This document shows, piece after piece, positions 1 to 64,000 of a DNA stretch of 64,000 bases. The DNA comes from Karstenula rhodostoma CBS 690.94. Its lineage: Eukaryota > Ascomycota > Dothideomycetes > Pleosporales > Didymosphaeriaceae. Position 1 is the stretch's first letter; the number at the start of each line of letters is the position of its first letter. The notes beneath the pieces are model-generated. The model did not search any database and was not told the DNA's origin. It was given only the letters and a program-made list of their open reading frames with translations. The stretch spans positions 562,181-626,180 of the forward strand of contig MU001497.1 in NCBI GenBank assembly GCA_010093485.1, in the 5' to 3' direction. Both the position numbers and the translations under genes were made by a program.

Positions 1-962
1 TCCTTGATCGTTTTCCCAATTCGAGTCGTCATGTTGACAGTTTCTTCAAAGTCGCGGATGTTTGACGTAGCCCAAAGATGGGAGACAATGCTCCAGACAA
101 AGCTAGACCCTAACGTCAATCAAGCTCTCAGGATCGGAGGTACTAGCGATCTGACAGCCCTCGCGTCCTTATATCTCAGGACGTGATAACGCCGAATGCC
201 ACTCTTAGCCCCAGATCCCCTACAGCCCTCTTCACTGGTGACGCCTCTTACCAAGCCTCCACACGCGCATCCCGTACCCCCAGCTCTTCCGCAGCTGCCT
301 TGCATCCTGAACGACATCAGACGACGCGTCCAATGAGCGGGTGCGTTGAACGACCGGGAATGGCCGAAGTCGGGGCCATGCTCCGCGCTAACTCATTCGG
401 CCGTTGTTGCGAATCACGCCTTGCTCCGCCCCAGCAGAAATCCCGCAATGGGCAAACTCTCCTCCACGCTGGCGGCCGTGGCGCAAATCGTTGCACTGCA
501 AAATGTTAGGCGGTGGAAGGAGATTGGTGTAGCGGCGTCGCAGAATAGCGGTGACGCAGTGTGAGGGTGCTGACAAGAGCGACCGTTTAGGAAACAATTT
601 TGCGATTCGCCGCCCTAATGGACCCTTTTCAGCCTAACAATTAAACATTGACTTCCTACCCTCGTTTTGACCGCCAATCTAGCAATGTCATCAAGCATAC
701 TATTGCTCTATAGATTATGTTCATCTGATCGACCCGACCATGCACACCGATCGTATCCGCGTGCCAGCCCCTTACATATTTACATCACTTCCCACACGCA
801 TCCTACACCTCTGCCCATCCTGCAGACCAAGCCAACCGTATATCCTCTGCCGACATCTTTCGGCTCGTCGTGCTCATTTGCATTCTGATTATGAGGGCAG
901 AGAAGTGATTTGGCGGTCAGCAGTGTCGACGTAATATTCCTGGTCATGAACGGAACATTCAT
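1..962. other. Intergenic, no supported gene
   Basis: No open frame here has a recognisable domain or a convincing exon structure. The right part is the 3' flank of the WASP homologue. Confidence 0.5.
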
Positions 963-3103
963 TCACCAATCGTCCTTGTCGTCTTCATCGTCTGCGGATA
1001 ATCAGTATCTTAGCATCTGATTAAGGAAATCATGCACTTACCACTGTGACTAACTTTGGACTTCCTCGCTGCAAGCGCACTAGCCAATGCGCCAGCCAAA
1101 CCACCACCTTCAGGACCCGGCGTTGCAGGCCCACTGCCACCCGATGCTCCTGCAGACGATTCTGTACCAGGAACTGTAGCAGCACTTCGGTCTCGTTTCT
1201 CTTGATCTGAGACCTTCTTCAATCTTGCACCACCACGGATATCGGCCAACAGACCATCTCGACCAGCTGGAGCCTTTGGTAGAGGAGCAGCAGCTGGCAT
1301 AGGTGGGGGAGGTGGTGGACCAGAACCAGAAGGCATTGGAGGCGGTGGTGGGGGGCCTGAGCCAGGAGGAGGCGGCGGCGGTGGAGGTGCGGCGCCTGAA
1401 GGTGGTGGCGGGGCTTTCCCAGGCATTGGAGGTGGAGGAGGTATGTTGTTCGTAGGCGGGAGTGGCGGGGGCGGCGGTGCGTAGTTCGTTGATGGCGGGG
1501 CTTTCCCAGGCATTGGAGGCGGAGGAGGTATGTTGTTCGTTGGTGGGAGCGGCGGCGGGGGTGGCGCGTTGTTCATCGGAGGGAGAGGAGGTGGTAGCGG
1601 AGGTGCGCTCGATGATGGCAGAGGCGGGGGTGGTGGAGCTGCGTTTGTTGGTGCGGCCGGGACTGGACGAGATGCGGATGGTGGTAATGGTGGTGGGGCA
1701 TTGTGCGCGGGGCGCGGTGGAGGAGGTAACGGTGCTGCAGCAGTCTTTGGTGGTAGAGGAGGCGGTGCGCCAGAAGCAGGAGCAGGGGTATCGCGTGCTG
1801 GAGGGGGTGGAGGAACTGGTCCTCGACTGGGAGGCGGTGGTGGCCCAGAAGGCGCGCGGTTGCCTGCGAACGGCGGAGGGACACCAAACCTCGGCGCTGA
1901 TGATCTCTCGCCGTCTTCCACAGGTGTCTTCGGTGGTCGTGGAGGTGGAGGTGGGCCTGGGTTCGCAACATTGGACGAAGCTCGGGCTCTCGATGGCGGC
2001 GGCGGGGGTTCGCTGGCAAGCTTACCAGCATCTGCGAACGGAGGCGGCGCGCGGAATTTGGGCTGCGATGGGCCGGGCGGTGGCGGAAGAGTCACTTGTC
2101 GCGGTGGTGAAGGCGGCGCCGGACTTCCAGAGGAAGCACGATTGATACTGGAGGCGTCTGTCCGTGTCCTGCGGGCTGGCGGCGGTGCGGGTGCAGGTCC
2201 GCGTTTCGAGGACGTGCCGGTATTTTGAGGACTCAGAGACACCTGAGACACCTTGGATGGCGGCGCACTCGGGGGAGGCGGTGGAGGAGCCCTGCTCTTC
2301 TTTTCTTTCTCTTCCGCTTGCAACTTCTCGTTTGCCTTGCGCTGCTCAATGTACAGCTTGATGAAATCAGCGTTCTCCTCGATCTGGTCCTCGGTGATGC
2401 CCATAGCCAGCAGCTCCTTCAGCAGCGGTTTCCACGACGGATCGCTCGTGTCGATGGCCGAGCTTCTCGCGCTGCTTACGTTCGACTGGCTCGTGGTGGT
2501 GGGCGAGGTAACGCTGGGCGGAATGATCGACTGCGGCTGTTGCGTGGGAGTGGAGTGTCTATGTCCGAATATGCCACCCAACAGACTGTGACTTTTGTGG
2601 CCATTGGTCGGAGCCGCGCCTCCACTGCCCACGGCCGCTCCGAACAGCTTGTTCTTGGTGTTCTTGTGGGCGTTCTTCTCGCGGTCGTCGACCTTCTTCT
2701 TGAACGTCTTAGCCTCCTTCTCGTCGGCGAACGAAAGACCCGCCAGGCAGTCCTCGAGCTCAAAGGTGTGGAAGAAGACGCGATCCTGGTTGTAGGTGAA
2801 GGTGTCGTAGATCTCCTGGTCCCAGATGACGCCCCGGCTGGCCGGCTACTTCACATCAGCGTCTCTTTCCCGCAGTGGCCTGCATGCACGTACCGAAATG
2901 TCCACCAGCTTGAGCCAGAGAGTGTTGCCCACCAAGTCGTTGGCCAGCACGGCGGCGCCCTGCAGCCCCGTGTAGGTCCATGTGTGCTTGTCCGGGTAGG
3001 CGACGTACAGCTTCGCGACGGCGACGGCGAAGATCTTGTTGTTCTGCTTGGGCACGGTGCGCTTCACCGTCTGCTTGTCCTCGTCGGACAGGATCGAGGG
3101 CAT
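963..3103 (-). CDS. LAS17: Las17/WASP actin nucleation-promoting factor
   Basis: Activates the Arp2/3 complex at cortical actin patches during endocytosis. Three coding exons, 3103-2894, 2845-1042 and 991-963, join to 680 aa. Residues 1 to about 115 form a WH1/EVH1 domain, beginning MPSILSDEDKQTVKRTVPKQ as in other fungal Las17 proteins. A very proline-rich region follows (about 200-560; runs of PPPPP, MPGKAPP and LPPTNNIPPPP). A WH2 actin-binding motif lies at about 598-615 (LLADIRGGARLKKV), then a connector helix (LAGALASALAARKSK). The acidic DDEDDKDDW tail is encoded by the 29-nt last exon. The start is fixed by the family N-terminus. The proline tract holds an internal duplication (about plus 1410-1560). 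Reading through the last intron would lose the acidic tail, so the splice is functionally supported. Confidence 0.96.
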
Positions 3104-4144
3104 CTTGTCGTGATCTGGGCGGCGTGTCAGTAGGGCAGCGCGGGGACGCAGCGCGGCGGGGGCGCTCTAGGCTCACCAGACGGCACATACAAGCCGCGCA
3201 GCGCTGCACTCGGGGCAGCGGCGGCGGCGTAGGAGCGCTTGTAGACCAGGCGGCGGCGGCGCGTGGAGGAAGAATAGCGGGAGCTGCGGGAGCTGCGCGT
3301 CGTGGAGCTGCTGCAGTCGAGCAGTGAATTGAGTGAATAGACGTCAACGCTGCTGCGGCTCATAGCGAACCGAGCCAGCGGGAAGCGGCTAGTTAGTGTG
3401 ACATTGCCAAGAAGTGACTTTCGAGAATCATCTTTATATATACACGCAGAGCCATCCTCCCCCGACACCTCACCACACGACACACCGCCACGTACCGCCT
3501 CGCTAGCGGGATAGCGGGAACCATCGTGACCTGCGGGTGGAGGGGTGGGCTTGCTGTTCCCGATGACGCCTAGCCGCTGCTGGCCTCGCTATACACGACA
3601 CACGCAGACTCTTCCACGTCCTTCCCTGCAACTTCGCCCGTGCTGTGGAGCCCACGCTTGCCCCAAACGCTTGGAAAAAGTCGGGCGCCAACAGTTGAGC
3701 GGCATTTTTCCTGGGCCTTTTCACCGCTGTTGCGAGCCTCGGGTTACAACGCCAATCACGGGCGAATCAAGACTACACCAGCCATCTCGAATGACGTGCA
3801 TTGGTCCCACAATGCACCTTGCAGGGGCCGACCAAGCTTCGACAGGCACATCGCAGAGCGCCTTCACCCTCCTGCCATGTTCGGGTGCGCAGTGCGACAG
3901 TGATTTTCTCCGTGGAAAAGATCACCAAACGGTCCAACCACCCTAACCACGCTACTGTGTACACCCCCGAACATCTCTGAGGGCCTTGGACATGCTTCAC
4001 TTGTGCACTGCATAACCTCGTTTTCAACGTACACCAAGTTCACTGACATATTATGGTTGGTAGATTTTTCAGGTTGCAGGACCTATTCTATGCTAAGCTA
4101 AACGTCTCACCTAAGCCCCGAGCAGATACCTACTGCATCCAAGC
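3104..4144. other. LAS17 upstream region
   Basis: Contains the LAS17 promoter and 5' UTR, with pyrimidine-rich stretches on the minus strand around 3400-3480. I see no gene between 3500 and 4144. Confidence 0.5.
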
Positions 4145-4954
4145 TTACTTGTTCCCACTCAGCGCCTGTTTCAGAGCATCAGGCGAGCGCTTGCCCTCCA
4201 TATCCATCACCCGCTTATAGCCTGGTCCTCTCTCGAAGCGCAATGCCACTAATCTTTCTCGGATATCACCCTCGTTTCTGCCTTCCAGAGTCACGCTTTT
4301 AGCGACTTTTTCGTCATCTTGACCCTCCTTCCACGCCTTGAGGATGGTTTCCTCATTCTCCTCACACCATGCTACCTCTTCCTTCCGTCGCCCGATGTCA
4401 AGAACGTCTTCCGGTACGCGATTCTGCTGCTCCAACGCGTGCCACCTCGATGTGGCGGAGGTTGCCGAGATTTTAATCTCGATCTCGATCTGCTTAGACG
4501 CAAGGCCTTGGCGCCGGCCTTCGATAATGTGGTCATACATTTCTGCAGTCCAATCTTCGGCGGCGGAGGCTTGGAGATTCTTCCAAATTTGGTAGTGTTT
4601 TCAAACTGCTGATCCAATGCGTTTAAGAGTGATTGCGATCTCCGCCCAGGATTTACCCTCGATATTGCGGAGGTTGTCGAGCTGACCCTCCTCGGTTCGT
4701 GTCCCAAGGCTGTTGGCGTTGGAAGGAGGCGGTTGTTGGTCCACACTTGCTGATATGACTGGGCTGTGCGCAGAGTCGATGCTGTAGGATATAAGGTTGT
4801 TGCGGCCCTGGAGCGATGTCTCGTCCCTCGATACTCTGAGACAGGAGTGCGCTCCATCCTTGAGACATTTGGAAGATGAAAGTGGATTTCCTGCCAGGTA
4901 CGATAACACAAAAGAACTACAAAATGCTGAACAAGCATTCAAACCCGCAATCAT
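4145..4954 (-). pseudogene. SANT/Myb-like repeat protein with one in-frame stop
   Basis: A single reading frame runs from 4954 to 4145, interrupted by one TGA at 4603-4601 (codon 118). Upstream of the stop is a Myb-type segment (EGKSWAEIAITLKRIGSAV). Downstream is KHYQIWKNLQ, then further helical repeats with spaced tryptophans (AEDWTAEMYDHI, TSRWHALEQQ, EETILKAWKEGQ), as in fungal proteins with tandem SANT-like repeats. The frame is unchanged across the stop and the protein reads continuously, so a point change (for example CGA to TGA) explains it. The N-terminus is uncertain and may contain an intron. The likely role is DNA or chromatin binding, inferred only from the fold. It could be a sequencing error, but the next two genes downstream are also broken. 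Confidence 0.6.
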
Positions 4955-5076
4955 AAGATAACAGAATCCACAAATAGGTTTAGGTCCTTAGGATGAATCC
5001 TATAGCGCCCTCTAGTTGATGTTTTTTTTTTTTTAGGCAAAGCAAGTACGAAGACGCGAGGACTCTATGCGAATCA

Positions 5077-6640
5077 ATGGTTCTGAATGCGGCCTTCGCG
5101 ACTGACGAGAATGTCGCACAAAATCTTCAAGATATAATGGCAGATATTGAAGATGCTATAACGTTGTCGAAATCCACATCAAACGAGCGTTGGCAGCCGA
5201 ACATGGGCGGAGTAGAACGTCACACCGTTCTCCGGGAGTGTGGCCCATATCCTCGTCCAAGAAGCGCACCGGCCATCTCTTCCAGTACAGGAAACGCCAG
5301 AGCGAAGCCTCTCGAGCGACTTGATTATTCCTTTCACAGCCGCAGAGTTGGATCCTACTCGTATGCCGAGGTTGCCGAGATTATACGGCTACTAGAGATT
5401 TGCTCAATTCCAGGGGCAGCAAAAGTGCCTCGGACATACATCGTCTTAAGGCGCATGCAACGCTCAGATATGTTTGAGCGTATCGTTGCTGCTGGTATCT
5501 CAGATAATCAATTCCCTGCGTCAGCAGACGGCCTCCCGAATAGTTTATCCTTGGATTAAAAATTCTGCTTTATTGAGCTTCAGCACTTTGTTATAGATCC
5601 GTCCATAGACTTGGAGCGAGCCGAAGACGGCACGCGTTAAATTTCTGGGAACCGATTGTTGACTCTTCGCGCGCTTTTGCAAGCCGCGGAAATTTCTGGG
5701 AACAAGAGTACGGTCCCTTTCTAACGGCATAAGCTCCTGGGTAAGGGAGCTTTTGGCGAAGTTGACTAAGTCATGAGCCTAACAACGTTCAAGAGTATGC
5801 ACATAAACGTGTATCTCGTCCCTCGGTACTCCAAAATAAGAGGAGTATCGAGTGTATGAAGACGAGATACAGATTCTCAAGCGCTTGAAGCACCATACCG
5901 TAAAGTACGTGGGCAGCTACCCAAATCCAACTGATCTGGGCCTGATAACGACTCCGATTGCCGACATGAACCTTGCTCGGTATCTCTAAGTTGCTGATGC
6001 TGGCGACCATGTTGAACTTCGAACATTATTTGGATGCCTGGTCAGTGGACTTGCCTATCTTCACGAATCAGGGTCCGACACAAAGACATCAAACCGCGCA
6101 ATATTCTCGTTCATTATGGAAACATTATCTTTGTGGATTTTGGACTCACCTTCGACTTTTTTGGGGCAGACAGCGATACAACAATCAACATGGTCAATGG
6201 CATGACTCCTCGATATTGCGCCCCAGAAGTCGCGGACTGCCTACCAAGGAACAAGTCGGCTGATGTCTGGAGCTTGGGCGTTGTATTTCTCGAGATCACC
6301 ATTCTTACTGGCGACGGCATCGAGTTCATGCGCACATTTCTTGATACACATGGAACAAAAGTTGACTGTGTCCAAAAGAATATATCAGGGCTCGCCGACT
6401 ACCTAGGCGAGCTTCGTAAGTTTACACATATGCAAGACGGTCTGTCACTGCAATGGATTGAAGATATGCTTCAGGAGGGGCCTCGGAAGTGACCACATAC
6501 TGCTTCAGACCATACTGGACGCACGAGGAGAGTCAGGAGCTTCTGATTTCTGCGGTATGTGCTGCACGAGAGGGTTTGAGATCCAGATCTGGTCCAAATA
6601 CAATCCCGTGTAAGGATTTGCGATCGACTCTCTCTGTTGC
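5077..6640 (+). pseudogene. Protein kinase pseudogene
   Basis: A Ser/Thr-kinase-like gene read in pieces. An N-terminal open segment (5077-5559) precedes a glycine loop GKGAFGEVD near 5740. Next come EIQILKRLKHHTVKYVGSY near 5865 and a catalytic loop HKDIKPRNIL near 6090 (HKD in place of the common HRD). DFG lies near 6140, CAPE near 6222 and DVWSLGVVFLE near 6265. The pieces are separated by in-frame TAA codons at glutamine-like positions and by apparent single-base losses (near 5790, 5855 and 6070). A 51-bp insertion with a 14-bp target duplication sits at 5639-5703, before the glycine loop. The motifs say it was once a complete kinase domain. The number and kind of lesions say it is dead. 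Confidence 0.8.
5639..5703. mobile_element. Tiny insertion with 14-bp target duplication (copy 1)
   Basis: A 37-bp insert (5653-5689) lies between two perfect 14-bp copies of AAATTTCTGGGAAC (5639-5652 and 5690-5703). It starts CGATTGTTGACTCTTC and contains CGCGCGCTTTTGCAAG, which copy 2 at 37.2 kb also has. The target is the kinase pseudogene. There is no coding capacity. A filler insertion made during break repair is an alternative to a retroposon. Confidence 0.75.
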
Positions 6641-6674
6641 TCAATGTTCTTACTTAACACAGGACGTAGGATGA

Positions 6675-7091
6675 TAGCGTGGATGATGACTGTCCCCGGG
6701 CGTTAAGGTTCCGGACCCTGCATCACGAACGAATACGAGCCACCAGCATGGCTAAATAAGCTTGCGGCGACTTCTTAAAGCTCGTGTGCGCGATCATATG
6801 GTGTTACGACGCCGAACAAACTATTTTGGTTTCTCATCCAATACTGATACTATGCCTGCTTCCATGGTCATCAACTTATCTTGTTTCCTCACCCACACCA
6901 AACGTAGCGACAAGAAAAAATTCGCTTTCGTACCCCTCGCATTAACTTAGGGCGGCCGATGCGACGCAATGCTGCACTTGGCGGCCCTGCAGCGTGCGTG
7001 CGGCTGACTAGGCATCAGCTTTTCTTCCCCGCACAAAAGCATACAGCGGCCTAGTTGAGAGCGAGAAGCCCATGAACAGATTCAGAAACCA
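6675..7091. other. Intergenic between two pseudogenes
   Basis: I see no supported gene. The right end would be the promoter of the Zn2Cys6 gene. Confidence 0.45.
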
Positions 7092-9011
7092 ATGCAGTCC
7101 ACCACAAAGGCATGCAATATGTTGACTGACGACTTATTCAAAGGTTGGTTGTCAGTGCCAGAAATAGATGGGTTCCTTGACACCGAAGCACCAAACCAGC
7201 AGGAGAAAGCATCAGTGCCGTCTTGTCCTGCTGGAAATAACACACAAAGGAGTCTTCGAGGCGAGAACGGACTCAACTCCACTGAAAGGCTCAGCAGGCA
7301 ACTGGACAGGCCGCGGCTCGGAAAGTTTGACGACAGTTGTCTACACCTGCCTCAGGTCGGCCCATCGCCAAGTGACACTACTTGTGCCGAACCAGGTGCT
7401 CGCAAAAGGCGAGGGCACACCAAGTCTAGATCAGGCTGTATCAGCTGCAAGAAGAAGAAGATCAAGGTAGATGTTGTTTCCCGATACGCACTAACTATAC
7501 TGATGCGTTGTAGTGCTAGGAAACATGGCCGACCTGCGCGAATTGCATTAACCGTGGATGTGAGCATCTCGAATTTTCCGAAGGCATTCTGACTTGACTC
7601 GGAAACACAGGCCTTTGCACATACCCCACCGCCTTCAAGTACACTCAACATGAACGTATTGTATCCGAAGTGCGCAAGACTCCACGACGGTCCATACAAA
7701 TATCCGACTCGCCGATGCACTCTATGTATGATGCGAACGACATGCACCTCTTCCATCACTTCATTATCGCCGCTCACCCCTGCATACCGTGCGAATATGA
7801 GAAAGTCTGGGTCATAGACATACCGAGGTTCAGTCATCAGGTATTTGTATCCGGATATAATTCATTCAAAAGCTTACAATTATAGTACGAGTATCTCATG
7901 CATGGCATGCTTGCGATAGCTGGTTCACATCTCGACCTATTCAGTGACGATCCGAGAAGCGATATAGCCTTACTACATCGCCAAAAAGCCATAGTAGGCC
8001 TGGAAGAAGCGTTCACAAGATGGCCACCCTGCGCGGATGAGGCTCACGTTATGCTTGCCACTTCTTACTTGCTTGCTTTCCAATCTTCATACTTACCCGA
8101 TGGGCTCCTTGACCATATACTTTCCTTGCGAGGATGCGCTTTGCTTTCTCAGCTAATTCTCACTGATCAAATCAAGGGCGTTTTTACGATAGACCCCGGG
8201 ATGTATGGAGCATGGCTTGAGTGGAGAATGGAGAGCTTTCCAGTTTTCGATCAAGAACTCGCGCGCGAGGCTCTGCGCTCTATCGCCCAACTCGCATCAC
8301 ACCTAGCTCTAGCAACTGCCCAAGACATCGAGCGCGCCAATTATTGCTCGATTAGCGGAGATACTTCGACCATTACTAGTTTCCACAGGCCTACAAGGTC
8401 CACCAGAAAATGCACGACCAGCTGTACCCGAGTACACTGAACCTACACAACCATCAACTGCGAACCAGGAAAAACACCCGTCGGTCAGCTTTCCAGATGC
8501 TGCCACGAACCCACTCTTCCCAGCTAAGCTAGCTCCCAATTTTGAGGACATCACCTCGTGGGAGACAATCACAGAAGTACCAGTCAACCAACAACCAGAT
8601 TTACGTCGCAGTTTCCAGGCCTTCATGCTCAGCCTCGCTATCCTGACCACCTGGCCGCGCGAGCAAGTCCTCGCCCTATTCTCACCCAAAAATTCTCTAG
8701 GTAGCGTCCTCGTCGCGCACTTCTGCTGCGTGCGCTTCATTACGTCGCCCTTTTGGGCCCCGGATTCTGCACTTCGGACGACGCCTATGAGAGCGATAGT
8801 GGAGTGGTGCGAGAAAGCGGTTGATGCGGTTGCGGACGATGAGGAAGTAGAGTGGACGAAGTTTGTCCGATGGCCGCGGAAGATCTTGACAACGATGCGC
8901 TGTCTGCTGGGCCAAAGCAGTGGGCTGACGCTGGGACAGTTGCATGATGCGCTGTGCAAAGATGCCGCTGCTTTTCGTGAGGGACGGCCTGTTCGACTGG
9001 AAGGGGTGTAG
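7092..9011 (+). pseudogene. Zn2Cys6 transcription factor, broken
   Basis: A fungal binuclear zinc-cluster regulator. Inferred exons are 7092-7466, 7514-7559, 7611-7840 and 7886 onward. The cluster reads HTKSRSGCISCKKKKIKC, stop, ETWPTCANCINRGCLC, so all six cysteines are in place, but a TAG (7517-7519) directly follows the third one. CAG to TAG would explain it. Splicing six bases later, at the TAG itself, would skip the stop but delete that cysteine. The middle region (LMHGMLAIAGSHLDLF and onward) is typical of the regulatory domain of fungal zinc-cluster proteins. A one-base loss near 8335 shifts the frame (ERA then PIIARLAEILRPL). The C-terminus continues open to 9011 in the other frame. 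Two independent lesions argue for a pseudogene. Confidence 0.82.
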
Positions 9012-11785
9012 TCGGAGATGGGAAATCGCATGCTGCCACTATCTTCTCTGTGCATTACGACATCGAGATTTGGGTATAATTTCTTCCATTGATGAGGCCC
9101 CCCTATGCAGACCCAGATAGCTACCTTAATCACTAGGATAACGACCGCGGTCACTACTTGAGAATGTTATGAAAGTAATGCGCGCTACGATAGCATGGTC
9201 TGTCCCTCGCAGCGTCCCCGACTTTGTGTCCAGGACGGACAAAAAAGCCTCGAAGCCGAGGAAGCTATGCGCCTACGCCTACAGGTCAGAAAAAGCATCT
9301 AAGCACATCTGCGCGGATTGCATCGACGATAAGCGCCCCTATCATCTAACGTTCATAGATCCAGTCTGCCAGAAAGTGCCCATACCGAGCACAAAGATGC
9401 CATGCCACACGTAAGCGCAGTCACACGGCATATCCTACTTCTCACCCGTAGACGTGATTGGCGGCACATTTCGAGACGACGTTGCCGATATCTCACAAGA
9501 TTAACATTCCCGCGGTAGCACAGCAATCGGCCCCGACTAAACAAGATTGAAGTCGAGGCTATGTTGGAGAAGGAAGGCAAGATACACGATGGGGCGGGCC
9601 GTTGCGACATTATCCTGCGGCACAGTCTCCGCCACAAGGAAGCGGATCACCGCGGGACGGAAGGGGCGCGGATCCATGCCGAGCTTGGGGGTTAGGGTGC
9701 TCAGCGCAAGACAATTGGGGTTGGTCTGGGAACATGTGAACGACGTGTCGAAAGTGATGGAATGCTACGCCTCATGGTAGATTGTACTGACGTAGTGGAT
9801 GAGCCGCTATGTGCCTGCAAGGTACGCGCCTTCAGCAGTCTGGATCTAAGCGCTCGGCCTCTGTCATAGATCGGTGAACGAAGTCGAGCTGCAGGAACAC
9901 GTTCTGCATGCTCACGAAGAGCTGGAATTGCAGCCACAGAGCGCGTAAGAGGGGGTCGTACCTGGATTGACAAGCGGGGCGCGCGGTGGATGGGTGGTTA
10001 TGCGCGCAGGGCTGGCGGTAATGGAGGTGGTGTTCACCATGCAGGGTGGGGCGGGTCGGGATATGGGTCGCTGGGCGCCTAAATGACGGAGTTGGATGTT
10101 TGCAAACTTCAAGCGGTTGCTAGGACACGGTGAGAGGCCGACTTGGAGACCGCGGACTGTGAAGGTGCCGTTTCGAAGCAGTGTCAATGATTTGAGATGT
10201 GTTTGCTGGGCCGCGTGTTGGGCCGAAATCTGGTAATCACTGAACAGTACGGTGTGAACTACGAGAACGTGGTGCTAACGTGGACCAGTGGATGCACTTC
10301 GGTCCCAGGTGGTCGGTATTGTAGGACTCTCGTGCCGCACTGTCACTAGAGACTGCGGTGTAGGGCATGTCACTTGAGCTTGGTGATTGTTCAAGCTAGA
10401 GTGCTATAGTGGAGGCACAACGCACTGAAAGCTCCTTCCATCCAGATCTCCAACCATTTTCTTGTTCATTGTTCGTTGCCGAGTGTAACCTCTTTGGTCA
10501 CACTTTTCGACAGAGATCGCAGGTGGAGCGAAGGTTATCGTGATTTCGACACCGCCAAAGCTTGAACGACGGCTAGGCCGGATGCGGACAGCAGGGCGCT
10601 TACCAGGCAAACAACAGCCAACCGACCCCCTTCAACACCATCCGACCCCCGCTTCGTATGCACCACCTGCACGTTCCGTCTCATGCAACGTCAACCCCCG
10701 TCGCCATTCGCTAGGTGCGCGCAATCATGCGAACGGGCACGCCGCAACGGAAGAACGGCGACTCCGCACTGGCGTTCTGCTGCCGAGGCCGTACACGAAA
10801 TCTGAGCCTGATTCGACTGCCGTGCTAGGAGATGGCGCGCTATGCGGAAACACTTCGTGTTCATCGGTCGCGGATGAAGCAGACGCACACTGCCCGGCTA
10901 TGATTGTTACCAACTGCTCACCTCCGGTCTGACATGAGACTTGCATTCATCCAGACAAGGTCGAGGCGTGCCTGTCTGCTGTGCGACTTTGCAAAGACGT
11001 CAATCCACCAACACGCGGTAACGCGGGATGTCGAATCCATCCGCTGCATCTACGCCGCCTCCCGCTTAGCGTAGTCCGCCCTCAGCAGGTCAGGCCGCCC
11101 CACAGTCATTGGCTTCGCGTTGCGCTCGCCACTCACAGACTGAAGCTGCACGGTGCTCAGGATGCTGATGCCCCATCGCCGAAAGGGCCCCAATGCGAGC
11201 AGGGAGCGCGATATTGCCCGTCCCTTTTCGTCAATCGGCCTCCTCGGCACCATGGCCCAGCGCTCATTATCACATCCTGGCCCAATAGCATAGAGACTTG
11301 CGCGGTGCGAGCGGTAGAATCAGAACGTCGTTGGTTGCGGATACGCACACACACCCTGGACCTTGCACAAGAGCTAGCGGCACAGCTCCCGCCCGCTATC
11401 TGATCATCGAAGCCCAAGCGCGGTCCATTTGTACTGCGCTTATCCTCTCTCCCGAACTACGAATCTTAGCATCAGTTGCGCAAGTTGCTGTTGGAACGAA
11501 AGAGCAGGGCCTCCGCTATTGTATTTGGAACAACGTCGCATAGGGTTCTTCCGCCGTTCGCAGAAGCAAACACCAACCCCAAACACGAATTACTCTGCAT
11601 CATCACCGCCCACCAGGAGTCGTATCCGATGTAGCAAAGGATCTGGCCCACTACTTCACGCATTGTCCGCCGATTTCAACGTTTTGGCATAGACCAATCG
11701 TCCGCTTTCGAATACGCTTCTGCTGGCAGAGGTGTTCCATCAGCAGGCTCCACGGTCTCGTATCCTTGTGATCCAAGTATCCGAC
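9012..11785. other. Long stretch without a supported gene
   Basis: Several frames of 60-140 codons are open on both strands, but none shows a domain, a family start or coherent splicing. A short segment near 9540-9690 reads as a charged helix but has no start. The last few hundred bases are the promoter of the reductase gene. Confidence 0.4.
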
Positions 11786-14281
11786 ATGCCAGCACTTCCG
11801 GGGGCATTGGTGTCAGGGGCGGGCGTTGCGTTGGGGTACTTCGAGACCGCAATATCACTGGCCGAGCGCGAGGTGGCTGGTACTCTCTCGAATCTTGTAC
11901 GACGAGTAAACCTACCAACCAATTCGACGAGCCCACCAGGCCTGATAGAGGCCAACACGCGAGATCCCTGGAACAAGAGCGGCAAATATGCATTGGCCTA
12001 CGTCTATTACTGCATACCGCTGCTGGTTATCGCTGGCCTCTTGCGGTACTACCATCTGTTCACGGACAAGATACGAACCGCTCTCCACCAAGAAGAGGTA
12101 CTGAAAACCGCCAAGATCGCCTCCCCCGACTCCGACTACGAAATGTCAGTCCTGTATACTGACAAGTCAACCGTGAAGTTTTTCCCACGTGAGGGGCCTC
12201 TTCCTTCTCCTCCAAAGTCGCAATCCAGTGTTTCGTCACTCGGGTTCATCAACAAGACTGTGGCATTCTTTCGCTTCATCTTCTACCGGCCAATTCGAGA
12301 GATCCAAATTCGGAAAGGATGGAGACCACTGGTGTTTCCATCGCTTGCTGCATGCGTGATCGTCATAGGCGCTCTGGCCTTGGGGATCTGCTACACATTC
12401 ATCCCACAGCCACTCTTTTGGGACAGTATCGCTTTTGGATCACCGCCTATGGCTGTTCGATCCGGCATGATGGCCGTTGCTCTGATGCCTTGGATCGTTG
12501 GACTATCGATGAAGGCGAACATCATCACTCTCATCACCGGAATCGGCCACGAGCGACTGAATGTGCTGCATCGGTGGGCAGCATACTTGTGTTTGATACT
12601 GAGCATCATCCACACCGTGCCGTTCTATATCACACCAATCTGGGAGAAAGGAGCTCGGCAGTCATTTGAGTCGTTCTTCAAACAAGATGGGTTCTACGCC
12701 TACGGCACTGGCGTTGCAGCGCTAGTCCCGCTCTGCTTCCTTTGCGTTCACTCACTCGAGCCATTCCGCCATTGGATGTATGAACTGTTCGTCTCGCTCC
12801 ATGTACCTGTCGCCATTGTCTTCCTCGGGATGGTGTTCTGGCACTGTCACAACTACCTCACATCCTGGAACTACCTCTTCGCTACACTAGGCATTTGGGT
12901 CATCTCTTACTTCATGCGCCTCTTCTACCTCAACTGGGCCAACCCATTCAAGATGTCTTGGTTGATCGGAGACGAAGCGGCCGTCACCCTCATGCCGGAA
13001 AACGCGATCAAGATCACAATACCTACCCAGATGAAGTGGAGACCTGGTCAATACGTCTATCTCCGAATGCCGGGCATCTCAGTCTTTGAAAACCACCCAT
13101 TCACCATCGCCTCGTTGTGCGACGATGACTTTCCTTCTGAATACGGCGAGGGCTACCGAGACATGGTCCTGGTCTTCCGCCCGTTTGGAGGCTTCACCAA
13201 CAAGGTACTTCGTAGTGCACTCGAGCATGGTCCGTGGCATACCTACCGCGCCTTCGTTGACGGGCCCTATGGCGGCATGCAACGACGCCTCGAAGCTTTT
13301 GACGACGTCGTGTTGATCGCTGGCGGTAGTGGCATCACCGCAATTGTCTCGCAATTGCTCTCACTAATCAAGAAAATGCGCGATGGAAAAGCGGTAACGC
13401 GGAAAGTGCATGTCATCTGGGCACTGAAGCGTCCCGAGACACTGGAGTGGTTCAAGGAAGAACTTCGGATATGTCGCGAGTTTGCGCCCCCGGAAGCAGT
13501 AGAGTGTCAATTTTACATTACGACGGCGAAGCGCAATGCTGGCGGCACACTCGTCAGCGCAAAGACACCCACACGCCCGGTGTCAATGTTCTTCCACGAC
13601 AAAGTCAACGACGCTTTCCAGAATATCGCCGACCACCGCGTTTCGGGTGTCTCGTCCAAGCGGCACTCAGCACTCATTCGCGATGAGGCACAAGGTGACC
13701 CGGAAAAAGAGAAGGAGCTTCGCGCGGAAAACGAAGACAGCATCACTGCACTTCCGCAAGCGCGAATGGTTCCCGTGAGTCGTGCGGGGTCCCACCTCAG
13801 TGTGCCTCAGTACGACTCGTCGAATCCAGACATCATTACCCCTGTGGAGCAGCCCATCGTCGCCCGCCGTCAAGACCGCAACCTCTCTCTCGACATCAGC
13901 ACAGCACTCCACTCTCACCCGGACGCAAGCATCTACCAGCACAACATCACATCCCCCACCGCTGCGCACTCGACACCGGGCTTCGACTTTGGATTCCCTT
14001 CCACTCCGACGGAGTTCCAGAAGAATCTGATGCGGTTCGCCTTCCTGCCTGCTGCGGTCAAGAAGAAGGATGGATGGTCGACCGAGTACGGCCGGCCGGA
14101 CCTGAAGTTTCTGCTCCGGGAAATGGGACACAACTTTGGACGGAGGACATGCGTGTTCGTGTGTGGGCCCCCGGGAATGCGCACAGCTATCAGCGAGACG
14201 GTCGCGGACATGCAGAGGAGCGTGTGGAGCGGCGACTCCAGGGATGAGATTTTCTTGCACGTCGAGAACTACGCGCTATGA
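11786..14281 (+). CDS. Ferric/NADPH-oxidase-type transmembrane reductase
   Basis: Single-exon gene, 831 aa, of the ferric reductase/NOX superfamily. It passes electrons from NADPH through FAD and two hemes across the plasma membrane to Fe(III) chelates or similar acceptors. The membrane region spans about 65-385, with heme-ligand histidine pairs His262/His276 (LHRWAAYLCLILSIIHTV) and His339/His353 (SLHVP, FWHCHN). The FAD site is HPFTIAS (about 437-443). The NADPH site has GGSGITA and a C-terminal CGPPGM, and the protein ends HVENYAL. The long loop before the last motif (about 600-740) is low-complexity and unlike short reductases. The ATG at 11786 follows a stop-free GTG-started extension but gives the more usual N-terminus. 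Metalloreductase is more likely than superoxide-generating Nox, given the N-terminal extra helix and the absence of EF hands. Confidence 0.92.
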   Translation: MPALPGALVSGAGVALGYFETAISLAEREVAGTLSNLVRRVNLPTNSTSPPGLIEANTRDPWNKSGKYALAYVYYCIPLLVIAGLLRYYHLFTDKIRTALHQEEVLKTAKIASPDSDYEMSVLYTDKSTVKFFPREGPLPSPPKSQSSVSSLGFINKTVAFFRFIFYRPIREIQIRKGWRPLVFPSLAACVIVIGALALGICYTFIPQPLFWDSIAFGSPPMAVRSGMMAVALMPWIVGLSMKANIITLITGIGHERLNVLHRWAAYLCLILSIIHTVPFYITPIWEKGARQSFESFFKQDGFYAYGTGVAALVPLCFLCVHSLEPFRHWMYELFVSLHVPVAIVFLGMVFWHCHNYLTSWNYLFATLGIWVISYFMRLFYLNWANPFKMSWLIGDEAAVTLMPENAIKITIPTQMKWRPGQYVYLRMPGISVFENHPFTIASLCDDDFPSEYGEGYRDMVLVFRPFGGFTNKVLRSALEHGPWHTYRAFVDGPYGGMQRRLEAFDDVVLIAGGSGITAIVSQLLSLIKKMRDGKAVTRKVHVIWALKRPETLEWFKEELRICREFAPPEAVECQFYITTAKRNAGGTLVSAKTPTRPVSMFFHDKVNDAFQNIADHRVSGVSSKRHSALIRDEAQGDPEKEKELRAENEDSITALPQARMVPVSRAGSHLSVPQYDSSNPDIITPVEQPIVARRQDRNLSLDISTALHSHPDASIYQHNITSPTAAHSTPGFDFGFPSTPTEFQKNLMRFAFLPAAVKKKDGWSTEYGRPDLKFLLREMGHNFGRRTCVFVCGPPGMRTAISETVADMQRSVWSGDSRDEIFLHVENYAL

Positions 14282-15120
14282 GTAGGCGGTATGGCAAGCC
14301 GTTTTTTTTTCTTTGCGACGTTTGGGAACTGTGCATAGCGGGAGGATTGGATGTTTATACCCCCTTTTTTTTCTCGGTCGATATTTACGAGGGGATTTCC
14401 TTTGTCGAAGGGAAGCTATCCACAGGCGCGTTACGACAAGAGTCGCCGCCAGCAAGATACGGCTGTTGCGCCGTGGTCATGCACAATACACACTTCGACA
14501 AACGCTCTTGCCATGGTCGTGATGCAAGAAAGCTGCTGGCATGCTCCCGCTCAGTCGGCCTGGCACGAGCTGACGGCGGTTCCAAGTTTTTCCGCGAACG
14601 GGAAGTAATGTTGTCGTCCAGTGTTGCTAGACGTGATGCACCTCGGCAGTCGCATGCCTGCGCACATTCACAGCGGCCAAGTCAGCGGCTACATTGTGTG
14701 AGACGGCGACGGCGCAGCGACTGGCACCTTCTGCATGCGGCAACAGCCCCTCGTAGGCCCCTGGGCGGCACTGCGCGAGCTGGAGGGGTAGACTGACGTG
14801 CCGCCGTGGGCCCGGCCCGGTGGGTGAAAGTGGAGGCAGGTCCGGGAGGGTGCAGTAACAAGTAACAGTTGGGGTGGGTGGTGCGGGTGAAATGAAATGG
14901 GGGTGGGTGGGTGTGTCGTCTGGGCTTGGCCGGGACAGCTCTGCGGGCCTCTGTGCAACATATAGGCGTCGGCGGGTCCCAATCGGCGGCCCATCGTCAC
15001 CAGCACCTCGCCCAGCGCAGCGTGGGTAGTCGCCCCGGCGCGCGCTCCTCGTCTTGCATCCGGTGCCATGCATGGTGTTGCTCCGCGTCCGACCATGGTG
15101 TTGAGAGAGTGTGATGTCCA
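14282..15120. other. Intergenic
   Basis: 3' flank of the reductase and promoter of the next gene. The G/T-rich plus strand around 14870-14930 is low complexity. I see no gene. Confidence 0.5.
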
Positions 15121-15690
15121 ATGTCCACCTCGATCCCGGACAACCAGCTGGGCCTCTCGCAGAGCGAAGTCCAGCTCCTCCGCCAGCACCAGCAAATCGC
15201 CCTCTCCCAGCAGGGCTCGTCTTCTTCGCGCGCCGCGTCCCATGCCTCCAGCCAGGGCCGTCTCCTCCTGGATCCCTCCAGCCTGCAGGCGCTCAGCGCC
15301 CACTTTGACCGTCTGATGGGCTCCATCCAGCAGCGCTGGCACTACGTACGTCTTCCCTCTGCTCTGTCTACCTAGATCATGCCCAGGCGAACCCGTTACA
15401 CGGATTGAATTGATACCAGCCCTCATACCATACCATACCATACCATACCATACTACCTATACTGACCCTACCCCCACCACCAGCTCAACCAGCAAACACA
15501 GACAGCGACAACGCTCCAATCCACCCGCGCCGGCGCCGCCATCCACAATGCCGACGCCGAGATCGCGCGCTTCCGCGCCCTCCTCCGCGAAATCGACGAG
15601 CTGCAGGTCGAGTTCGACAAGGTGCGGCGCATCGGCGAGATCGTGAAGGGCTTCCGCGCTCGCGTCCAGCACCTCGAACGCCGCTTCTAA
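15121..15690 (+). CDS. Small coiled-coil protein, possibly BLOC-1-like
   Basis: Two exons (15121-15345 and 15484-15690) join in frame to 143 aa. The N-terminal third is polar and rich in Gln and Ser. A helical region follows (LSAHFDRLMGSIQQRWHYLNQQTQ), then a second amphipathic helix (AEIARFRALLREIDELQVEFDKVRRIGEIVKGF) ending HLERRF. This size and two-helix pattern resemble small fungal subunits of BLOC-1 or similar vesicle-tethering complexes, but I cannot assign a family with confidence. The intron is long for this window (138 nt) because it contains a (CATAC)6 tract. Confidence 0.7.
15424..15453 (+). repeat. (CATAC)6 microsatellite inside an intron
   Basis: Six perfect CATAC units in the intron of the coiled-coil gene. 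A related pentamer tract, (GTACC)4, lies at 16021-16040. Confidence 0.95.
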
Positions 15691-16763
15691 ACACACCACC
15701 ACCAATGCCTCATGTTCCTTTACTTTCACGATTTCACGACTCTCCAGACCTCCACGTCCCCGCGGACACCAGCGATACGATACCCGTCTTGTGTAGAGTC
15801 CGGCCTCGCGGCATATATGTCATCTCATCTTAGCGGCAGGGAAGGGACGGGCGGGAAAAAAATCAAAGCGGTTTTGGGCGTTTGGTTGCGTTGTTGCTTT
15901 CCTTTTCGTTTCGTTTCGTTCCGTTTCCGCCTGTTACGCACGTCCCGTCCTCGGATGCAGCAGTTTGCTTTTCCGGGAGCACCCCCTTACAGTACGTTGT
16001 ACAAGTGTATCCCTGGCCCCGTACCGTACCGTACCGTACCCCCTCGTCCGGCGTCTAGGCTTGTTTTGCGCCTGATGTGTTTTTCTTTTAGGGTACGCGA
16101 TTTTCTTTCAATCGCGTGGTGTTTCTTTTGCGGCGCGGGAGGAAGAGAGGGGATTGAGCGAGCGCTGTTTGCACCCGACTACCTACCTAGTTTGTACGAT
16201 ATACCATGCCATGCCATCCCCGTCCCCGTATTCCCAGCGCACGTGCAGTCGCAATGATATTCTACCTTTGTTTCTCATACGTGTTGGACATCTACTTCTG
16301 CAAGACACTGCATACTGACTTCACACCATCTAGACTGACTCAACCGAGCGGGAATTACCTCTGTAGCACACTCCCAACCCCCGTGTATGCAACCCACCTC
16401 GCACAGGCTACAACGGCACGGCAGCTGTTCGGGCGCGTGGCGGGGGGTTGCACGACGTTGGAATCGTATTGGTGGCGTGGCCGGGGAGTCGAGTGCGGTT
16501 GTGAGATGGCATGGCGCCCTTTGCGATGATGGTGTTTTGGAGGTGGTAATGCTGGGGTGAAGTATCAAAAGACTGTCGGGCCATTAATTAGGAAGTCGTG
16601 ATTGCGACCAACGCACTGTACAGATGGAGAGCAGGAACAAGCTTGACGCCCGTCACAGGGAAAGCTGTAACTTCGCCGTCTTCTATGTGCATGGTCCGAG
16701 GGTCAGGAAAGTAGTCCCCTCCATGAAAAAGCATCCGGGCTGTACATTTGTCGAGGCACTTCA
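15691..16763. other. Intergenic
   Basis: Contains TTTCG-like repeats near 15900 and (GTACC)4 at 16021-16040. An open frame at 16624-16845 has no recognisable domain. Confidence 0.45.
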
Positions 16764-17820
16764 ATGGTTACCCTCAATGTCAGGTCTAAGCGCCAGTCCA
16801 ACAGAGCCTCATGTACTTTTATCCGAAAGCAGTGGACATGCTTGATATTATCTACCGACCAGCCGATTGAGAGAAGCATTGATCTCGCAAATCATACGGA
16901 GGCCTTTTTCTGGGCAGTCGGCCAACAGTTGAGTGGGGTCAGAAGGAAATTTAGATCTGTCTCGGAAGAAATAGCATCCCTAGCGATCCCTTCGGTAGGC
17001 ACCGGATGATAACGTAGTGGCTCAGATCCTAATGCTAGCCAGGATGAGTTCCTCTTCAACGAGGCCTACCGCGACTCTTTGATCTTCGAAGACGCAAGCT
17101 ACAGCAACTCGAAAACCTACTTTTGGGCCCTCCAGTCCTTGAGAACCGTCAATGACAGTATTAGTCATCTTATAGCTGCCTGGGAGTCCTTTGAGACGTG
17201 CAACCTGTCAGACTTCCTCAACGGACAGAATGAAAAAGACTCAATCGCCCAACAACAGCCAGCAGGTAACAACATTTCGTTCTTGGAACATATCAATGAG
17301 GAGATAGTCAAGTTAAAGAAGGTCCAGACTTTGAATCTCGAGCGACAGGAAGAAATTGAGTCGCTACGCGATGGAGTAGGTTTCCATTCTCCTCGACACT
17401 CATTCGCTGACGTCTGCACAGCTGTTCAACGCTTCCACGGTCCTTGAAGCCCGCACCACTGTCCTCCAGGGCCGAAACATTGAGCTGCTCACGTACATCT
17501 CCATGGTCTTCCTACCAGCCAGCTTCGTAACCTCCGTTTTCGGCATGGATATCCTCATCTCGTCTGTCGACATCAGAGATTTCGCCATTATATTCGTCGC
17601 GGTCTGTGGCATGACGTATGCTACGATACTGCTGTTTCGGCTAGCAAATCCCTTCAGACACTCAACAGGCTCTTGGAGCAAGGGTGACGAGGACAAAGAT
17701 CATGGCACGAACACGTCGCGTGGGCCATTCGATTGGCGATCCAGAAAGCCCTTCAGGTGGCGCCAAAACGCGGGAGATCGAATTGCTCATGCTGACCTGG
17801 AGACAAATAAGCAGACGTGA
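16764..17820 (+). pseudogene. CorA-like divalent-cation transporter, damaged 5' part
   Basis: The C-terminal half is a clear CorA-like membrane module. A long helix (HINEEIVKLKKVQTLNLERQEEIESLRDG) and a 46-nt intron (17376-17421) are followed by NASTVLEARTTVLQGRNIELLTYISMVFLPASFVTSVFGMD, then a second membrane helix and a charged cytosolic tail. The pore motif is GMD, where bacterial CorA has GMN. Upstream, the same frame continues to 16764 but is cut by TGA TAA at 17007-17012, too close to splice sites for a normal intron, and I find no intact N-terminus. Either it is a pseudogene, or a shortened protein starts at 17079. Fungal proteins of this class often pair with signalling domains, which I do not see here. 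Confidence 0.65.
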
Positions 17821-18317
17821 GGGCTTAGGTAGAGCAGACGCGTGAGGTTGGACGCGGCAAGCAAAGGGAGGATGGTGCACGTACTGCACAAATGGCAGTA
17901 TATTTACACCAAATTTACAATATCTTTCACATACAACTATAGGACACTGAAAACTAGTTTTCCTCTCCACCCCGCTATCTGCCGAGGGACTGTAACTAGA
18001 AATAGGGAGCTAAAGTAGGATATATTAGCTTAGTGTTGTTTAGTAGTTAGAGTGCCTTTAGCTGCTATGCTGTTAGGGGCTATAAGCGCACGCTGCAACA
18101 GGAAACGGTACCTAGCCACAGTCACCGCTGGGAACAGAAGGAAGCTTTCCGGTAATATCCAATATCATAAGTGCGCGCTTCAGTTGTCTGACGCTTTATC
18201 ACCATTACGGCTCCCGCCAGCCTTATCACCATCACAGCTCTCACCACATTGCACCAGCACTGGGAAGCAATTTTAACATAGTAAAGACATTATGAAACAC
18301 CCGAAGAGCTTGATTTA
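17821..18317. other. AT-rich intergenic
   Basis: Rich in TAG/CTA-type trinucleotides (about 18000-18100), as in old transposon flanks. No gene seen. Confidence 0.45.
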
Positions 18318-21300
18318 TTACCCTGCAACGCTACGCCTGTAAAGGTATTCTACTACTGCAGGATGGCCTCCTTTTACTGCTGCCTGCAGTGCTGTTTCAC
18401 CGTCAGTGACCTTCCCTTGAAGCAGCCGCTTGACAACTGCGAGATGGCCTCCTTCTGCTGCTGCATACAGTGCTGATCCTTCTTCAAGAAAGGCTTTCTT
18501 TTGAAGTAGCCGCTCAACTACTGCGAGATGGCCTCCTTCTGCTGCTGCATACAGTGCTGTTCTTCCACCGTCAGGGTTTGCATCAACATTGGCCTTCTCT
18601 TGAAGTAGCCGATCGACGACTGCGAGATGGCCTCCTTCTGCNNNNNNNNNNNNNNNNNNNNNNNNNATCAACATTGGCCTTCTCTTGAAGTAGCCGATCG
18701 ACGACTGCGAGATGGCCTCCTTCTGCTGCTACCTGCAGTGCTGGTCTTTCACGGTAGGATACTGTATTAATACTAGCCTTCGCTTGAAGTAGGCGCTCAA
18801 CAACTGCAAGATGGCCTCCTTCTGCTGCTGCCTGTAGTGCTGTTTTTCCGTTTTCCTGTGCAGCAGCTGCGTTAACATCGGCTTTCTTTTTAAGTAGCCG
18901 CTCGACAACTGCAAGATAGCCTCCTTCTGCTGCTGCCTGCAATGCTGTTCTTCCACTGTTAGATGCTGCTGCTGCATTAACTTTAGCCTTCTCTTGAAGT
19001 AGCCGCTCGACGACTGCGAGATGGCCTCCTTCTGCTGCTGCCTGTAGTGCTGTTCTTCCATTTGTGTGTGCTGCTGCTGCATTAACGTCGGCTTTCTTTT
19101 GAAGTAGCTGCTCAACGACTGCGAGATGGCCTCCTTGCGCTGCCCATGACAGCGGCGTCCGACCATTCCTATCCTTAGCGTTGATGTTGGCCTCACCCTT
19201 TTTAAGAAGCATTTTGACCATTACTTCGTGTCCGTACTGTGCTGCTACTAACAGTTGCTCCTGATTATAGCCTTCATCTTTCGGCAGTAGGTTGGTACCT
19301 TTGTCAAGCAGTATATTGACGATAGCCTCGCACCCTTCCTTAGCTGCCCACGATAGTGGCGTCAGGCCATTCGTGTCTTTAGACTCCATGTCGGCGCCCT
19401 CATCAAGCAGTACATTGACGATAGCCTCGCACCCTTCCTTGGCTGCCCACGATAGCAGCGTCCGACCATTCCTATCCTTAGCGTTGATGTTGGCCTCACC
19501 CTTTTTAAGAAGCATTTTGACTATTACTTCGTGTCCGTACTGTGCTGCTGCTAACAGTTGCTCCCGATTGTAGTCTTTATCTTTTGACAGGTGGCTAGTA
19601 CCTTTGTTGAGCAGTATATCGACTACTGCCTTATTCCTGTAGTGGGCTGCCAAAGACAGCGGCGTCAGGCCATAGTAATTTTTGGATTCCAGGTCGGCGC
19701 CCTTATCAAGCAGCATATTGACGATAGCCTCGCACCCTTTCTCGGCTGCCCACATCAGCGGCGTCCGGCCATGCTTATCTTTGGATTCTAGGTCAGCGCC
19801 CTCATCAAGCAGCATATTGACAATAGTCTTGTGTCCTTTCTCAGCTGCCCATGATAACAGCGTCTGACCGCAGTTGTCAGGCGAGTCGGCATCGATTTTG
19901 CCTGATTTGAGCAGCACCTTAACGAGGGCATCATTCTTCATCCAAGCCGCCCACCGTAGGGGTGTCAGTCCATCTTTATCCTTCAAGTCAGTCTTGACGT
20001 CGGTCCGAGCTAGTAGTATCCTAACAAGCGTCGTATGTCCTCCTATTACTGCGTGCGTTAACGCAGTTCGGCCATATTCATCTTCAAAGTTGGCTTCTAT
20101 GTCGCTTCGTGTTAACAACAACCATACGACTTCCTCTAGTCCTCTTTTTGCCGCACGAAGTAGTGATGTTGGCTCCCCCCCGAAGCTCATTAAATCTTTC
20201 AGCGCATTATCAGTATAGAGCTCCGGGGCGATGTTATCGCTATTTCGAGGGGATTTCGCTATTAGCCTCCCTGTGTGGATACATATCCTCCTTGTAGGAT
20301 ACTGCGACAGCCTGAATTTTCTGCGATCGAACATTTCGAATTCCTCAGTCCAAACTCTTGAAAACGTTTCCATTGTCAAGGACAAATCTCGTACGTAGAT
20401 GGCAATCAATTTATCTTCTCTGCCTCTTTCTTTACAATGAAGAATCGCAAGCCCAAGTCCTTGACGGCCCTTGCCCATGAAACGGACTTCCAAATAGATT
20501 CCTCTACTACTCATAGTCAAGGGGCTGTTGATGGCGTTGAAAGGGTTCGATTGGACGATCTTGTGGGAGCCCATGAATGAGGCTGCAGAGGTGGCTAGAA
20601 GCCCGCCACGATTGTCAGAAGATCTCCATGCAAAGAGACTGTGGTCATCTGAGATCTTCATTATTTCCTCTTGAAGTCTGAGGAAAGCTCTTTCTCCTTC
20701 TCCGTAGAGTAATGGCATGTTGATGCCAAATATGCCAATTAAGCAATAGGCCCGATCTTCAAGCCTTTTTGTTTCCCTCTTTGCGGCCCATGACATTCTT
20801 TGCGCGATGCTTATCCTTTCAAGGTCATCGCTTCCAGCAAGGACACCTTCAGGAATACCGGTACAGCCTGACACACTTTGTTGAAGGTCTGCCCTGGTCC
20901 CTAATCTCTTCCATTCCTCATCAAAAAATATCATTTCTGACGGCGGAGGCAATTCTTGAAGGGTCCATCCTCTGGTGAACCACCTACTGCCTGAGAATTT
21001 GGTTTGAGACGGCACATCGGCAAGATAAGCGTAGCATACATTGGCATTCTGGTACCAACGGTACATTGAGTTAATTGCTTCGGATAGCTCCGTGCTGCTT
21101 CTCTTGTCAATGCAACAGGTGTCGATCCAAAAATACTGCAAGCCATCCAAATTTGCTTGTTCTGCGCAGAATCGGATCTTCCTATAACCAGGTTTATTCT
21201 TGCCAGTGCCATTCATCAGGTCTTCAAAGGTAACCTCCTCGGCATCGACTCCCCATGTATGTGAAAGTATCGCATAGCTAGGAATGCCTTCATCGTCAAA

Positions 21301-21348
21301 CCGAGTGAGAACAATTTTGCCAGTGTCGCAGCGTTGCAAAAGACGCAT
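18318..21348 (-). CDS. HET-domain protein with long ankyrin-repeat array (contains gap)
   Basis: Candidate heterokaryon-incompatibility or innate-immunity receptor. Translation should begin at 21348 (MRLLQRCDTGK), the usual HET start, not at the upstream in-frame ATG. The HET domain covers about residues 1-230: AILSHTWG (26-33), WIDTCCIDK (74-82), RWFTRGWTLQEL (122-133), EDRAYCLIGIFGINMPLLYGEGE (197-219). A linker is followed from about 400 by ankyrin repeats of about 33 residues. The early repeats are diverged. The later ones are nearly identical (AEGGHLAVVERLLQ and variants), and a block of about three repeats ending AKDRNGRT is itself duplicated. A 25-N gap (18642-18666) breaks the array. 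Because the N count is arbitrary, the two sides lie in different frames here, but each is open. The protein ends YLYRRSVAG. No NACHT domain is present. Confidence 0.9.
18642..18666. other. Assembly gap (25 N) inside the ankyrin array
   Basis: The gap is flanked by two identical 60-bp segments, 18582-18641 and 18667-18726. Both encode AEGGHLAVVDRLLQEKANVD on the minus strand. The assembler evidently failed in identical repeats, so the true number of repeats is unknown. Confidence 0.97.
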
Positions 21349-22030
21349 TACTTCGCATAGAGCTGAACTAGAGCAGTAGGAATGAATCTCGGTCAGCCTG
21401 ACCCAAAGAGACCAGCAGCGCAACTCGATTATCCGGTAAGAATCTCGACTTAACGACTGGTATCAGTGACTATATAGAGGAGGCAGTGCACACCAAGCAT
21501 ACCGAGAAATTGCACCTTCAAGAGAGATAGTGCTAAACTACTGGAAGTGGATTTCGCTATGTGTTGTCCTTTAAGATGAAAGTCTATCTGGAGAAGAGAG
21601 ATGTGAGTAATTTAATGGTACACAAGGTAGACGAAGTAAGAGAGGCGAGCGAGGAAGGCAGGCAAGGGGGCCAGGCAGCGCTGGCAAGGCAATCGGAATG
21701 CATTGTAAGGCACATATCATGCATAAACAGGAACCTCAGCAACCAATTACAACGTGTCATAGCCGCTGGTGGCGCTCATTGTGCAGCGCCTAGCTATATA
21801 TAGATCCTTGACGGGCTGCAGGATCCAGATACAGTGAGTTTAACAGCGCCAAGAAACTGGATACGGAGAATTTAACAGTCTATACAGCGAGTGGAGTAGA
21901 GAAAACTAGGCTTCCCGTCTGCTCAGCTATATATAAGTAGTGTACTAGTAGATTAGTAGCTACGTGGGTGACCGGCAGCGAATCCCCGCTATTGTATATT
22001 TTTGTTTTGTCGCGGTATGCAAATTTTTGC
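21349..22030. other. Intergenic upstream of the HET gene
   Basis: Promoter side of the HET-ankyrin gene. The open frame at 21561-21803 has no recognisable features. TAGTAG-rich sequence near 21930-21970. Confidence 0.45.
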
Positions 22031-22044
22031 TGCGGTGTGGGTCT

Positions 22045-22310
22045 CCATCACGTGATTCTTTGACGAGCGCCCGGGCCTGCCCTAACCCACTACCTAGCTA
22101 GTGCCTAGCGCTAACCCTCCTACTCACTCTGTGTTCCTTTTGTATCACGTTTGGACGGCAGTCAGTCCATGTTTGTCTATCACTTTACGGGACACTACTT
22201 TGTAGTTCGAGTCAACAATCAGAAAACCACTCACTCTGTGTATTACTTTACAATAAAAATCATAACCTAATAACTGTTATCTTTGTGGGTTTTTTTGCGG
22301 ACGGCAACAC
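22045..22310 (+). repeat. Dispersed repeat, left copy (interrupted)
   Basis: Shares with 28655-28780, in the same orientation, the ordered blocks TCACGTG, GCCTGCCC-like, ACTCACTC, ATTACTTTAC[A/G]ATAAAAA and CCTAATAACT. The left copy carries extra material, including the tiny insertion at 22122-22241. The two copies flank the P450, enoyl-reductase and ABC-transporter segment. This could be the edge of an old transposon. Confidence 0.6.
22122..22241. mobile_element. Tiny insertion with 11-13 bp target duplication (copy 4)
   Basis: A 94-bp insert (22135-22228) lies between two copies of ACTCACTCTGTGT (22122-22134 and 22229-22241). Its last 49 bp (22182-22230) match, in reverse complement and with one mismatch, the insert at 45268-45316. 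The paralogous sequence at 28.7 kb has a single, slightly diverged ACTCACTC block and no insert, so it represents the empty site. The segment TGTAGTTCGAGTCAACA can be drawn as a tRNA-like T arm and the copy ends AAAACCAC. Confidence 0.75.
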
Positions 22311-22439
22311 GCAACGCAAATGGCGGAGGTGGATAGAAGTGTAGTGTATGTAGTGTCTCACTGCATACTGCATGCATTGAGTCTCGATTTCACCCCACCG
22401 ATCACCCCAACACTCCCTCCTCCTCGCGGGCGCTCTCCC

Positions 22440-22718
22440 AACGGGCACCCACGGGCGCCTCCCTATTGTCTTCCACGACTCCGGGATCCCCACATGAGTC
22501 TCGATTGTAGACGCACCAACGTTCTTCAGGTCTCTAGACCACTGCGTGCAAATCTCTTCGCACAGTCGAGCTTGCATCTCAGGGCGCTGGCCGAGTTCAA
22601 AGCAGACCCAGTCGAATGTAATGGCCGTTGAAAGATTTCCAGCGACAAGAGACGTCGTAACATGATGTACCAAATTTTCCGAAGAGAACATGCCACTCCG
22701 AAGTGCAAAGATGGGCAC
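22440..22718 (-). pseudogene. Cytochrome P450 fragment
   Basis: The segment ENLVHHVTTSLVAGNLSTAI followed by FDWVCFELGQRPEMQARLCEEI looks like the I-helix and following helix of a fungal P450. No heme-binding FxxGxRxC region or N-terminus is present nearby. Homology fades after about 90 residues. A relic only. It points away from the enoyl-reductase relic beside it. Confidence 0.5.
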
Positions 22719-22754
22719 CCTTCTAGCAGAACTTTAAAGGGCCATAGTTGGCAC

Positions 22755-23447
22755 TATTACACTGGCTCTTTATCAAGCGCTAGAAATTCCCGGAAAACCG
22801 TCAAAGCCAGCGGAGGTACCAAGGTTTGTGTTAGTTTACAGAGGAAGTCCTGCTACCGGCACGCTCGTATTGCAGGTTCTCAAGCTGTAGGACTCCAGAC
22901 ATTGGCTATGATGCAGTACCATTACTAAGAGTGCTCTAGATCTGGTACGAGGCCGATCACCGCATGTTCACCAAAGAACTTCGATCTTGCCAAATCCTAC
23001 GGAGCTGAAGCTGTGTTTGACTACTGATCAGTTTCAGCCATCGGGGACATCAAGACATACACCAACAAGTCTCTCAAATATTTACTGGACTGTGTTTCCG
23101 AACCAGAAACGCATTGTTTCTGCTACAAAGCCATCGGTCGGGCGGGAGGTAAATATACGGCATTGGAACCATTCGTCCAGTCCTTGAATACAAGGCCTAC
23201 TGTCCAGCCTTATTGGGTGCTGGGGGCGACTCTAGTTGGCAAGCCCATTGGATGGAGTCCTCCTTTTGAGAGGCAAGCCAATTCGAAAACGCGAAAATTC
23301 ACACGCGACTGGTTCAGGACAATTCAAGATTTACTGGATGAAGGGACACTACGTACCCATCCGGTGCGCATATTGACAGGCGGGTTCGAGGCGTCATTTG
23401 AAGGTCTTGATCTCCTGCGAGAGACAAAGTATCGGGCCAGAGATTAG
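22755..23447 (+). pseudogene. Trans-acting enoyl reductase (LovC-type) pseudogene
   Basis: Zinc-type MDR dehydrogenase resembling the stand-alone enoyl reductases that work with fungal reducing polyketide synthases. Recognisable parts are ALYQALEIPGKPSKPAE, a nucleotide-binding segment [66 protein letters not shown] and LDEGTLRTHPVRI near the C-terminus. Stops occur at 22888-22890 (TAG) and 23025-23027 (TGA), and the first third is missing. The longest intact piece is 23028-23447. No polyketide synthase is present in this window. Confidence 0.78.
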
Positions 23448-23516
23448 TCTATGGAATTTCTTAATCTACAACGATTGATAGATCCTTAAGACGTAAATGA
23501 CATCTAGATAACTAAT

Positions 23517-26500
23517 CTATGTCTGTAGTAAGTTTTGCAGATGAACGAGCTCGGAATACCGCCCCTGTCTTGCCATCAGCTCTCTGTGAGTACCCTTCTC
23601 AATCATACGCCCGCTGTCCAACACGAATATGACGTCTGCTCGCTGAATGCTGGATAGTCTGTGGGCAACAGCAATGGTTGTACGACCCTGGGCAGCCACG
23701 TCCAGTGCAGCCTGGACGACTTGTTCCGATTCAGAATCCAAAGCGCTGGTACTTTCGTCAAGGAGAAGTATTTTTGGATTTCGAATGAGCGCCCGGGCGA
23801 TACAGACTCTTTGTTTCTGTCCACCAGAGAGCATAGATCCCTTCACTCCAACATCTGTGGGGCGTTAGTCAGTCCCGGTTAGTTGGACGTCAGGGAAGTA
23901 GCTTACCTGTGTTGAAGCCATCTGGAAGTGACTGAATGAACTCGAGAATGTTCGCGTCTTTGCAAGCTTGCACAATGTTCTCGTCCGAGACGGCCTCCTC
24001 ATCTTTCGTGCCCATCATGATATTGTCTCGAATGGAACCTTGATACAACGTCGGCTCCTGTGCCACTAATGCAAAGTGCTGGCGGTATGCAGCGACATTG
24101 AGCGTTGACACGTTGATTCCATCCAGATAAATGGCGCCACTTGTCGGGTCGTAAAATCTTTCAAGGAGCGAAATTGCTGTCGACTTTCCCGATCCAGATG
24201 CTCCGACAAGTGCTGCGTATTGTCCAGATTTAATTTGAATATCAAGGCCCCGAAGAGCGAGTTGCGACCGAACTGGATACTCAAAATGGACGTCGCGGAA
24301 TTCGACATCGCCTTTAGTGCTCTTCAAACATTGGCCTTCCATCGAAGAGCTGTCAATACTCGGCTTGCGATCAAGCAAGGTCTTCATGTCAGTAGCAGCT
24401 TGCTTGCCCTTGCCCAAGTCAGGCGCAAAGCTGAAGATAATTCCGGCGGACTGTGCACCAAATACCGTAGCGGAAAAGCACACGAAAAATTGGAAAATTG
24501 AGTACTCGTGTTGAGCAATGAGTTGGCCACCATACCAGAAGGCAAGGGCATTGACCGCAAATCCAAGGCTTTGAGATGCCGCGTAGAGTGCGCTGGACTG
24601 CAAGACTGATTTGAGGGAGCGTAGACCTTGCTCATGCAACTGTTGGCGATAATTGCAAAGAACGTCATCCTCTCTCGTCAAAGATGCCACGGTTCGAATG
24701 GCGGAAGTGCTTTCGCATGCATAAGATGCAGATCCTTCGTAAAATTGCTTCGATAGAGCCTGGAACCGAGCCAGCACCCAGACGCGGAAGAAACCGCACC
24801 CAAGTACAATTGGAACTGTAGAGATGCATACCAAAGCCAGCTTCCAGCCAATCGCCAATGCGATTATAAACCCGGCAAAAAGAGTGACTATAGCGGAGAG
24901 AATTGTACTGAGCGTGGAACCCGAAATTCCAGCCAAGTTCTGTTCGCGAGTGTTAGTGAGTGTTGACATTGACAAGATTGAGCAGGAGCAGGGCATACAT
25001 TGGCTGTGGTACTAAGAAAAGCCGTCAAAGCGCCTGATGAGTTCTCAGGTCTGTCAAAGAATGCGGCATCTTGTCGTAATATCGCTCGGAAACAGGCATT
25101 TCGGGCTCTGCGAACCAGTTTTTCGCTGCACCATGCTACGACATATGCCTGTACTAGGTACGCGAAGAGCTGGAGGATAGCAAGTAGGAAAAACATCCAC
25201 GACCAGAAGGCTACCTGAGACTTTGCGTTGTCATCCTGTGGTAGAGCGAGGGAAGCTATGGATTTAGCAAAGAGGACTGATTGAGCAGGGATTGCACCGC
25301 CCGTCGCAAATGCACAAAGTATGCCGGCGAGACCATAGGGCCAGTCAGGTATGTTGAACGATGCCACTGTAGCAATCAGGCGCCAGAGTGAATATTGTGG
25401 TGCTTTTGATTCTGTGATGCTGGTGAGAGATGCTTTTTCGGTGTGTGAAGCTCTCTTTTCCTCTTCGGCGCTCCTACTCAATCGCACCTGTCCACTTCGA
25501 GTTGAGGGATCAGGAACCGAAAACAAATCAGAGCTTGTTGATGTGCGGTGATCTACAATCTCCTGGGCTTCGACAAGGGTATGATAGACTCCCTTTGCTT
25601 CGAGCAAGTCATTATGGGTGCCTTGCTCGACAACCTTTCCTTGCGACATGACGATAATATTATGGGCATTTTTGATAGTGCTCAACCGGTGTGCGATGAC
25701 GATCGTAGTCCGGCCGCTAGAGGCACGGTATAATGCAGCTTGAACTATCCCTTCGCTTTTTGTGTCTAAAGCGGAAGTCGCCTCGTCTAGCAGCAGTATC
25801 TTGGGGTCTCCGATGATTGCTCGTGCTATAGCTATGCGTTGTTTCTGACCGCCTGATAGCAGAAGACCGCGCATGCCGACATTGGTTTGATACCCTTGGC
25901 TAAGGTCACAGATAAAGTCGTGGGCATGGGCCGTTTTGGCTGCTTCCGTGATAAGCGTCAAAACCTGTTTGTCATCGTCCGGTAAGTGCTCATATTTGGT
26001 GCCGATGAGGCCATGTCGAATATTCTGTGCGACTGTCGTGGCAAATAGGACTGGCTCTTGTGAAACAACGCCCACTTGCTGGCGAAGCCATTGTAGATTG
26101 AGCTCCTCAATTCTTACTCCATCGAGCAGAATCTCGCCTTCCAATGGCTCGTAGAAACGCTCAAGAAGACCCACTAAAGAGCTTTTTCCAGACCCCGATA
26201 CTCCTACGAGCGCTGTTGTTTCGTTGGGTCGTGCGTTGAAGCTCACTGAGTCCAGAGCAACCACATGTGGCCTCGAGGGATAGACAAGCTTGACTTGACG
26301 AAATGCAACCATGCCTTTGAGCTCGGAGTGGTCGATTTTAAACCCTGTCTTGTCGGTGGGATCCAGCGGGGAAGGGCGGTCGATTGTCGAGTAAATTTTT
26401 GAGGCCGCTGCGATCGCGGTCGCGAATGCTTGCATATTTGGCGCCACGCCGCCTAATGCAAATGCGCCCATGATAATGGCCAGCAAGATTGTCAGAACAT

Positions 26501-27579
26501 CACTCAGAGAGCATTCCCCGCTTGCAACATATCTACTGCCCAGCCAAAAAGCCAGTGCGTAAGACAGATAGATGTAACACATCATGAATCCGACCGTAGC
26601 GGTGGTCGTCGCTTTGGCTCGGAATGCAGGAGTCTCAGCATCGGCCAAGTGTTTGTCGTAAGATTTGACAAGCCTGTCCTGCGTACCGGCTGCAATGGTA
26701 TTTCTGATCGAGCTTACGGTCTCTTCGACAAGCGATCCACCCTTGGCGTAAGACGCGAGAGAGAGGCTTGACCATCCAACAGACAGACGGCCTAGTGCTC
26801 CGCCAGTAAGGACAATAGCCACGATGGTGGAAGTCAGGATAAGCGCCAGTTTCCAATAGCGAATGTACGAGATGATGTAGGCTGTGATGAAGGTTGCGAT
26901 GCCTTGAAGGGTCAACGCTAGCTTTCCTGAAATTCCGTCTTGGAATAAGTTGGTATCTGCCGTGATTCGAGTTGTCTACAGAAGGGTCAGTGTTCCATAC
27001 AACCCGTGGTACTTGGAGTTTCGACTTACAATTTCGCCAGCTCCAAGAAGATCGAAATAAGCCATATTTTGTCGGAGGAGACCTGCGAGATAGTGTGCTC
27101 GGACTTTTGAGGCGATGTGTTCGCCGACATAGTTGAAACCGACCGTGGCAATGTAAATCGTGCCAAACTGGCCAATGGCGAGGTAGACAAAATACAGCGT
27201 CAACCGAGTTACTTCATGCATGAAGTGTGAGCCCGAGACAGTGCCTAAAAAGAATCCTTGGAACTTTCCACACTTTTAGTACGTTACGTATGGACTTTCG
27301 CTGTGGAATCAGCGAGGTTATGCAACTTACGGTACCGGCGAGGGAGCCATAGATGATGGTCATCAAAGGCAAACTTGCACCTGCGGCGATAGCACTGAAC
27401 CCACTGACAGCAAGAAAGCAGATGTCATAATTCGTTGCATAGCGAAAAAGAGTTTTGTACTTGACGACTGTTGGCGTGCTATCGACCTGACGGGATAGGA
27501 TGGCCGCTGCGTCGTTGGACAGATGAGTGTAGGCCTGGTTGCCGGAGGCAGTCTCAACATCGTGACTTTCGGCTGTCAT
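23517..27579 (-). CDS. ABC-B full transporter (multidrug/P-glycoprotein type)
   Basis: Plasma-membrane drug or metabolite exporter driven by ATP. Five exons (27579-27331, 27263-27030, 26975-24999, 24939-23907, 23854-23517) join exactly to 1276 aa in a TMD-NBD-TMD-NBD order. NBD1 has Walker [10 protein letters not shown] (about 419), signature LSGGQKQR and Walker [16 protein letters not shown]2 has GASGSGKST (about 1071), LSGGQKQR and [12 protein letters not shown], with H-loop histidines in both (IVIAHRLS and IAVAHRLS). Length and motifs match fungal pmd1/MDR-like transporters. It is the only intact gene in a segment that also holds relics of a P450 and an enoyl reductase, so it may once have exported or given resistance to that pathway's product. 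Confidence 0.95.
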
Positions 27580-28650
27580 GACTGGTCAGTTCAACGACTT
27601 GATGAGAGAGTAGCGAGGTGCTCCTAAGCCGCCAACGCGAGTGGTAAATAACACCAATTGGGCTGCTGCCTAACCCCCACAAACAACACGCCAGAACAAG
27701 AAGCCAAGACAAAGTCTCCTAACTACGCCGCCCTCGCCTCATTCTGTGGAGTTTCTCAATAACCGGGTAGGCTACTCAGAAGCGATCTAACCAAGAGAAG
27801 GAATATAGTGTAAAAGTGGGGTGTGGAGAGGGCATATTTCAGATAATTTGTGAGCTCTGCTTAAGTAAGTCATCCTCCATCATGATTCACGATTCGCTGC
27901 AAAGCAGCTCATGAGAAACTTCCACATGAAAGTCGTCGAAGCCCTCATTAGACTGTCGGCGATAGCCATCGTTGTGTTGGGTTACTTACTTGAACTAAGA
28001 AAAGTCATCGGGCAATTGAGCCGCATCCTTCGCCTCTTGTCAGCTTGGCAGCTTGGTAGCTTGGCAGCTTGGAATCTTTAGAAGGAAGTTGAGATCAGTG
28101 TTATTTTGTTCAGGGCGTCAGAGGGCTTACAATCTGAAAACGCGTTCGTAGACATAGATAAACTGCGTCTCCCAGCTACGCCACATCCGCCTCCTAACCA
28201 CCCTGTTTCCTTCGCTCCTAGCAGCTTTGCAGCAGGTACTCTCAAGACAGAAGTAAGTCTCGCAATACGGTGTCGTTCAATGCAATGGAATAGGCGCAAA
28301 TCACAGCAGAGTAAGCAGCACCGAGTCTACATTCAAAAACGACTTTCAAACCCATCCGACGACTACAACCTACATGTACACGCTGCAATAAAGTTAGTAA
28401 AGTGCCGTGGTGCTTGTGATAAGGCATTTAAAATAATTAATCGAATCACGCGCAGAAACAGTATCGATACTATCATAGGAAACTCTTCCCCAGACTATTT
28501 TAAATTGTTTTTTAATTCAGAGAAACGGGCATGGCGATTCCAGAATTGCCTGGTGCGGAGGGCAAATTCCACTTTGATGCGTTAGGCCCTACGGACCATG
28601 CTCCCGCGCGGGCCGACCCCACACGGGCCCTGCTTCCCTGAGGGGCAGGG
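27580..28650. other. Intergenic upstream of the ABC transporter
   Basis: Includes a short imperfect tandem of AGCTTGG units near 28038-28074. The open frame at 28106-28585 lacks any recognisable feature. Confidence 0.45.
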
Positions 28651-28654
28651 GCCT

Positions 28655-28780
28655 CTGTCACGTGGTTTTAGACTGGTGCCTGGACCCTGCCCCTGATGCA
28701 CTCACTCGGCATATTACTTTACGATAAAAACCCTGTACCTAATAACTTTGGTCTTTGTTTTTGCAAGGTGGGTACTATGC
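28655..28780 (+). repeat. Dispersed repeat, right copy (uninterrupted)
   Basis: Paralogue of 22045-22310 in the same orientation. It lacks the small insertion found there and so serves as an empty-site comparison. Confidence 0.6.
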
Positions 28781-28986
28781 ATACTAGAGGCGCGAAAGGT
28801 GGGCCAAAGCGGGCCATCCTCAAAGGAGCGAGTGGCACGAATTGACTTGGGGCACATCGCGAATTGTACAACTATACGCACTCATTATTGATGGTTGAAG
28901 ACATGGCCAGTGTTCGCTGCAAAGCGTAGCTTGAATAGAATCACCAATGCAGTCTCATTAAGTATTACATCCCGCAAAGAGAATAT

Positions 28987-30031
28987 TCATATCTTCAGCA
29001 TCTCCTTACCCTTCCCCTTCGACCTAGTCATTTCTCGCTCGAGACAGTTTTTTAGACACTGTTCGACTAGCCTCGGTTTGCTTTCGATGAACCTCGCATC
29101 TAGACTGAACTGCGTGCTATATCTCTTCAGACAGCTCTTTTCACTACCAAGCTCCTTCTGGAATACGTGCTCCAGAAACGCATACGAGTCGTCAAAGGTC
29201 TTGTAGCAGCTAGTACACGCGAACGTTGCTCGTTCGTCGGGTCTCTTGGTTTGGGACAATGCATGTGACGCGAAGAGTAGGGAGCGGTACTGTGGCAAGC
29301 CAGAGTGTGTGACGACAGAGACAATCGTGTGACAACACGGACACTTCTCGCGGTCGTCGTAGCGATCGTGCGAACTCATTTTTCGCGTGTGGAGCTTGCT
29401 GCTGTGGGCTGCTCGTTGGTCCTTTTGGAGCTGCAGAGCGAGAGGACAGAATGGCACCGAGAAACGCGGAGGCGGGAGGAACGACTCTATCTTACGCGTC
29501 GAGAGACGCTTCACTTGATCTTGGAGCGCGTGGAGGCATGCGCGACGGATTCCTCTTGCTGTGCGAAGGAGTTCGTAATGCGGTATTGGGCACAAGTAGC
29601 GGGAGGATGTTGCATCCAGAAGAGGCATGCAGACTTCCTGCTGGAGGCGGAGAAGCTGTGCCGAGAAAATTGTGTGGCAGGTTGCTTCGGAAGTCAGTGT
29701 GTTTCGACGATAGGAGCAAACAGTGCTTACTATCTCCTTTATCGAACCTCTGACCGAACTTGCGCTGGCCGTCTTGGATGGCCTTTTGAACCTGGGTTCC
29801 TAGGCGCAACGATCGACCCAGAGGGTCTTCTTTACTACTCCTAGAGATGCACTCCCAGGCTGACCGTCGTCGTGGGTTTTTCGTCATCCATCGCTCGTAT
29901 GCTTCGTGGGCACTCTGGAATTCGCGCTCGATGTCCCATAGTAGGAAAGAGGTCCACGTATCTTCTGACCAGGACTCGGTGCTTGTGGATCTGGAGCTTG
30001 CGAAAGTGGAGCTAGCGGTTCTTCTTGACAT
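28987..30031 (-). CDS. Fungal orphan protein with CxxC motifs
   Basis: Two exons, 30031-29731 and 29684-28987, join to 332 aa across a 46-nt intron. The N-terminal part is helical and charged (WDIEREFQSAHEAYERWMTK; LGTQVQKAIQDGQRKFGQRF) and the middle continues helical (LLRLQQEVCMPLL; ARGIRRACLHALQDQ). The C-terminal part has two cysteine pairs, CPCC and CTSC, followed by YKTFDDSYAFLEHVF, resembling a degenerate zinc finger. The tail is basic (RSKGKGKEMLKI). I recognise the pattern as a filamentous-fungal family of unknown function, without a name. An alternative is that only the zinc-finger-like part, starting at an internal Met, is a gene. The in-frame join favours one protein. Confidence 0.65.
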
Positions 30032-31066
30032 TTTTGAGGGTGGATGGCCAAAGTGACAGCGTTAACGGTTCGATGCCGGTAGTCTGTTTGCTTCGTGTTG
30101 TCAAAACATCGGAAATAAGCAATCCTGGACCGACAAAGCTAGTGCGCTGCGAGTAATGGGTTGAGAGGACAATTATCGTCAGGTCTGATTGTGAGGCATA
30201 AGTATCACGGACGCTGCACCTCAAGAATCGAGTGAAAGTACGGTGACTTCACAGTCGTCGTGTATTCTTCAAGCCTTTGGGGTCCGCGACCGACCAAATG
30301 GAGGTGAAGCTGCAAAAAAACTTGGACTAGGCGAGACGCGGCTGATCCGCGTCGGGATGAGTTGGCAGTGCCATGTCGTCCCGGTTACTGCAGGTACGGC
30401 GCAATTGCAGCGAAGCTGGATCCATCGGAGGACAGCTACTGAGCCGTGCAAAGCTATACTCGCGTAGTATAACGTGTTACAGCCTAGTTGTGGTGGAAGC
30501 GGTGGGCACGGCTTCGCAATCGCGATCACTTCGAGATCGAGGGACCACAACAACATACAGGTTTCGTTAAATATGACAGGCAGGGATTGTTGTGGAGGCC
30601 ACGATTAGCAGTTCTATAGGTGAGCATGTGCATAATACGAACATCCTTGTTATGAAGCCTGGAGTATGCGGAGGAATGAGGGAGAAAGAGGCGTCCGGCG
30701 GTGGCCCATGCTCGTCTCGCTCGTGCTTTTGCGTCACCGCCTGGACGCCTGGAGTTCTCGTGCCACTGTATAGCGCTGTCTAAGAATTTCCAACGTCGAC
30801 AGGTTCCATCTCGACATGATCTCAATGGAAAATTTATTCGAGTGTCGCGCGCCGGACTAAGCACGACAGATGAGGAAGGCCCCCACGTCAAGCCGCGGCT
30901 CTACGCTGCCCCACCATCCCACCTCCAGACTCGAGCACTGCGAACTTCTGCGCATCGTCTAACCCAGAGCCACGTTGAGAATCTGAGGAGCCTCCGGTCT
31001 ACAACTTTCGTTCGAACTTGAACGACTTGCCTCTGAGCTTCTTTTGTCGTTTCCACCCCATTCATC
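30032..31066. other. Intergenic between divergent genes
   Basis: Promoters of the CxxC orphan (minus) and UreG (plus) must lie here. No gene seen. Confidence 0.5.
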
Positions 31067-31608
31067 ATGTCGCACGCGCACTCGCACGCTGCCGCAGACC
31101 ACGGCCACACCCACGAGATACTGGACGGGCCGGGAAGCTTCCTCGGGCGCGAGATGCCCATAATAGAAGGTCGCGACTGGGAGGACAGGTCCTTCACCAT
31201 TGGCATTGGAGGGTAGGCCGACCGCAAGTCCTCTTTCCGCAGCCATCACTAACACCGCAAAGCCCCGTCGGCTCCGGCAAGACGGCCCTCATGCTTGCCC
31301 TCTGCAAAACCCTCCGCACCCGCTTCTCCATCGCCGCCGTCACAAACGACATCTTCACCCGCGAAGACTGCGAGTTCCTCACCAAGAACAACGCCCTCCC
31401 CGCGGAGCGCATCGTCGCCGTGGAGACGGGCGGCTGCCCCCACGCCGCCGTCCGCGAGGATATCTCTACCAACCTTCTCACCCTCACGCAGCTACATCAC
31501 AAGTTCGACACGGATCTATTGCTGATTGAGTCTGGCGGGGATAACCTCGCGGCAAACTACTCGCGCGAGCTGGCCGACTTTATCATCTACGTTATCGACG
31601 TATCGGGC

Positions 31609-31646
<38 letters not shown>

Positions 31647-31881
31647 GCAGAGTGATCTTCTGATCGTGAACAAGTGCGACCTGGCGGAAGCTGTGGGCGC
31701 AGATCTGGGGGTTATGGAGCGGGACAGCAGGAGGATGCGGGAGGGCGGGCCGACCATCTTTGCGGTGATCAAAAAGGAAGAGGGACTCAAGAACATTGTG
31801 GATCTGATGTTGAGTGCGTGGAAGGCGAGCGGTGCGAGCCAGGCGCGTAAGGAGAGCTTCACACCCGTCGTGATGGAATAG
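31067..31881 (+). CDS. ureG: Urease accessory GTPase UreG
   Basis: GTPase that delivers nickel to apo-urease. Exons 31067-31212 and 31263-31881 join to 254 aa. A His-rich start ([16 protein letters not shown]) may hold metal. P-loop GPVGSGKT (49-56), the invariant Cys-Pro-His in [15 protein letters not shown], and the G4 motif NKCDLA are all present. The intron splits the P-loop glycine codon. Single-gene unit; the next gene runs toward it on the other strand with its stop 76 bp away. Confidence 0.96.
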
Positions 31882-31957
31882 ATGATGTAGGAGCGCGTAT
31901 GTAGGTCGCAGAGACCCGTATGTCGATACAATAATGTACATCTTAGCAGCCCAATGC

Positions 31958-32842
31958 TTACTGCGCCACCGGGTACAAATGCCCATCCGCATCGTACTTC
32001 GCCTTGAAGAAGGTATAGCTCAGCGTCACCGTCTCGATCCCCTTCATGTTTATATCGTTCGCAAACTCGGGATCAATATAGAAGAACACAGGCATGTCGA
32101 CCGTCTCGCCCGCGTTCAGCCGCTGCTCCTCGAAGCAAAAGCACTGGATCTTGGAAAAGTACTGCGCCACCTGCCCCGGCGTCACGCTGTACGTCGCCAC
32201 CCCGATGATATCCTCCTTCGACGTATTCGTCGCGGTGTAGAAGGCCAGCGCAGTCTCGCCAGGTAAGACGCGGACTTCGCGCTGCTGGGGCACGAACTTC
32301 CACGGCAGCACATCTGAGGTGGAGCCGTGGAAGGTTATGCGGATGCGGGGGTGGTCTTCAACGGGGCGGAGGCGTTCAGATGGGTCGCGCGAGTCGTCGC
32401 CGTGGGCCGCGGACTTTATAGGCTGGCCACCCCAACCAGTGGTTTGGCAGATCTGGTACACGTTAGAGGATAGAGTCTAAACATTCCAGAAAGTCCAGTA
32501 CCATCTTATACATCGGAACAGAGCCGTAGGACAGGGCAACAGTGCCGAGGATTATACTGAAGACGTAGTTCCTATGGCTGTGTAAGCCCTGCTGTCATTG
32601 ACGCGCGATATGAGCACTGGGTACATTGTCGTCCTGTTATTCGCCTTGTACTGCTGGCGCACCTCGTCCATGGACGGCGCAGCGCCCCGTCTCGTCTCTC
32701 TGGTAGTGTTCAGACATCTTCGCGGTCGTACGATATTGACGTTGGTTGGTCGGGGGGCGCGAGGAAGCCCACGAGAACACGAGGAGCAGGTCCAGGACTC
32801 TAAGAGGCGTGGTGCGTGCCGTATGGAAGATAGGAACGACAT
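31958..32842 (-). CDS. COX11: Cytochrome c oxidase assembly protein COX11
   Basis: Inner-membrane copper chaperone that loads the CuB site of Cox1. Exons 32842-32625, 32571-32502 and 32452-31958 join to 260 aa. The N-terminus MSFLSSIRHAPRLLESW is a plausible mitochondrial presequence. One membrane helix (NYVFSIILGTVALSYGSVP) precedes the conserved ICQTTGWGGQ. The copper-binding CFCF (in KIQCFCFEEQ) and PVFFYIDPEF follow. An in-frame ATG further upstream (32983) would add 47 residues and hide the presequence, so I prefer 32842. Start codons of COX11 and the HIT protein are 202 bp apart, back to back. Confidence 0.95.
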
Positions 32843-33044
32843 TGTGGGGTCGGCAATGGGGAGCAATGGCCTGGCAACACTGGCGCGTTCACTCGGGTTG
32901 AGCTTTCTGGCGTCGGGCTTCTCGGGCGCTGATTGGCCACCGAGCGGAGGAGATACCCGGCATTTTAGCGGCGCGCTTTTCACATCTCGTCGTCACTTGC
33001 TCACCCGAACACTTCAACTCGCGCATTACTTCAAATTCCAGAAC
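32843..33044. promoter_or_regulatory. Shared divergent promoter, COX11 / HIT zinc finger
   Basis: Only 202 bp separate the two start codons, so both promoters and 5' UTRs must overlap here. No obvious TATA box. Confidence 0.7.
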
Positions 33045-33716
33045 ATGGCGGACAGTACATGTGGCGTCTGCAATAGCGCGCCCAAGAAGTACAAGTGTCC
33101 CACATGCGCACTCCCATAGTAAGCCGCCTCTTCCTCGTCTCGTCCATCTCTGCTAACACACCTTAGCTGCTCAATACCCTGCTTCAAAGAGCACAAACGC
33201 ACACATCCCGAGGGCGCTTCCGCAGCGCCCGCGCCACCAGCAGTCGTCGAGGTCGAAATCCCAACCGCGACCCCAGAATCGATCCCCACGTACATCCGCA
33301 CAAAGACAGACTTCTCCCGCCTTGCCACAGACACCCAGTTTCAGACTCTCCTAAAATCATATCCGACCATGTTGCCGACACTACAACGGATATATGCCGC
33401 GACAATCAAGCCGGATTTGGAAGATGCGCCGCAGAGAAGAGGTATGAGGGGACGCGGGGCATTCAGAGGAAGGGGTGGCAGAGGAAGAGGAAGAGGGAGA
33501 GGGAGAGGGAGAGGTGGCTGGGGTGGTGGTGACGAGATGCCCAGGTGGACGTCGAAGCAGGGAGATAACGATGCGTTGAGGATATTGAAGAGCTTGCGGG
33601 AAGGAAGCACAGCAGAGGAGACGAGTGGCATTGGCGAATTCGTCCGGTTGGTTGAAGGCATGTATGGCGATGCGAAACACACGGAGGGCGAGGGAGATGC
33701 GATGAACATGCTGTGA
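33045..33716 (+). CDS. HIT-type zinc-finger protein (Hit1/ZNHIT3-like)
   Basis: Exons 33045-33118 and 33167-33716 join to 207 aa. The zf-HIT domain is complete near the N-terminus: CGVCNSAPKKYKCPTCALPYC, then CFKEHKRTH. Such proteins act in box C/D snoRNP assembly. The middle carries an RG-rich run (RGGRGRGRGRGRGRGG, encoded by an almost pure purine tract at about 33470-33530), which is not usual for yeast Hit1 and suggests RNA contact. The C-terminus (NDALRILKSLREG, IGEFVRLVEGMYG) is helical. Confidence 0.88.
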
Positions 33717-34229
33717 TGATTTAAGATACCCAAGAAGGAACAAGATACCCAGAATTACCAGAGAAACTGCCAAAGGGCGTTCAGAACCGCCTTGAACAGT
33801 GCCAGACCGCCGCTATCCCAAAGAAGCGCCAGTCAAAACATTTTCGCTGAGCCGGGAACTAAGCCCGATATTAGGACTTCCGCTTTGTCGGTTTGGGGAA
33901 TGAATACCTCGAGTCACCCCACGCCGATCATTCTATATGAACAAATTGGAAATAGCCAACGGAGTCCTTCAAGATGCCGGAGGATAGATGGCTTCGTGAA
34001 ACGGTGGATGTAGCTTGTGGGGATCGCTTGTGGTTGAGTGACTGCCTCTGTTAAGCAAAAATCACCCAGAGATCCTTAAGCTACGCCCAAGGATCCGGTG
34101 TCGTTTAGATGCCAATTTCGGTCCCGTGGTCTGAGATGAGCTTCGATTTCTGATGCGCTAGTGGATGCCACGCCCGTTTGGGTACCGGTTCAAAGTCTCT
34201 GTCGTCCGTTAGCTCAAGCGCTTATCTGT
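33717..34229. other. Intergenic between convergent genes
   Basis: Nothing recognised. Confidence 0.5.
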
Positions 34230-35512
34230 TCATTGTTGCTGACGCACCTCTACGCTTGCCCAGTCACCCTTAAGTCCGTCGTGGGCGTACTTCTGCAACT
34301 TTTCATTGACGGCAATCTTAGGATCCAGGCGGGCCATGCATCTGTCCCAAGAGCAATAGTCTGGGGTGATATTTATATATGGATAGGTCGTACGCTTAAC
34401 AGCTGGAGGCACAGGATCAGAGAATTCGTTCTTTCCTGCCACCTGATTGATGGCCTGCCAGTACGACCGCACACTGTTTTGTAGTGGGCTTGGTGCACCG
34501 GCCGGATGTGAATGGTAGATCGACATGTCCATCTCATGGAACGTCCTAACGAGCATCCCAACAGCCGCAGAAGCGCATATGAGTGAGCTTTTACCACTGC
34601 ATGCCTTTTTTCCAAGGGCAACGTTGAGGGTATGAATGCAGGCATCCTGAATATCATCGAGCATAGCTGTTCGCGTGTTCATGATCTTCTCTTCAAAGCC
34701 GGTTCGTCAGCACTCGTCTTCAAGACAAAAGTTATGGGGGTCAGAATCTTACCCAAGACAACGCCGGGCAATTTTGCGCGTAGAGTCACCTTCTTGCCAT
34801 TGTTGTTGAAGTATAACGACGGTCGAATGGAATCCTGAGAGTTTTGAAGATTCATGGCGAGAGAATTGACCAGATACTCGTACTCAAGATCAAGCCTGAA
34901 GTAATGAGCAATAAGAATCCAATCCTGGATATCGACGTTGACAGGCAAGCGGGGTGATCCGTTCTTGTGTGGTGAGAGCCAACTCTTCGAGTGAATAACC
35001 ATCTTGATCATATCGTGGAGGAAGTACTTGTCGCACGCGATTGCGAGGTCCAAGAGCTAGTCTTTGGTCAAGGCGCTGGGAAGGTCGTGGTGCTGCCAGT
35101 GTATGATGCGAAGTATGATGAGGAAAGCATCAGGTGAATCATTTCGAAAAGTAACCTCGGACTTGAAGCTCTCAGACAATCCTCCGCTGAACATACTTCC
35201 AAAGACTTCGCCAGCCGTGCTGAGGCAGGCACTGCTGACACGAAATGCCTTCATACCCTTCCGATGTACCTGGTCGCCAACAACCAAGGTCAAGTCGTAC
35301 TTCTTGTGAATGGTCACGATATCGCTGCTCGTGAGGAACGAGAGCAGGGAATCTGGGTCCTCTGACTTCACTGCGATTGGTTTGTCGGCGGTCTTGCCCT
35401 TGGCGGATGTCTGGTTATGATCATGACAGGGCCGTTTGCTTGGAGTGCTGGACTCGTTGACGGTGCCCGGCTCAGATGCATCTGCCGCCGATGCCGTTCT
35501 CTTGCTAGCCAT
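34230..35512 (-). pseudogene. BTB/POZ protein with one premature stop
   Basis: Exons 35512-34753 and 34690-34230 form 407 codons, interrupted only by TAG at codon 153 (35056-35054). The N-terminus is basic with a nuclear-type signal (TPSKRPCHDH). The BTB domain follows: KKYDLTLVVGDQVHRKGMKAFRVSSACLSTAGEVFGSMFSGG. The text at the stop is LPSALTKD, stop, LLDLAIACDKYFL, where family members commonly have a residue such as Gln, so CAG to TAG fits. Downstream is a helical region typical of fungal BTB proteins, and the intron still splices in frame. A short BTB-only protein of 152 aa could still be made. It may be a recent pseudogene or a strain-specific allele. Confidence 0.75.
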
Positions 35513-35921
35513 CGCTACTGCTCGCTAGGTCGGGACGTTCGTGCGCTGTACTTAGAAGGCAGGGTCGGCTGAAGCAAATCGGGATACTGGGAGGGATCAA
35601 GGGAGCGGGGCAAGCAGCTGTTTATAGTTCCCGGGCGAAAGGTAAAGGTAGAAAGCGTGACCGAAATACTCACTCACCTCAGGCTTTACTTGAGGTGAAG
35701 GAGACTCTGACTCGCAATGAGAATAACAAACGCCCAGTGAAGGAGTAATTCAATTCCGCAGAATCAGGACTGTAGTATACTTCATTGCTCTTCTTGAGAT
35801 ACAGACAATGAGTTTTAATAAGGTGCTATGTTACATGTAATATTTCTTAATGAAAACCACCTCGGAGATTTTCTTCACACACAGAATACCAGCATCTGCC
35901 TCCCAATTCCAACTACACCTG
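35513..35921. other. Intergenic
   Basis: Promoter of the BTB gene. No other feature seen. Confidence 0.5.
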
Positions 35922-36845
35922 TCAAATAGGAAACGCCAGACCGCCGATGATCCCAGCGAAGACAAGTGCAGACCTGCCAGGCATCGACGTAGCACGAGCA
36001 GCACTCGATGATGAAGGCTCCTCAATTTCAGTTTCAGTTGGCGTTGGTCGAGCTCGCAACGCTGCTACGCTTGACATACTGCTCACCATTGCAGCATCAG
36101 GCTTCACCGCGCAATTATCTTTGCTCGACACCTCCCTAGCCTTCTCACATGTATCCGTGCTCTCGACATTTATTTCCCCCATACTTCCAAATTGCGCACA
36201 ATTCCCCGCAACGTTTCCAAGTTCCTGAGGGTTCGGGTAGGATATGTTTCCGGCCGGCCAATGACTTCCTGGGCTTGGTGTTTGGTTCAGGGTGAAGAAT
36301 ATATTTCCGCGCAAGTTACCTTGCATGTCTCCACAGGTCTCGTTCGAAAATACAGACCATTGGAGGTACCACTGCAATGAATAGAGATACTTTTGTTCGG
36401 GCCGTTCAGGAGCAGCATTGGGCCTCCAATTTGTTGTGTTTGTCGAGTTGACCAAATAGTACGGGGATCCATCGGGATTGACGAAGTTAGAGACTTCGAA
36501 CCAGTCCGGAGAATCTCCCTCTACATATAGTCCACGTGGCCTCCAGTCTTCCTCACGTCCGTATGGCATGATAGCCCACACAAATCGGGAGTGACCGAGA
36601 GCAAGGGTCGCATTCATGTGTTGGAGGGCGAACACGACAGGTAAGTAGTCTGTGTAGTTGTAGGTAGTATTGGCGCGCGGGAATACGACATCGATCTCGA
36701 ATGATGGACGGCCGGTTACTGGTGTGGGTATCGTTTCGTTCAAAGTTGCACTTGTAGCTGTCGTGGTGGTCGTCGTCTGGCACATCGTGAACGCGCTGAA
36801 TGCAAGCCACGCACCGAAAAAGAATGGAAATCGCGCCATGATCAA
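35922..36845 (-). CDS. Secreted, probably GPI-anchored protein (DUF7136-like)
   Basis: Single exon, 307 aa from 36845 (or 305 aa from the Met two codons later). A signal peptide (ARFPFFFGAWLAFSAFTMCQ) precedes a Thr-rich spacer and a core domain (PSFEIDVVFPRANTTYNYTDYLPVVFALQ). There are many N-glycosylation sequons, and paired cysteines occur as in fungal wall proteins. The C-terminal part is Ser/Thr/Pro rich and ends in a short hydrophobic segment (SALVFAGIIGGLAFPI), the pattern of a GPI-attachment signal. I associate the core with the fungal DUF7136 family, from memory and with moderate confidence. Function unknown. Confidence 0.82.
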   Translation of the reverse strand: MIMARFPFFFGAWLAFSAFTMCQTTTTTTATSATLNETIPTPVTGRPSFEIDVVFPRANTTYNYTDYLPVVFALQHMNATLALGHSRFVWAIMPYGREEDWRPRGLYVEGDSPDWFEVSNFVNPDGSPYYLVNSTNTTNWRPNAAPERPEQKYLYSLQWYLQWSVFSNETCGDMQGNLRGNIFFTLNQTPSPGSHWPAGNISYPNPQELGNVAGNCAQFGSMGEINVESTDTCEKAREVSSKDNCAVKPDAAMVSSMSSVAALRARPTPTETEIEEPSSSSAARATSMPGRSALVFAGIIGGLAFPI

Positions 36846-37525
36846 GCCGCAATCTTACACGTGAGTATTTGGGATCGTCGCGGTATTCGCATTGGCCTTG
36901 TTTAGGTACTTATGCGTATGCAGAGCCCCTTGCACCGGCAACAATGTCCCGGAGGATACGCGCCCCAGGCTGCACATGTGGGTGCCGAGGTATCGTATCC
37001 GAGCCAAAGATTAGGCTAAACAACGCAGCTAAGTCTCCATGAACTCGATAACACGAAGGTAAGCTTTATCTAAGGACGAACTGGCGAAGAGCACTGAAAT
37101 TCATGACGAACCTCGGCAGTATATTTGACGGTCTGATGATCTTTATGCATGAGGCCAAAGTCGAATGAAAATGCAGTCACTCGATTGTTGACTCTCCGCG
37201 CGCTTTTGCAAGCGCGCGGCAAGACGCAGTACAGGAACTCGATGGGGTGCCAAAACACAGAAATGCAGTTACTCGAACACAACCAACAATGTATCGCTCG
37301 AAATGTGAGCGCACCAACCCTCCAAGGCGCTTCCGTTGACTTGATGTGATCCCGCAATTCCATTCACCGTTCCTTGTATTCTTCAAACCGGACCATGAGT
37401 CCCCGAGCGCATCACCTTGTAAATCTGAGCACGGTCAGCTTGCTTGCAAAGCCTGTTCCATTGTTAGTGACTCGTACCTAGTTGTATTTACGCCTTGGAT
37501 ATGATGTGAGGCTTCAGAGGTCCAA
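36846..37525. other. Intergenic with a tiny insertion
   Basis: No gene. Holds the insertion at 37169-37276. Confidence 0.5.
37169..37276. mobile_element. Tiny insertion with 16-bp target duplication (copy 2)
   Basis: A 76-bp insert (37185-37260) lies between AAATGCAGTCACTCGA (37169-37184) and AAATGCAGTTACTCGA (37261-37276), with one mismatch. The insert begins TTGTTGACTCTCCGCGCGC and contains a perfect 10-bp inverted repeat (CCGCGCGCTT / AAGCGCGCGG) around a 4-base loop. It shares about 30 bp with the insert at 5.65 kb. Confidence 0.72.
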
Positions 37526-38488
37526 TCAACGCCGTGAGAATTTAGGCCGCTTCTTCACTGCCATGCCGCGCTGCGCAGAGGAGAACGGAGTCCTCTCCTT
37601 CTTGCTGGGAGCAGTAGTAGAGGGTGAGCCTGTGAGAGGCCTGCCGTTCTCATCGACAGAAAAGTCATCATCTGAATCCGAGTAGGTCTCCTCACCGCGA
37701 ACACCAGCAGCCTGCAACGCATTGTCTGTGACGGTCACAGCAGCGGTCGAGAACGTGTGAGCCACCGAGGTTGCGCCTTTCGTGGAGAACAGGGAATGTG
37801 GGCTGGCACTAGTTGGGCTGGCACTGGTCGGGCTGGTGGCTGCCTGCGTTCCTCGGAACCAGAAGCTTGCAGATTTTGCAGGAGTCTGGACGGATCCTCC
37901 CATGGGCGAGACATTAGCATTGGTGCCGTACAGACAAGAGCTGAATCCGTTGTCGGCACTAGCCCTGGACAGCAAGGGCAACGAAAAAGTGCTGTTTGTA
38001 GCTGGCGAGCCCCACTCTCGGAGAACCTTCTTGGTCTCACCTCGAGGGGTTTTGTGTTGAAGTTCGCGGTTGGGGTTGACATGGGATGGTTGTTCGAACT
38101 GTCCGAACGCTTGTCCTTGCTTGATGACTGCAAAGCCGTCAACTTCATGTGTCGCCCGCAGTTTAGGCTTCCGCTCGAGCTTCGCTGAAGGGTGTGCATT
38201 CTCGATGGTGACGTTGAAGCCCGTGTCCGCTTTGAAGACCTCCGCATTGGGGCTTCCAAGAAGCTCGCTTGAGGGGTCAATGTGCTCTACAGCCATCCAG
38301 TCATCATCGTCAGTTTGCATGTCATCGGGTGTAGCCTCATCTGTCTCGCCGCGATCTCGCTCCTTTATGTATTGGAGCGCGAAGTCGACCTTGTGCATGG
38401 CATGCAATGCGTCCCACTGTTTGGCGACCTTTGTGTTCTTTTGGTAGTTCTTCGCAATACGGTAAGTCCTCTTAATCTTAGAGAACAT
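37526..38488 (-). CDS. Basic orphan protein
   Basis: Single exon, 320 aa. The N-terminus is basic and helical (MFSKIKRTYRIAKNYQKNTK), followed by an acidic patch (DDMQTDDDDW), long polar low-complexity sequence with a small SPTSASPTSASP repeat, a second acidic patch (YSDSDDDFSVDENGRP) and a basic end (AVKKRPKFSRR) that could be a nuclear signal. No domain recognised. Coding status is supported by length and by consistent composition. Confidence 0.65.
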   Translation of the reverse strand: MFSKIKRTYRIAKNYQKNTKVAKQWDALHAMHKVDFALQYIKERDRGETDEATPDDMQTDDDDWMAVEHIDPSSELLGSPNAEVFKADTGFNVTIENAHPSAKLERKPKLRATHEVDGFAVIKQGQAFGQFEQPSHVNPNRELQHKTPRGETKKVLREWGSPATNSTFSLPLLSRASADNGFSSCLYGTNANVSPMGGSVQTPAKSASFWFRGTQAATSPTSASPTSASPHSLFSTKGATSVAHTFSTAAVTVTDNALQAAGVRGEETYSDSDDDFSVDENGRPLTGSPSTTAPSKKERTPFSSAQRGMAVKKRPKFSRR

Positions 38489-38821
38489 CGTTGCTGCTGT
38501 CGGTGTTATTCGCAGTCATGGATGTAGACAGAAGTCTATCCTTGTTAGCACTTGAGTTATCCACGACGAGAATGTGCAGGGTGCATTACCCCTTCGAACG
38601 CCTCTTCGACCAATATCAGTTTATCGATGGTCGCCTGCGGTCGTGTACTGCAGTCGCGTAAGGGACGGGGGAACGGGTGGGTGGTCAGGTAAGAGTTTAT
38701 GAATATAGTCTGGCGGGTTTATGTAGCCTCGAGCATACGGTCAGTGAAAGAATCACTTCGGACTAACTAAAAGGGGATCGAGCGTTACTAGATTCCCATG
38801 CCAAGATCAATTGGGTGAATT
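38489..38821. other. Intergenic
   Basis: Nothing recognised. Confidence 0.5.
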
Positions 38822-40985
38822 TTAGTATGATCTTTGCACTGGTGGCACGCTCTTGCACTCCGCCTCATCCAGAGTGTTCATCGTCACTGCACGGGTCGAC
38901 CAATCCACCTCTTTACCCACGCCTTTCTGCCACGTCAAGCTGTGCTTCATCCACTTCTCGTCGTCTCTCTTTTTGAAATCATCTCGTGCATGTGCGCCGC
39001 GACTCTCTGTTCTTGTAAGCGCTGCCTTGCTGGTCTGAACAGCGTTTGTGAGCAAGTTTCGCAGCTCAAGAGTTTCTACCAGGTCCGAGTTCCATATCAG
39101 GCTCTTATCAGTGACCTTGAGATCGCTTTCGAACCGCTTCTCAATGTCTTGTAGCTGGGCATTACCAGTAACGAGGGAGTCCTGGGTACGAAACACTGCC
39201 GTCGTGGATTGCATCGTGCGCTGCATCTCGTCTCTCAAGGAAGCCGTCGAAGACGAGCCGGACGAGTCCAGTATTATCTGAATTTCTTGTATAGAGTCCA
39301 ATCCGACCTCCGCTGGGGCGGAGTGATGAGGCGCCGAGGGCGCAAAGTTTTCCGTTATGTGTAAGGCCGTCGCTCGTCCCTATCTGATGTGAATAGCTGT
39401 ATCTTTGTGCACTGTCAATAAGGGACTTCGCTTACAAACACAACGATATCAAGAAGAGAATTGGCACCAAGCCTGTTCGCGCCATGTACGCTGACACACG
39501 CAACCTCGCCTGCCGCATACAATCCGTCCACTACTATTTCCTTTCCATTCCGTACATCCAAAACCTGTCCCTTGAAGTTAGTCGGCACACCGCCCATGCA
39601 ATAATGGACTGTTGGCAAAACAGGAATAGGCTCTTTCGTGATGTCAATGCCGGCAAAAATTGCAGCAGTCTCGGCAATCCCTGGCAACCGTTCCATAACG
39701 ATATCTTTTGGCAAGTGGGATAGTTGCAGGTGGATGTGATCTTTTCCAGGTCCACATCCTCGCCCTTCTATTATCTCCAGGTTCATGCTGCGAGAAACGA
39801 CATCTCGGCTTGCAAGGTCTTTCGCTGTTGGTGCGTAGCGCTCCATAAAGCGCTCGCCCGCCCCATTGAGAAGATAGCCCCCCTCACCACGTGCTCCTTC
39901 GGTGATGAGGACCTACGTCTCGTTAGTCGGTCGGGGAGTTTTGAAAAAGGACATAAGTGGACTAACACCAGCACCATAAATACCGGAAGGATGGAACTGA
40001 ACGAACTCCATGTCTTGGAGGGGGAGGCCGGCTCTCGCGACCATGGCGTTTCCGTCACCAGTACTCGTGTGCGCGCTTGTTGCAGAGAAGTATGCTCTAC
40101 CGTAGCCTACAGCTGTTAGCTAATATGCTTCATTTTCACAAAAATACTCACCACCGGTTGCTAGAACAGTGTTCCTCGCAAACATGCGATGACAAGTCCC
40201 ATCTTCCATATTCAAAGCCGTGATTCCAACACACTTCCCGTCTTCCATCATCAAATCTAAGGCGAAGTACTCGATGAAGAATTGTACACCGTGTTTCAAG
40301 CTTTGGCCATACAGGGTATGAAGCATAGCGTGACCAGTTCTATCAGCAGCACACGCGGTTCGATACGCCTGTCCACCTTTTCCGTATTTCAGTGACTGAC
40401 CTCCGAGTGCTCGTTGATATATTGTGCCTTCTGAAGTTCGCGAGAAAGGCATTCCATAATTCTCAAGCTCGACGACTGCGGGTATCGATTCTTTCGTCAT
40501 GTAATGGATCGCATCTTGGTCTCCAAGCCAGTCCGAACCTTTGACTGTATCGTACATGTGCCACCTCCAATCGTCCTCGGTCATGTTACCAAGAGCAGCA
40601 TTTATTCCTGCTAATGTCAACCGGGATACGCTTCCAAGTGCACTCAAGGCTCACATACCGCCTTGCGCAGCTACAGTATGCGAGCGCGTCGGGAAGAGCT
40701 TCGAAACGCATGCCGTTTCCAACCCAGCCTCGGTGAGGCCTACTGCTGCACGCAGCCCAGCGCCTCCGGCGCCAACAACAATTGCACTGGGCTTGTTGAG
40801 TTCCGATCCGTTACAATAACTTCAAAAGAAACTCACTCGTAGTGGTGATCAATGATAGTCAGCCCTATTGCATCCCCTCTAGTCGCAAATCCCCGTGCAT
40901 TGGGGTGGAATCCTGGTCTCTTTCTCAGGAACGAGCGTCGCGTGCCAAATCTCTGGCGTTGGATTGCTCTCGCAAAAGAATGCAT
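38822..40985 (-). CDS. SDH1: Succinate dehydrogenase flavoprotein subunit (Sdh1-like)
   Basis: Complex II flavoprotein that oxidises succinate to fumarate at the inner mitochondrial membrane. Six exons (40985-40837, 40786-40659, 40607-40152, 40106-39967, 39912-39436, 39379-38822) join to 635 aa. The presequence [20 protein letters not shown] is mitochondrial in type. FAD-binding [21 protein letters not shown] with the histidine that binds FAD covalently, [11 protein letters not shown], and [23 protein letters not shown] are all present, and the end PPVQRSY fits the family. QFHPSG replaces the usual QFHPTG, and the C-terminal third ([22 protein letters not shown]) is more diverged than I expect for the main enzyme. 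It may be a second paralogue. Confidence 0.92.
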
Positions 40986-41711
40986 TGCGACGGGCAAGGA
41001 GACTCGAAGGTTTGAAATGTAAGACGACACGATATGTAGGAAATAAGCTCAGGAAGTCGGCGCTAAGTATGCATTACCCCAGGCCGCTGGAAGCCCCTCT
41101 CCTCTGTCCCTCGGTTACTTGTATTGCGCAGATGTCAAGGCAATCGTCGACATTCGAGAAAGTGAGTTCGCACTAGTAGGCACGCGAATAGATATCAAAA
41201 TTTCCCTTGAGATAAATCCAATCGTGCATTGCAAGGAAAAGGCCCTGGTCGCTGTGCGACTTTGAGGCAAGTGGTTGTCGTACGTGGCGGAGGATGGAGG
41301 GTGACGCCAGAGATGTCAGGAACGCCCGACTCAACCAATCGGAAATAACTTGTTTCGAATAAGAGACACCAAGTACCCGAATCTAAACCTTTTCCATCAG
41401 CAAGTCGGCTATATCATTTCAACACCGTACAGTGATGATTTGTTTTGAAATCTGTATCATTGAACACGCAGTGAAAAGCCCCGGCTTTTGAAATGGTAAA
41501 ACAAAGCTACAGCAACGACCCTTCTCAAAACGCAACCAGTACTGCATTGAACATATCTAAGCAAAGATAGACCTGTTTCCAGGAACGAAAGCAATAACGA
41601 GTATTGTTCACCAAGTGCACCAGTATCTGCGTCAATCAAGCCCCAATCCCCAACGACCCAACTATTTCAGCTCTACTGTTTGTTTCGTGAATAAGTATTG
41701 GGTAGGGCGAC
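40986..41711. other. Intergenic
   Basis: Upstream of SDH1 and downstream of the defensin gene. No gene seen. Confidence 0.5.
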
Positions 41712-42151
41712 CTAACCAAAGATGCACTTGCAAGTGTGGTACAGGAACCCACCACAAAATCCACCAGTACGACCGCCTCCGAGGCTCTTGCACTGAAGAG
41801 AACGTCAGCAACTCAAATATCCGCACGGTGAATGACAGCTTGGTTATTTACGTGTTCGTTGCACTCGTAACGAGAGGAAAGGACTCCGCAGCCAAAGCCC
41901 CTGGCTTCTAGATCCGGCTTGGCTTCGCGAGCTTCGACAGCGCTCTCATCAGCTACACCCCATGGAGAATCGCCTTCTACGTCGACATCGACATCGAGCT
42001 GACGGGCTTCAACGTCGAACGAAATGGCATCGGCTTCGGCCACTCGAACGTCGAGAGGAGCCGCGCTGTCGAATTCGGTGGCAGTCGGGGCGGCTACCGC
42101 GTTGGCGGCAAAAGTAAGCACGGCGATAGCGACAATTTTGGAGAAGTACAT
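41712..42151 (-). CDS. Plectasin-like CS-alpha-beta defensin precursor
   Basis: Secreted antimicrobial-type peptide, 126 aa, exons 42151-41852 and 41792-41712 with a 59-nt intron. The signal peptide is MYFSKIVAIAVLTFAANAVA. An acidic propeptide carries repeated EAR motifs (VEAR, VEAR, LEAR). The predicted mature peptide is 42 residues and starts GFGC, as does plectasin. Cysteines fall at 4, 13, 17, 29, 37 and 39, giving CX8CX3CX11CX7CXC, with CNEHCKS and a GFC gamma-core. This is the cysteine-stabilised alpha-beta fold of fungal, insect and mollusc defensins. The propeptide ends in a single Arg where Kex2 sites are usually dibasic. Without the splice only two cysteines would be encoded, which makes the join convincing. 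Target (bacteria or fungi) cannot be told from sequence. Confidence 0.9.
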
Positions 42152-43031
42152 TTTGATAGAGTGGATGAAATTGAAGACTTGAAAGGATTGTCTGGACCGA
42201 GGTATGCTGGAGTTGAGTTGTTGCCGATTGATTGTTCGATGCTGGATGCTGATGCTGATGCTGATGCTTCAAAGAAGTGCAATGCTGCAACCTCTTTATA
42301 CGTTCTTCTCTCGCATCGCAGCATCTATTTCGTATCTCGAGATATAGATAGAGATGCGCGCGTTGTTTCTCAACCCTTTCGTACCCTCAAACAGCAGTCC
42401 GCAACTGTGCACTACCCTTTCCAACCGCTTTCAGATGAACGCGAACGATACGGCAGCTGCCCCATCATGCCGAGCCTCGCCAAACCATTCCCATATGGTT
42501 TTCCATCATATCCAGGGATCGTTTGGCTGGTGCACCCATCCGCATGCAAGGGGACGTCGGGCTTCATGTCATGCGCTCGTATCCAGTTCAGCTCGTACGA
42601 TCGTACCTGTCAGGCTACGACCCCGCATGGCCACACTTTGAAACAAGCCCCCATTCGTATGCCGGACTTGTTAGTCAAGTAGCGAAATAAATAGTACGTT
42701 TGTCTCTGGGCATACCTCCCGGTGCACTTGCAAGAAGCTCGACTCAGATGATCACTGCTGCAAGAAGACTCAGTGGACCGAACTATGATAGCTAGTCACG
42801 AAGAGGAGAGAAAGGAAAGGTCTGCGAGAAAGGGAGCCTCGAAAAGTGAAACGGATATTCCTGCGTTTTGGAGTGCAGACCCGGACTCGTTCCTTCTTGA
42901 CCGCTACAACGCCCACACCGTTAACGCCTGCTATTTCAAGTCATCAGACGAGCTCCCATTACCCAAGTTGTCATGCCGTCGTAAACATTACCATCTCATC
43001 ACGCCATCTCGAAGTTCGCAGTCGGGTCATG
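42152..43031. other. Defensin promoter and intergenic region
   Basis: A TATAAAG box lies on the minus strand at 42300-42294, about 143 bp before the defensin start. GATGCT repeats (about 42244-42268) lie in the probable 5' UTR. No gene between 42400 and 43031. Confidence 0.55.
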
Positions 43032-44102
43032 CTAGTTTGACGACCGCAGCCATTCGTTCTCTAGAGGTCCACGTTCCTGCCCTGCATCATCGCTCCTGCC
43101 TTCAAAGATGTTCTCCACCTCCTCAGTGCCCGACTTTATGGTCTTGTGCGCTCCATTCTCGACATCGCCGTCGCTGTTGTCTTCCTCTACTCGGTCTGAG
43201 TACCGATTGAAGTCGGGCAGGTAACCGATTGCTCGGCGAGAACCGTCGTTGTCGTTGTGATCCTCGTCCGCGATTATGCGCGATACTCGATCAGGAACTA
43301 CGCTGTGCAGCCAGGACTCTCGTTGTGTAGGTATCGCAATGATGGCGAACTTATTATTATTAGTAGTGAGAATAAGAACAGCAGCTTAGTAATGGTGACT
43401 AACCTGCCACAAAAATACAAGCGCCACGGCCGCCATCAGTATACCTGCCATTCGTTGCTCCTCGCTTTTCCATGGGACTAAGCAGCCGTTCGTACGGCCA
43501 AAGGCATCTTCACATGCCGTAGCCTTGTGCGTTTTATCCGGAAACGGCCATGCCATATCGCGAGAATTTTTCAGCCCGCAGCACTTCAATGAATCTTGTA
43601 TCGTGCGTACGGCCTCTGCATCTTTGTGTCGGTAGAGGGTCTCCCATCGCCCGCGTAATCCGCAATCCAGTCCTGAGGGTGGGGCTGCATGGGTCCCAAG
43701 CAGTGTAATTACGACGGTGGAATAGATGAAGATCAGCGTGTTCGCGATGATCACAAGTGGCGGGCGCTGGATGTCTCCGCGATTGAGTCGCTTGCGACGC
43801 TCCTGCAGACGGGTGAAATCGTAGCCGCCTTCGAGAAGGAGGCCAGACACGACCGGGAGGAATGTAGTCGCGTAAGCCAAAACATTGGGTATGGGAAGGG
43901 AGAGTTTGGTCGCGAACGAGGCAGCATATCTAGCACAGGTTAGCTGCAGGTTGAGAAGATCTTCTATGTCTAGTCGTACGCTGCGAGTGCCGTAACGAGA
44001 ATGAGATACTGTATTCTGTTAGGCCATCTCCCAGGCTGAAGCGAGCTCGCCACTTACCACAACGCTGATGGTTGTCACGACTTGCTTCCTACTGTAAGTC
44101 AT
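43032..44102 (-). CDS. Tetraspanin (fungal Tsp3-like)
   Basis: Four exons (44102-44058, 44008-43980, 43929-43404, 43316-43032) join to 294 aa. The first two are very short (15 codons and 29 nt), as is usual at the 5' end of this family. Four membrane segments are seen, with TM1 in TISVVYLILVTALAAYAA. The large outer loop contains the tetraspanin signature CCG (SLKCCGLKNSRDMAWPF) and further cysteines, followed by MAGILMAAVALVFLW. The cytosolic tail is long and acidic. Organises membrane microdomains. Related fungal tetraspanins act in growth and host penetration, but the role here is unknown. Confidence 0.85.
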
Positions 44103-45205
44103 GTTGATAAGTTAATGCCGGGGCTATCAGGAACAGTGTGTGGGGAGACGGTTCTCAAGGGATTACGCGTCGTCGGAAGAAAGTGAGGGAGGGATTGTGG
44201 TCAGCGGCGAGGCTGTGCCTATGTTTTGAAGGCGCGATAAGCTTCTCCGCACGCCGCGCGCTGTGCGCAGGAGGAGGGGTAAGGTACCTATCATTTGGTA
44301 CCTTCATGCAGCGACGCACCGTATGAGAGCCCACAGGATTGGTTCACCCGACCGACCCTGGCAACCCAATCAATTGGCAACATGATGCACGGAGATAACT
44401 CCCGCGCGAAAATCGCATCCAACAAACGACTTCATCAAAACAGCAATGCGCGGTCACTTTTGCGATGGCATCGTGTTAGCGTAGCAGTCGTGTTGAAATG
44501 TACATGAACTACTTTGCGGTCTGCTTGACCATGTCCGAAACCACGCTTCCTTCCTGTCTTCAATATTGCTGTATAGCTTTTCCGGGGCATCGTATTTGCC
44601 GTATATTAGCAGGCTTCACTGCCATCGCTAATCCACCTTTAGATACCCCATCTGCAATGTTCATTGCACTTCCACATGTCATGGCCTTTCCCATTTCCAG
44701 AGTCCTACGACTTCCCGCTCTAACAAGAATGGGCGGAAGAAGACAAAGCAGCGTCACAGAACATCCCACTCATTTCGCCTTTCCTCAAGTACCCCGTAGC
44801 GAAGTTACCAGCTCACTTATCCTGTTATGGTAATAGCAAAATAATTTGACACGAGTATGCATTGTCCACGCGTACATGGGGCGAGCTCATACCCAAAGCG
44901 GAAACTTTTTTAGCGCGGAGGAGCCGGTGTACACCCTCTAGCTCTGTATAAATTTGTCATTGGTGCCTTTACTCCAAAATCGTTGTGATATTTAGGACTC
45001 ATATAAGCGATTGTCGTGTCTTTTATTGGTTCATGATGCAACACATAAGTGCTTTGCTAGAGAAGATGCGGAATATGCAGACATAGATCTTCCTGTACTC
45101 TAGCTCCTGTGGAAAATTTGAATGATTGACGCATATGAGCGATCTAACATAAAATGTAAACTGTGTAGTTCAGGCCGCCTCGCCCAGGCTCACATCTTCC
45201 CACAA
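44103..45205. other. Intergenic
   Basis: Tetraspanin promoter on the left; the rest is AT-rich. Open frames near 44500-44830 look like chance. Confidence 0.5.
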
Positions 45206-45560
45206 CTAGGCCGCCTCTTCCAAAGTGATAACTCCATCGCCGTTCGTATCGTGCCTGGAGGATCATTGTGGTTTTCTGATTGTTGACTCGAACTACAAAG
45301 TAGTGACCCGTAAAGTCTGGAGGATCATTAACGCAGTCCGAGGCACGGTCTACGTTTCAACTTACCGCTTGAACATGCTCACCCAATACTCATGAACCTC
45401 AGTATTATCGGCACTGATGTTCATGTACTCGAGGTAGGCAGCCAGAGAGATAGACCCGGAGCCAGTCTTATCGACCTCGTTGAACGTCGCCTCGATTTCC
45501 GCGTCAACATCAGGCTTAAAAGCCGCAGGAAGGTCGCTAATTTGCTTGTTGCCGCGGCCA
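45206..45560 (-). CDS. EF-hand calcium-binding protein, 3' part
   Basis: Two exons can be defined: about 45560-45366 (encoding NEVDKTGSGSISLAAYLEYM) and 45254-45206 (HDTNGDGVITLEEAA, stop). The last loop, DTNGDGVITLEE, is a canonical EF-hand; the first, DKTGSGSISLAAY, is weaker. I could not find a start codon. An acceptor CTGCAG at about 45560 suggests another exon upstream, but no in-frame ATG joins cleanly, so the gene may be truncated. The intron is 111 nt. A 62-bp insertion (element plus target copy) accounts for the excess over the usual 49. Confidence 0.65.
45255..45329. mobile_element. Tiny insertion duplicating an intron 3' splice site (copy 3)
   Basis: A 49-bp insert (45268-45316) lies between perfect 13-bp copies of CTGGAGGATCATT (45255-45267 and 45317-45329). 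On the gene strand each copy reads AATGATCCTCCAG, so both carry a splice acceptor. The insert matches 22182-22230 in reverse complement with one mismatch. The original intron would have been 49 nt. Confidence 0.82.
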
Positions 45561-45860
45561 CCCCTGCAGTAAACTATTCTTTCACATATAAGCTAAACTA
45601 TTCTTCCGCATACCTACTACCTAGCTGAGCCGCCCAGCGTAATAGAAAAGACGATGCGACACGAGCACGTTTTGGTCAGGCTTGTTTGTGCCTTGGCTGG
45701 GGTTTACGGCGCAAAGAAGAGGCATACTTCACATTGTTTGGGCTGCCCGCACTATCCAGATTGGGCATAGTCTCCACCTTTTCGCCGAGATATAGCCACG
45801 CGTGTCCCAAGTACCCAGGTACACGGCTACACCCAGTCCACCAATACTCAACCCATCCTC

Positions 45861-46646
45861 ATGGCAGGAATCAATGCAGCCGTGGAGCTCCTAGCTCTTC
45901 TCACCGCCATTGTCCTTCTCTCCACCGGATACCTCAACGTCTACGCCCTCGCAGTAGTCCACGCAGGCTACCTCATCCAACGCTCCTTCCGTCAACCAAG
46001 CACCAAGACAGTCAAGAACCAATCCGAATCATGGATAATGTGGATGATCGCCTCACCGCTCGGCACAGTCTTTGCGCGCATTGCCACGCTCATCATAACC
46101 ATCCAGCAAGCTACCGTCTCGCTGGCAAAAATTTCAAACACACTTCCCCAGTCTGATGCTGTGCTAGGGTATACCTGCGCAACGCCTGAGTATTTGGACC
46201 CCAACCTGTTCACGTGGTCGTCTCACACGCTTGCTACCTTGGCGTTGCTGTATGCGGGGAGCTACGTCCGTTTCAGCGCGTACGCGGAACTCGGTACCAA
46301 CTTCACGTATCGTCTGGCGAAGCCGGATCAGCTTGTCACTAGTGGTCTGTACGCGTACGTGAGACACCCCTCGTACACGGGACTTCTTGCTGTGCTGATG
46401 GCTATGTATTCGCTCTTCTTTCGGCAGCGGGGACTGCTGAGCTGCTGGGCACCGCTGGTGGATGAGAGGCTTGTTAAAGAAGATTGGGTCGGCTATGCGA
46501 TAGTCATTATTGGGTTTAGCCTTCCAATTTGGCTGTTCATGGTGAAGAGGGTCGGGGAGGAAGAAGCAATGATGCAAAAGGAGTTCGGGCAGAAGTGGGA
46601 GCAGTATTGTAAGCGGACGAAGAGGTTCGTTCCGTTCGTATATTGA
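45861..46646 (+). CDS. Isoprenylcysteine carboxyl methyltransferase-like membrane protein
   Basis: Single exon, 261 aa, in the ICMT/PEMT-type methyltransferase superfamily. Several membrane helices precede the conserved segment SGLYAYVRHPSYTG, which forms part of the S-adenosylmethionine and substrate site. The end RVGEEEAMMQKEFGQKWEQYCKRTKRFVPFVY is the family's usual RxxxEE ending. An ER-membrane methylase acting on prenylated cysteine is the simplest reading. The N-terminal half is diverged and includes an extra helix, so it may not be the true Ste14 orthologue. Confidence 0.85.
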   Translation: MAGINAAVELLALLTAIVLLSTGYLNVYALAVVHAGYLIQRSFRQPSTKTVKNQSESWIMWMIASPLGTVFARIATLIITIQQATVSLAKISNTLPQSDAVLGYTCATPEYLDPNLFTWSSHTLATLALLYAGSYVRFSAYAELGTNFTYRLAKPDQLVTSGLYAYVRHPSYTGLLAVLMAMYSLFFRQRGLLSCWAPLVDERLVKEDWVGYAIVIIGFSLPIWLFMVKRVGEEEAMMQKEFGQKWEQYCKRTKRFVPFVY

Positions 46647-46826
46647 GACGCGGAGTCGCAGTGCAGATTTCGCGCAATACGATCACTTTGAGGATAATTT
46701 CAGATCTTTGGTCTTGTTCAGTCATGTCGATTAACCCGATGCTATCTGTCTAACACGTTGACATGACATCTAGTTGTCTATGCACTGGCTAAAGACGCTC
46801 GATTGGTGACAGTTGACATGAGCTGT

Positions 46827-47513
46827 CTATAGCTTCGCAAGGACGGCCTCGGCACCAGAAACCTTTCTGCTGTTAGCCAGCAACTGCGACATGGGGATAG
46901 TATGCGCTTACAGAGACATCCTTGGGCGACGGCTCGTTCTCGGCGTAGATGACCTTGCCGTGGTCGAAGACCATAGCCCAGCGACCGTTGCGGTCACCCA
47001 TGCCAGCGGGCCAGCCGTGCTCCTTGGAGAAGAAGGTCTTGGTGTCGGAAAGGAACAGAAGGTCGTCGCCCTTGACGCCGTTGACCTTGCCCCAGGCATT
47101 CATAACCCAGGAGTCGTTGCTCGCAATAGTGGCCACGACGTCCACGCCCTTTTTCTTGAACTCGCTGAGCTTCTCAATGTACGGCGGGAGGTGGTGGGCC
47201 TGGCATCCGGGCGTGAAGGCGCCTGTTGTGCAGCAGTCAGCTTGTTAATTTTCTCGTCGGGGGGTGATGTCGCGTACCGGGAACGCTGAAGAGGACGACC
47301 TTCTTGTCCTTCCACTCTTTGCTCGCATTGTACTCCTGGGGAATGCCGCAAGCTGTAGCATCACCGTCCGTAATGGGTGCCCATCTGTACGGCCCGTCAG
47401 CGTATCTTCTACGCACACAGCCTGCGACACCAGGGCTGTCCAACAGGGTTCTGCCCCACTTACTCGAACTTGACGCCATCAGGGAAGCTGTCGCCGACTT
47501 TGAGAGGTGCCAT
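46827..47513 (-). CDS. Atypical 2-Cys peroxiredoxin (Prx5/Pmp20 type)
   Basis: Thiol peroxidase removing H2O2 and alkyl hydroperoxides. Four exons (47513-47464, 47384-47278, 47222-46912, 46862-46827) join to 167 aa. The peroxidatic Cys59 lies in [25 protein letters not shown] and [15 protein letters not shown] are typical of the Prx5 family, which includes the fungal allergen Asp f 3. The 12-codon last exon encodes [11 protein letters not shown]. The terminal AKL is a functional-type PTS1 variant, so peroxisomal import is plausible. Confidence 0.94.
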
Positions 47514-48074
47514 TGTAAATGTTAGGTGAGTGAAGAAGATTTTCGGGTCGCGTAAAAGCTTATAAGTGTCGAGAGGCTGCTGCTTATGAAGCGTGTTGTT
47601 CTAGGTGTTGTGCTGTGAGACGGCGGCAGTGAGGGGCAGCTTGAATCAGAAAGCTCCACCAGCACCGGCCATCGCGGGGCATCGCGCCACCGAGGCACCA
47701 CATCTTCCAATGACAAATGAAGCTGGTTGCTAGCTTCCTTTGTTGGTTCCAATTCCAAATAGAGCACCCCTGCCAAGTGAGCGTGTAGGTAGGCCGTGCG
47801 AAAGCAATGGTCGAAGCTGTCCGAATCCCAGCAGCTTGGTGGGGTCGAAGTGGGATCTCATCTCACGGAGCCGCGGAGATCCGTCACCCGATGCATGCAA
47901 GTCAACAGTCACGGGTTATGGCATGAATAAGCATGTGCAGAAGGGTTCTACAAGATAGCAACCACTGGTCCTGCTTTCACTGCATTTGGTATAGCACTCG
48001 TTCTAGTAGTACTGTCGAACGCCAAAGAAAACAACGTACTCCAGAGTGATCCGATATCTTTACCACCACCTATC
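47514..48074. other. Intergenic between divergent genes
   Basis: Promoters of the peroxiredoxin and DUF1348 genes. A minus-strand frame (47912-47730) contains RLREMRSHFDPTKLLGFG, which faintly resembles an FAD-oxidase C-terminus but is too short to call. Confidence 0.45.
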
Positions 48075-48756
48075 ATGTCTCTGAATCCACCTTTCACCAA
48101 AGAGAGTGCGAAGGCCAAGGTGAAGAAGGCACAAGATTTGTGGAACACACAGTAAGCTAGCTCTTGCCTCCAAACCTTCCACGCCGACACCCGTAGGGAC
48201 CCGAAGAAGATTTCCGGCGCCTACACCCCGGCTAGCATCTGGCGTAATCGAGATATGTTCTTCACCGGAACCGCGGCTATCGAAGAGTTCTTGACCAAGA
48301 AATGGGAAAGGGAGAAGAACTATCGTCTTCGAAAAGAGCTCTTCGCCTTCACCGACAACAAGATCGCCGTCCAATTCTGGTATGAGTATCAAGATGCGCA
48401 CGATGGCATGAAGTGGAAGCGGTGCTACGGTCTTGAAGATTGGGTACGGTACGCCAAAGAATACAGAGCTGTTCTTGTGGTCGTAGATGTCTGAAGCTCC
48501 CGACGTTGCCGTTCGCACAAATAACTCTCGTTACTCCCCTGTTTGGCAATAGCGCTAACATTTTCTCGTGTGGACATTCGCGGACGACGGGCGGATGCGC
48601 AAGAGGCAGATGAGTGGGAACGACGCAGAGATCCGCAACTCAGGTTGGCGCAATCGTCTTTTCTCGACAATTTCGATGCTGATGATCGTGACAGAGCGTT
48701 GGTTCAAGGGGAATGTGGATGTGAACACGGTTCTCATTGGTGAAAAGTATTGGTGA
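48075..48756 (+). CDS. DUF1348 / SnoaL-like (NTF2-fold) protein
   Basis: Exon 1 (48075-48151) and exon 2 (48197-48443) give PPFTKESAKAKVKKAQDLWN, then ASIWRNRDMFFTGTAAIEEFLTKKWE and FQDAHD-type core (WYEYQDAHDGMKWKRCYGLEDW). A further exon encodes TFADDGRMRKRQMSGND, and a 51-nt intron leads to ERWFKGNVDVNTVLIGEKYW. The parts are in family order. The junction after GLEDW is unsolved: a GTACGG donor is present, but I find no AG acceptor that restores the frame before TFADDG. Either splicing is unusual or a small indel has damaged the gene. The stop lies 38 bp from that of the convergent roadblock gene. Confidence 0.75.
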
Positions 48757-48794
48757 GAACGAAGAGGCTGGTAGGGTTGGCTGGTTGGTGTCAC

Positions 48795-49298
48795 TCAAGC
48801 CGGTGGAGTATCGTGTACGAGAACGAGAATAAATTTCGTATCTGCGTTGGATTAGGGAAGTATACAACAACCGACCGCGTCAACTTACCTGGTATTATAA
48901 CAAGCTCGTTCTTCTTGGTCCGCAGCCGCAACAGCTTGACCTCATCCTCTTCGTACAAGCCGTCCACTAGGCTCCCCGCCGCAGTGAGGAAGGACCACAC
49001 CTTGCTCGCCACATCCTCCGCATTTTGAATGCCCCCCTCCTTCTTGCCATTCGTGTAGCTATCAGGCGCGGTGTCGTTGGAAGCGGGCAGGGTGCTGTTA
49101 GGGTTTGCGGATGTCGAGTTCGAGATCAGCCCTGACGTGCGCACAATAGCCCCGTTCTCGCGTGAGAGGATAAGCGTGCTCTGGACTCCAGGCTTCTGGC
49201 TGATGCGCGTGAGGTGAGCGAGCGTCTCGTCGGACTACAACATATTAGCTCATGCTTGCGACATGTGTGTTCGGCAGCTGTACAGTCTTCTCAGCCAT
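48795..49298 (-). CDS. Roadblock/LC7 domain protein (dynein light chain type)
   Basis: Exons 49298-49284, 49234-48889 and 48841-48795 join to 135 aa. The first exon has only five codons (MAEKT). The roadblock fold follows: ETLAHLTRISQKPGVQSTLILSRENGAIVRTSG, a variable polar loop, VASKVWSFLTAAGSLVDGL, LLRLRTKKNELVIIPDTKFILVLVHDTPPA. Such proteins are accessory light chains of cytoplasmic dynein. The insertion after the second strand (SNSTSANPNSTLPASND) is longer than in animals. Confidence 0.92.
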
Positions 49299-49632
49299 GT
49301 TAAGGATGCGGGAACTCGCAGGTTCACTGGGCTGAGTTTCGGAGTAGGCGAACACGGATCTGGACAAACGAGCCGATGTTTTCTGCGAGTCGGGGAGCTG
49401 TTGGTGTTGCTTAGCAGCAACTCCAAGCAGCGAGACCCCGCCAAGACCGAACTGCGCTACTGCCGCTTGCGGAATAGTCAAGCATCAAGTCACGAATTTT
49501 TGAGCAGCCGCATGCGCCGCTCATCAGCACCTGCGCTTAATGTAATTCCCAGACTGCTCAAGTAGCATTCATGCGAATCAATCACCGACAAGAACTCTGG
49601 AGTAAACATCTTGATAGCGGTTGAGAGTCACG

Positions 49633-50734
49633 ATGGGGTCCAGCGCGAAGAAGAAGAAAGAGAAAAAGAAGGATTTTCAGAAAGTAAAGCTCAAAGTCGG
49701 GAAGACGAAGGCCAAGGCGGCGAACCACACCAATACAAGCTTCAAAGCAAAAGGTATGTTACATCGTTCTGCCATTGGGAGGTGCCGGATATGACTGCGC
49801 GCCCATCCTCACGAACGATGCTTACCTGAGATTAGCTATCGCATTGAAACAGCAGTCGATTTCGACACATGCACCTACAGTGGAAGCACAATGCGCACAC
49901 CAGCTGTCTCTTCTCAACCACAAATCTGACACACAGAGACGTGATTCACTTGCGTATCTGACGACAGTCATCTCAGCCCATCCACCAGGCCTGCCCCTCC
50001 CACAGCCAGCTTCAGTCATTGTTCCGACTGTTCAGCGGTTAGTTCTGGATGGATCAAACGGCGTCAGACAACAGATGCTCAAGCTCATCCAGAGCCTGCC
50101 AAAAGCGGACATTGCCAGCCATACCGATTCCCTCTTGTTGCATACTCGCGCTGCTATGACACATCTATCTACGGACATCCGGACCTTCGCACTAGAAGTG
50201 CTCGAATGGCTGTTGAGCGTTGCTGGAGACGAAGTCGTCAGTTGTGCAGGAGGATGGGTGAAGACGTTGAAATGCTTCCTGAGCCTTCTCGGCTGGCAAG
50301 CCGAGGTCGGAAGTAAGTGGTCCGCCATGAGGACTTATGGCAGAGGAGCGAGCGATGCCAAAGTTCAGGTCAAGCAAATGAATACGTTGGCGGCTTTCCT
50401 CAGAGCCGGATTGATGCAGCCAACAGCAACAGTTACAATCGGGGCTGGTACCGGTACCTTTCCCTTGTGGCAAACCGAGCACCACGTGCTTTCCGAGCGA
50501 TCGAATGCGTTTGCACATCTAAACTTGTTTGGCTCGACGAGAGATGAGGAAGCAGAAATGTACGAGGACCGTGAAGATCGTCAGAGGGTGTTTCACGAAT
50601 TAGCCGAGGGCGCAATTGCAGCAGGTATTGAGCAATCGACAAAGGGAGGGGGGGAGTTGGGTCGTGCAGGGGCTTATTTACGCAAAGCGATGAAAGAGGG
50701 TATGGTCGACTTCCATAGGGTCGATCTGTTGTAG
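49633..50734 (+). CDS. IPI1: Pre-rRNA processing protein Ipi1 (Rix1 complex)
   Basis: Exons 49633-49753 and 49836-50734 join to 339 aa. The basic N-terminus (SSAKKKKEKKKDFQKVKLKVG) and the alpha-helical repeat region (QLSLLNHKSDTQRRDSLAYLTTVI; VRQQMLKLIQSLP; FALEVLEWLLSVAG) match Ipi1/TEX10. Ipi1 acts with Rix1 and Ipi3 in ITS2 processing and pre-60S maturation in the nucleolus and nucleoplasm. Confidence 0.9.
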
Positions 50735-51756
50735 TTGCCGTAGCCCAGACGATGTTACCTCCGCGGGCGTCAGCCTCAACAAAGCTTATCACAAATCACA
50801 TGGTGCCATGTGGATGGTAGACCCGGCACTCGTTCCGACAAATCCTCCCGAGTCAAGTCTGAGTGTTGCTGGGATCATTGACGAAGCGCTATGGAAGACA
50901 CTGCGTGATGCAAACAGACCTCGAGCTGTGCAGTCGATCACGACTACCACCGTTCAGAACAATGTTCGTGTACGCTGTAACCTCCCCTCGATATGGTTTG
51001 AGGTTGCGGTCTGGATCCAAGCCACCTAACGCTATTGCAGTGATGTCCCAAGTCATGATAATCAGTCCTTGCAAGGGTGCTAACCTGATAGATGCAGTAG
51101 CGACACCTACCTGGGCAATGGTGTTTCGCAAGTCCACGGGAGGCTGATTATCGACGAACCATCTCCTCTTGTTATCACTAGAGCTGCAAGGATATCACAT
51201 GTGACAACACCTGCAGCAAGTAGCGTAGCAAAAGGCGTCGCAGCCCTCATCTACAACCAATCAAAAGTACAGATTCGATGAAACGCTAAACGGTGAACAG
51301 AGGCCCACTTTAAAAAAACAAGTATATATATATATTGTATACGATCACTATAAGGGCGGGTAAATCAATGAAGCAAGGGGGACAAAAAGGCGCGTTGTGC
51401 TTTGCCAATGCACGAACAAAGGGGGACCAAAAAAGCGGCTAAGGCTTGCCCAGCGTCTGTGCGCAGGCTAACTAAAAAGGGCGTATCACAAGTATATAAA
51501 GCTCTGCTGTCCGGGTTCTCTCACCTGTATTTCTGTGTTTTAGATAGCTAGCTAGTGTGGAAGAGCTAAGCCAAACATAGAATAGTAGCAACAGGTAAAA
51601 ATAACTAGAGCCAAACTCGCGGGTCTTTATTACATCAGCACTGAGTAGTAGCTACAAGCCACCACTGGCACTTTCCCTAACAGCCGGTGGCGCTGGGGGT
51701 CTCACGTACGTCCCGAGGTCTGAAGCCACTCCACAGCTGCATGCCAACCCAAAATC
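50735..51756. other. Intergenic, partly transposon-like
   Basis: A (TA)n tract lies near 51323-51335. The stretch 51300-51660 contains TATATAAAG (about 51494), CTAGCTAG and TAGTAGC motifs and no coding potential. It could be an old solo LTR, but I see no clear ends. Confidence 0.4.
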
Positions 51757-53626
51757 ATGCCTGGCGAGATGAAGGTAGCCAAGGTGAGTGCAAAACAGAT
51801 GTTCCGCAGCTCCCGGTACTGACACGCTGCAGCACGAGGATGAAGAAGACGGGCATGCCTTGTCGTACACATCACGACCACCTCTCGCAAAGCCCGGGAC
51901 ATATCTTCGCGATATCAAATACCTTGTCGGTAAGTTTCGGATTGATTCCTGCTGTCGAAAATACGCTAAGATGACTGTAGACGCAATGAACGATAACAAG
52001 CTCGATATAAACCCAGAGTATCAGCGAGAGGTCGTCTGGACGGCTGACCGAATGTCGCAGCTGATCGACTCCTTGATGGAGAATTACTACATTCCACCGA
52101 TCATCTTCAACAGGCAAACAAACAAAGAGACAGGGGAACCGATTCTTGTCTGTGTCGATGGAAAGCAGAGGCTGTCATCAGTCCAAGCTTTCGTGCGGGG
52201 GATAATTCCCTGTCAAGACGTTCGCGGGGAGAAGTGGTGGTTCAAAAATGCACACGTGCAGGGAAAGAACAAGAAGATCCTATCCGCAGCTGCGCAGGAG
52301 GAGTTCCTAAATAAAGATTTCGTCACATTCGAGTATACGGACCTTCAACCAGAGCAGGAAGAAGACCTGTTTGCTCGCGTACAGATGGGGATGCCCTTGT
52401 CGGCAGCAGAGAAAATGCGCGCTACATCAGGACCTTGGCAAGACCTAGCACGGCACTTTATCAACGACTTTCCAGCCATCTACTCACTTCAAAAGGACCG
52501 AATGCGAGCGAAAGACTTCCAGTTGACACTCTCATGCTTCAGCCAAATATTAGAAGTTCAGCACCCAACACTATCTGACGGAACGCCTATGTACAAATCA
52601 AACTACAACCATCTAATGAAGCTACTTGAGAAGGGCAACTTTCTAGATGACAACCTCAAGTCGCACCTGGCAAGCGTTTGGCAAACGTTAAACGATATCA
52701 TTGAGCTGGATCCAGATACCTTCACAAACGCAGATAAGAGGCTCAAGGGTGTACAGACCTTTGCGCCTGTAGAGATGACGGCGGTCACAGTGCTTATCTC
52801 AGTACACATCGAGACACGGAACAACGGACTTCTGCTTCAGGATATTCGGTCTCTGCGCGACAATTTGCGCGAGAACTTTAGCGACTTGCGTAACAATGGC
52901 TACATATGGAAAGCCGTCTGGTCCTTTGTCGACAACCTGGATAAGAATCTACCAGCGAGTGACGACGATACGGCTGAGCAAGATGCACTGTCCAGCTCCC
53001 GGGCGCCACCTTCACGATCTGCTCCCACACCAGTTAAAGCAAGTGCTAAGAAAGGAAGACCCACTGCAAAGACGAAGCCGCCAACGGTTCTTCCTGGAGC
53101 TGGAGGCAGCACCGCAGTCAAGCCTGAGCCGGCAGTGCCAGAGCTATATCCAGTGGAGTCTCGTCCTCGTAAACGTCCGCGAGCAGGTTCCATTAACGGC
53201 ACGATAGAGCCAGCTCCCCCAAGTTTGGATCGCCCTATGCTGGCGACGAGTACCCAAGACATGCCTTCTCAGTCCACGCCTATCACTGAAGCCCGAACGC
53301 TGTCTTCATTTACGTCTCTAGGAGCAATAGCCGCTCCGGTCCCTCTAAAGGCTCTTCGGCGCTCGAAAATCAATAAGTCCTCCACTGATTCTTTACCAAC
53401 GCCAGGTTCAACACCTCCTTTCACGCCTGCAGAAGCCCACCAGAACCTGAGGTTAGAGCTTGACAGCTATCGTGCACCGAGTCAAGTACCACCGTCCAAA
53501 CCAGCACGGGCCAGTACTAAGCAGGAACGGAAACAGAAGCAGAAGTCGATTCCACAGTACGACGGTGTTATTGACCTGACCGACGATGGGGATTTGACCG
53601 ACGACGAACTTGATACCATCGAGTAA
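51757..53626 (+). CDS. DUF262 (GmrSD N-terminal-like) protein
   Basis: Exons 51757-51783, 51833-51929 and 51981-53626 join to 589 aa. The DUF262/ParB-like core is well preserved: INPEYQREVVWTADRMSQLIDSLMENYYIPPIIF, then VDGKQRLSSVQAFV. In bacteria this domain forms the nuclease part of GmrSD-type restriction enzymes. Fungal homologues are widespread and uncharacterised. The C-terminal third is disordered, basic and proline-rich (RKRPRAG; KQERKQKQKS) and ends in an acidic VIDLTDDGDLTDDELDTIE, resembling a SUMO-interacting motif. A nuclear role is an inference from those tails. Confidence 0.85.
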
Positions 53627-54211
53627 GAACGCGCAAAGCTCTTGTCGGCATTCCAAGGAAGCTTTTCTTAACCAATGGGCGCACTCGGCTCTAGTTCTTG
53701 CATTACAAACAAGAACCTAGGTATTAAATAACCGCATGTTTCTTCCAAGAGAAGGGGTTATTTCTGACGAGTCAAATGGAACTCGCAGAAGACCGTGGAG
53801 CGCAGGACGAACACATTTACAATAGCCCATACGCGCGGTTGGCGCCGCAGCGTGGCAGGGTGGGCACATCATACCTTTGCATTGATTGGCCACAGGTCAC
53901 GATCGATCTTACAAGCTTCTCTTAGGAGCAGTAACATTACTACGAGTCTATCCGCTGCCAAGCTTCCACCAGCTGGTTAGCTGGACTACGCAAGGACTGC
54001 TTGCCCATTCACCGGCTGTCTAAGTGACCGCTGGAATATCGTGGGAAATCATTGATATCCAACATGAAGTATGAATAATCCAATACAAAACACATGAAAC
54101 ATTTCACTATCCCATCCTAATCCCTTTCAGGTACCCCTGAAGCACCCCCGTCCACCCTCCAACTCCCTCCTCTAACCCCACCATTACCTCTTCATCTCCA
54201 CACCCATCGAG
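53627..54211. other. Intergenic between convergent genes
   Basis: Nothing recognised. Confidence 0.5.
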
Positions 54212-55207
54212 TCACCTCCCCACACTCACAGCCACAATCTTCCCACCCTCCACATACCCTCCCTGCGCATCGAACCCCCCCATGGTAGCCACATACAAGA
54301 CGCCCCGGTCCCCATACGCGCGCCCCAACGTCGCGCTCGTCACACCGCCCAGCTCCTGACTCCCCTCCGCCCCCGCAACAACGACAGCAGCCTCCCCAGC
54401 GCGCGCCCGGACCAGCGTCCCCGCGTACGGTCGCGCGAAGAACGCAGTCCCGTCGTCGGTAACCGCGAGATCATCCGGCGCCGCCTGGTCTGCAGCCAGC
54501 GTCTTAGGCTTTCCCACGAGTTTGCCCGTGCGAGGATCGATGGGGGCGGCGAAGACGGCGCTGAGCCCGGTGTTGGTGTAGTACAGCGTGGGCGGGTCCG
54601 TTGCATGGAGGACCTTGAGGCCGTTTATGCCGAGCGGGGCGACGAAGGCGGTGGTGGAGTCGTTGATGACGGTGTGGGTGTGGCCGGTGGGGATGTCGAG
54701 GCGGATGACTGTGCCGGCGAAGGAGTCGGCGATGAGGATGGCGTCTTTGGAGAGGGCGGCGAGGCCGTTGACCATGGCGGAGGAGGGGAGGGAGGCAATT
54801 TTACGGACTTTGGGCTTTTCCGTGGGGTGGGTGCTTAGGTGGGACACGTCGACGCTCCAGATGTCGAAGGTGCCTTTTTCTGGGCCCGTGGCGGGGGAAT
54901 AGTTCCCTGTTGCGACGGCGAAGAGGTCGGGGGCGTATTCTGAGATGCCGAAGACGGTGTTCACGCCGGGGAAAGCGTGGAGGAGCGTGGTGTTTGCTGT
55001 GGAAGCATCGTATGTAGCGGCTGGGTCGATGATGTGCAGTTCAGCGGGGGCTTTGTTGAGGACGCTTGTGAGGAGGTGGCCGGTGCGGGTTGTGGCGATG
55101 TTTTCGAGCCAGTATGGCTTTGGGAACTGGAAGACTGTGCGGGTGTTTTGGGCGAGCGTGGTACTGAGGAAGTGGCAAGAAACAGCCAGTAGGCTGAGGT
55201 AATGCAT
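54212..55207 (-). CDS. Secreted six-bladed beta-propeller (SMP-30/gluconolactonase-like)
   Basis: Single exon. From the Met at 55207 it encodes 331 aa with a signal peptide (MHYLSLLAVSCHFLSTTLA). An in-frame Met nine codons upstream is possible. Propeller-type repeats are seen: WLENIATTRTGHLLTSVL, NGLAALSKDAILIADSFAGTVIRLD, GINGLKVLHATDPPTLYYTNTGLSAVF, PDDLAVTDDGTAFFAR, GVLYVATMGGFDAQGG. Fungal relatives are secreted proteins of unknown substrate, sometimes beside secondary-metabolite genes. The GC content is high relative to the flanks. Confidence 0.88.
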   Translation of the reverse strand: MHYLSLLAVSCHFLSTTLAQNTRTVFQFPKPYWLENIATTRTGHLLTSVLNKAPAELHIIDPAATYDASTANTTLLHAFPGVNTVFGISEYAPDLFAVATGNYSPATGPEKGTFDIWSVDVSHLSTHPTEKPKVRKIASLPSSAMVNGLAALSKDAILIADSFAGTVIRLDIPTGHTHTVINDSTTAFVAPLGINGLKVLHATDPPTLYYTNTGLSAVFAAPIDPRTGKLVGKPKTLAADQAAPDDLAVTDDGTAFFARPYAGTLVRARAGEAAVVVAGAEGSQELGGVTSATLGRAYGDRGVLYVATMGGFDAQGGYVEGGKIVAVSVGR

Positions 55208-56018
55208 CTTGTAAGGAGCTGGCAGTATAAACAAGCTCTGTTCAAGCTGTTCTGTCGTTTGGTGGTTTGATTGGTATCGAAGATGCTCCGGTTGTGATGT
55301 CTTCCATTGCTGCTCTCGAGAGCATACTTATACCTCCTCTCAGTCTCCCTCTCCACCACACTTCCACCTCGCTGACAAACTGCTCACATTTCTAAGCCTC
55401 CAGATCAGTAGTATGTTACCTAAAGTATCACCAGTCTGTGCTTGAATGCACAGAATTCGCCAGAAGAGGCAAGGAGAACAAGTAAATCTGTACTTTGTTG
55501 TCGAGCTATCGGCGAAAACCCGGAATACACCATGCTCCGCAATTTCCATCTCGCGCGGCAGCGTAAAGTTGCTGTTGGAAAATATGCCATGAAGGGCGTG
55601 CTAACCCGATGCGGTAATTGTCGCTAGCGTTGAATCCTAACACTGCACAGGCATTGGGCTAGGGCGCTTTATGCCTTGTTGGTAAGCGAGTTAACGAGTG
55701 CCCGAAGGCCCCAGCTATGTGGCTGAATAATGACGTTCTGCTTGACGGACGAGCAGAGGCGGGAAATTTTGAAACTGATGCGTCGTGGTGAATGGAGATT
55801 AGAAATGTTTGAGTATAGACAAAAATGACCTTCTTCTTCGCTACACTTTCTGCTTGCCATCCTCAAGATGCTCCTACCCAAAGATACAACGACATACCAA
55901 TCTTCGAAAAAGTCCCTAGACGCCGGCCGATGCATTTGAGTCGCTCCAAAGAAATTTCACATATCCGAGCGGTACGTACTACATGCGTGTTAGATACAAG
56001 GTATATGCATGGTCTAAA
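55208..56018. other. Intergenic
   Basis: Promoter of the propeller gene plus unannotated sequence. No gene seen. Confidence 0.5.
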
Positions 56019-58684
56019 TCAAAAGCCCGCAGCAAGCATTAGTCCGTATCCAACAGTGATGACGACAACAAACGCAATGAGCGAGGCAGGAACACCACGA
56101 GTGAGGAAGTGTTTGACGTCGAGGTAGCGCTGTCCAGTCCGCTGGTCTTCCATCATAATGGCAGCTGTCCACGAGTTAGCCCCGCGATCGGAGTGAAGAT
56201 TCTGTAACAATGACTTACTCATGTTGGGAAATCCACTCGTCGGCAACCCCATCGCTGCACTGGCCATGAGCACACTACCCATAACAAGAAGATTCGGATG
56301 CGGCTCAGCCATGCTCTGTCCAACCTGCTGCACGAGAGGCAGTACGATGAGCGCAGCAACAGTGTGACTGATGAACGTCGCAACCACTAAGATGAGTGCA
56401 GCAAAAACGATAAGAACGCCGTATAGACTCATACCCTCTACACTGCTTGTGATCGACTCTGCGATGGTGTGCAGCAGACCCGAAGAGTTGACCGATTTAC
56501 CTAGGGACAGACCACCGGCGGCAAGAATGATGATAGTCCACAGGAAGTTGTTGAAGTCTTCTTTGTTTAAGATACCAGTGCCGAAGAAAAGAACGATAGG
56601 GATGATGGCGATGACGCCCATGTCACCGAAGATGGGCTCGAGTTGGTGGCTTACGCACCAAAGCACAATAGTGGCGAGGGTGACAACACAGATGAACCAT
56701 TGCGTGGCGGTGAACTTATCGTTGACAGGTTTGATCGGCACGATAGTGGTGTTGCGACCGGGCTGGAAGGTCACAAGGAGGAGCAGCCAGATGAGAAGGA
56801 TGGAGATGACGCAGACGGGGAGCGCGATGAAGAACCAAATGCCCCAGGACGGTTCTGGGGACATGTTCTGGAGGGCGATGAGGTTCTGCGGCGAAGCAAT
56901 GGGAGAGGCTGCACCACCCATGTTTGACGCTAGGGCGATGCCGAGGAGGAGCGCCTTGGTCATGTTGGAGTCGGAAGGTAGATTGCGGAGAATGGGCTAA
57001 CATGTTAGAGATGTCTCTGTTATCCTGGACAGCAGCTTACCTGAATGATGGAGAAGCACAGAACAGGAGCAGCAACATTGCTGATCCACATGCTGGCGAA
57101 CATGGCAACAAACATGTTCGTTAGGAGCACAGTGCGAGGCTTAGTGCCGGCTTTGCTGAGCACAAAGGTTGCCATGATTTTGGCAATGTTGTACTTGGAC
57201 AGAGCTGCCGCAATGGTGAAGCCACCGAGAAGAAGCATGATCACAGGCGTCCACATGGCGGCGAAGACATAGGTGGTTGCAGGCTTGGTCTCAAGACGCC
57301 TGCCTGTGTCATCGTTTCGGACAACCCGAAGAGTGACGGCAAGGAAGGGCACAAGGAGAGAGGTGACGAAGAGAGGGATCGTCTGATAGGGTTAGTGACC
57401 ATCAATATCAATGTCAAAGTTACGCACCTCGGTAGCCCACAGCAAGCTGACGAATATTACCATGGCCAGGCAGTTTTGCTGCTCCGGTTTTTCCATGATA
57501 GGCACCACCAACAATACGACAAAAATGGCGAGAATGAGAACACCAATCCAGAACTGCGTGCTAAGCAGCCACGCAGGACACCTGTATCTACCGATTGGCG
57601 TTTTGAACTCGGTGAGCTCCGCATTGACTTCGTCTCCCTGGCGGCGGACCTGGTTCGGATCAGAATCACGGGCGAGCAGTTGCGAGAGACCAATATTGGC
57701 GCTCTGAGCTTTGCGCTCGATACCAATCATCTCACGCCAGACAGTATTACGCTCCCAAACGACGTGCTCTCGCAAATGCAGCCTCAATTCCCGCTTCGCT
57801 TCGTCCACGTCGCCCTTTGTACATATGCGCGAGTATATGGTTTCTATGCGGGACAAGTACTGTGTGAGCTTGTCCATTGTGCCTTTCTGGAAAGGTTCTG
57901 CGGGGTAGACGTGCTCTTCGAGATATGCGCGCTTGAGCTTTCTATCCATGATCTTGTCGTACTTCTTTAAAACCTTTTCGAACCCGGTCTTGTTGAGTTG
58001 GAGGAACGACCGCAGCTCACACAGCGACACGTAGATGCTGACTGTCCTCTGCTTGAGCGACACGCCCTTGTCGTAGAGTGCCGAAAAGGACATGTCGTTG
58101 TAGTCATCGAAGGCCTGGCTGGTCCTCCGGCGGGACGAAGCAACGTCGTAGTTGTCGCCGGAGGTGCGCCGTGGCCTGTGACCATCCTCGCTTCTCCTCC
58201 GCAGCAGCGACGTCTCGTTCGCACCGTCGTCGGAGTCTTCGTCCTCTTCGGTTATGGTAGACGTCTTGCTCGCCGTGCTGCCGCGTCGTGCGCGGTTGGA
58301 GCCAATGGCCTTGAAGACGCTCCCGCTGCGGCCCTTCCTGCCCTGCGGCGCCGTGTCCCGCTCCTGCTCGTAAACTTCCTGGTCGTCCTCATAACTCTCT
58401 TCATCCTGCAGGATACCATGGACCTCGGCGTATACCTCGGTCTCCTTGATCTGGTAGAAGGAGCAGACCTTCTCGAGCTCGACGTCGAGGGCGCGCGTAA
58501 AAGCCTTATCAGGGTCGTCGGAGGCGCCGTTCAGCAGCGGCGAGGATTCGGCGTCGACGGCTGTGGCCTGCTGGTTCAGGCGCGTCTCGAGCGTGTAGAT
58601 GAGCTTCTTGAGGTTGCTGTAGGCGATGTAGTGGTTGCTCCAGTCCGGCACCGCATTGAACTGCAGGCTGTGCGAGAATTTCAT
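56019..58684 (-). CDS. SPX-domain phosphate transporter (Pho87/90/91 family)
   Basis: Low-affinity phosphate transporter with an inositol-pyrophosphate-sensing SPX domain. Exons 58684-57428, 57382-57041, 56996-56219 and 56164-56019 join to 840 aa. SPX covers about 1-300, beginning MKFSHSLQFNAVPDWSNHYI with FEKVLKKYDKIMDRKLK near its end and a long Ser/Arg-rich loop between. A membrane region of the sodium:sulfate/DASS symporter type follows, including AALSKYNIAKIMATFVLS, SNVAAPVLCFSIIQ, NMGGAASPIASPQN and SGFPNMTAIMMED. The protein ends in a final helix (VVITVGYGLMLAAGF). Gene length and domain order match the family. Confidence 0.95.
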
Positions 58685-59463
58685 CTCGTCGGCCGCACGG
58701 AGCTGCTCGAGCTTCTCCCGCCTCTTGCGTGCCCTCTTTTGGTCCTTCTTGCTGCCGCGGGTGCGTCGAGGAAGCTCCTGGAGCTCAAAGGCGTTGTCGT
58801 TCGGGCCGTCGAGGTGCTGGGCGATGCGGTCCAGCGTGTTAGCTTAGGGTCGAGTGCGCCGGATTGCGAAAGAGGCTGCGGAGCATTCGGGCCCGCTACT
58901 AATGGCACGGCAGCGCAAAGGTCATGCGCGGCGGCTGGCGATGAGCGACAACTGTGCGAATGCGTGCGTGGCGGGAGCGGGGGCGCTGAAAGTGGATTGC
59001 TGGTCTTCACGAGCTGCGCAGTGCGCAACCACGGTTCCGCTTCACGATTCCGACGCTGCGGCTGCGGCTGGTCCTGGTCGCTCGGCCTCACCCGCGCGAC
59101 CACCCATGTGCTGCATCCGTTGGCCCTGCGTCCTCCGCCTTACACCCTCCGCTGCCTACCACACATCACACGCACCATGGACCCGCGCACTTTTCACATC
59201 ATGCACACCCATTGCTTTCTACATGTCTGGACTTCAATGGGCACATCATCTTCCGGGTACGTCATCGGGGCTCGCTAGCAATACGCAGATAAGCCCAGCA
59301 CGCCAAGATGCTGCGGATGCTCACATGCACAACTACCGCCATCACTTCATCAACTTCAAGCCAGATCCAACATATGCGGCTATTGAACGTTGCAGTATCT
59401 GCGTTTACATCTGCCTGCTTCTACGAACCAAGGTCCTTCTCTATCACGACCAACACAATGCGT
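58685..59463. other. Intergenic, phosphate transporter promoter
   Basis: Promoter and 5' UTR of the SPX gene to about 59100, then the 3' flank of tryptophan synthase. No gene supported. Confidence 0.5.
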
Positions 59464-61901
59464 TTAGACTGGGAAAGATTAGCATGATCCGCGTCAACTC
59501 TCAATGGTATGCTTACAGCGGAGGTCCCAGCCGATCTGCGGGCCCAGCTTGGGCAGCTCGTCGGCCACGCTCTGCACGTCCTTGTCACCTCTGCCAGACA
59601 GACAGATGACAATGTCCTGTCCCTTCTCCATCGTCTTTGCCAGCTCGAGAGCACCCCAGATTGCGTGCGCAGACTCGAGCGCGGGGATGATACCTTCGAG
59701 CTGCGAGATCAGACGGAAACCAATGAATGCCTCGGCATCCGTGGCGGCAATGAACTTGGCGCGCTGGCTGTCCTTCCACGACGCAAGCTCGGGTCCCACA
59801 CCGGGGTAGTCGAGACCAGCAGAGACCGAGTGCGTATCCGTGATCTGTCCGTGCTTGTTCTGAAGGATGTAGGTGCGGACACCGTGGAGAACACCCTTAG
59901 TACCCCCCGTCAAGGTAGCACTGTGGCGGTCCGTGTCGATGCCATCGCCACCAGCTTCCACACCTAGGAGCTTAACAGACGGGTCCTTGGAGAAGGGATA
60001 GAACATGCCAACAGCATTGCTGCCACCACCCACACAGGCGACGACCGCGTCGGGCAACTTGCCGCGCTTTTCTTGCATTTGCTGCTTCGTCTCGTCTCCA
60101 ATAATCGACTGGAATGTGCGGACAATGGTAGGGAAGGGGTGCGGCCCGATCGCTGAGCCGATGAGGTAATGGGTCGTGTCGAGGTTGACCACCCACGCCC
60201 GCATGGCCTCGTTGACCGCGTCACGAAGCGTCTTGGTGCCAGCCTCGACAGCGATGACCTGTGCGCCGAGTAGTTTGATACGGAAGACGTTTAGTGCCTG
60301 ACGCCTGACATCCTCAGCACCCATGTAGATGGTGCACTTCAGGCCGAATTTGGCACAAACTGTAGCAGTCGCAACACCATGCTGGCCGGCTCCAGTCTCT
60401 GCAATGATCTCAGTCTTTCCAAGTCGTTTCGCGACGAGAATCTGGCCGAGTGCGTTGTTGATCTTGTGACTGCCAGTGTGGTTCAGATCCTCTCTCTTTA
60501 ACCAGATGTTGGCACCTCCAGCATGCTCTGTAAGGCGTTCGGCCAAGTGCAAATGGCCGGGGCGTCCAATGTAATCGAAATAGGACCGGTATTCTTCCCA
60601 GAACTTAGGATCGTTTATCGCGTCGTTGAAACCCCTCTCGAGCTCTGCAAGACAGTCCATGAGTGATTCTGGCACGTATTGTCCGCCAAACTCTCCAAAT
60701 CGAGCGGGAAGCGCGTTTTCGTCGACGCTGTCTGGATCTGTGTTGAGGGCCTCCATCTGGTCTGCAAGTCCAGGACCGTCAGGAACATCAGCATCAGTAA
60801 TGATCTGGTCAACGTGGACACCATTGGGTTCCTTGGCAGCATCCAAAGTCTCAACGATACCAACTTCACGTGTCGTGCTGGTCGCACGGGTACTCTTTCC
60901 ACAAATCTCATCACAGTACTTCTCGACGGCCTTGGCTCCCTCGCCGGGAGCGGATTCAGCAATAATGTTGACAATCTGGCTGCCAATGACAACACCCTCT
61001 GCAATTTGCCCGACGCTCACGAAGTGATCGCGTGTACTGACGCCGAATCCGACTGCGGCAGGTATGTTTCCGGAAAACTTGTGTACGCGGTCGAGCAATT
61101 GCGGAAGAGCAGCGTTCATGGTGCCACTGGCGCCCGTAACACCCATACGTGAGACGACGTAGATGAAGGAATCGGCAATCTTGCATAGGACGCGCATGCG
61201 CTGTTCGGATGTAGCAGGAGCGATCAATGGGACGTAAGATAGCCTATCTCGGGCGTTAGCGTTGCCGTCCGTAAGCATGTATTGCAGTTCGTTTACCCGT
61301 AGCTGCGGCAGAAGTTCCTGAAGCGCAGAGCTTCCTCGGGTGGGAGATCCACAATGATGAAGCCGTTGGCACCGGCCTCTTTCGCGTCCTGCAGCATGCG
61401 CTCTTCGCCGTAGCTTAGCAGCGGGTTGTAGTATCCCATCAGCATAACAGGTGCCTTTAGGCCACGCTTCCTCGCATCGCGAACCATCTGCAGGACTTCG
61501 ATCGTGTTGACACCATTTTTGAGAGCTTGCTATAATATTGGCTGTCAGCCAGTTTCGCGGGGTTAGGGGTGGCGAATGACTCAACGTACCGTGTTGGCCT
61601 TTTGAATCGTAGGGCCGTCCGCGATGGGATCCGTGAAGGGCATTCCGAGCTCGATTATATCTGCTTGTGTCAATGACATTGTTCCATAGCAATTGGCAGC
61701 GCTCAAACGTACCAGCGCCACCCGCCTCCATTCCGAGCATGATGTCGGGCGTTTCCTGCGACGTGGGGAAACCCGCGGTCACATACGTGACGAGGGCAGA
61801 CTGCATCCATGCTCAGTATTGGAACCTATGTTCTTTGCGTCAATTGTGCCTACCCTGCCCTCCTTCTTGCATTGCGCGAAGGTCTTCTTGATGGCGTCCA
61901 T
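59464..61901 (-). CDS. TRP5: Bifunctional tryptophan synthase
   Basis: Last two steps of tryptophan synthesis in one cytosolic protein: indole-glycerol-phosphate cleavage, then condensation of indole with serine. Exons 61901-61854, 61800-61713, 61660-61590, 61529-61297, 61243-59517 and 59468-59464 join to 723 aa. The alpha domain (1 to about 260) has both catalytic residues, Glu49 and Asp60 ([17 protein letters not shown]). After a linker, the beta domain runs from about 325, with the PLP lysine Lys407 ([11 protein letters not shown]), [11 protein letters not shown], the phosphate-cup GGGSNA and LSGRGDKD. The last exon is only five bases (TC TAA), giving the canonical WDLRF end. Without that splice the protein would end in an unconserved CKHTIES. 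Confidence 0.97.
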
Positions 61902-64000
61902 AGTGGGGTACTTTCTGCTATTGCGGGATAGAGACAAAGAGAAAGAGCGATTGCTCTGGGAACAACTTTTTATACGAACCCAGACGATAATGAGTCACGT
62001 CGCGAACGTAGGAATGAAATTGTCCGAACAGTATGTTGAGTGGTGAGTCGTCTTCTGTCTCCGGATAATTTAAGCGGATGACGACCGTGGGTCTGGCCTG
62101 CCGCAGTCGGAGGGGCACATTCTTTTGCGCTAGGCCTGCGCTTGACTTGATTCGATAAGTGCATCTCCCTCGGCCGAACTCAACACCACAGCCTTCTCTA
62201 CAAAGGTGCTCAGGCCTCGCAACTTTGTATCCCTCCCCACGATTATATAGCATTGATTCATCGTGGTAGCATTCCTTTCTATCCTGTTTCCAACAAACTT
62301 GGGGTCTCGGAATTTCGGAATCCAATTCATCTCCTCCTGTCCCATTGTTGGTCAGCTAGCTGACCGCATCAAATTACCGGGTATCGTGTTGATCCTAGAT
62401 CATCGCTTTCCTCAAAGTCACTTCGTCGATTGAGCTTCATTGAATCAGCTTTTTGAGCAGATAATGATGTTTCTATGTATGACGGCAACAAATACAGAGC
62501 GAAGGTTGCAAACCAAGGGGGCCGCAATACGCAAAGGCATAGCAGCACTGACAGCAAGCATGCTCCACTCTCCCCAAACCTATACATGTCTCAAGATCCG
62601 TGTGGAGAAGATCATCCCGAGCACATCGATAAAAGGATTTCTTACCGCAGATAGAATGAACGCATCGAAGGATCGTACGAGCAGATAGGTACCCCGTTTG
62701 GGCCATTCTATTCCATATGACATACGACTCCATAGCATCTGAATACTCACAAATTCCTGCACCATGCAGAAGAGGAAGACCTTCACCCTCGAGTTCAATT
62801 GTTAGCTTACTTGAAAGACGCTCAACAAGTCTGAACGAATACTCGTAGACTACCATCAAAATTCGTGGCAAGACACTGCGAGACCCCCAAGCCTACATAG
62901 CATAATCCTTTTTTTTTTTTTTTTTTTTTTTCGTAGAAAAGGAGTATTGCACACACCGGTGTTCACTTCGACACCACGAAGCACAGTACTATTAATACAC
63001 TTTCCTTTACCGCAACAGCGTAACCAACCAAACACAAAGATGTAGTCCTCAGCCTCCTCGCTTGCAGAACTAGATCAATACACATTCAATAGCGACTGCG
63101 CCAAATAAAGACACGTCACTGGGACTATTTGCTCCCAATTCAACATACTGATGGCGCTCATCTGGGGTAATATTCTAAGCGGGAACTACAAATCTGCGAT
63201 ATCAGAAGCGATGGGCTTTATCAAAGTGCAACCATAGAAAGACTAGCCTCTGCTTTCCAATTACTCTACGCGATACGATTGCATCCTGCCAGAATGATTA
63301 CCTCTGTGCAGGATCTATGAAACCATGTCCAGTGGATCAGAATTACACGTCAAAAAAAATCTCGAACGGAAAAGCATACAAGCCGTGCCTTTCAACGTCA
63401 CTCCCACATCGTCCCAAGAGTTCAATGTTTTCCTTACTGTCGAAACCCATCGCCTCAACGTGAGTGCAGTGCGAAGCTTACAGGATGTAGCATGCGCGAA
63501 TGCAGTCAGCACAGCGTACGCATACATGGACACCCGAAGACGACAATGCTACACCATACTTCTCTCCATCCACCGACGTCGAGAGAACAACGCAGACTTT
63601 GTGGTTTCCCGCAAACATGAACACATACCACGCAATATAAAGGCTCCGTACTATACCGAGTGCTACCCTAGACTATACCATCCAATAGATCACCTTTGCT
63701 AAGCAGCCCACCCTAGACCACAACACAACTACCCTCCCCCTTTACCATCCCCGGCCAGGATCCTCTATTACTCAAGCATTAGCAACACCCGCTTCCAGAC
63801 GGCGCACCTTCACACTCCCCTCGCACCAACAACCCCACGCACGCACGCAACCAATACCCCGGACCCTTCATCGACGACCTCACAAGCCCACCCCAACCCA
63901 AAGAGCCCCCCCTCTCCCCGGCACTTCGCCCCGCCTCTCATCTACCCCACCTTACAGACGGCCTTAGTCCACACCGCATACCCGCCGAATATCCCGCTGG
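61902..64000. other. Intergenic to window end
   Basis: Promoter of TRP5 at the left. A run of 23 T lies at 62909-62931. Frames at 62473-62871 (minus) and 63325-63702 (plus) are open but show no domain, signal or family start. The last 300 bases are C-rich and low complexity on the plus strand. Confidence 0.45.

Follow-up and report, generated by a model that had tools for sequence, protein, structure and literature searches.

Very short tagged inserts in a fungal genome are very probably 5'-truncated retrocopies made with LINE machinery

UnaL2 is, next to the zebrafish elements ZfL2-1 and ZfL2-2, another LINE of the stringent type in tail recognition. For ZfL2-1 and ZfL2-2, the accessible part of the source reports that recognition of a tail stem-loop by the LINE protein has been shown (PMC4176376). 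From fungi, the accessible parts of the literature list Mg-SINE with the LINE MGL in Magnaporthe and SINE2-1_BG with Tad1-24_BG in Blumeria as SINE/LINE pairs (PMC3747384), describe MINE chimeras (WEIRD-MGL) of Magnaporthe with direct repeats of 10-20 bp at their flanks (PMC2104539), and give duplications of 4-14 bp for the AfuSINE2 families of Aspergillus fumigatus (PMC5063351). Here, we describe two families of inserts, A and B, which are very probably severely 5'-truncated retrocopies generated by target-primed reverse transcription (TPRT) with LINE machinery, B being SINE-like with a LINE tail and derived from spliced RNA. The window, i.e. the whole 64-kb stretch of DNA that was analysed, contains four inserts that an earlier note had described as bordered by direct repeats; all four are present in the sequence and were located as follows.

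5639-5652, no strand: target duplication AAATTTCTGGGAAC, left copy (5.65 kb insert)
5653-5689, RNA sense on minus strand: putative B1 retrocopy (37 bp) with its RNA 3' end at 5653 and the tag GATTGTTGACTC at 5654-5665
5690-5703, no strand: target duplication AAATTTCTGGGAAC, right copy (5.65 kb insert)
22122-22134, no strand: target duplication ACTCACTCTGTGT, first copy (22.1 kb insert)
22135-22228, RNA sense on plus strand: putative A retrocopy (94 bp) with its RNA 3' end at 22228 and the complement of the tag at 22209-22220
22229-22241, no strand: target duplication ACTCACTCTGTGT, second copy (22.1 kb insert)
37169-37182, no strand: target duplication AAATGCAGTCACTC, first copy (37.2 kb insert)
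37183-37260, RNA sense on minus strand: putative B1 retrocopy (78 bp) with its RNA 3' end at 37183 and the tag at 37183-37194
37261-37274, no strand: target duplication AAATGCAGTTACTC, second copy, one mismatch to AAATGCAGTCACTC (37.2 kb insert)
45255-45267, no strand: target duplication CTGGAGGATCATT, first copy (45.3 kb insert)
45268-45316, RNA sense on minus strand: putative A retrocopy (49 bp) with its RNA 3' end at 45268 and the tag at 45278-45289
45317-45329, no strand: target duplication CTGGAGGATCATT, second copy (45.3 kb insert)

The 37.2 kb insert has 78 bp as counted here and 76 bp if a shared GA is assigned to the repeat, which was the choice of the earlier note. The two subfamilies proposed there are real and correspond to body A (inserts at 22.1 and 45.3 kb) and body B (inserts at 5.65 and 37.2 kb), each of which has one end fixed and the other variable. 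The tag said to be common to all four inserts, GATTGTTGACTC, occurs four times in the window, a number that stays the same when one mismatch is tolerated, whereas shuffled sequence would give 0.38; BLAST searches of the window with long A and B copies found no fifth copy. Rather than being confined to a few copies, the tag has 203 exact occurrences in the 44.3 Mb genome, compared with one for the reversed pattern used as a control and ~5 expected by chance (simple arithmetic for a 12-mer, counting both strands of 44 Mb). Among the sites read, four look like chance matches (L055, L070, L101, L106). The host is an ascomycete; for one protein encoded in the window, Glonium stellatum provides the best named match, at 75% identity over 65% of the query.

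The earlier note had asked for target duplications at other copies, and these were found: a direct repeat scoring at least 10 is present at 77 of the 132 distinct sites (79 of 134 rows if the two sites read twice are counted twice) and in 5 of 670 mismatched pairs serving as control. The repeats passing the threshold are 10-18 bp long, shorter ones being excluded by the threshold itself; the remaining 55 of the 132 sites, which lack a duplication at this threshold, include the four chance matches. A few of the 77 sites have internal or tandem repeats rather than plain target duplications (L045, L060), and the repeat of L060, at 22 bp, includes element sequence. The length of the duplication varies among copies, as in TPRT products. 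B2-type tails carry a duplication scoring at least 10 in 12 of 16 cases, a set that has no control of its own. The initial candidate lists had 305 entries for A and 204 and 359 for B, and 40 were scored from each list. The A inserts are 28-334 bp long (median 111 bp, n=67), with one end constant and the opposite end at many positions (n=67).

Two copies are nested in other copies. In L064, a B2 copy lies inside an A copy and 14 bp are duplicated; in L020, an A copy lies inside a B copy and 12 bp are duplicated. When the insert and one of the repeats are taken out, the remaining sequence resembles A and B, respectively, with a few base differences in a by-eye comparison; the nested insertions thus provide paralogous empty sites. 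A few copies are rearranged: L020 has a 27-bp doubling of its end, L019 contains an inverted pair, and L039 is a B copy with an internal deletion.

The fixed end reads ...GAGTCAACAATCAGAAAACC(AC) in A, a hairpin followed by GAGTCAACAATC in B1, and a hairpin followed by GTATCAAATTTG in B2, so that one 12-nt tag is common to the otherwise unrelated bodies A and B1. In A copies with script-set boundaries, T directly precedes the fixed end in 54 of 67, and the next position outward is A or G in 54 of 67; at the opposite edge, no single base is seen in more than 24 of the 67 copies. As measured in A, the target is [A/G]T and is confined to the fixed end. The earlier observation that a tail is missing largely stands: a poly(A) or simple-repeat tail is absent from the great majority of A copies, and an A-run in RNA sense (at least three T before the fixed end) is present in just 4 of 67. 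Such a tail does not characterise all LINEs (compare PMC3747384). The B hairpin has one-sided changes only, with no compensatory pair found among its base pairs, and the hairpin of A is weak.

The B body with two GT-AG introns is present once in the genome, in L162 on contig C17 near 1027500. At the junction of exons d and e, the intron is missing in all seven fetched B copies carrying both exons, and it is present at one of 14 genomic places. The 13 intron-free matches, which include copies merely ending near that point (L029, L167), begin at query position 48 (11 matches), 50 (one), or 40 (one), the exon start being at 48. Because the two introns at C17 are missing from the B copies, B was most likely copied from spliced RNA, and therefore the fixed end would be the RNA 3' end. 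As for a processed pseudogene, a putative intron-bearing parent locus (L162) stands beside intron-free copies; the L162 frames tested gave no Pfam match at cut-off.

The earlier note had seen no full-length partner. For B, there is a probable one by sequence comparison, a LINE on contig C4 with Exo_endo_phos_2 (8.7e-14) and RVT_1 (4.4e-24) domains; for A, no intact or autonomous parent was found. With the C4 LINE as query, 40 matches were scored of 359 candidates, of which one was the LINE itself and 39 were confined to its last ~100 nt. This part of the 3' UTR is common to the B copies, whose final ~95 nt match it. The C4 copy carries the B2 tag GTATCAAATTTG and not the window's tag GATTGTTGACTC; B1 has the same UTR with the other tag. 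No target duplication of the C4 copy was found within the 8.3 kb read. Thus, the proposed search for a tRNA, snRNA, or LINE end as parent yielded a LINE end for B, and nothing in Rfam (E up to 1, six loci) or in ARAGORN tRNA calls (seven loci). These blanks give no support to a tRNA, 5S, 7SL, or snRNA head, and no sign of the Pol III promoter or of the tRNA, 5S, or 7SL head of a SINE was found in the loci scanned, whose 5' ends may be incomplete. We dropped a tRNA-like 3' end of A noted by eye, as it escaped every caller and has no counterpart in B. No common 5' end is apparent among the longest A and B copies, although several B matches begin at one exon boundary, with two ending near there.

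The nature of A is evenly balanced. A may represent a lost LINE's 3' end, or another SINE-like family with a LINE tail. In the former case, for which we see an even chance, the A copies would be ordinary dead-on-arrival stubs of a LINE lacking an intact copy today, not SINEs. This is suggested by an ORF on the RNA-sense strand of the longest A copies that stops ~225-250 nt before the fixed end and whose frame is preserved, with conservative differences by eye, in two subfamilies; this strand is open in L133, L134, L022, and L130, which have a related peptide around EIIP. Against it, a genome search with the 40-residue C-terminus of L133 returned only L133's own place, no relative of the peptide scored in the protein collection (composite query, one candidate), and A's tail was found at none of nine RT-related or neighbouring stretches (RT loci L140-L146 and neighbours L162 and L164). 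The A pattern was not found in viral contigs.

It is improbable, though conceivable, that B is an ordinary LINE with introns in its own 3' end, the coding part of which would be the LINE fragment L143 on C17. L143 does lie upstream of the intron-bearing B body on the same strand; however, the ~2.4 kb between them hold more intron-like units, it is the C4 LINE that the B tail matches, and none of the B copies read extends into coding LINE sequence. The earlier note had named templated break-repair filler as the main alternative, i.e. filler DNA captured at double-strand breaks, where filled-in staggered ends mimic duplications. The very short and variable inserts and the few rearranged copies would agree with this, but a single fixed end in two families, a target preference at that end only, the duplication of single-copy sequence in the two nested cases, and a spliced template make it very unlikely. 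Equally slim is the chance that the inserts represent the left ends of a DNA transposon with a lost or variable second end, an idea prompted by TATAAAA, then ATGTCGAC... (ATG) and a GT...AG intron-like stretch seen by eye on the opposite strand of long A copies, given that duplication length and far end vary, that splicing sets the sense strand of B, and that the RNA-sense strand of A is open. The same two strand observations reversed an assignment of that opposite strand as the sense strand of A, and MITEs were rejected because the duplications are 10-18 bp and the variable far end leaves no constant second end.

The TPRT reading of the earlier note is supported by the genome-wide copies and the duplications in the two nested copies, and further by the target-base preference only at the fixed end, the LINE with B's terminal ~100 nt, and the precisely intron-free B copies. 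In the mechanism that we propose, an endonuclease would nick one strand after [A/G]T, the freed 3' end would prime reverse transcription at the RNA tail, synthesis would halt early, the counted A copies having 28-334 nt, and the joining step would leave a target duplication of ~10-18 bp. For B, the template would be spliced RNA of the C17 body with its two introns removed, and the tag common to A and B1 would be what reverse transcriptase presumably recognises. We infer that the C4 LINE protein made the copies and that the tail is its recognition site, as we do any reason for the early stop. More speculatively, and with less than even confidence, the 3' UTR of a spliced host transcript could have gained a LINE tail of ~95 nt, turning the transcript into a large mobile family without a Pol III head; its last 12 nt would be an exchangeable address, the B body carrying either the LINE's GTATCAAATTTG or family A's GAGTCAACAATC, and the early stop would leave one LINE copy amid stubs, most of them too short for repeat-directed mutation.

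C-to-T/G-to-A changes per site in A copies amount to 0.080 at 220-260 bp (11 copies), 0.087 in longer copies (three), and 0.019-0.028 in shorter ones. Their density correlates with copy length (rho 0.34, p 0.009, n=57; L129 and L131, as second reads, and L133, L045, L020, and L064, as nested, self-repeating, or aberrant, were left out), and keeping most of those copies gives rho 0.32 (n=74), with the L133 pieces as outliers. Because the trend is gone in exact-tag copies (rho 0.09, p 0.56, n=47), it may be an ascertainment effect, and a RIP-like length dependence is not claimed.

Since stubs of 30-150 bp are at or under the length kept by routine repeat annotation, estimates of LINE activity in compact fungal genomes may be too low. 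The families provide about two hundred tagged insertion sites, many with legible duplications; two alternative 12-nt tags on one body amount to a natural experiment on the choice of RNA by a LINE, and the series of copy lengths can be used to ask for the minimum repeat length for RIP-like mutation.

In the literature covered by our search, the tag GATTGTTGACTC had its sole occurrence in an unrelated astrocyte paper. Like Mg-SINE/MGL and SINE2-1_BG/Tad1-24_BG, B appears to be a fungal non-autonomous element with the 3' end of a LINE; the heads of Mg-SINE and SINE2-1_BG are listed as tRNA in the accessible part of the source (PMC3747384), whereas no tRNA was called here in seven loci, the copies are very short, and a spliced transcript appears to form the B body. 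As in MINEs, a cellular transcript is joined to the 3' part of a LINE, but the accessible description of MINEs has full-length WEIRD with 5'-truncated MGL (PMC2104539), while B is truncated from the body side, has a constant body-tail joint in the copies read, and has a body with introns at one locus. The 3' terminus of AfuSINE2-1a similarly resembles the 3' UTR of the Tad-clade LINE I-1_AF, yet its head is tRNA-derived and it ends in ACT repeats, unlike A and B, as far as the accessible text describes it (PMC5063351). Like B, ZfL2-1 and ZfL2-2 have a hairpin near the 3' end and a short unpaired tag after it; the LINE is a different one, two tags occur here on one body, and the B tail may be recognised in a similar way. 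Unusual features are the extreme shortness, the near lack of a tail, the combination of a spliced body with a LINE tail, and a 12-nt tag on unrelated bodies, and we regard the inserts as a novel variant within fungal LINE/SINE retroposition.

All four inserts that the earlier note had described in the window, with their flanking direct repeats, are present in the sequence. Two of them (at 22.1 and 45.3 kb) carry one insert body, A, and two (at 5.65 and 37.2 kb) carry another, B.

C6:562181-626180, the window

The tag GATTGTTGACTC occurs four times in this stretch, against 0.38 occurrences expected with up to one mismatch allowed. In the genome of 44,326,383 bases it occurs 203 times and the reversed pattern, which served as control, once. 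Separately, a 946-residue frame of the HET and ankyrin-repeat protein family lies in the window at 18583-21423 on the minus strand.

Our reading covered 134 rows containing the tag without mismatch; they are a non-random subset of the 203 occurrences and, with two second reads among them, represent 132 distinct sites. Body A was assigned by sequence to 96 rows and body B to 33; of the five unassigned rows, L045 is a variant A and the other four resemble chance matches. Repeats between the fixed end (the constant end of the inserts, which we read as the RNA 3' end) and a downstream point reached a score of at least 10, which we counted as a duplication, in 79 of 134 rows (77/132 distinct sites), a few of these, L045 and L060 among them, being internal or tandem repeats; in mismatched pairs, with upstream and downstream sequence from different sites, they did so in 5/670. 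In a set without control, copies with tails of the type carried by a LINE on contig C4 (B2) scored at least 10 in 12 of 16 cases, the four below being L020, L140 (the LINE), L161 and L162 (a locus on contig C17). Two nested insertions bear on the age of the repeats: in L064, a B2 copy lies inside an A copy and 14 bases of A are repeated, and in L020, an A copy lies inside a B copy and 12 bases of B are repeated. Once the insert and one of the repeats are taken out, the sequence is again A-like or B-like, respectively, apart from a few base differences (by eye). In these two cases the duplications arise with the insertion, which goes against the earlier note's refuting condition, flanking repeats that predate the inserts.

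A inserts are 28-334 bp long (median 111; 67 copies), in a set for which we looked for the second repeat over 480 bases, a reach that longer inserts would escape, and to which some long inserts were added through their high rank in a similarity search. One A copy, internally rearranged, extends over 615 bases (L133) and another over ~330 bases with its nested insert left out (L022). A 96-base stretch of A, the start of which is ~200 bases away from the fixed end, matches the genome at only four places, a count that could miss heavily mutated copies and that is in line with the shortness of the copies. The target base adjoining the fixed end is T in 54/67 A copies and the base before that A or G, also in 54/67; on the opposite side of the duplication, every base stays at or below 24/67. 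At least three T precede the element in four of the 67 copies, corresponding to an A-run in the opposite sense. This target preference and the T-runs fit priming at the RNA 3' end, with RNA sense on the strand reading GAGTCAACAATC. C-to-T/G-to-A changes are ~3- to 4-fold denser in A copies of at least 220 bp than in short ones and other changes are not, possibly reflecting a length threshold of RIP, in a biased sample.

Several A copies are rearranged. The 27-base fixed end is doubled in tandem in L020, L023 and L045, as read, and at C16:185679 and 185706, as judged from the 27-base spacing alone; the doubling looks as if reverse transcription had restarted on the tail. In L019, near 3500, an A copy and an inverted fragment of A, the latter missing the terminal tag, are arranged head to head. 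A long A copy in L022 (C1:2751581-2758592), the outer repeat of which is AATGATGGAATCAT / AATAATGGAATCAT, is split by ~0.9 kb of AT-rich inserted sequence whose ends are inverted (ATCACGAAAAGTTTT / AAAACTTTTCGTGAT).

In the longest A copies (L130, L133, L134 and L022), the RNA-sense strand is open and encodes a related peptide around EIIP, and the frame stops ~225-250 nt short of the fixed end, as determined for L130 and L134. This frame suggests that A may preserve the C-terminus of a lost LINE. The peptide had no further match in the genome search and no relative in the protein search, and A's tail was in none of the RT loci scanned.

Near 1027500 on C17, the B body lies upstream of a LINE-like tail, and two GT-AG introns, 48 and 47 bases long, interrupt it. 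The second intron is missing exactly in all seven fetched copies that contain both exons (L039, L109, L135, L136, L137, L138 and L163), in two of which (L136 and L138) the intron of the first junction is absent as well. Genome-wide, the second intron is present at one of 14 places; among the 13 intron-less matches, the start coincides precisely with that of the exon in 11, falls 2 bases past it in one and 8 bases short of it in another. Some of these copies continue into the next exon; others, L029 and L167 at least, terminate close to that position, seemingly only a few bases from where the last exon starts. Plain random truncation does not explain such ends. We infer that B copies arose by retroposition from a spliced RNA. 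An unlikely alternative is that the introns were gained at the C17 locus. No duplication was found at this locus, more intron-like units lie upstream (by eye), and, considered as a candidate host gene, it had no Pfam family at cut-off in the frames tested. Across C17:1027200-1029750 (minus strand), exon-intron units of 85-100 bases follow one another; their introns share similar ends (CTGATTTTCGTAG and similar) and their exons the same beginning (TGTGAG), as though whole units had been duplicated. Near 240-480 in L135, an unrelated insert of ~240 bases, flanked by GCTCACAG repeats, lies in the B copy near the joint of exons c and d.

The B copies end in either of two tags: GAGTCAACAATC in B1, the kind present in the window, and GTATCAAATTTG or close variants in B2, the tag of the LINE itself. 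Both follow the same hairpin of eight pairs, with changes on one side only. The B1 tag is also that of A, the body of which is unrelated to B, and an exact 12-base match at this position is very unlikely to be due to chance (estimate <1e-5).

C4:2652900-2659000, LINE (L140) with an open frame of 1279 residues matching Exo_endo_phos_2 (8.7e-14) and RVT_1 (4.4e-24)

The genome has 105 RVT_1 matches, most with several stops. Two loci with single RT-like frames, L144 (C19:444600-447300) and L145 (C15:526400-528600), are by resemblance a candidate stand-alone RT gene and a candidate telomerase. A C-terminal piece of the C4 LINE in another frame has a CxxC...H...C pattern (by eye) and no Pfam match. 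The closest proteins among the candidates scored have 34% identity over 53% of the query and 36% over 29%, the latter a Fusarium xylarioides record. The 3' UTR of the LINE ends in GCGCGAAGTATCAAATTTG, and the pattern CAAATTTGATACTTCGC has 26 occurrences including the LINE (control, 0). With 901 bases of the LINE end as query, 359 candidates were obtained and 40 scored; one is the LINE itself, and the other 39 are confined to the last ~100 bases and include none of the coding part.

A literature search covering few subscription papers found neither this family nor any SINE-like one that combines a spliced body with exchangeable tags. The mechanism behind the inserts is well supported and ordinary in kind. 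Fungal SINE/LINE pairs sharing 3' ends are already described (PMC3747384; PMC5063351), Magnaporthe MINE chimeras join a cellular transcript to part of a LINE and have 10-20 bp repeats (PMC2104539), and recognition of the tail by LINE proteins was shown experimentally for zebrafish LINEs (PMC4176376). Because of their extreme shortness, spliced body and shared tag, the inserts are an unusual variant.
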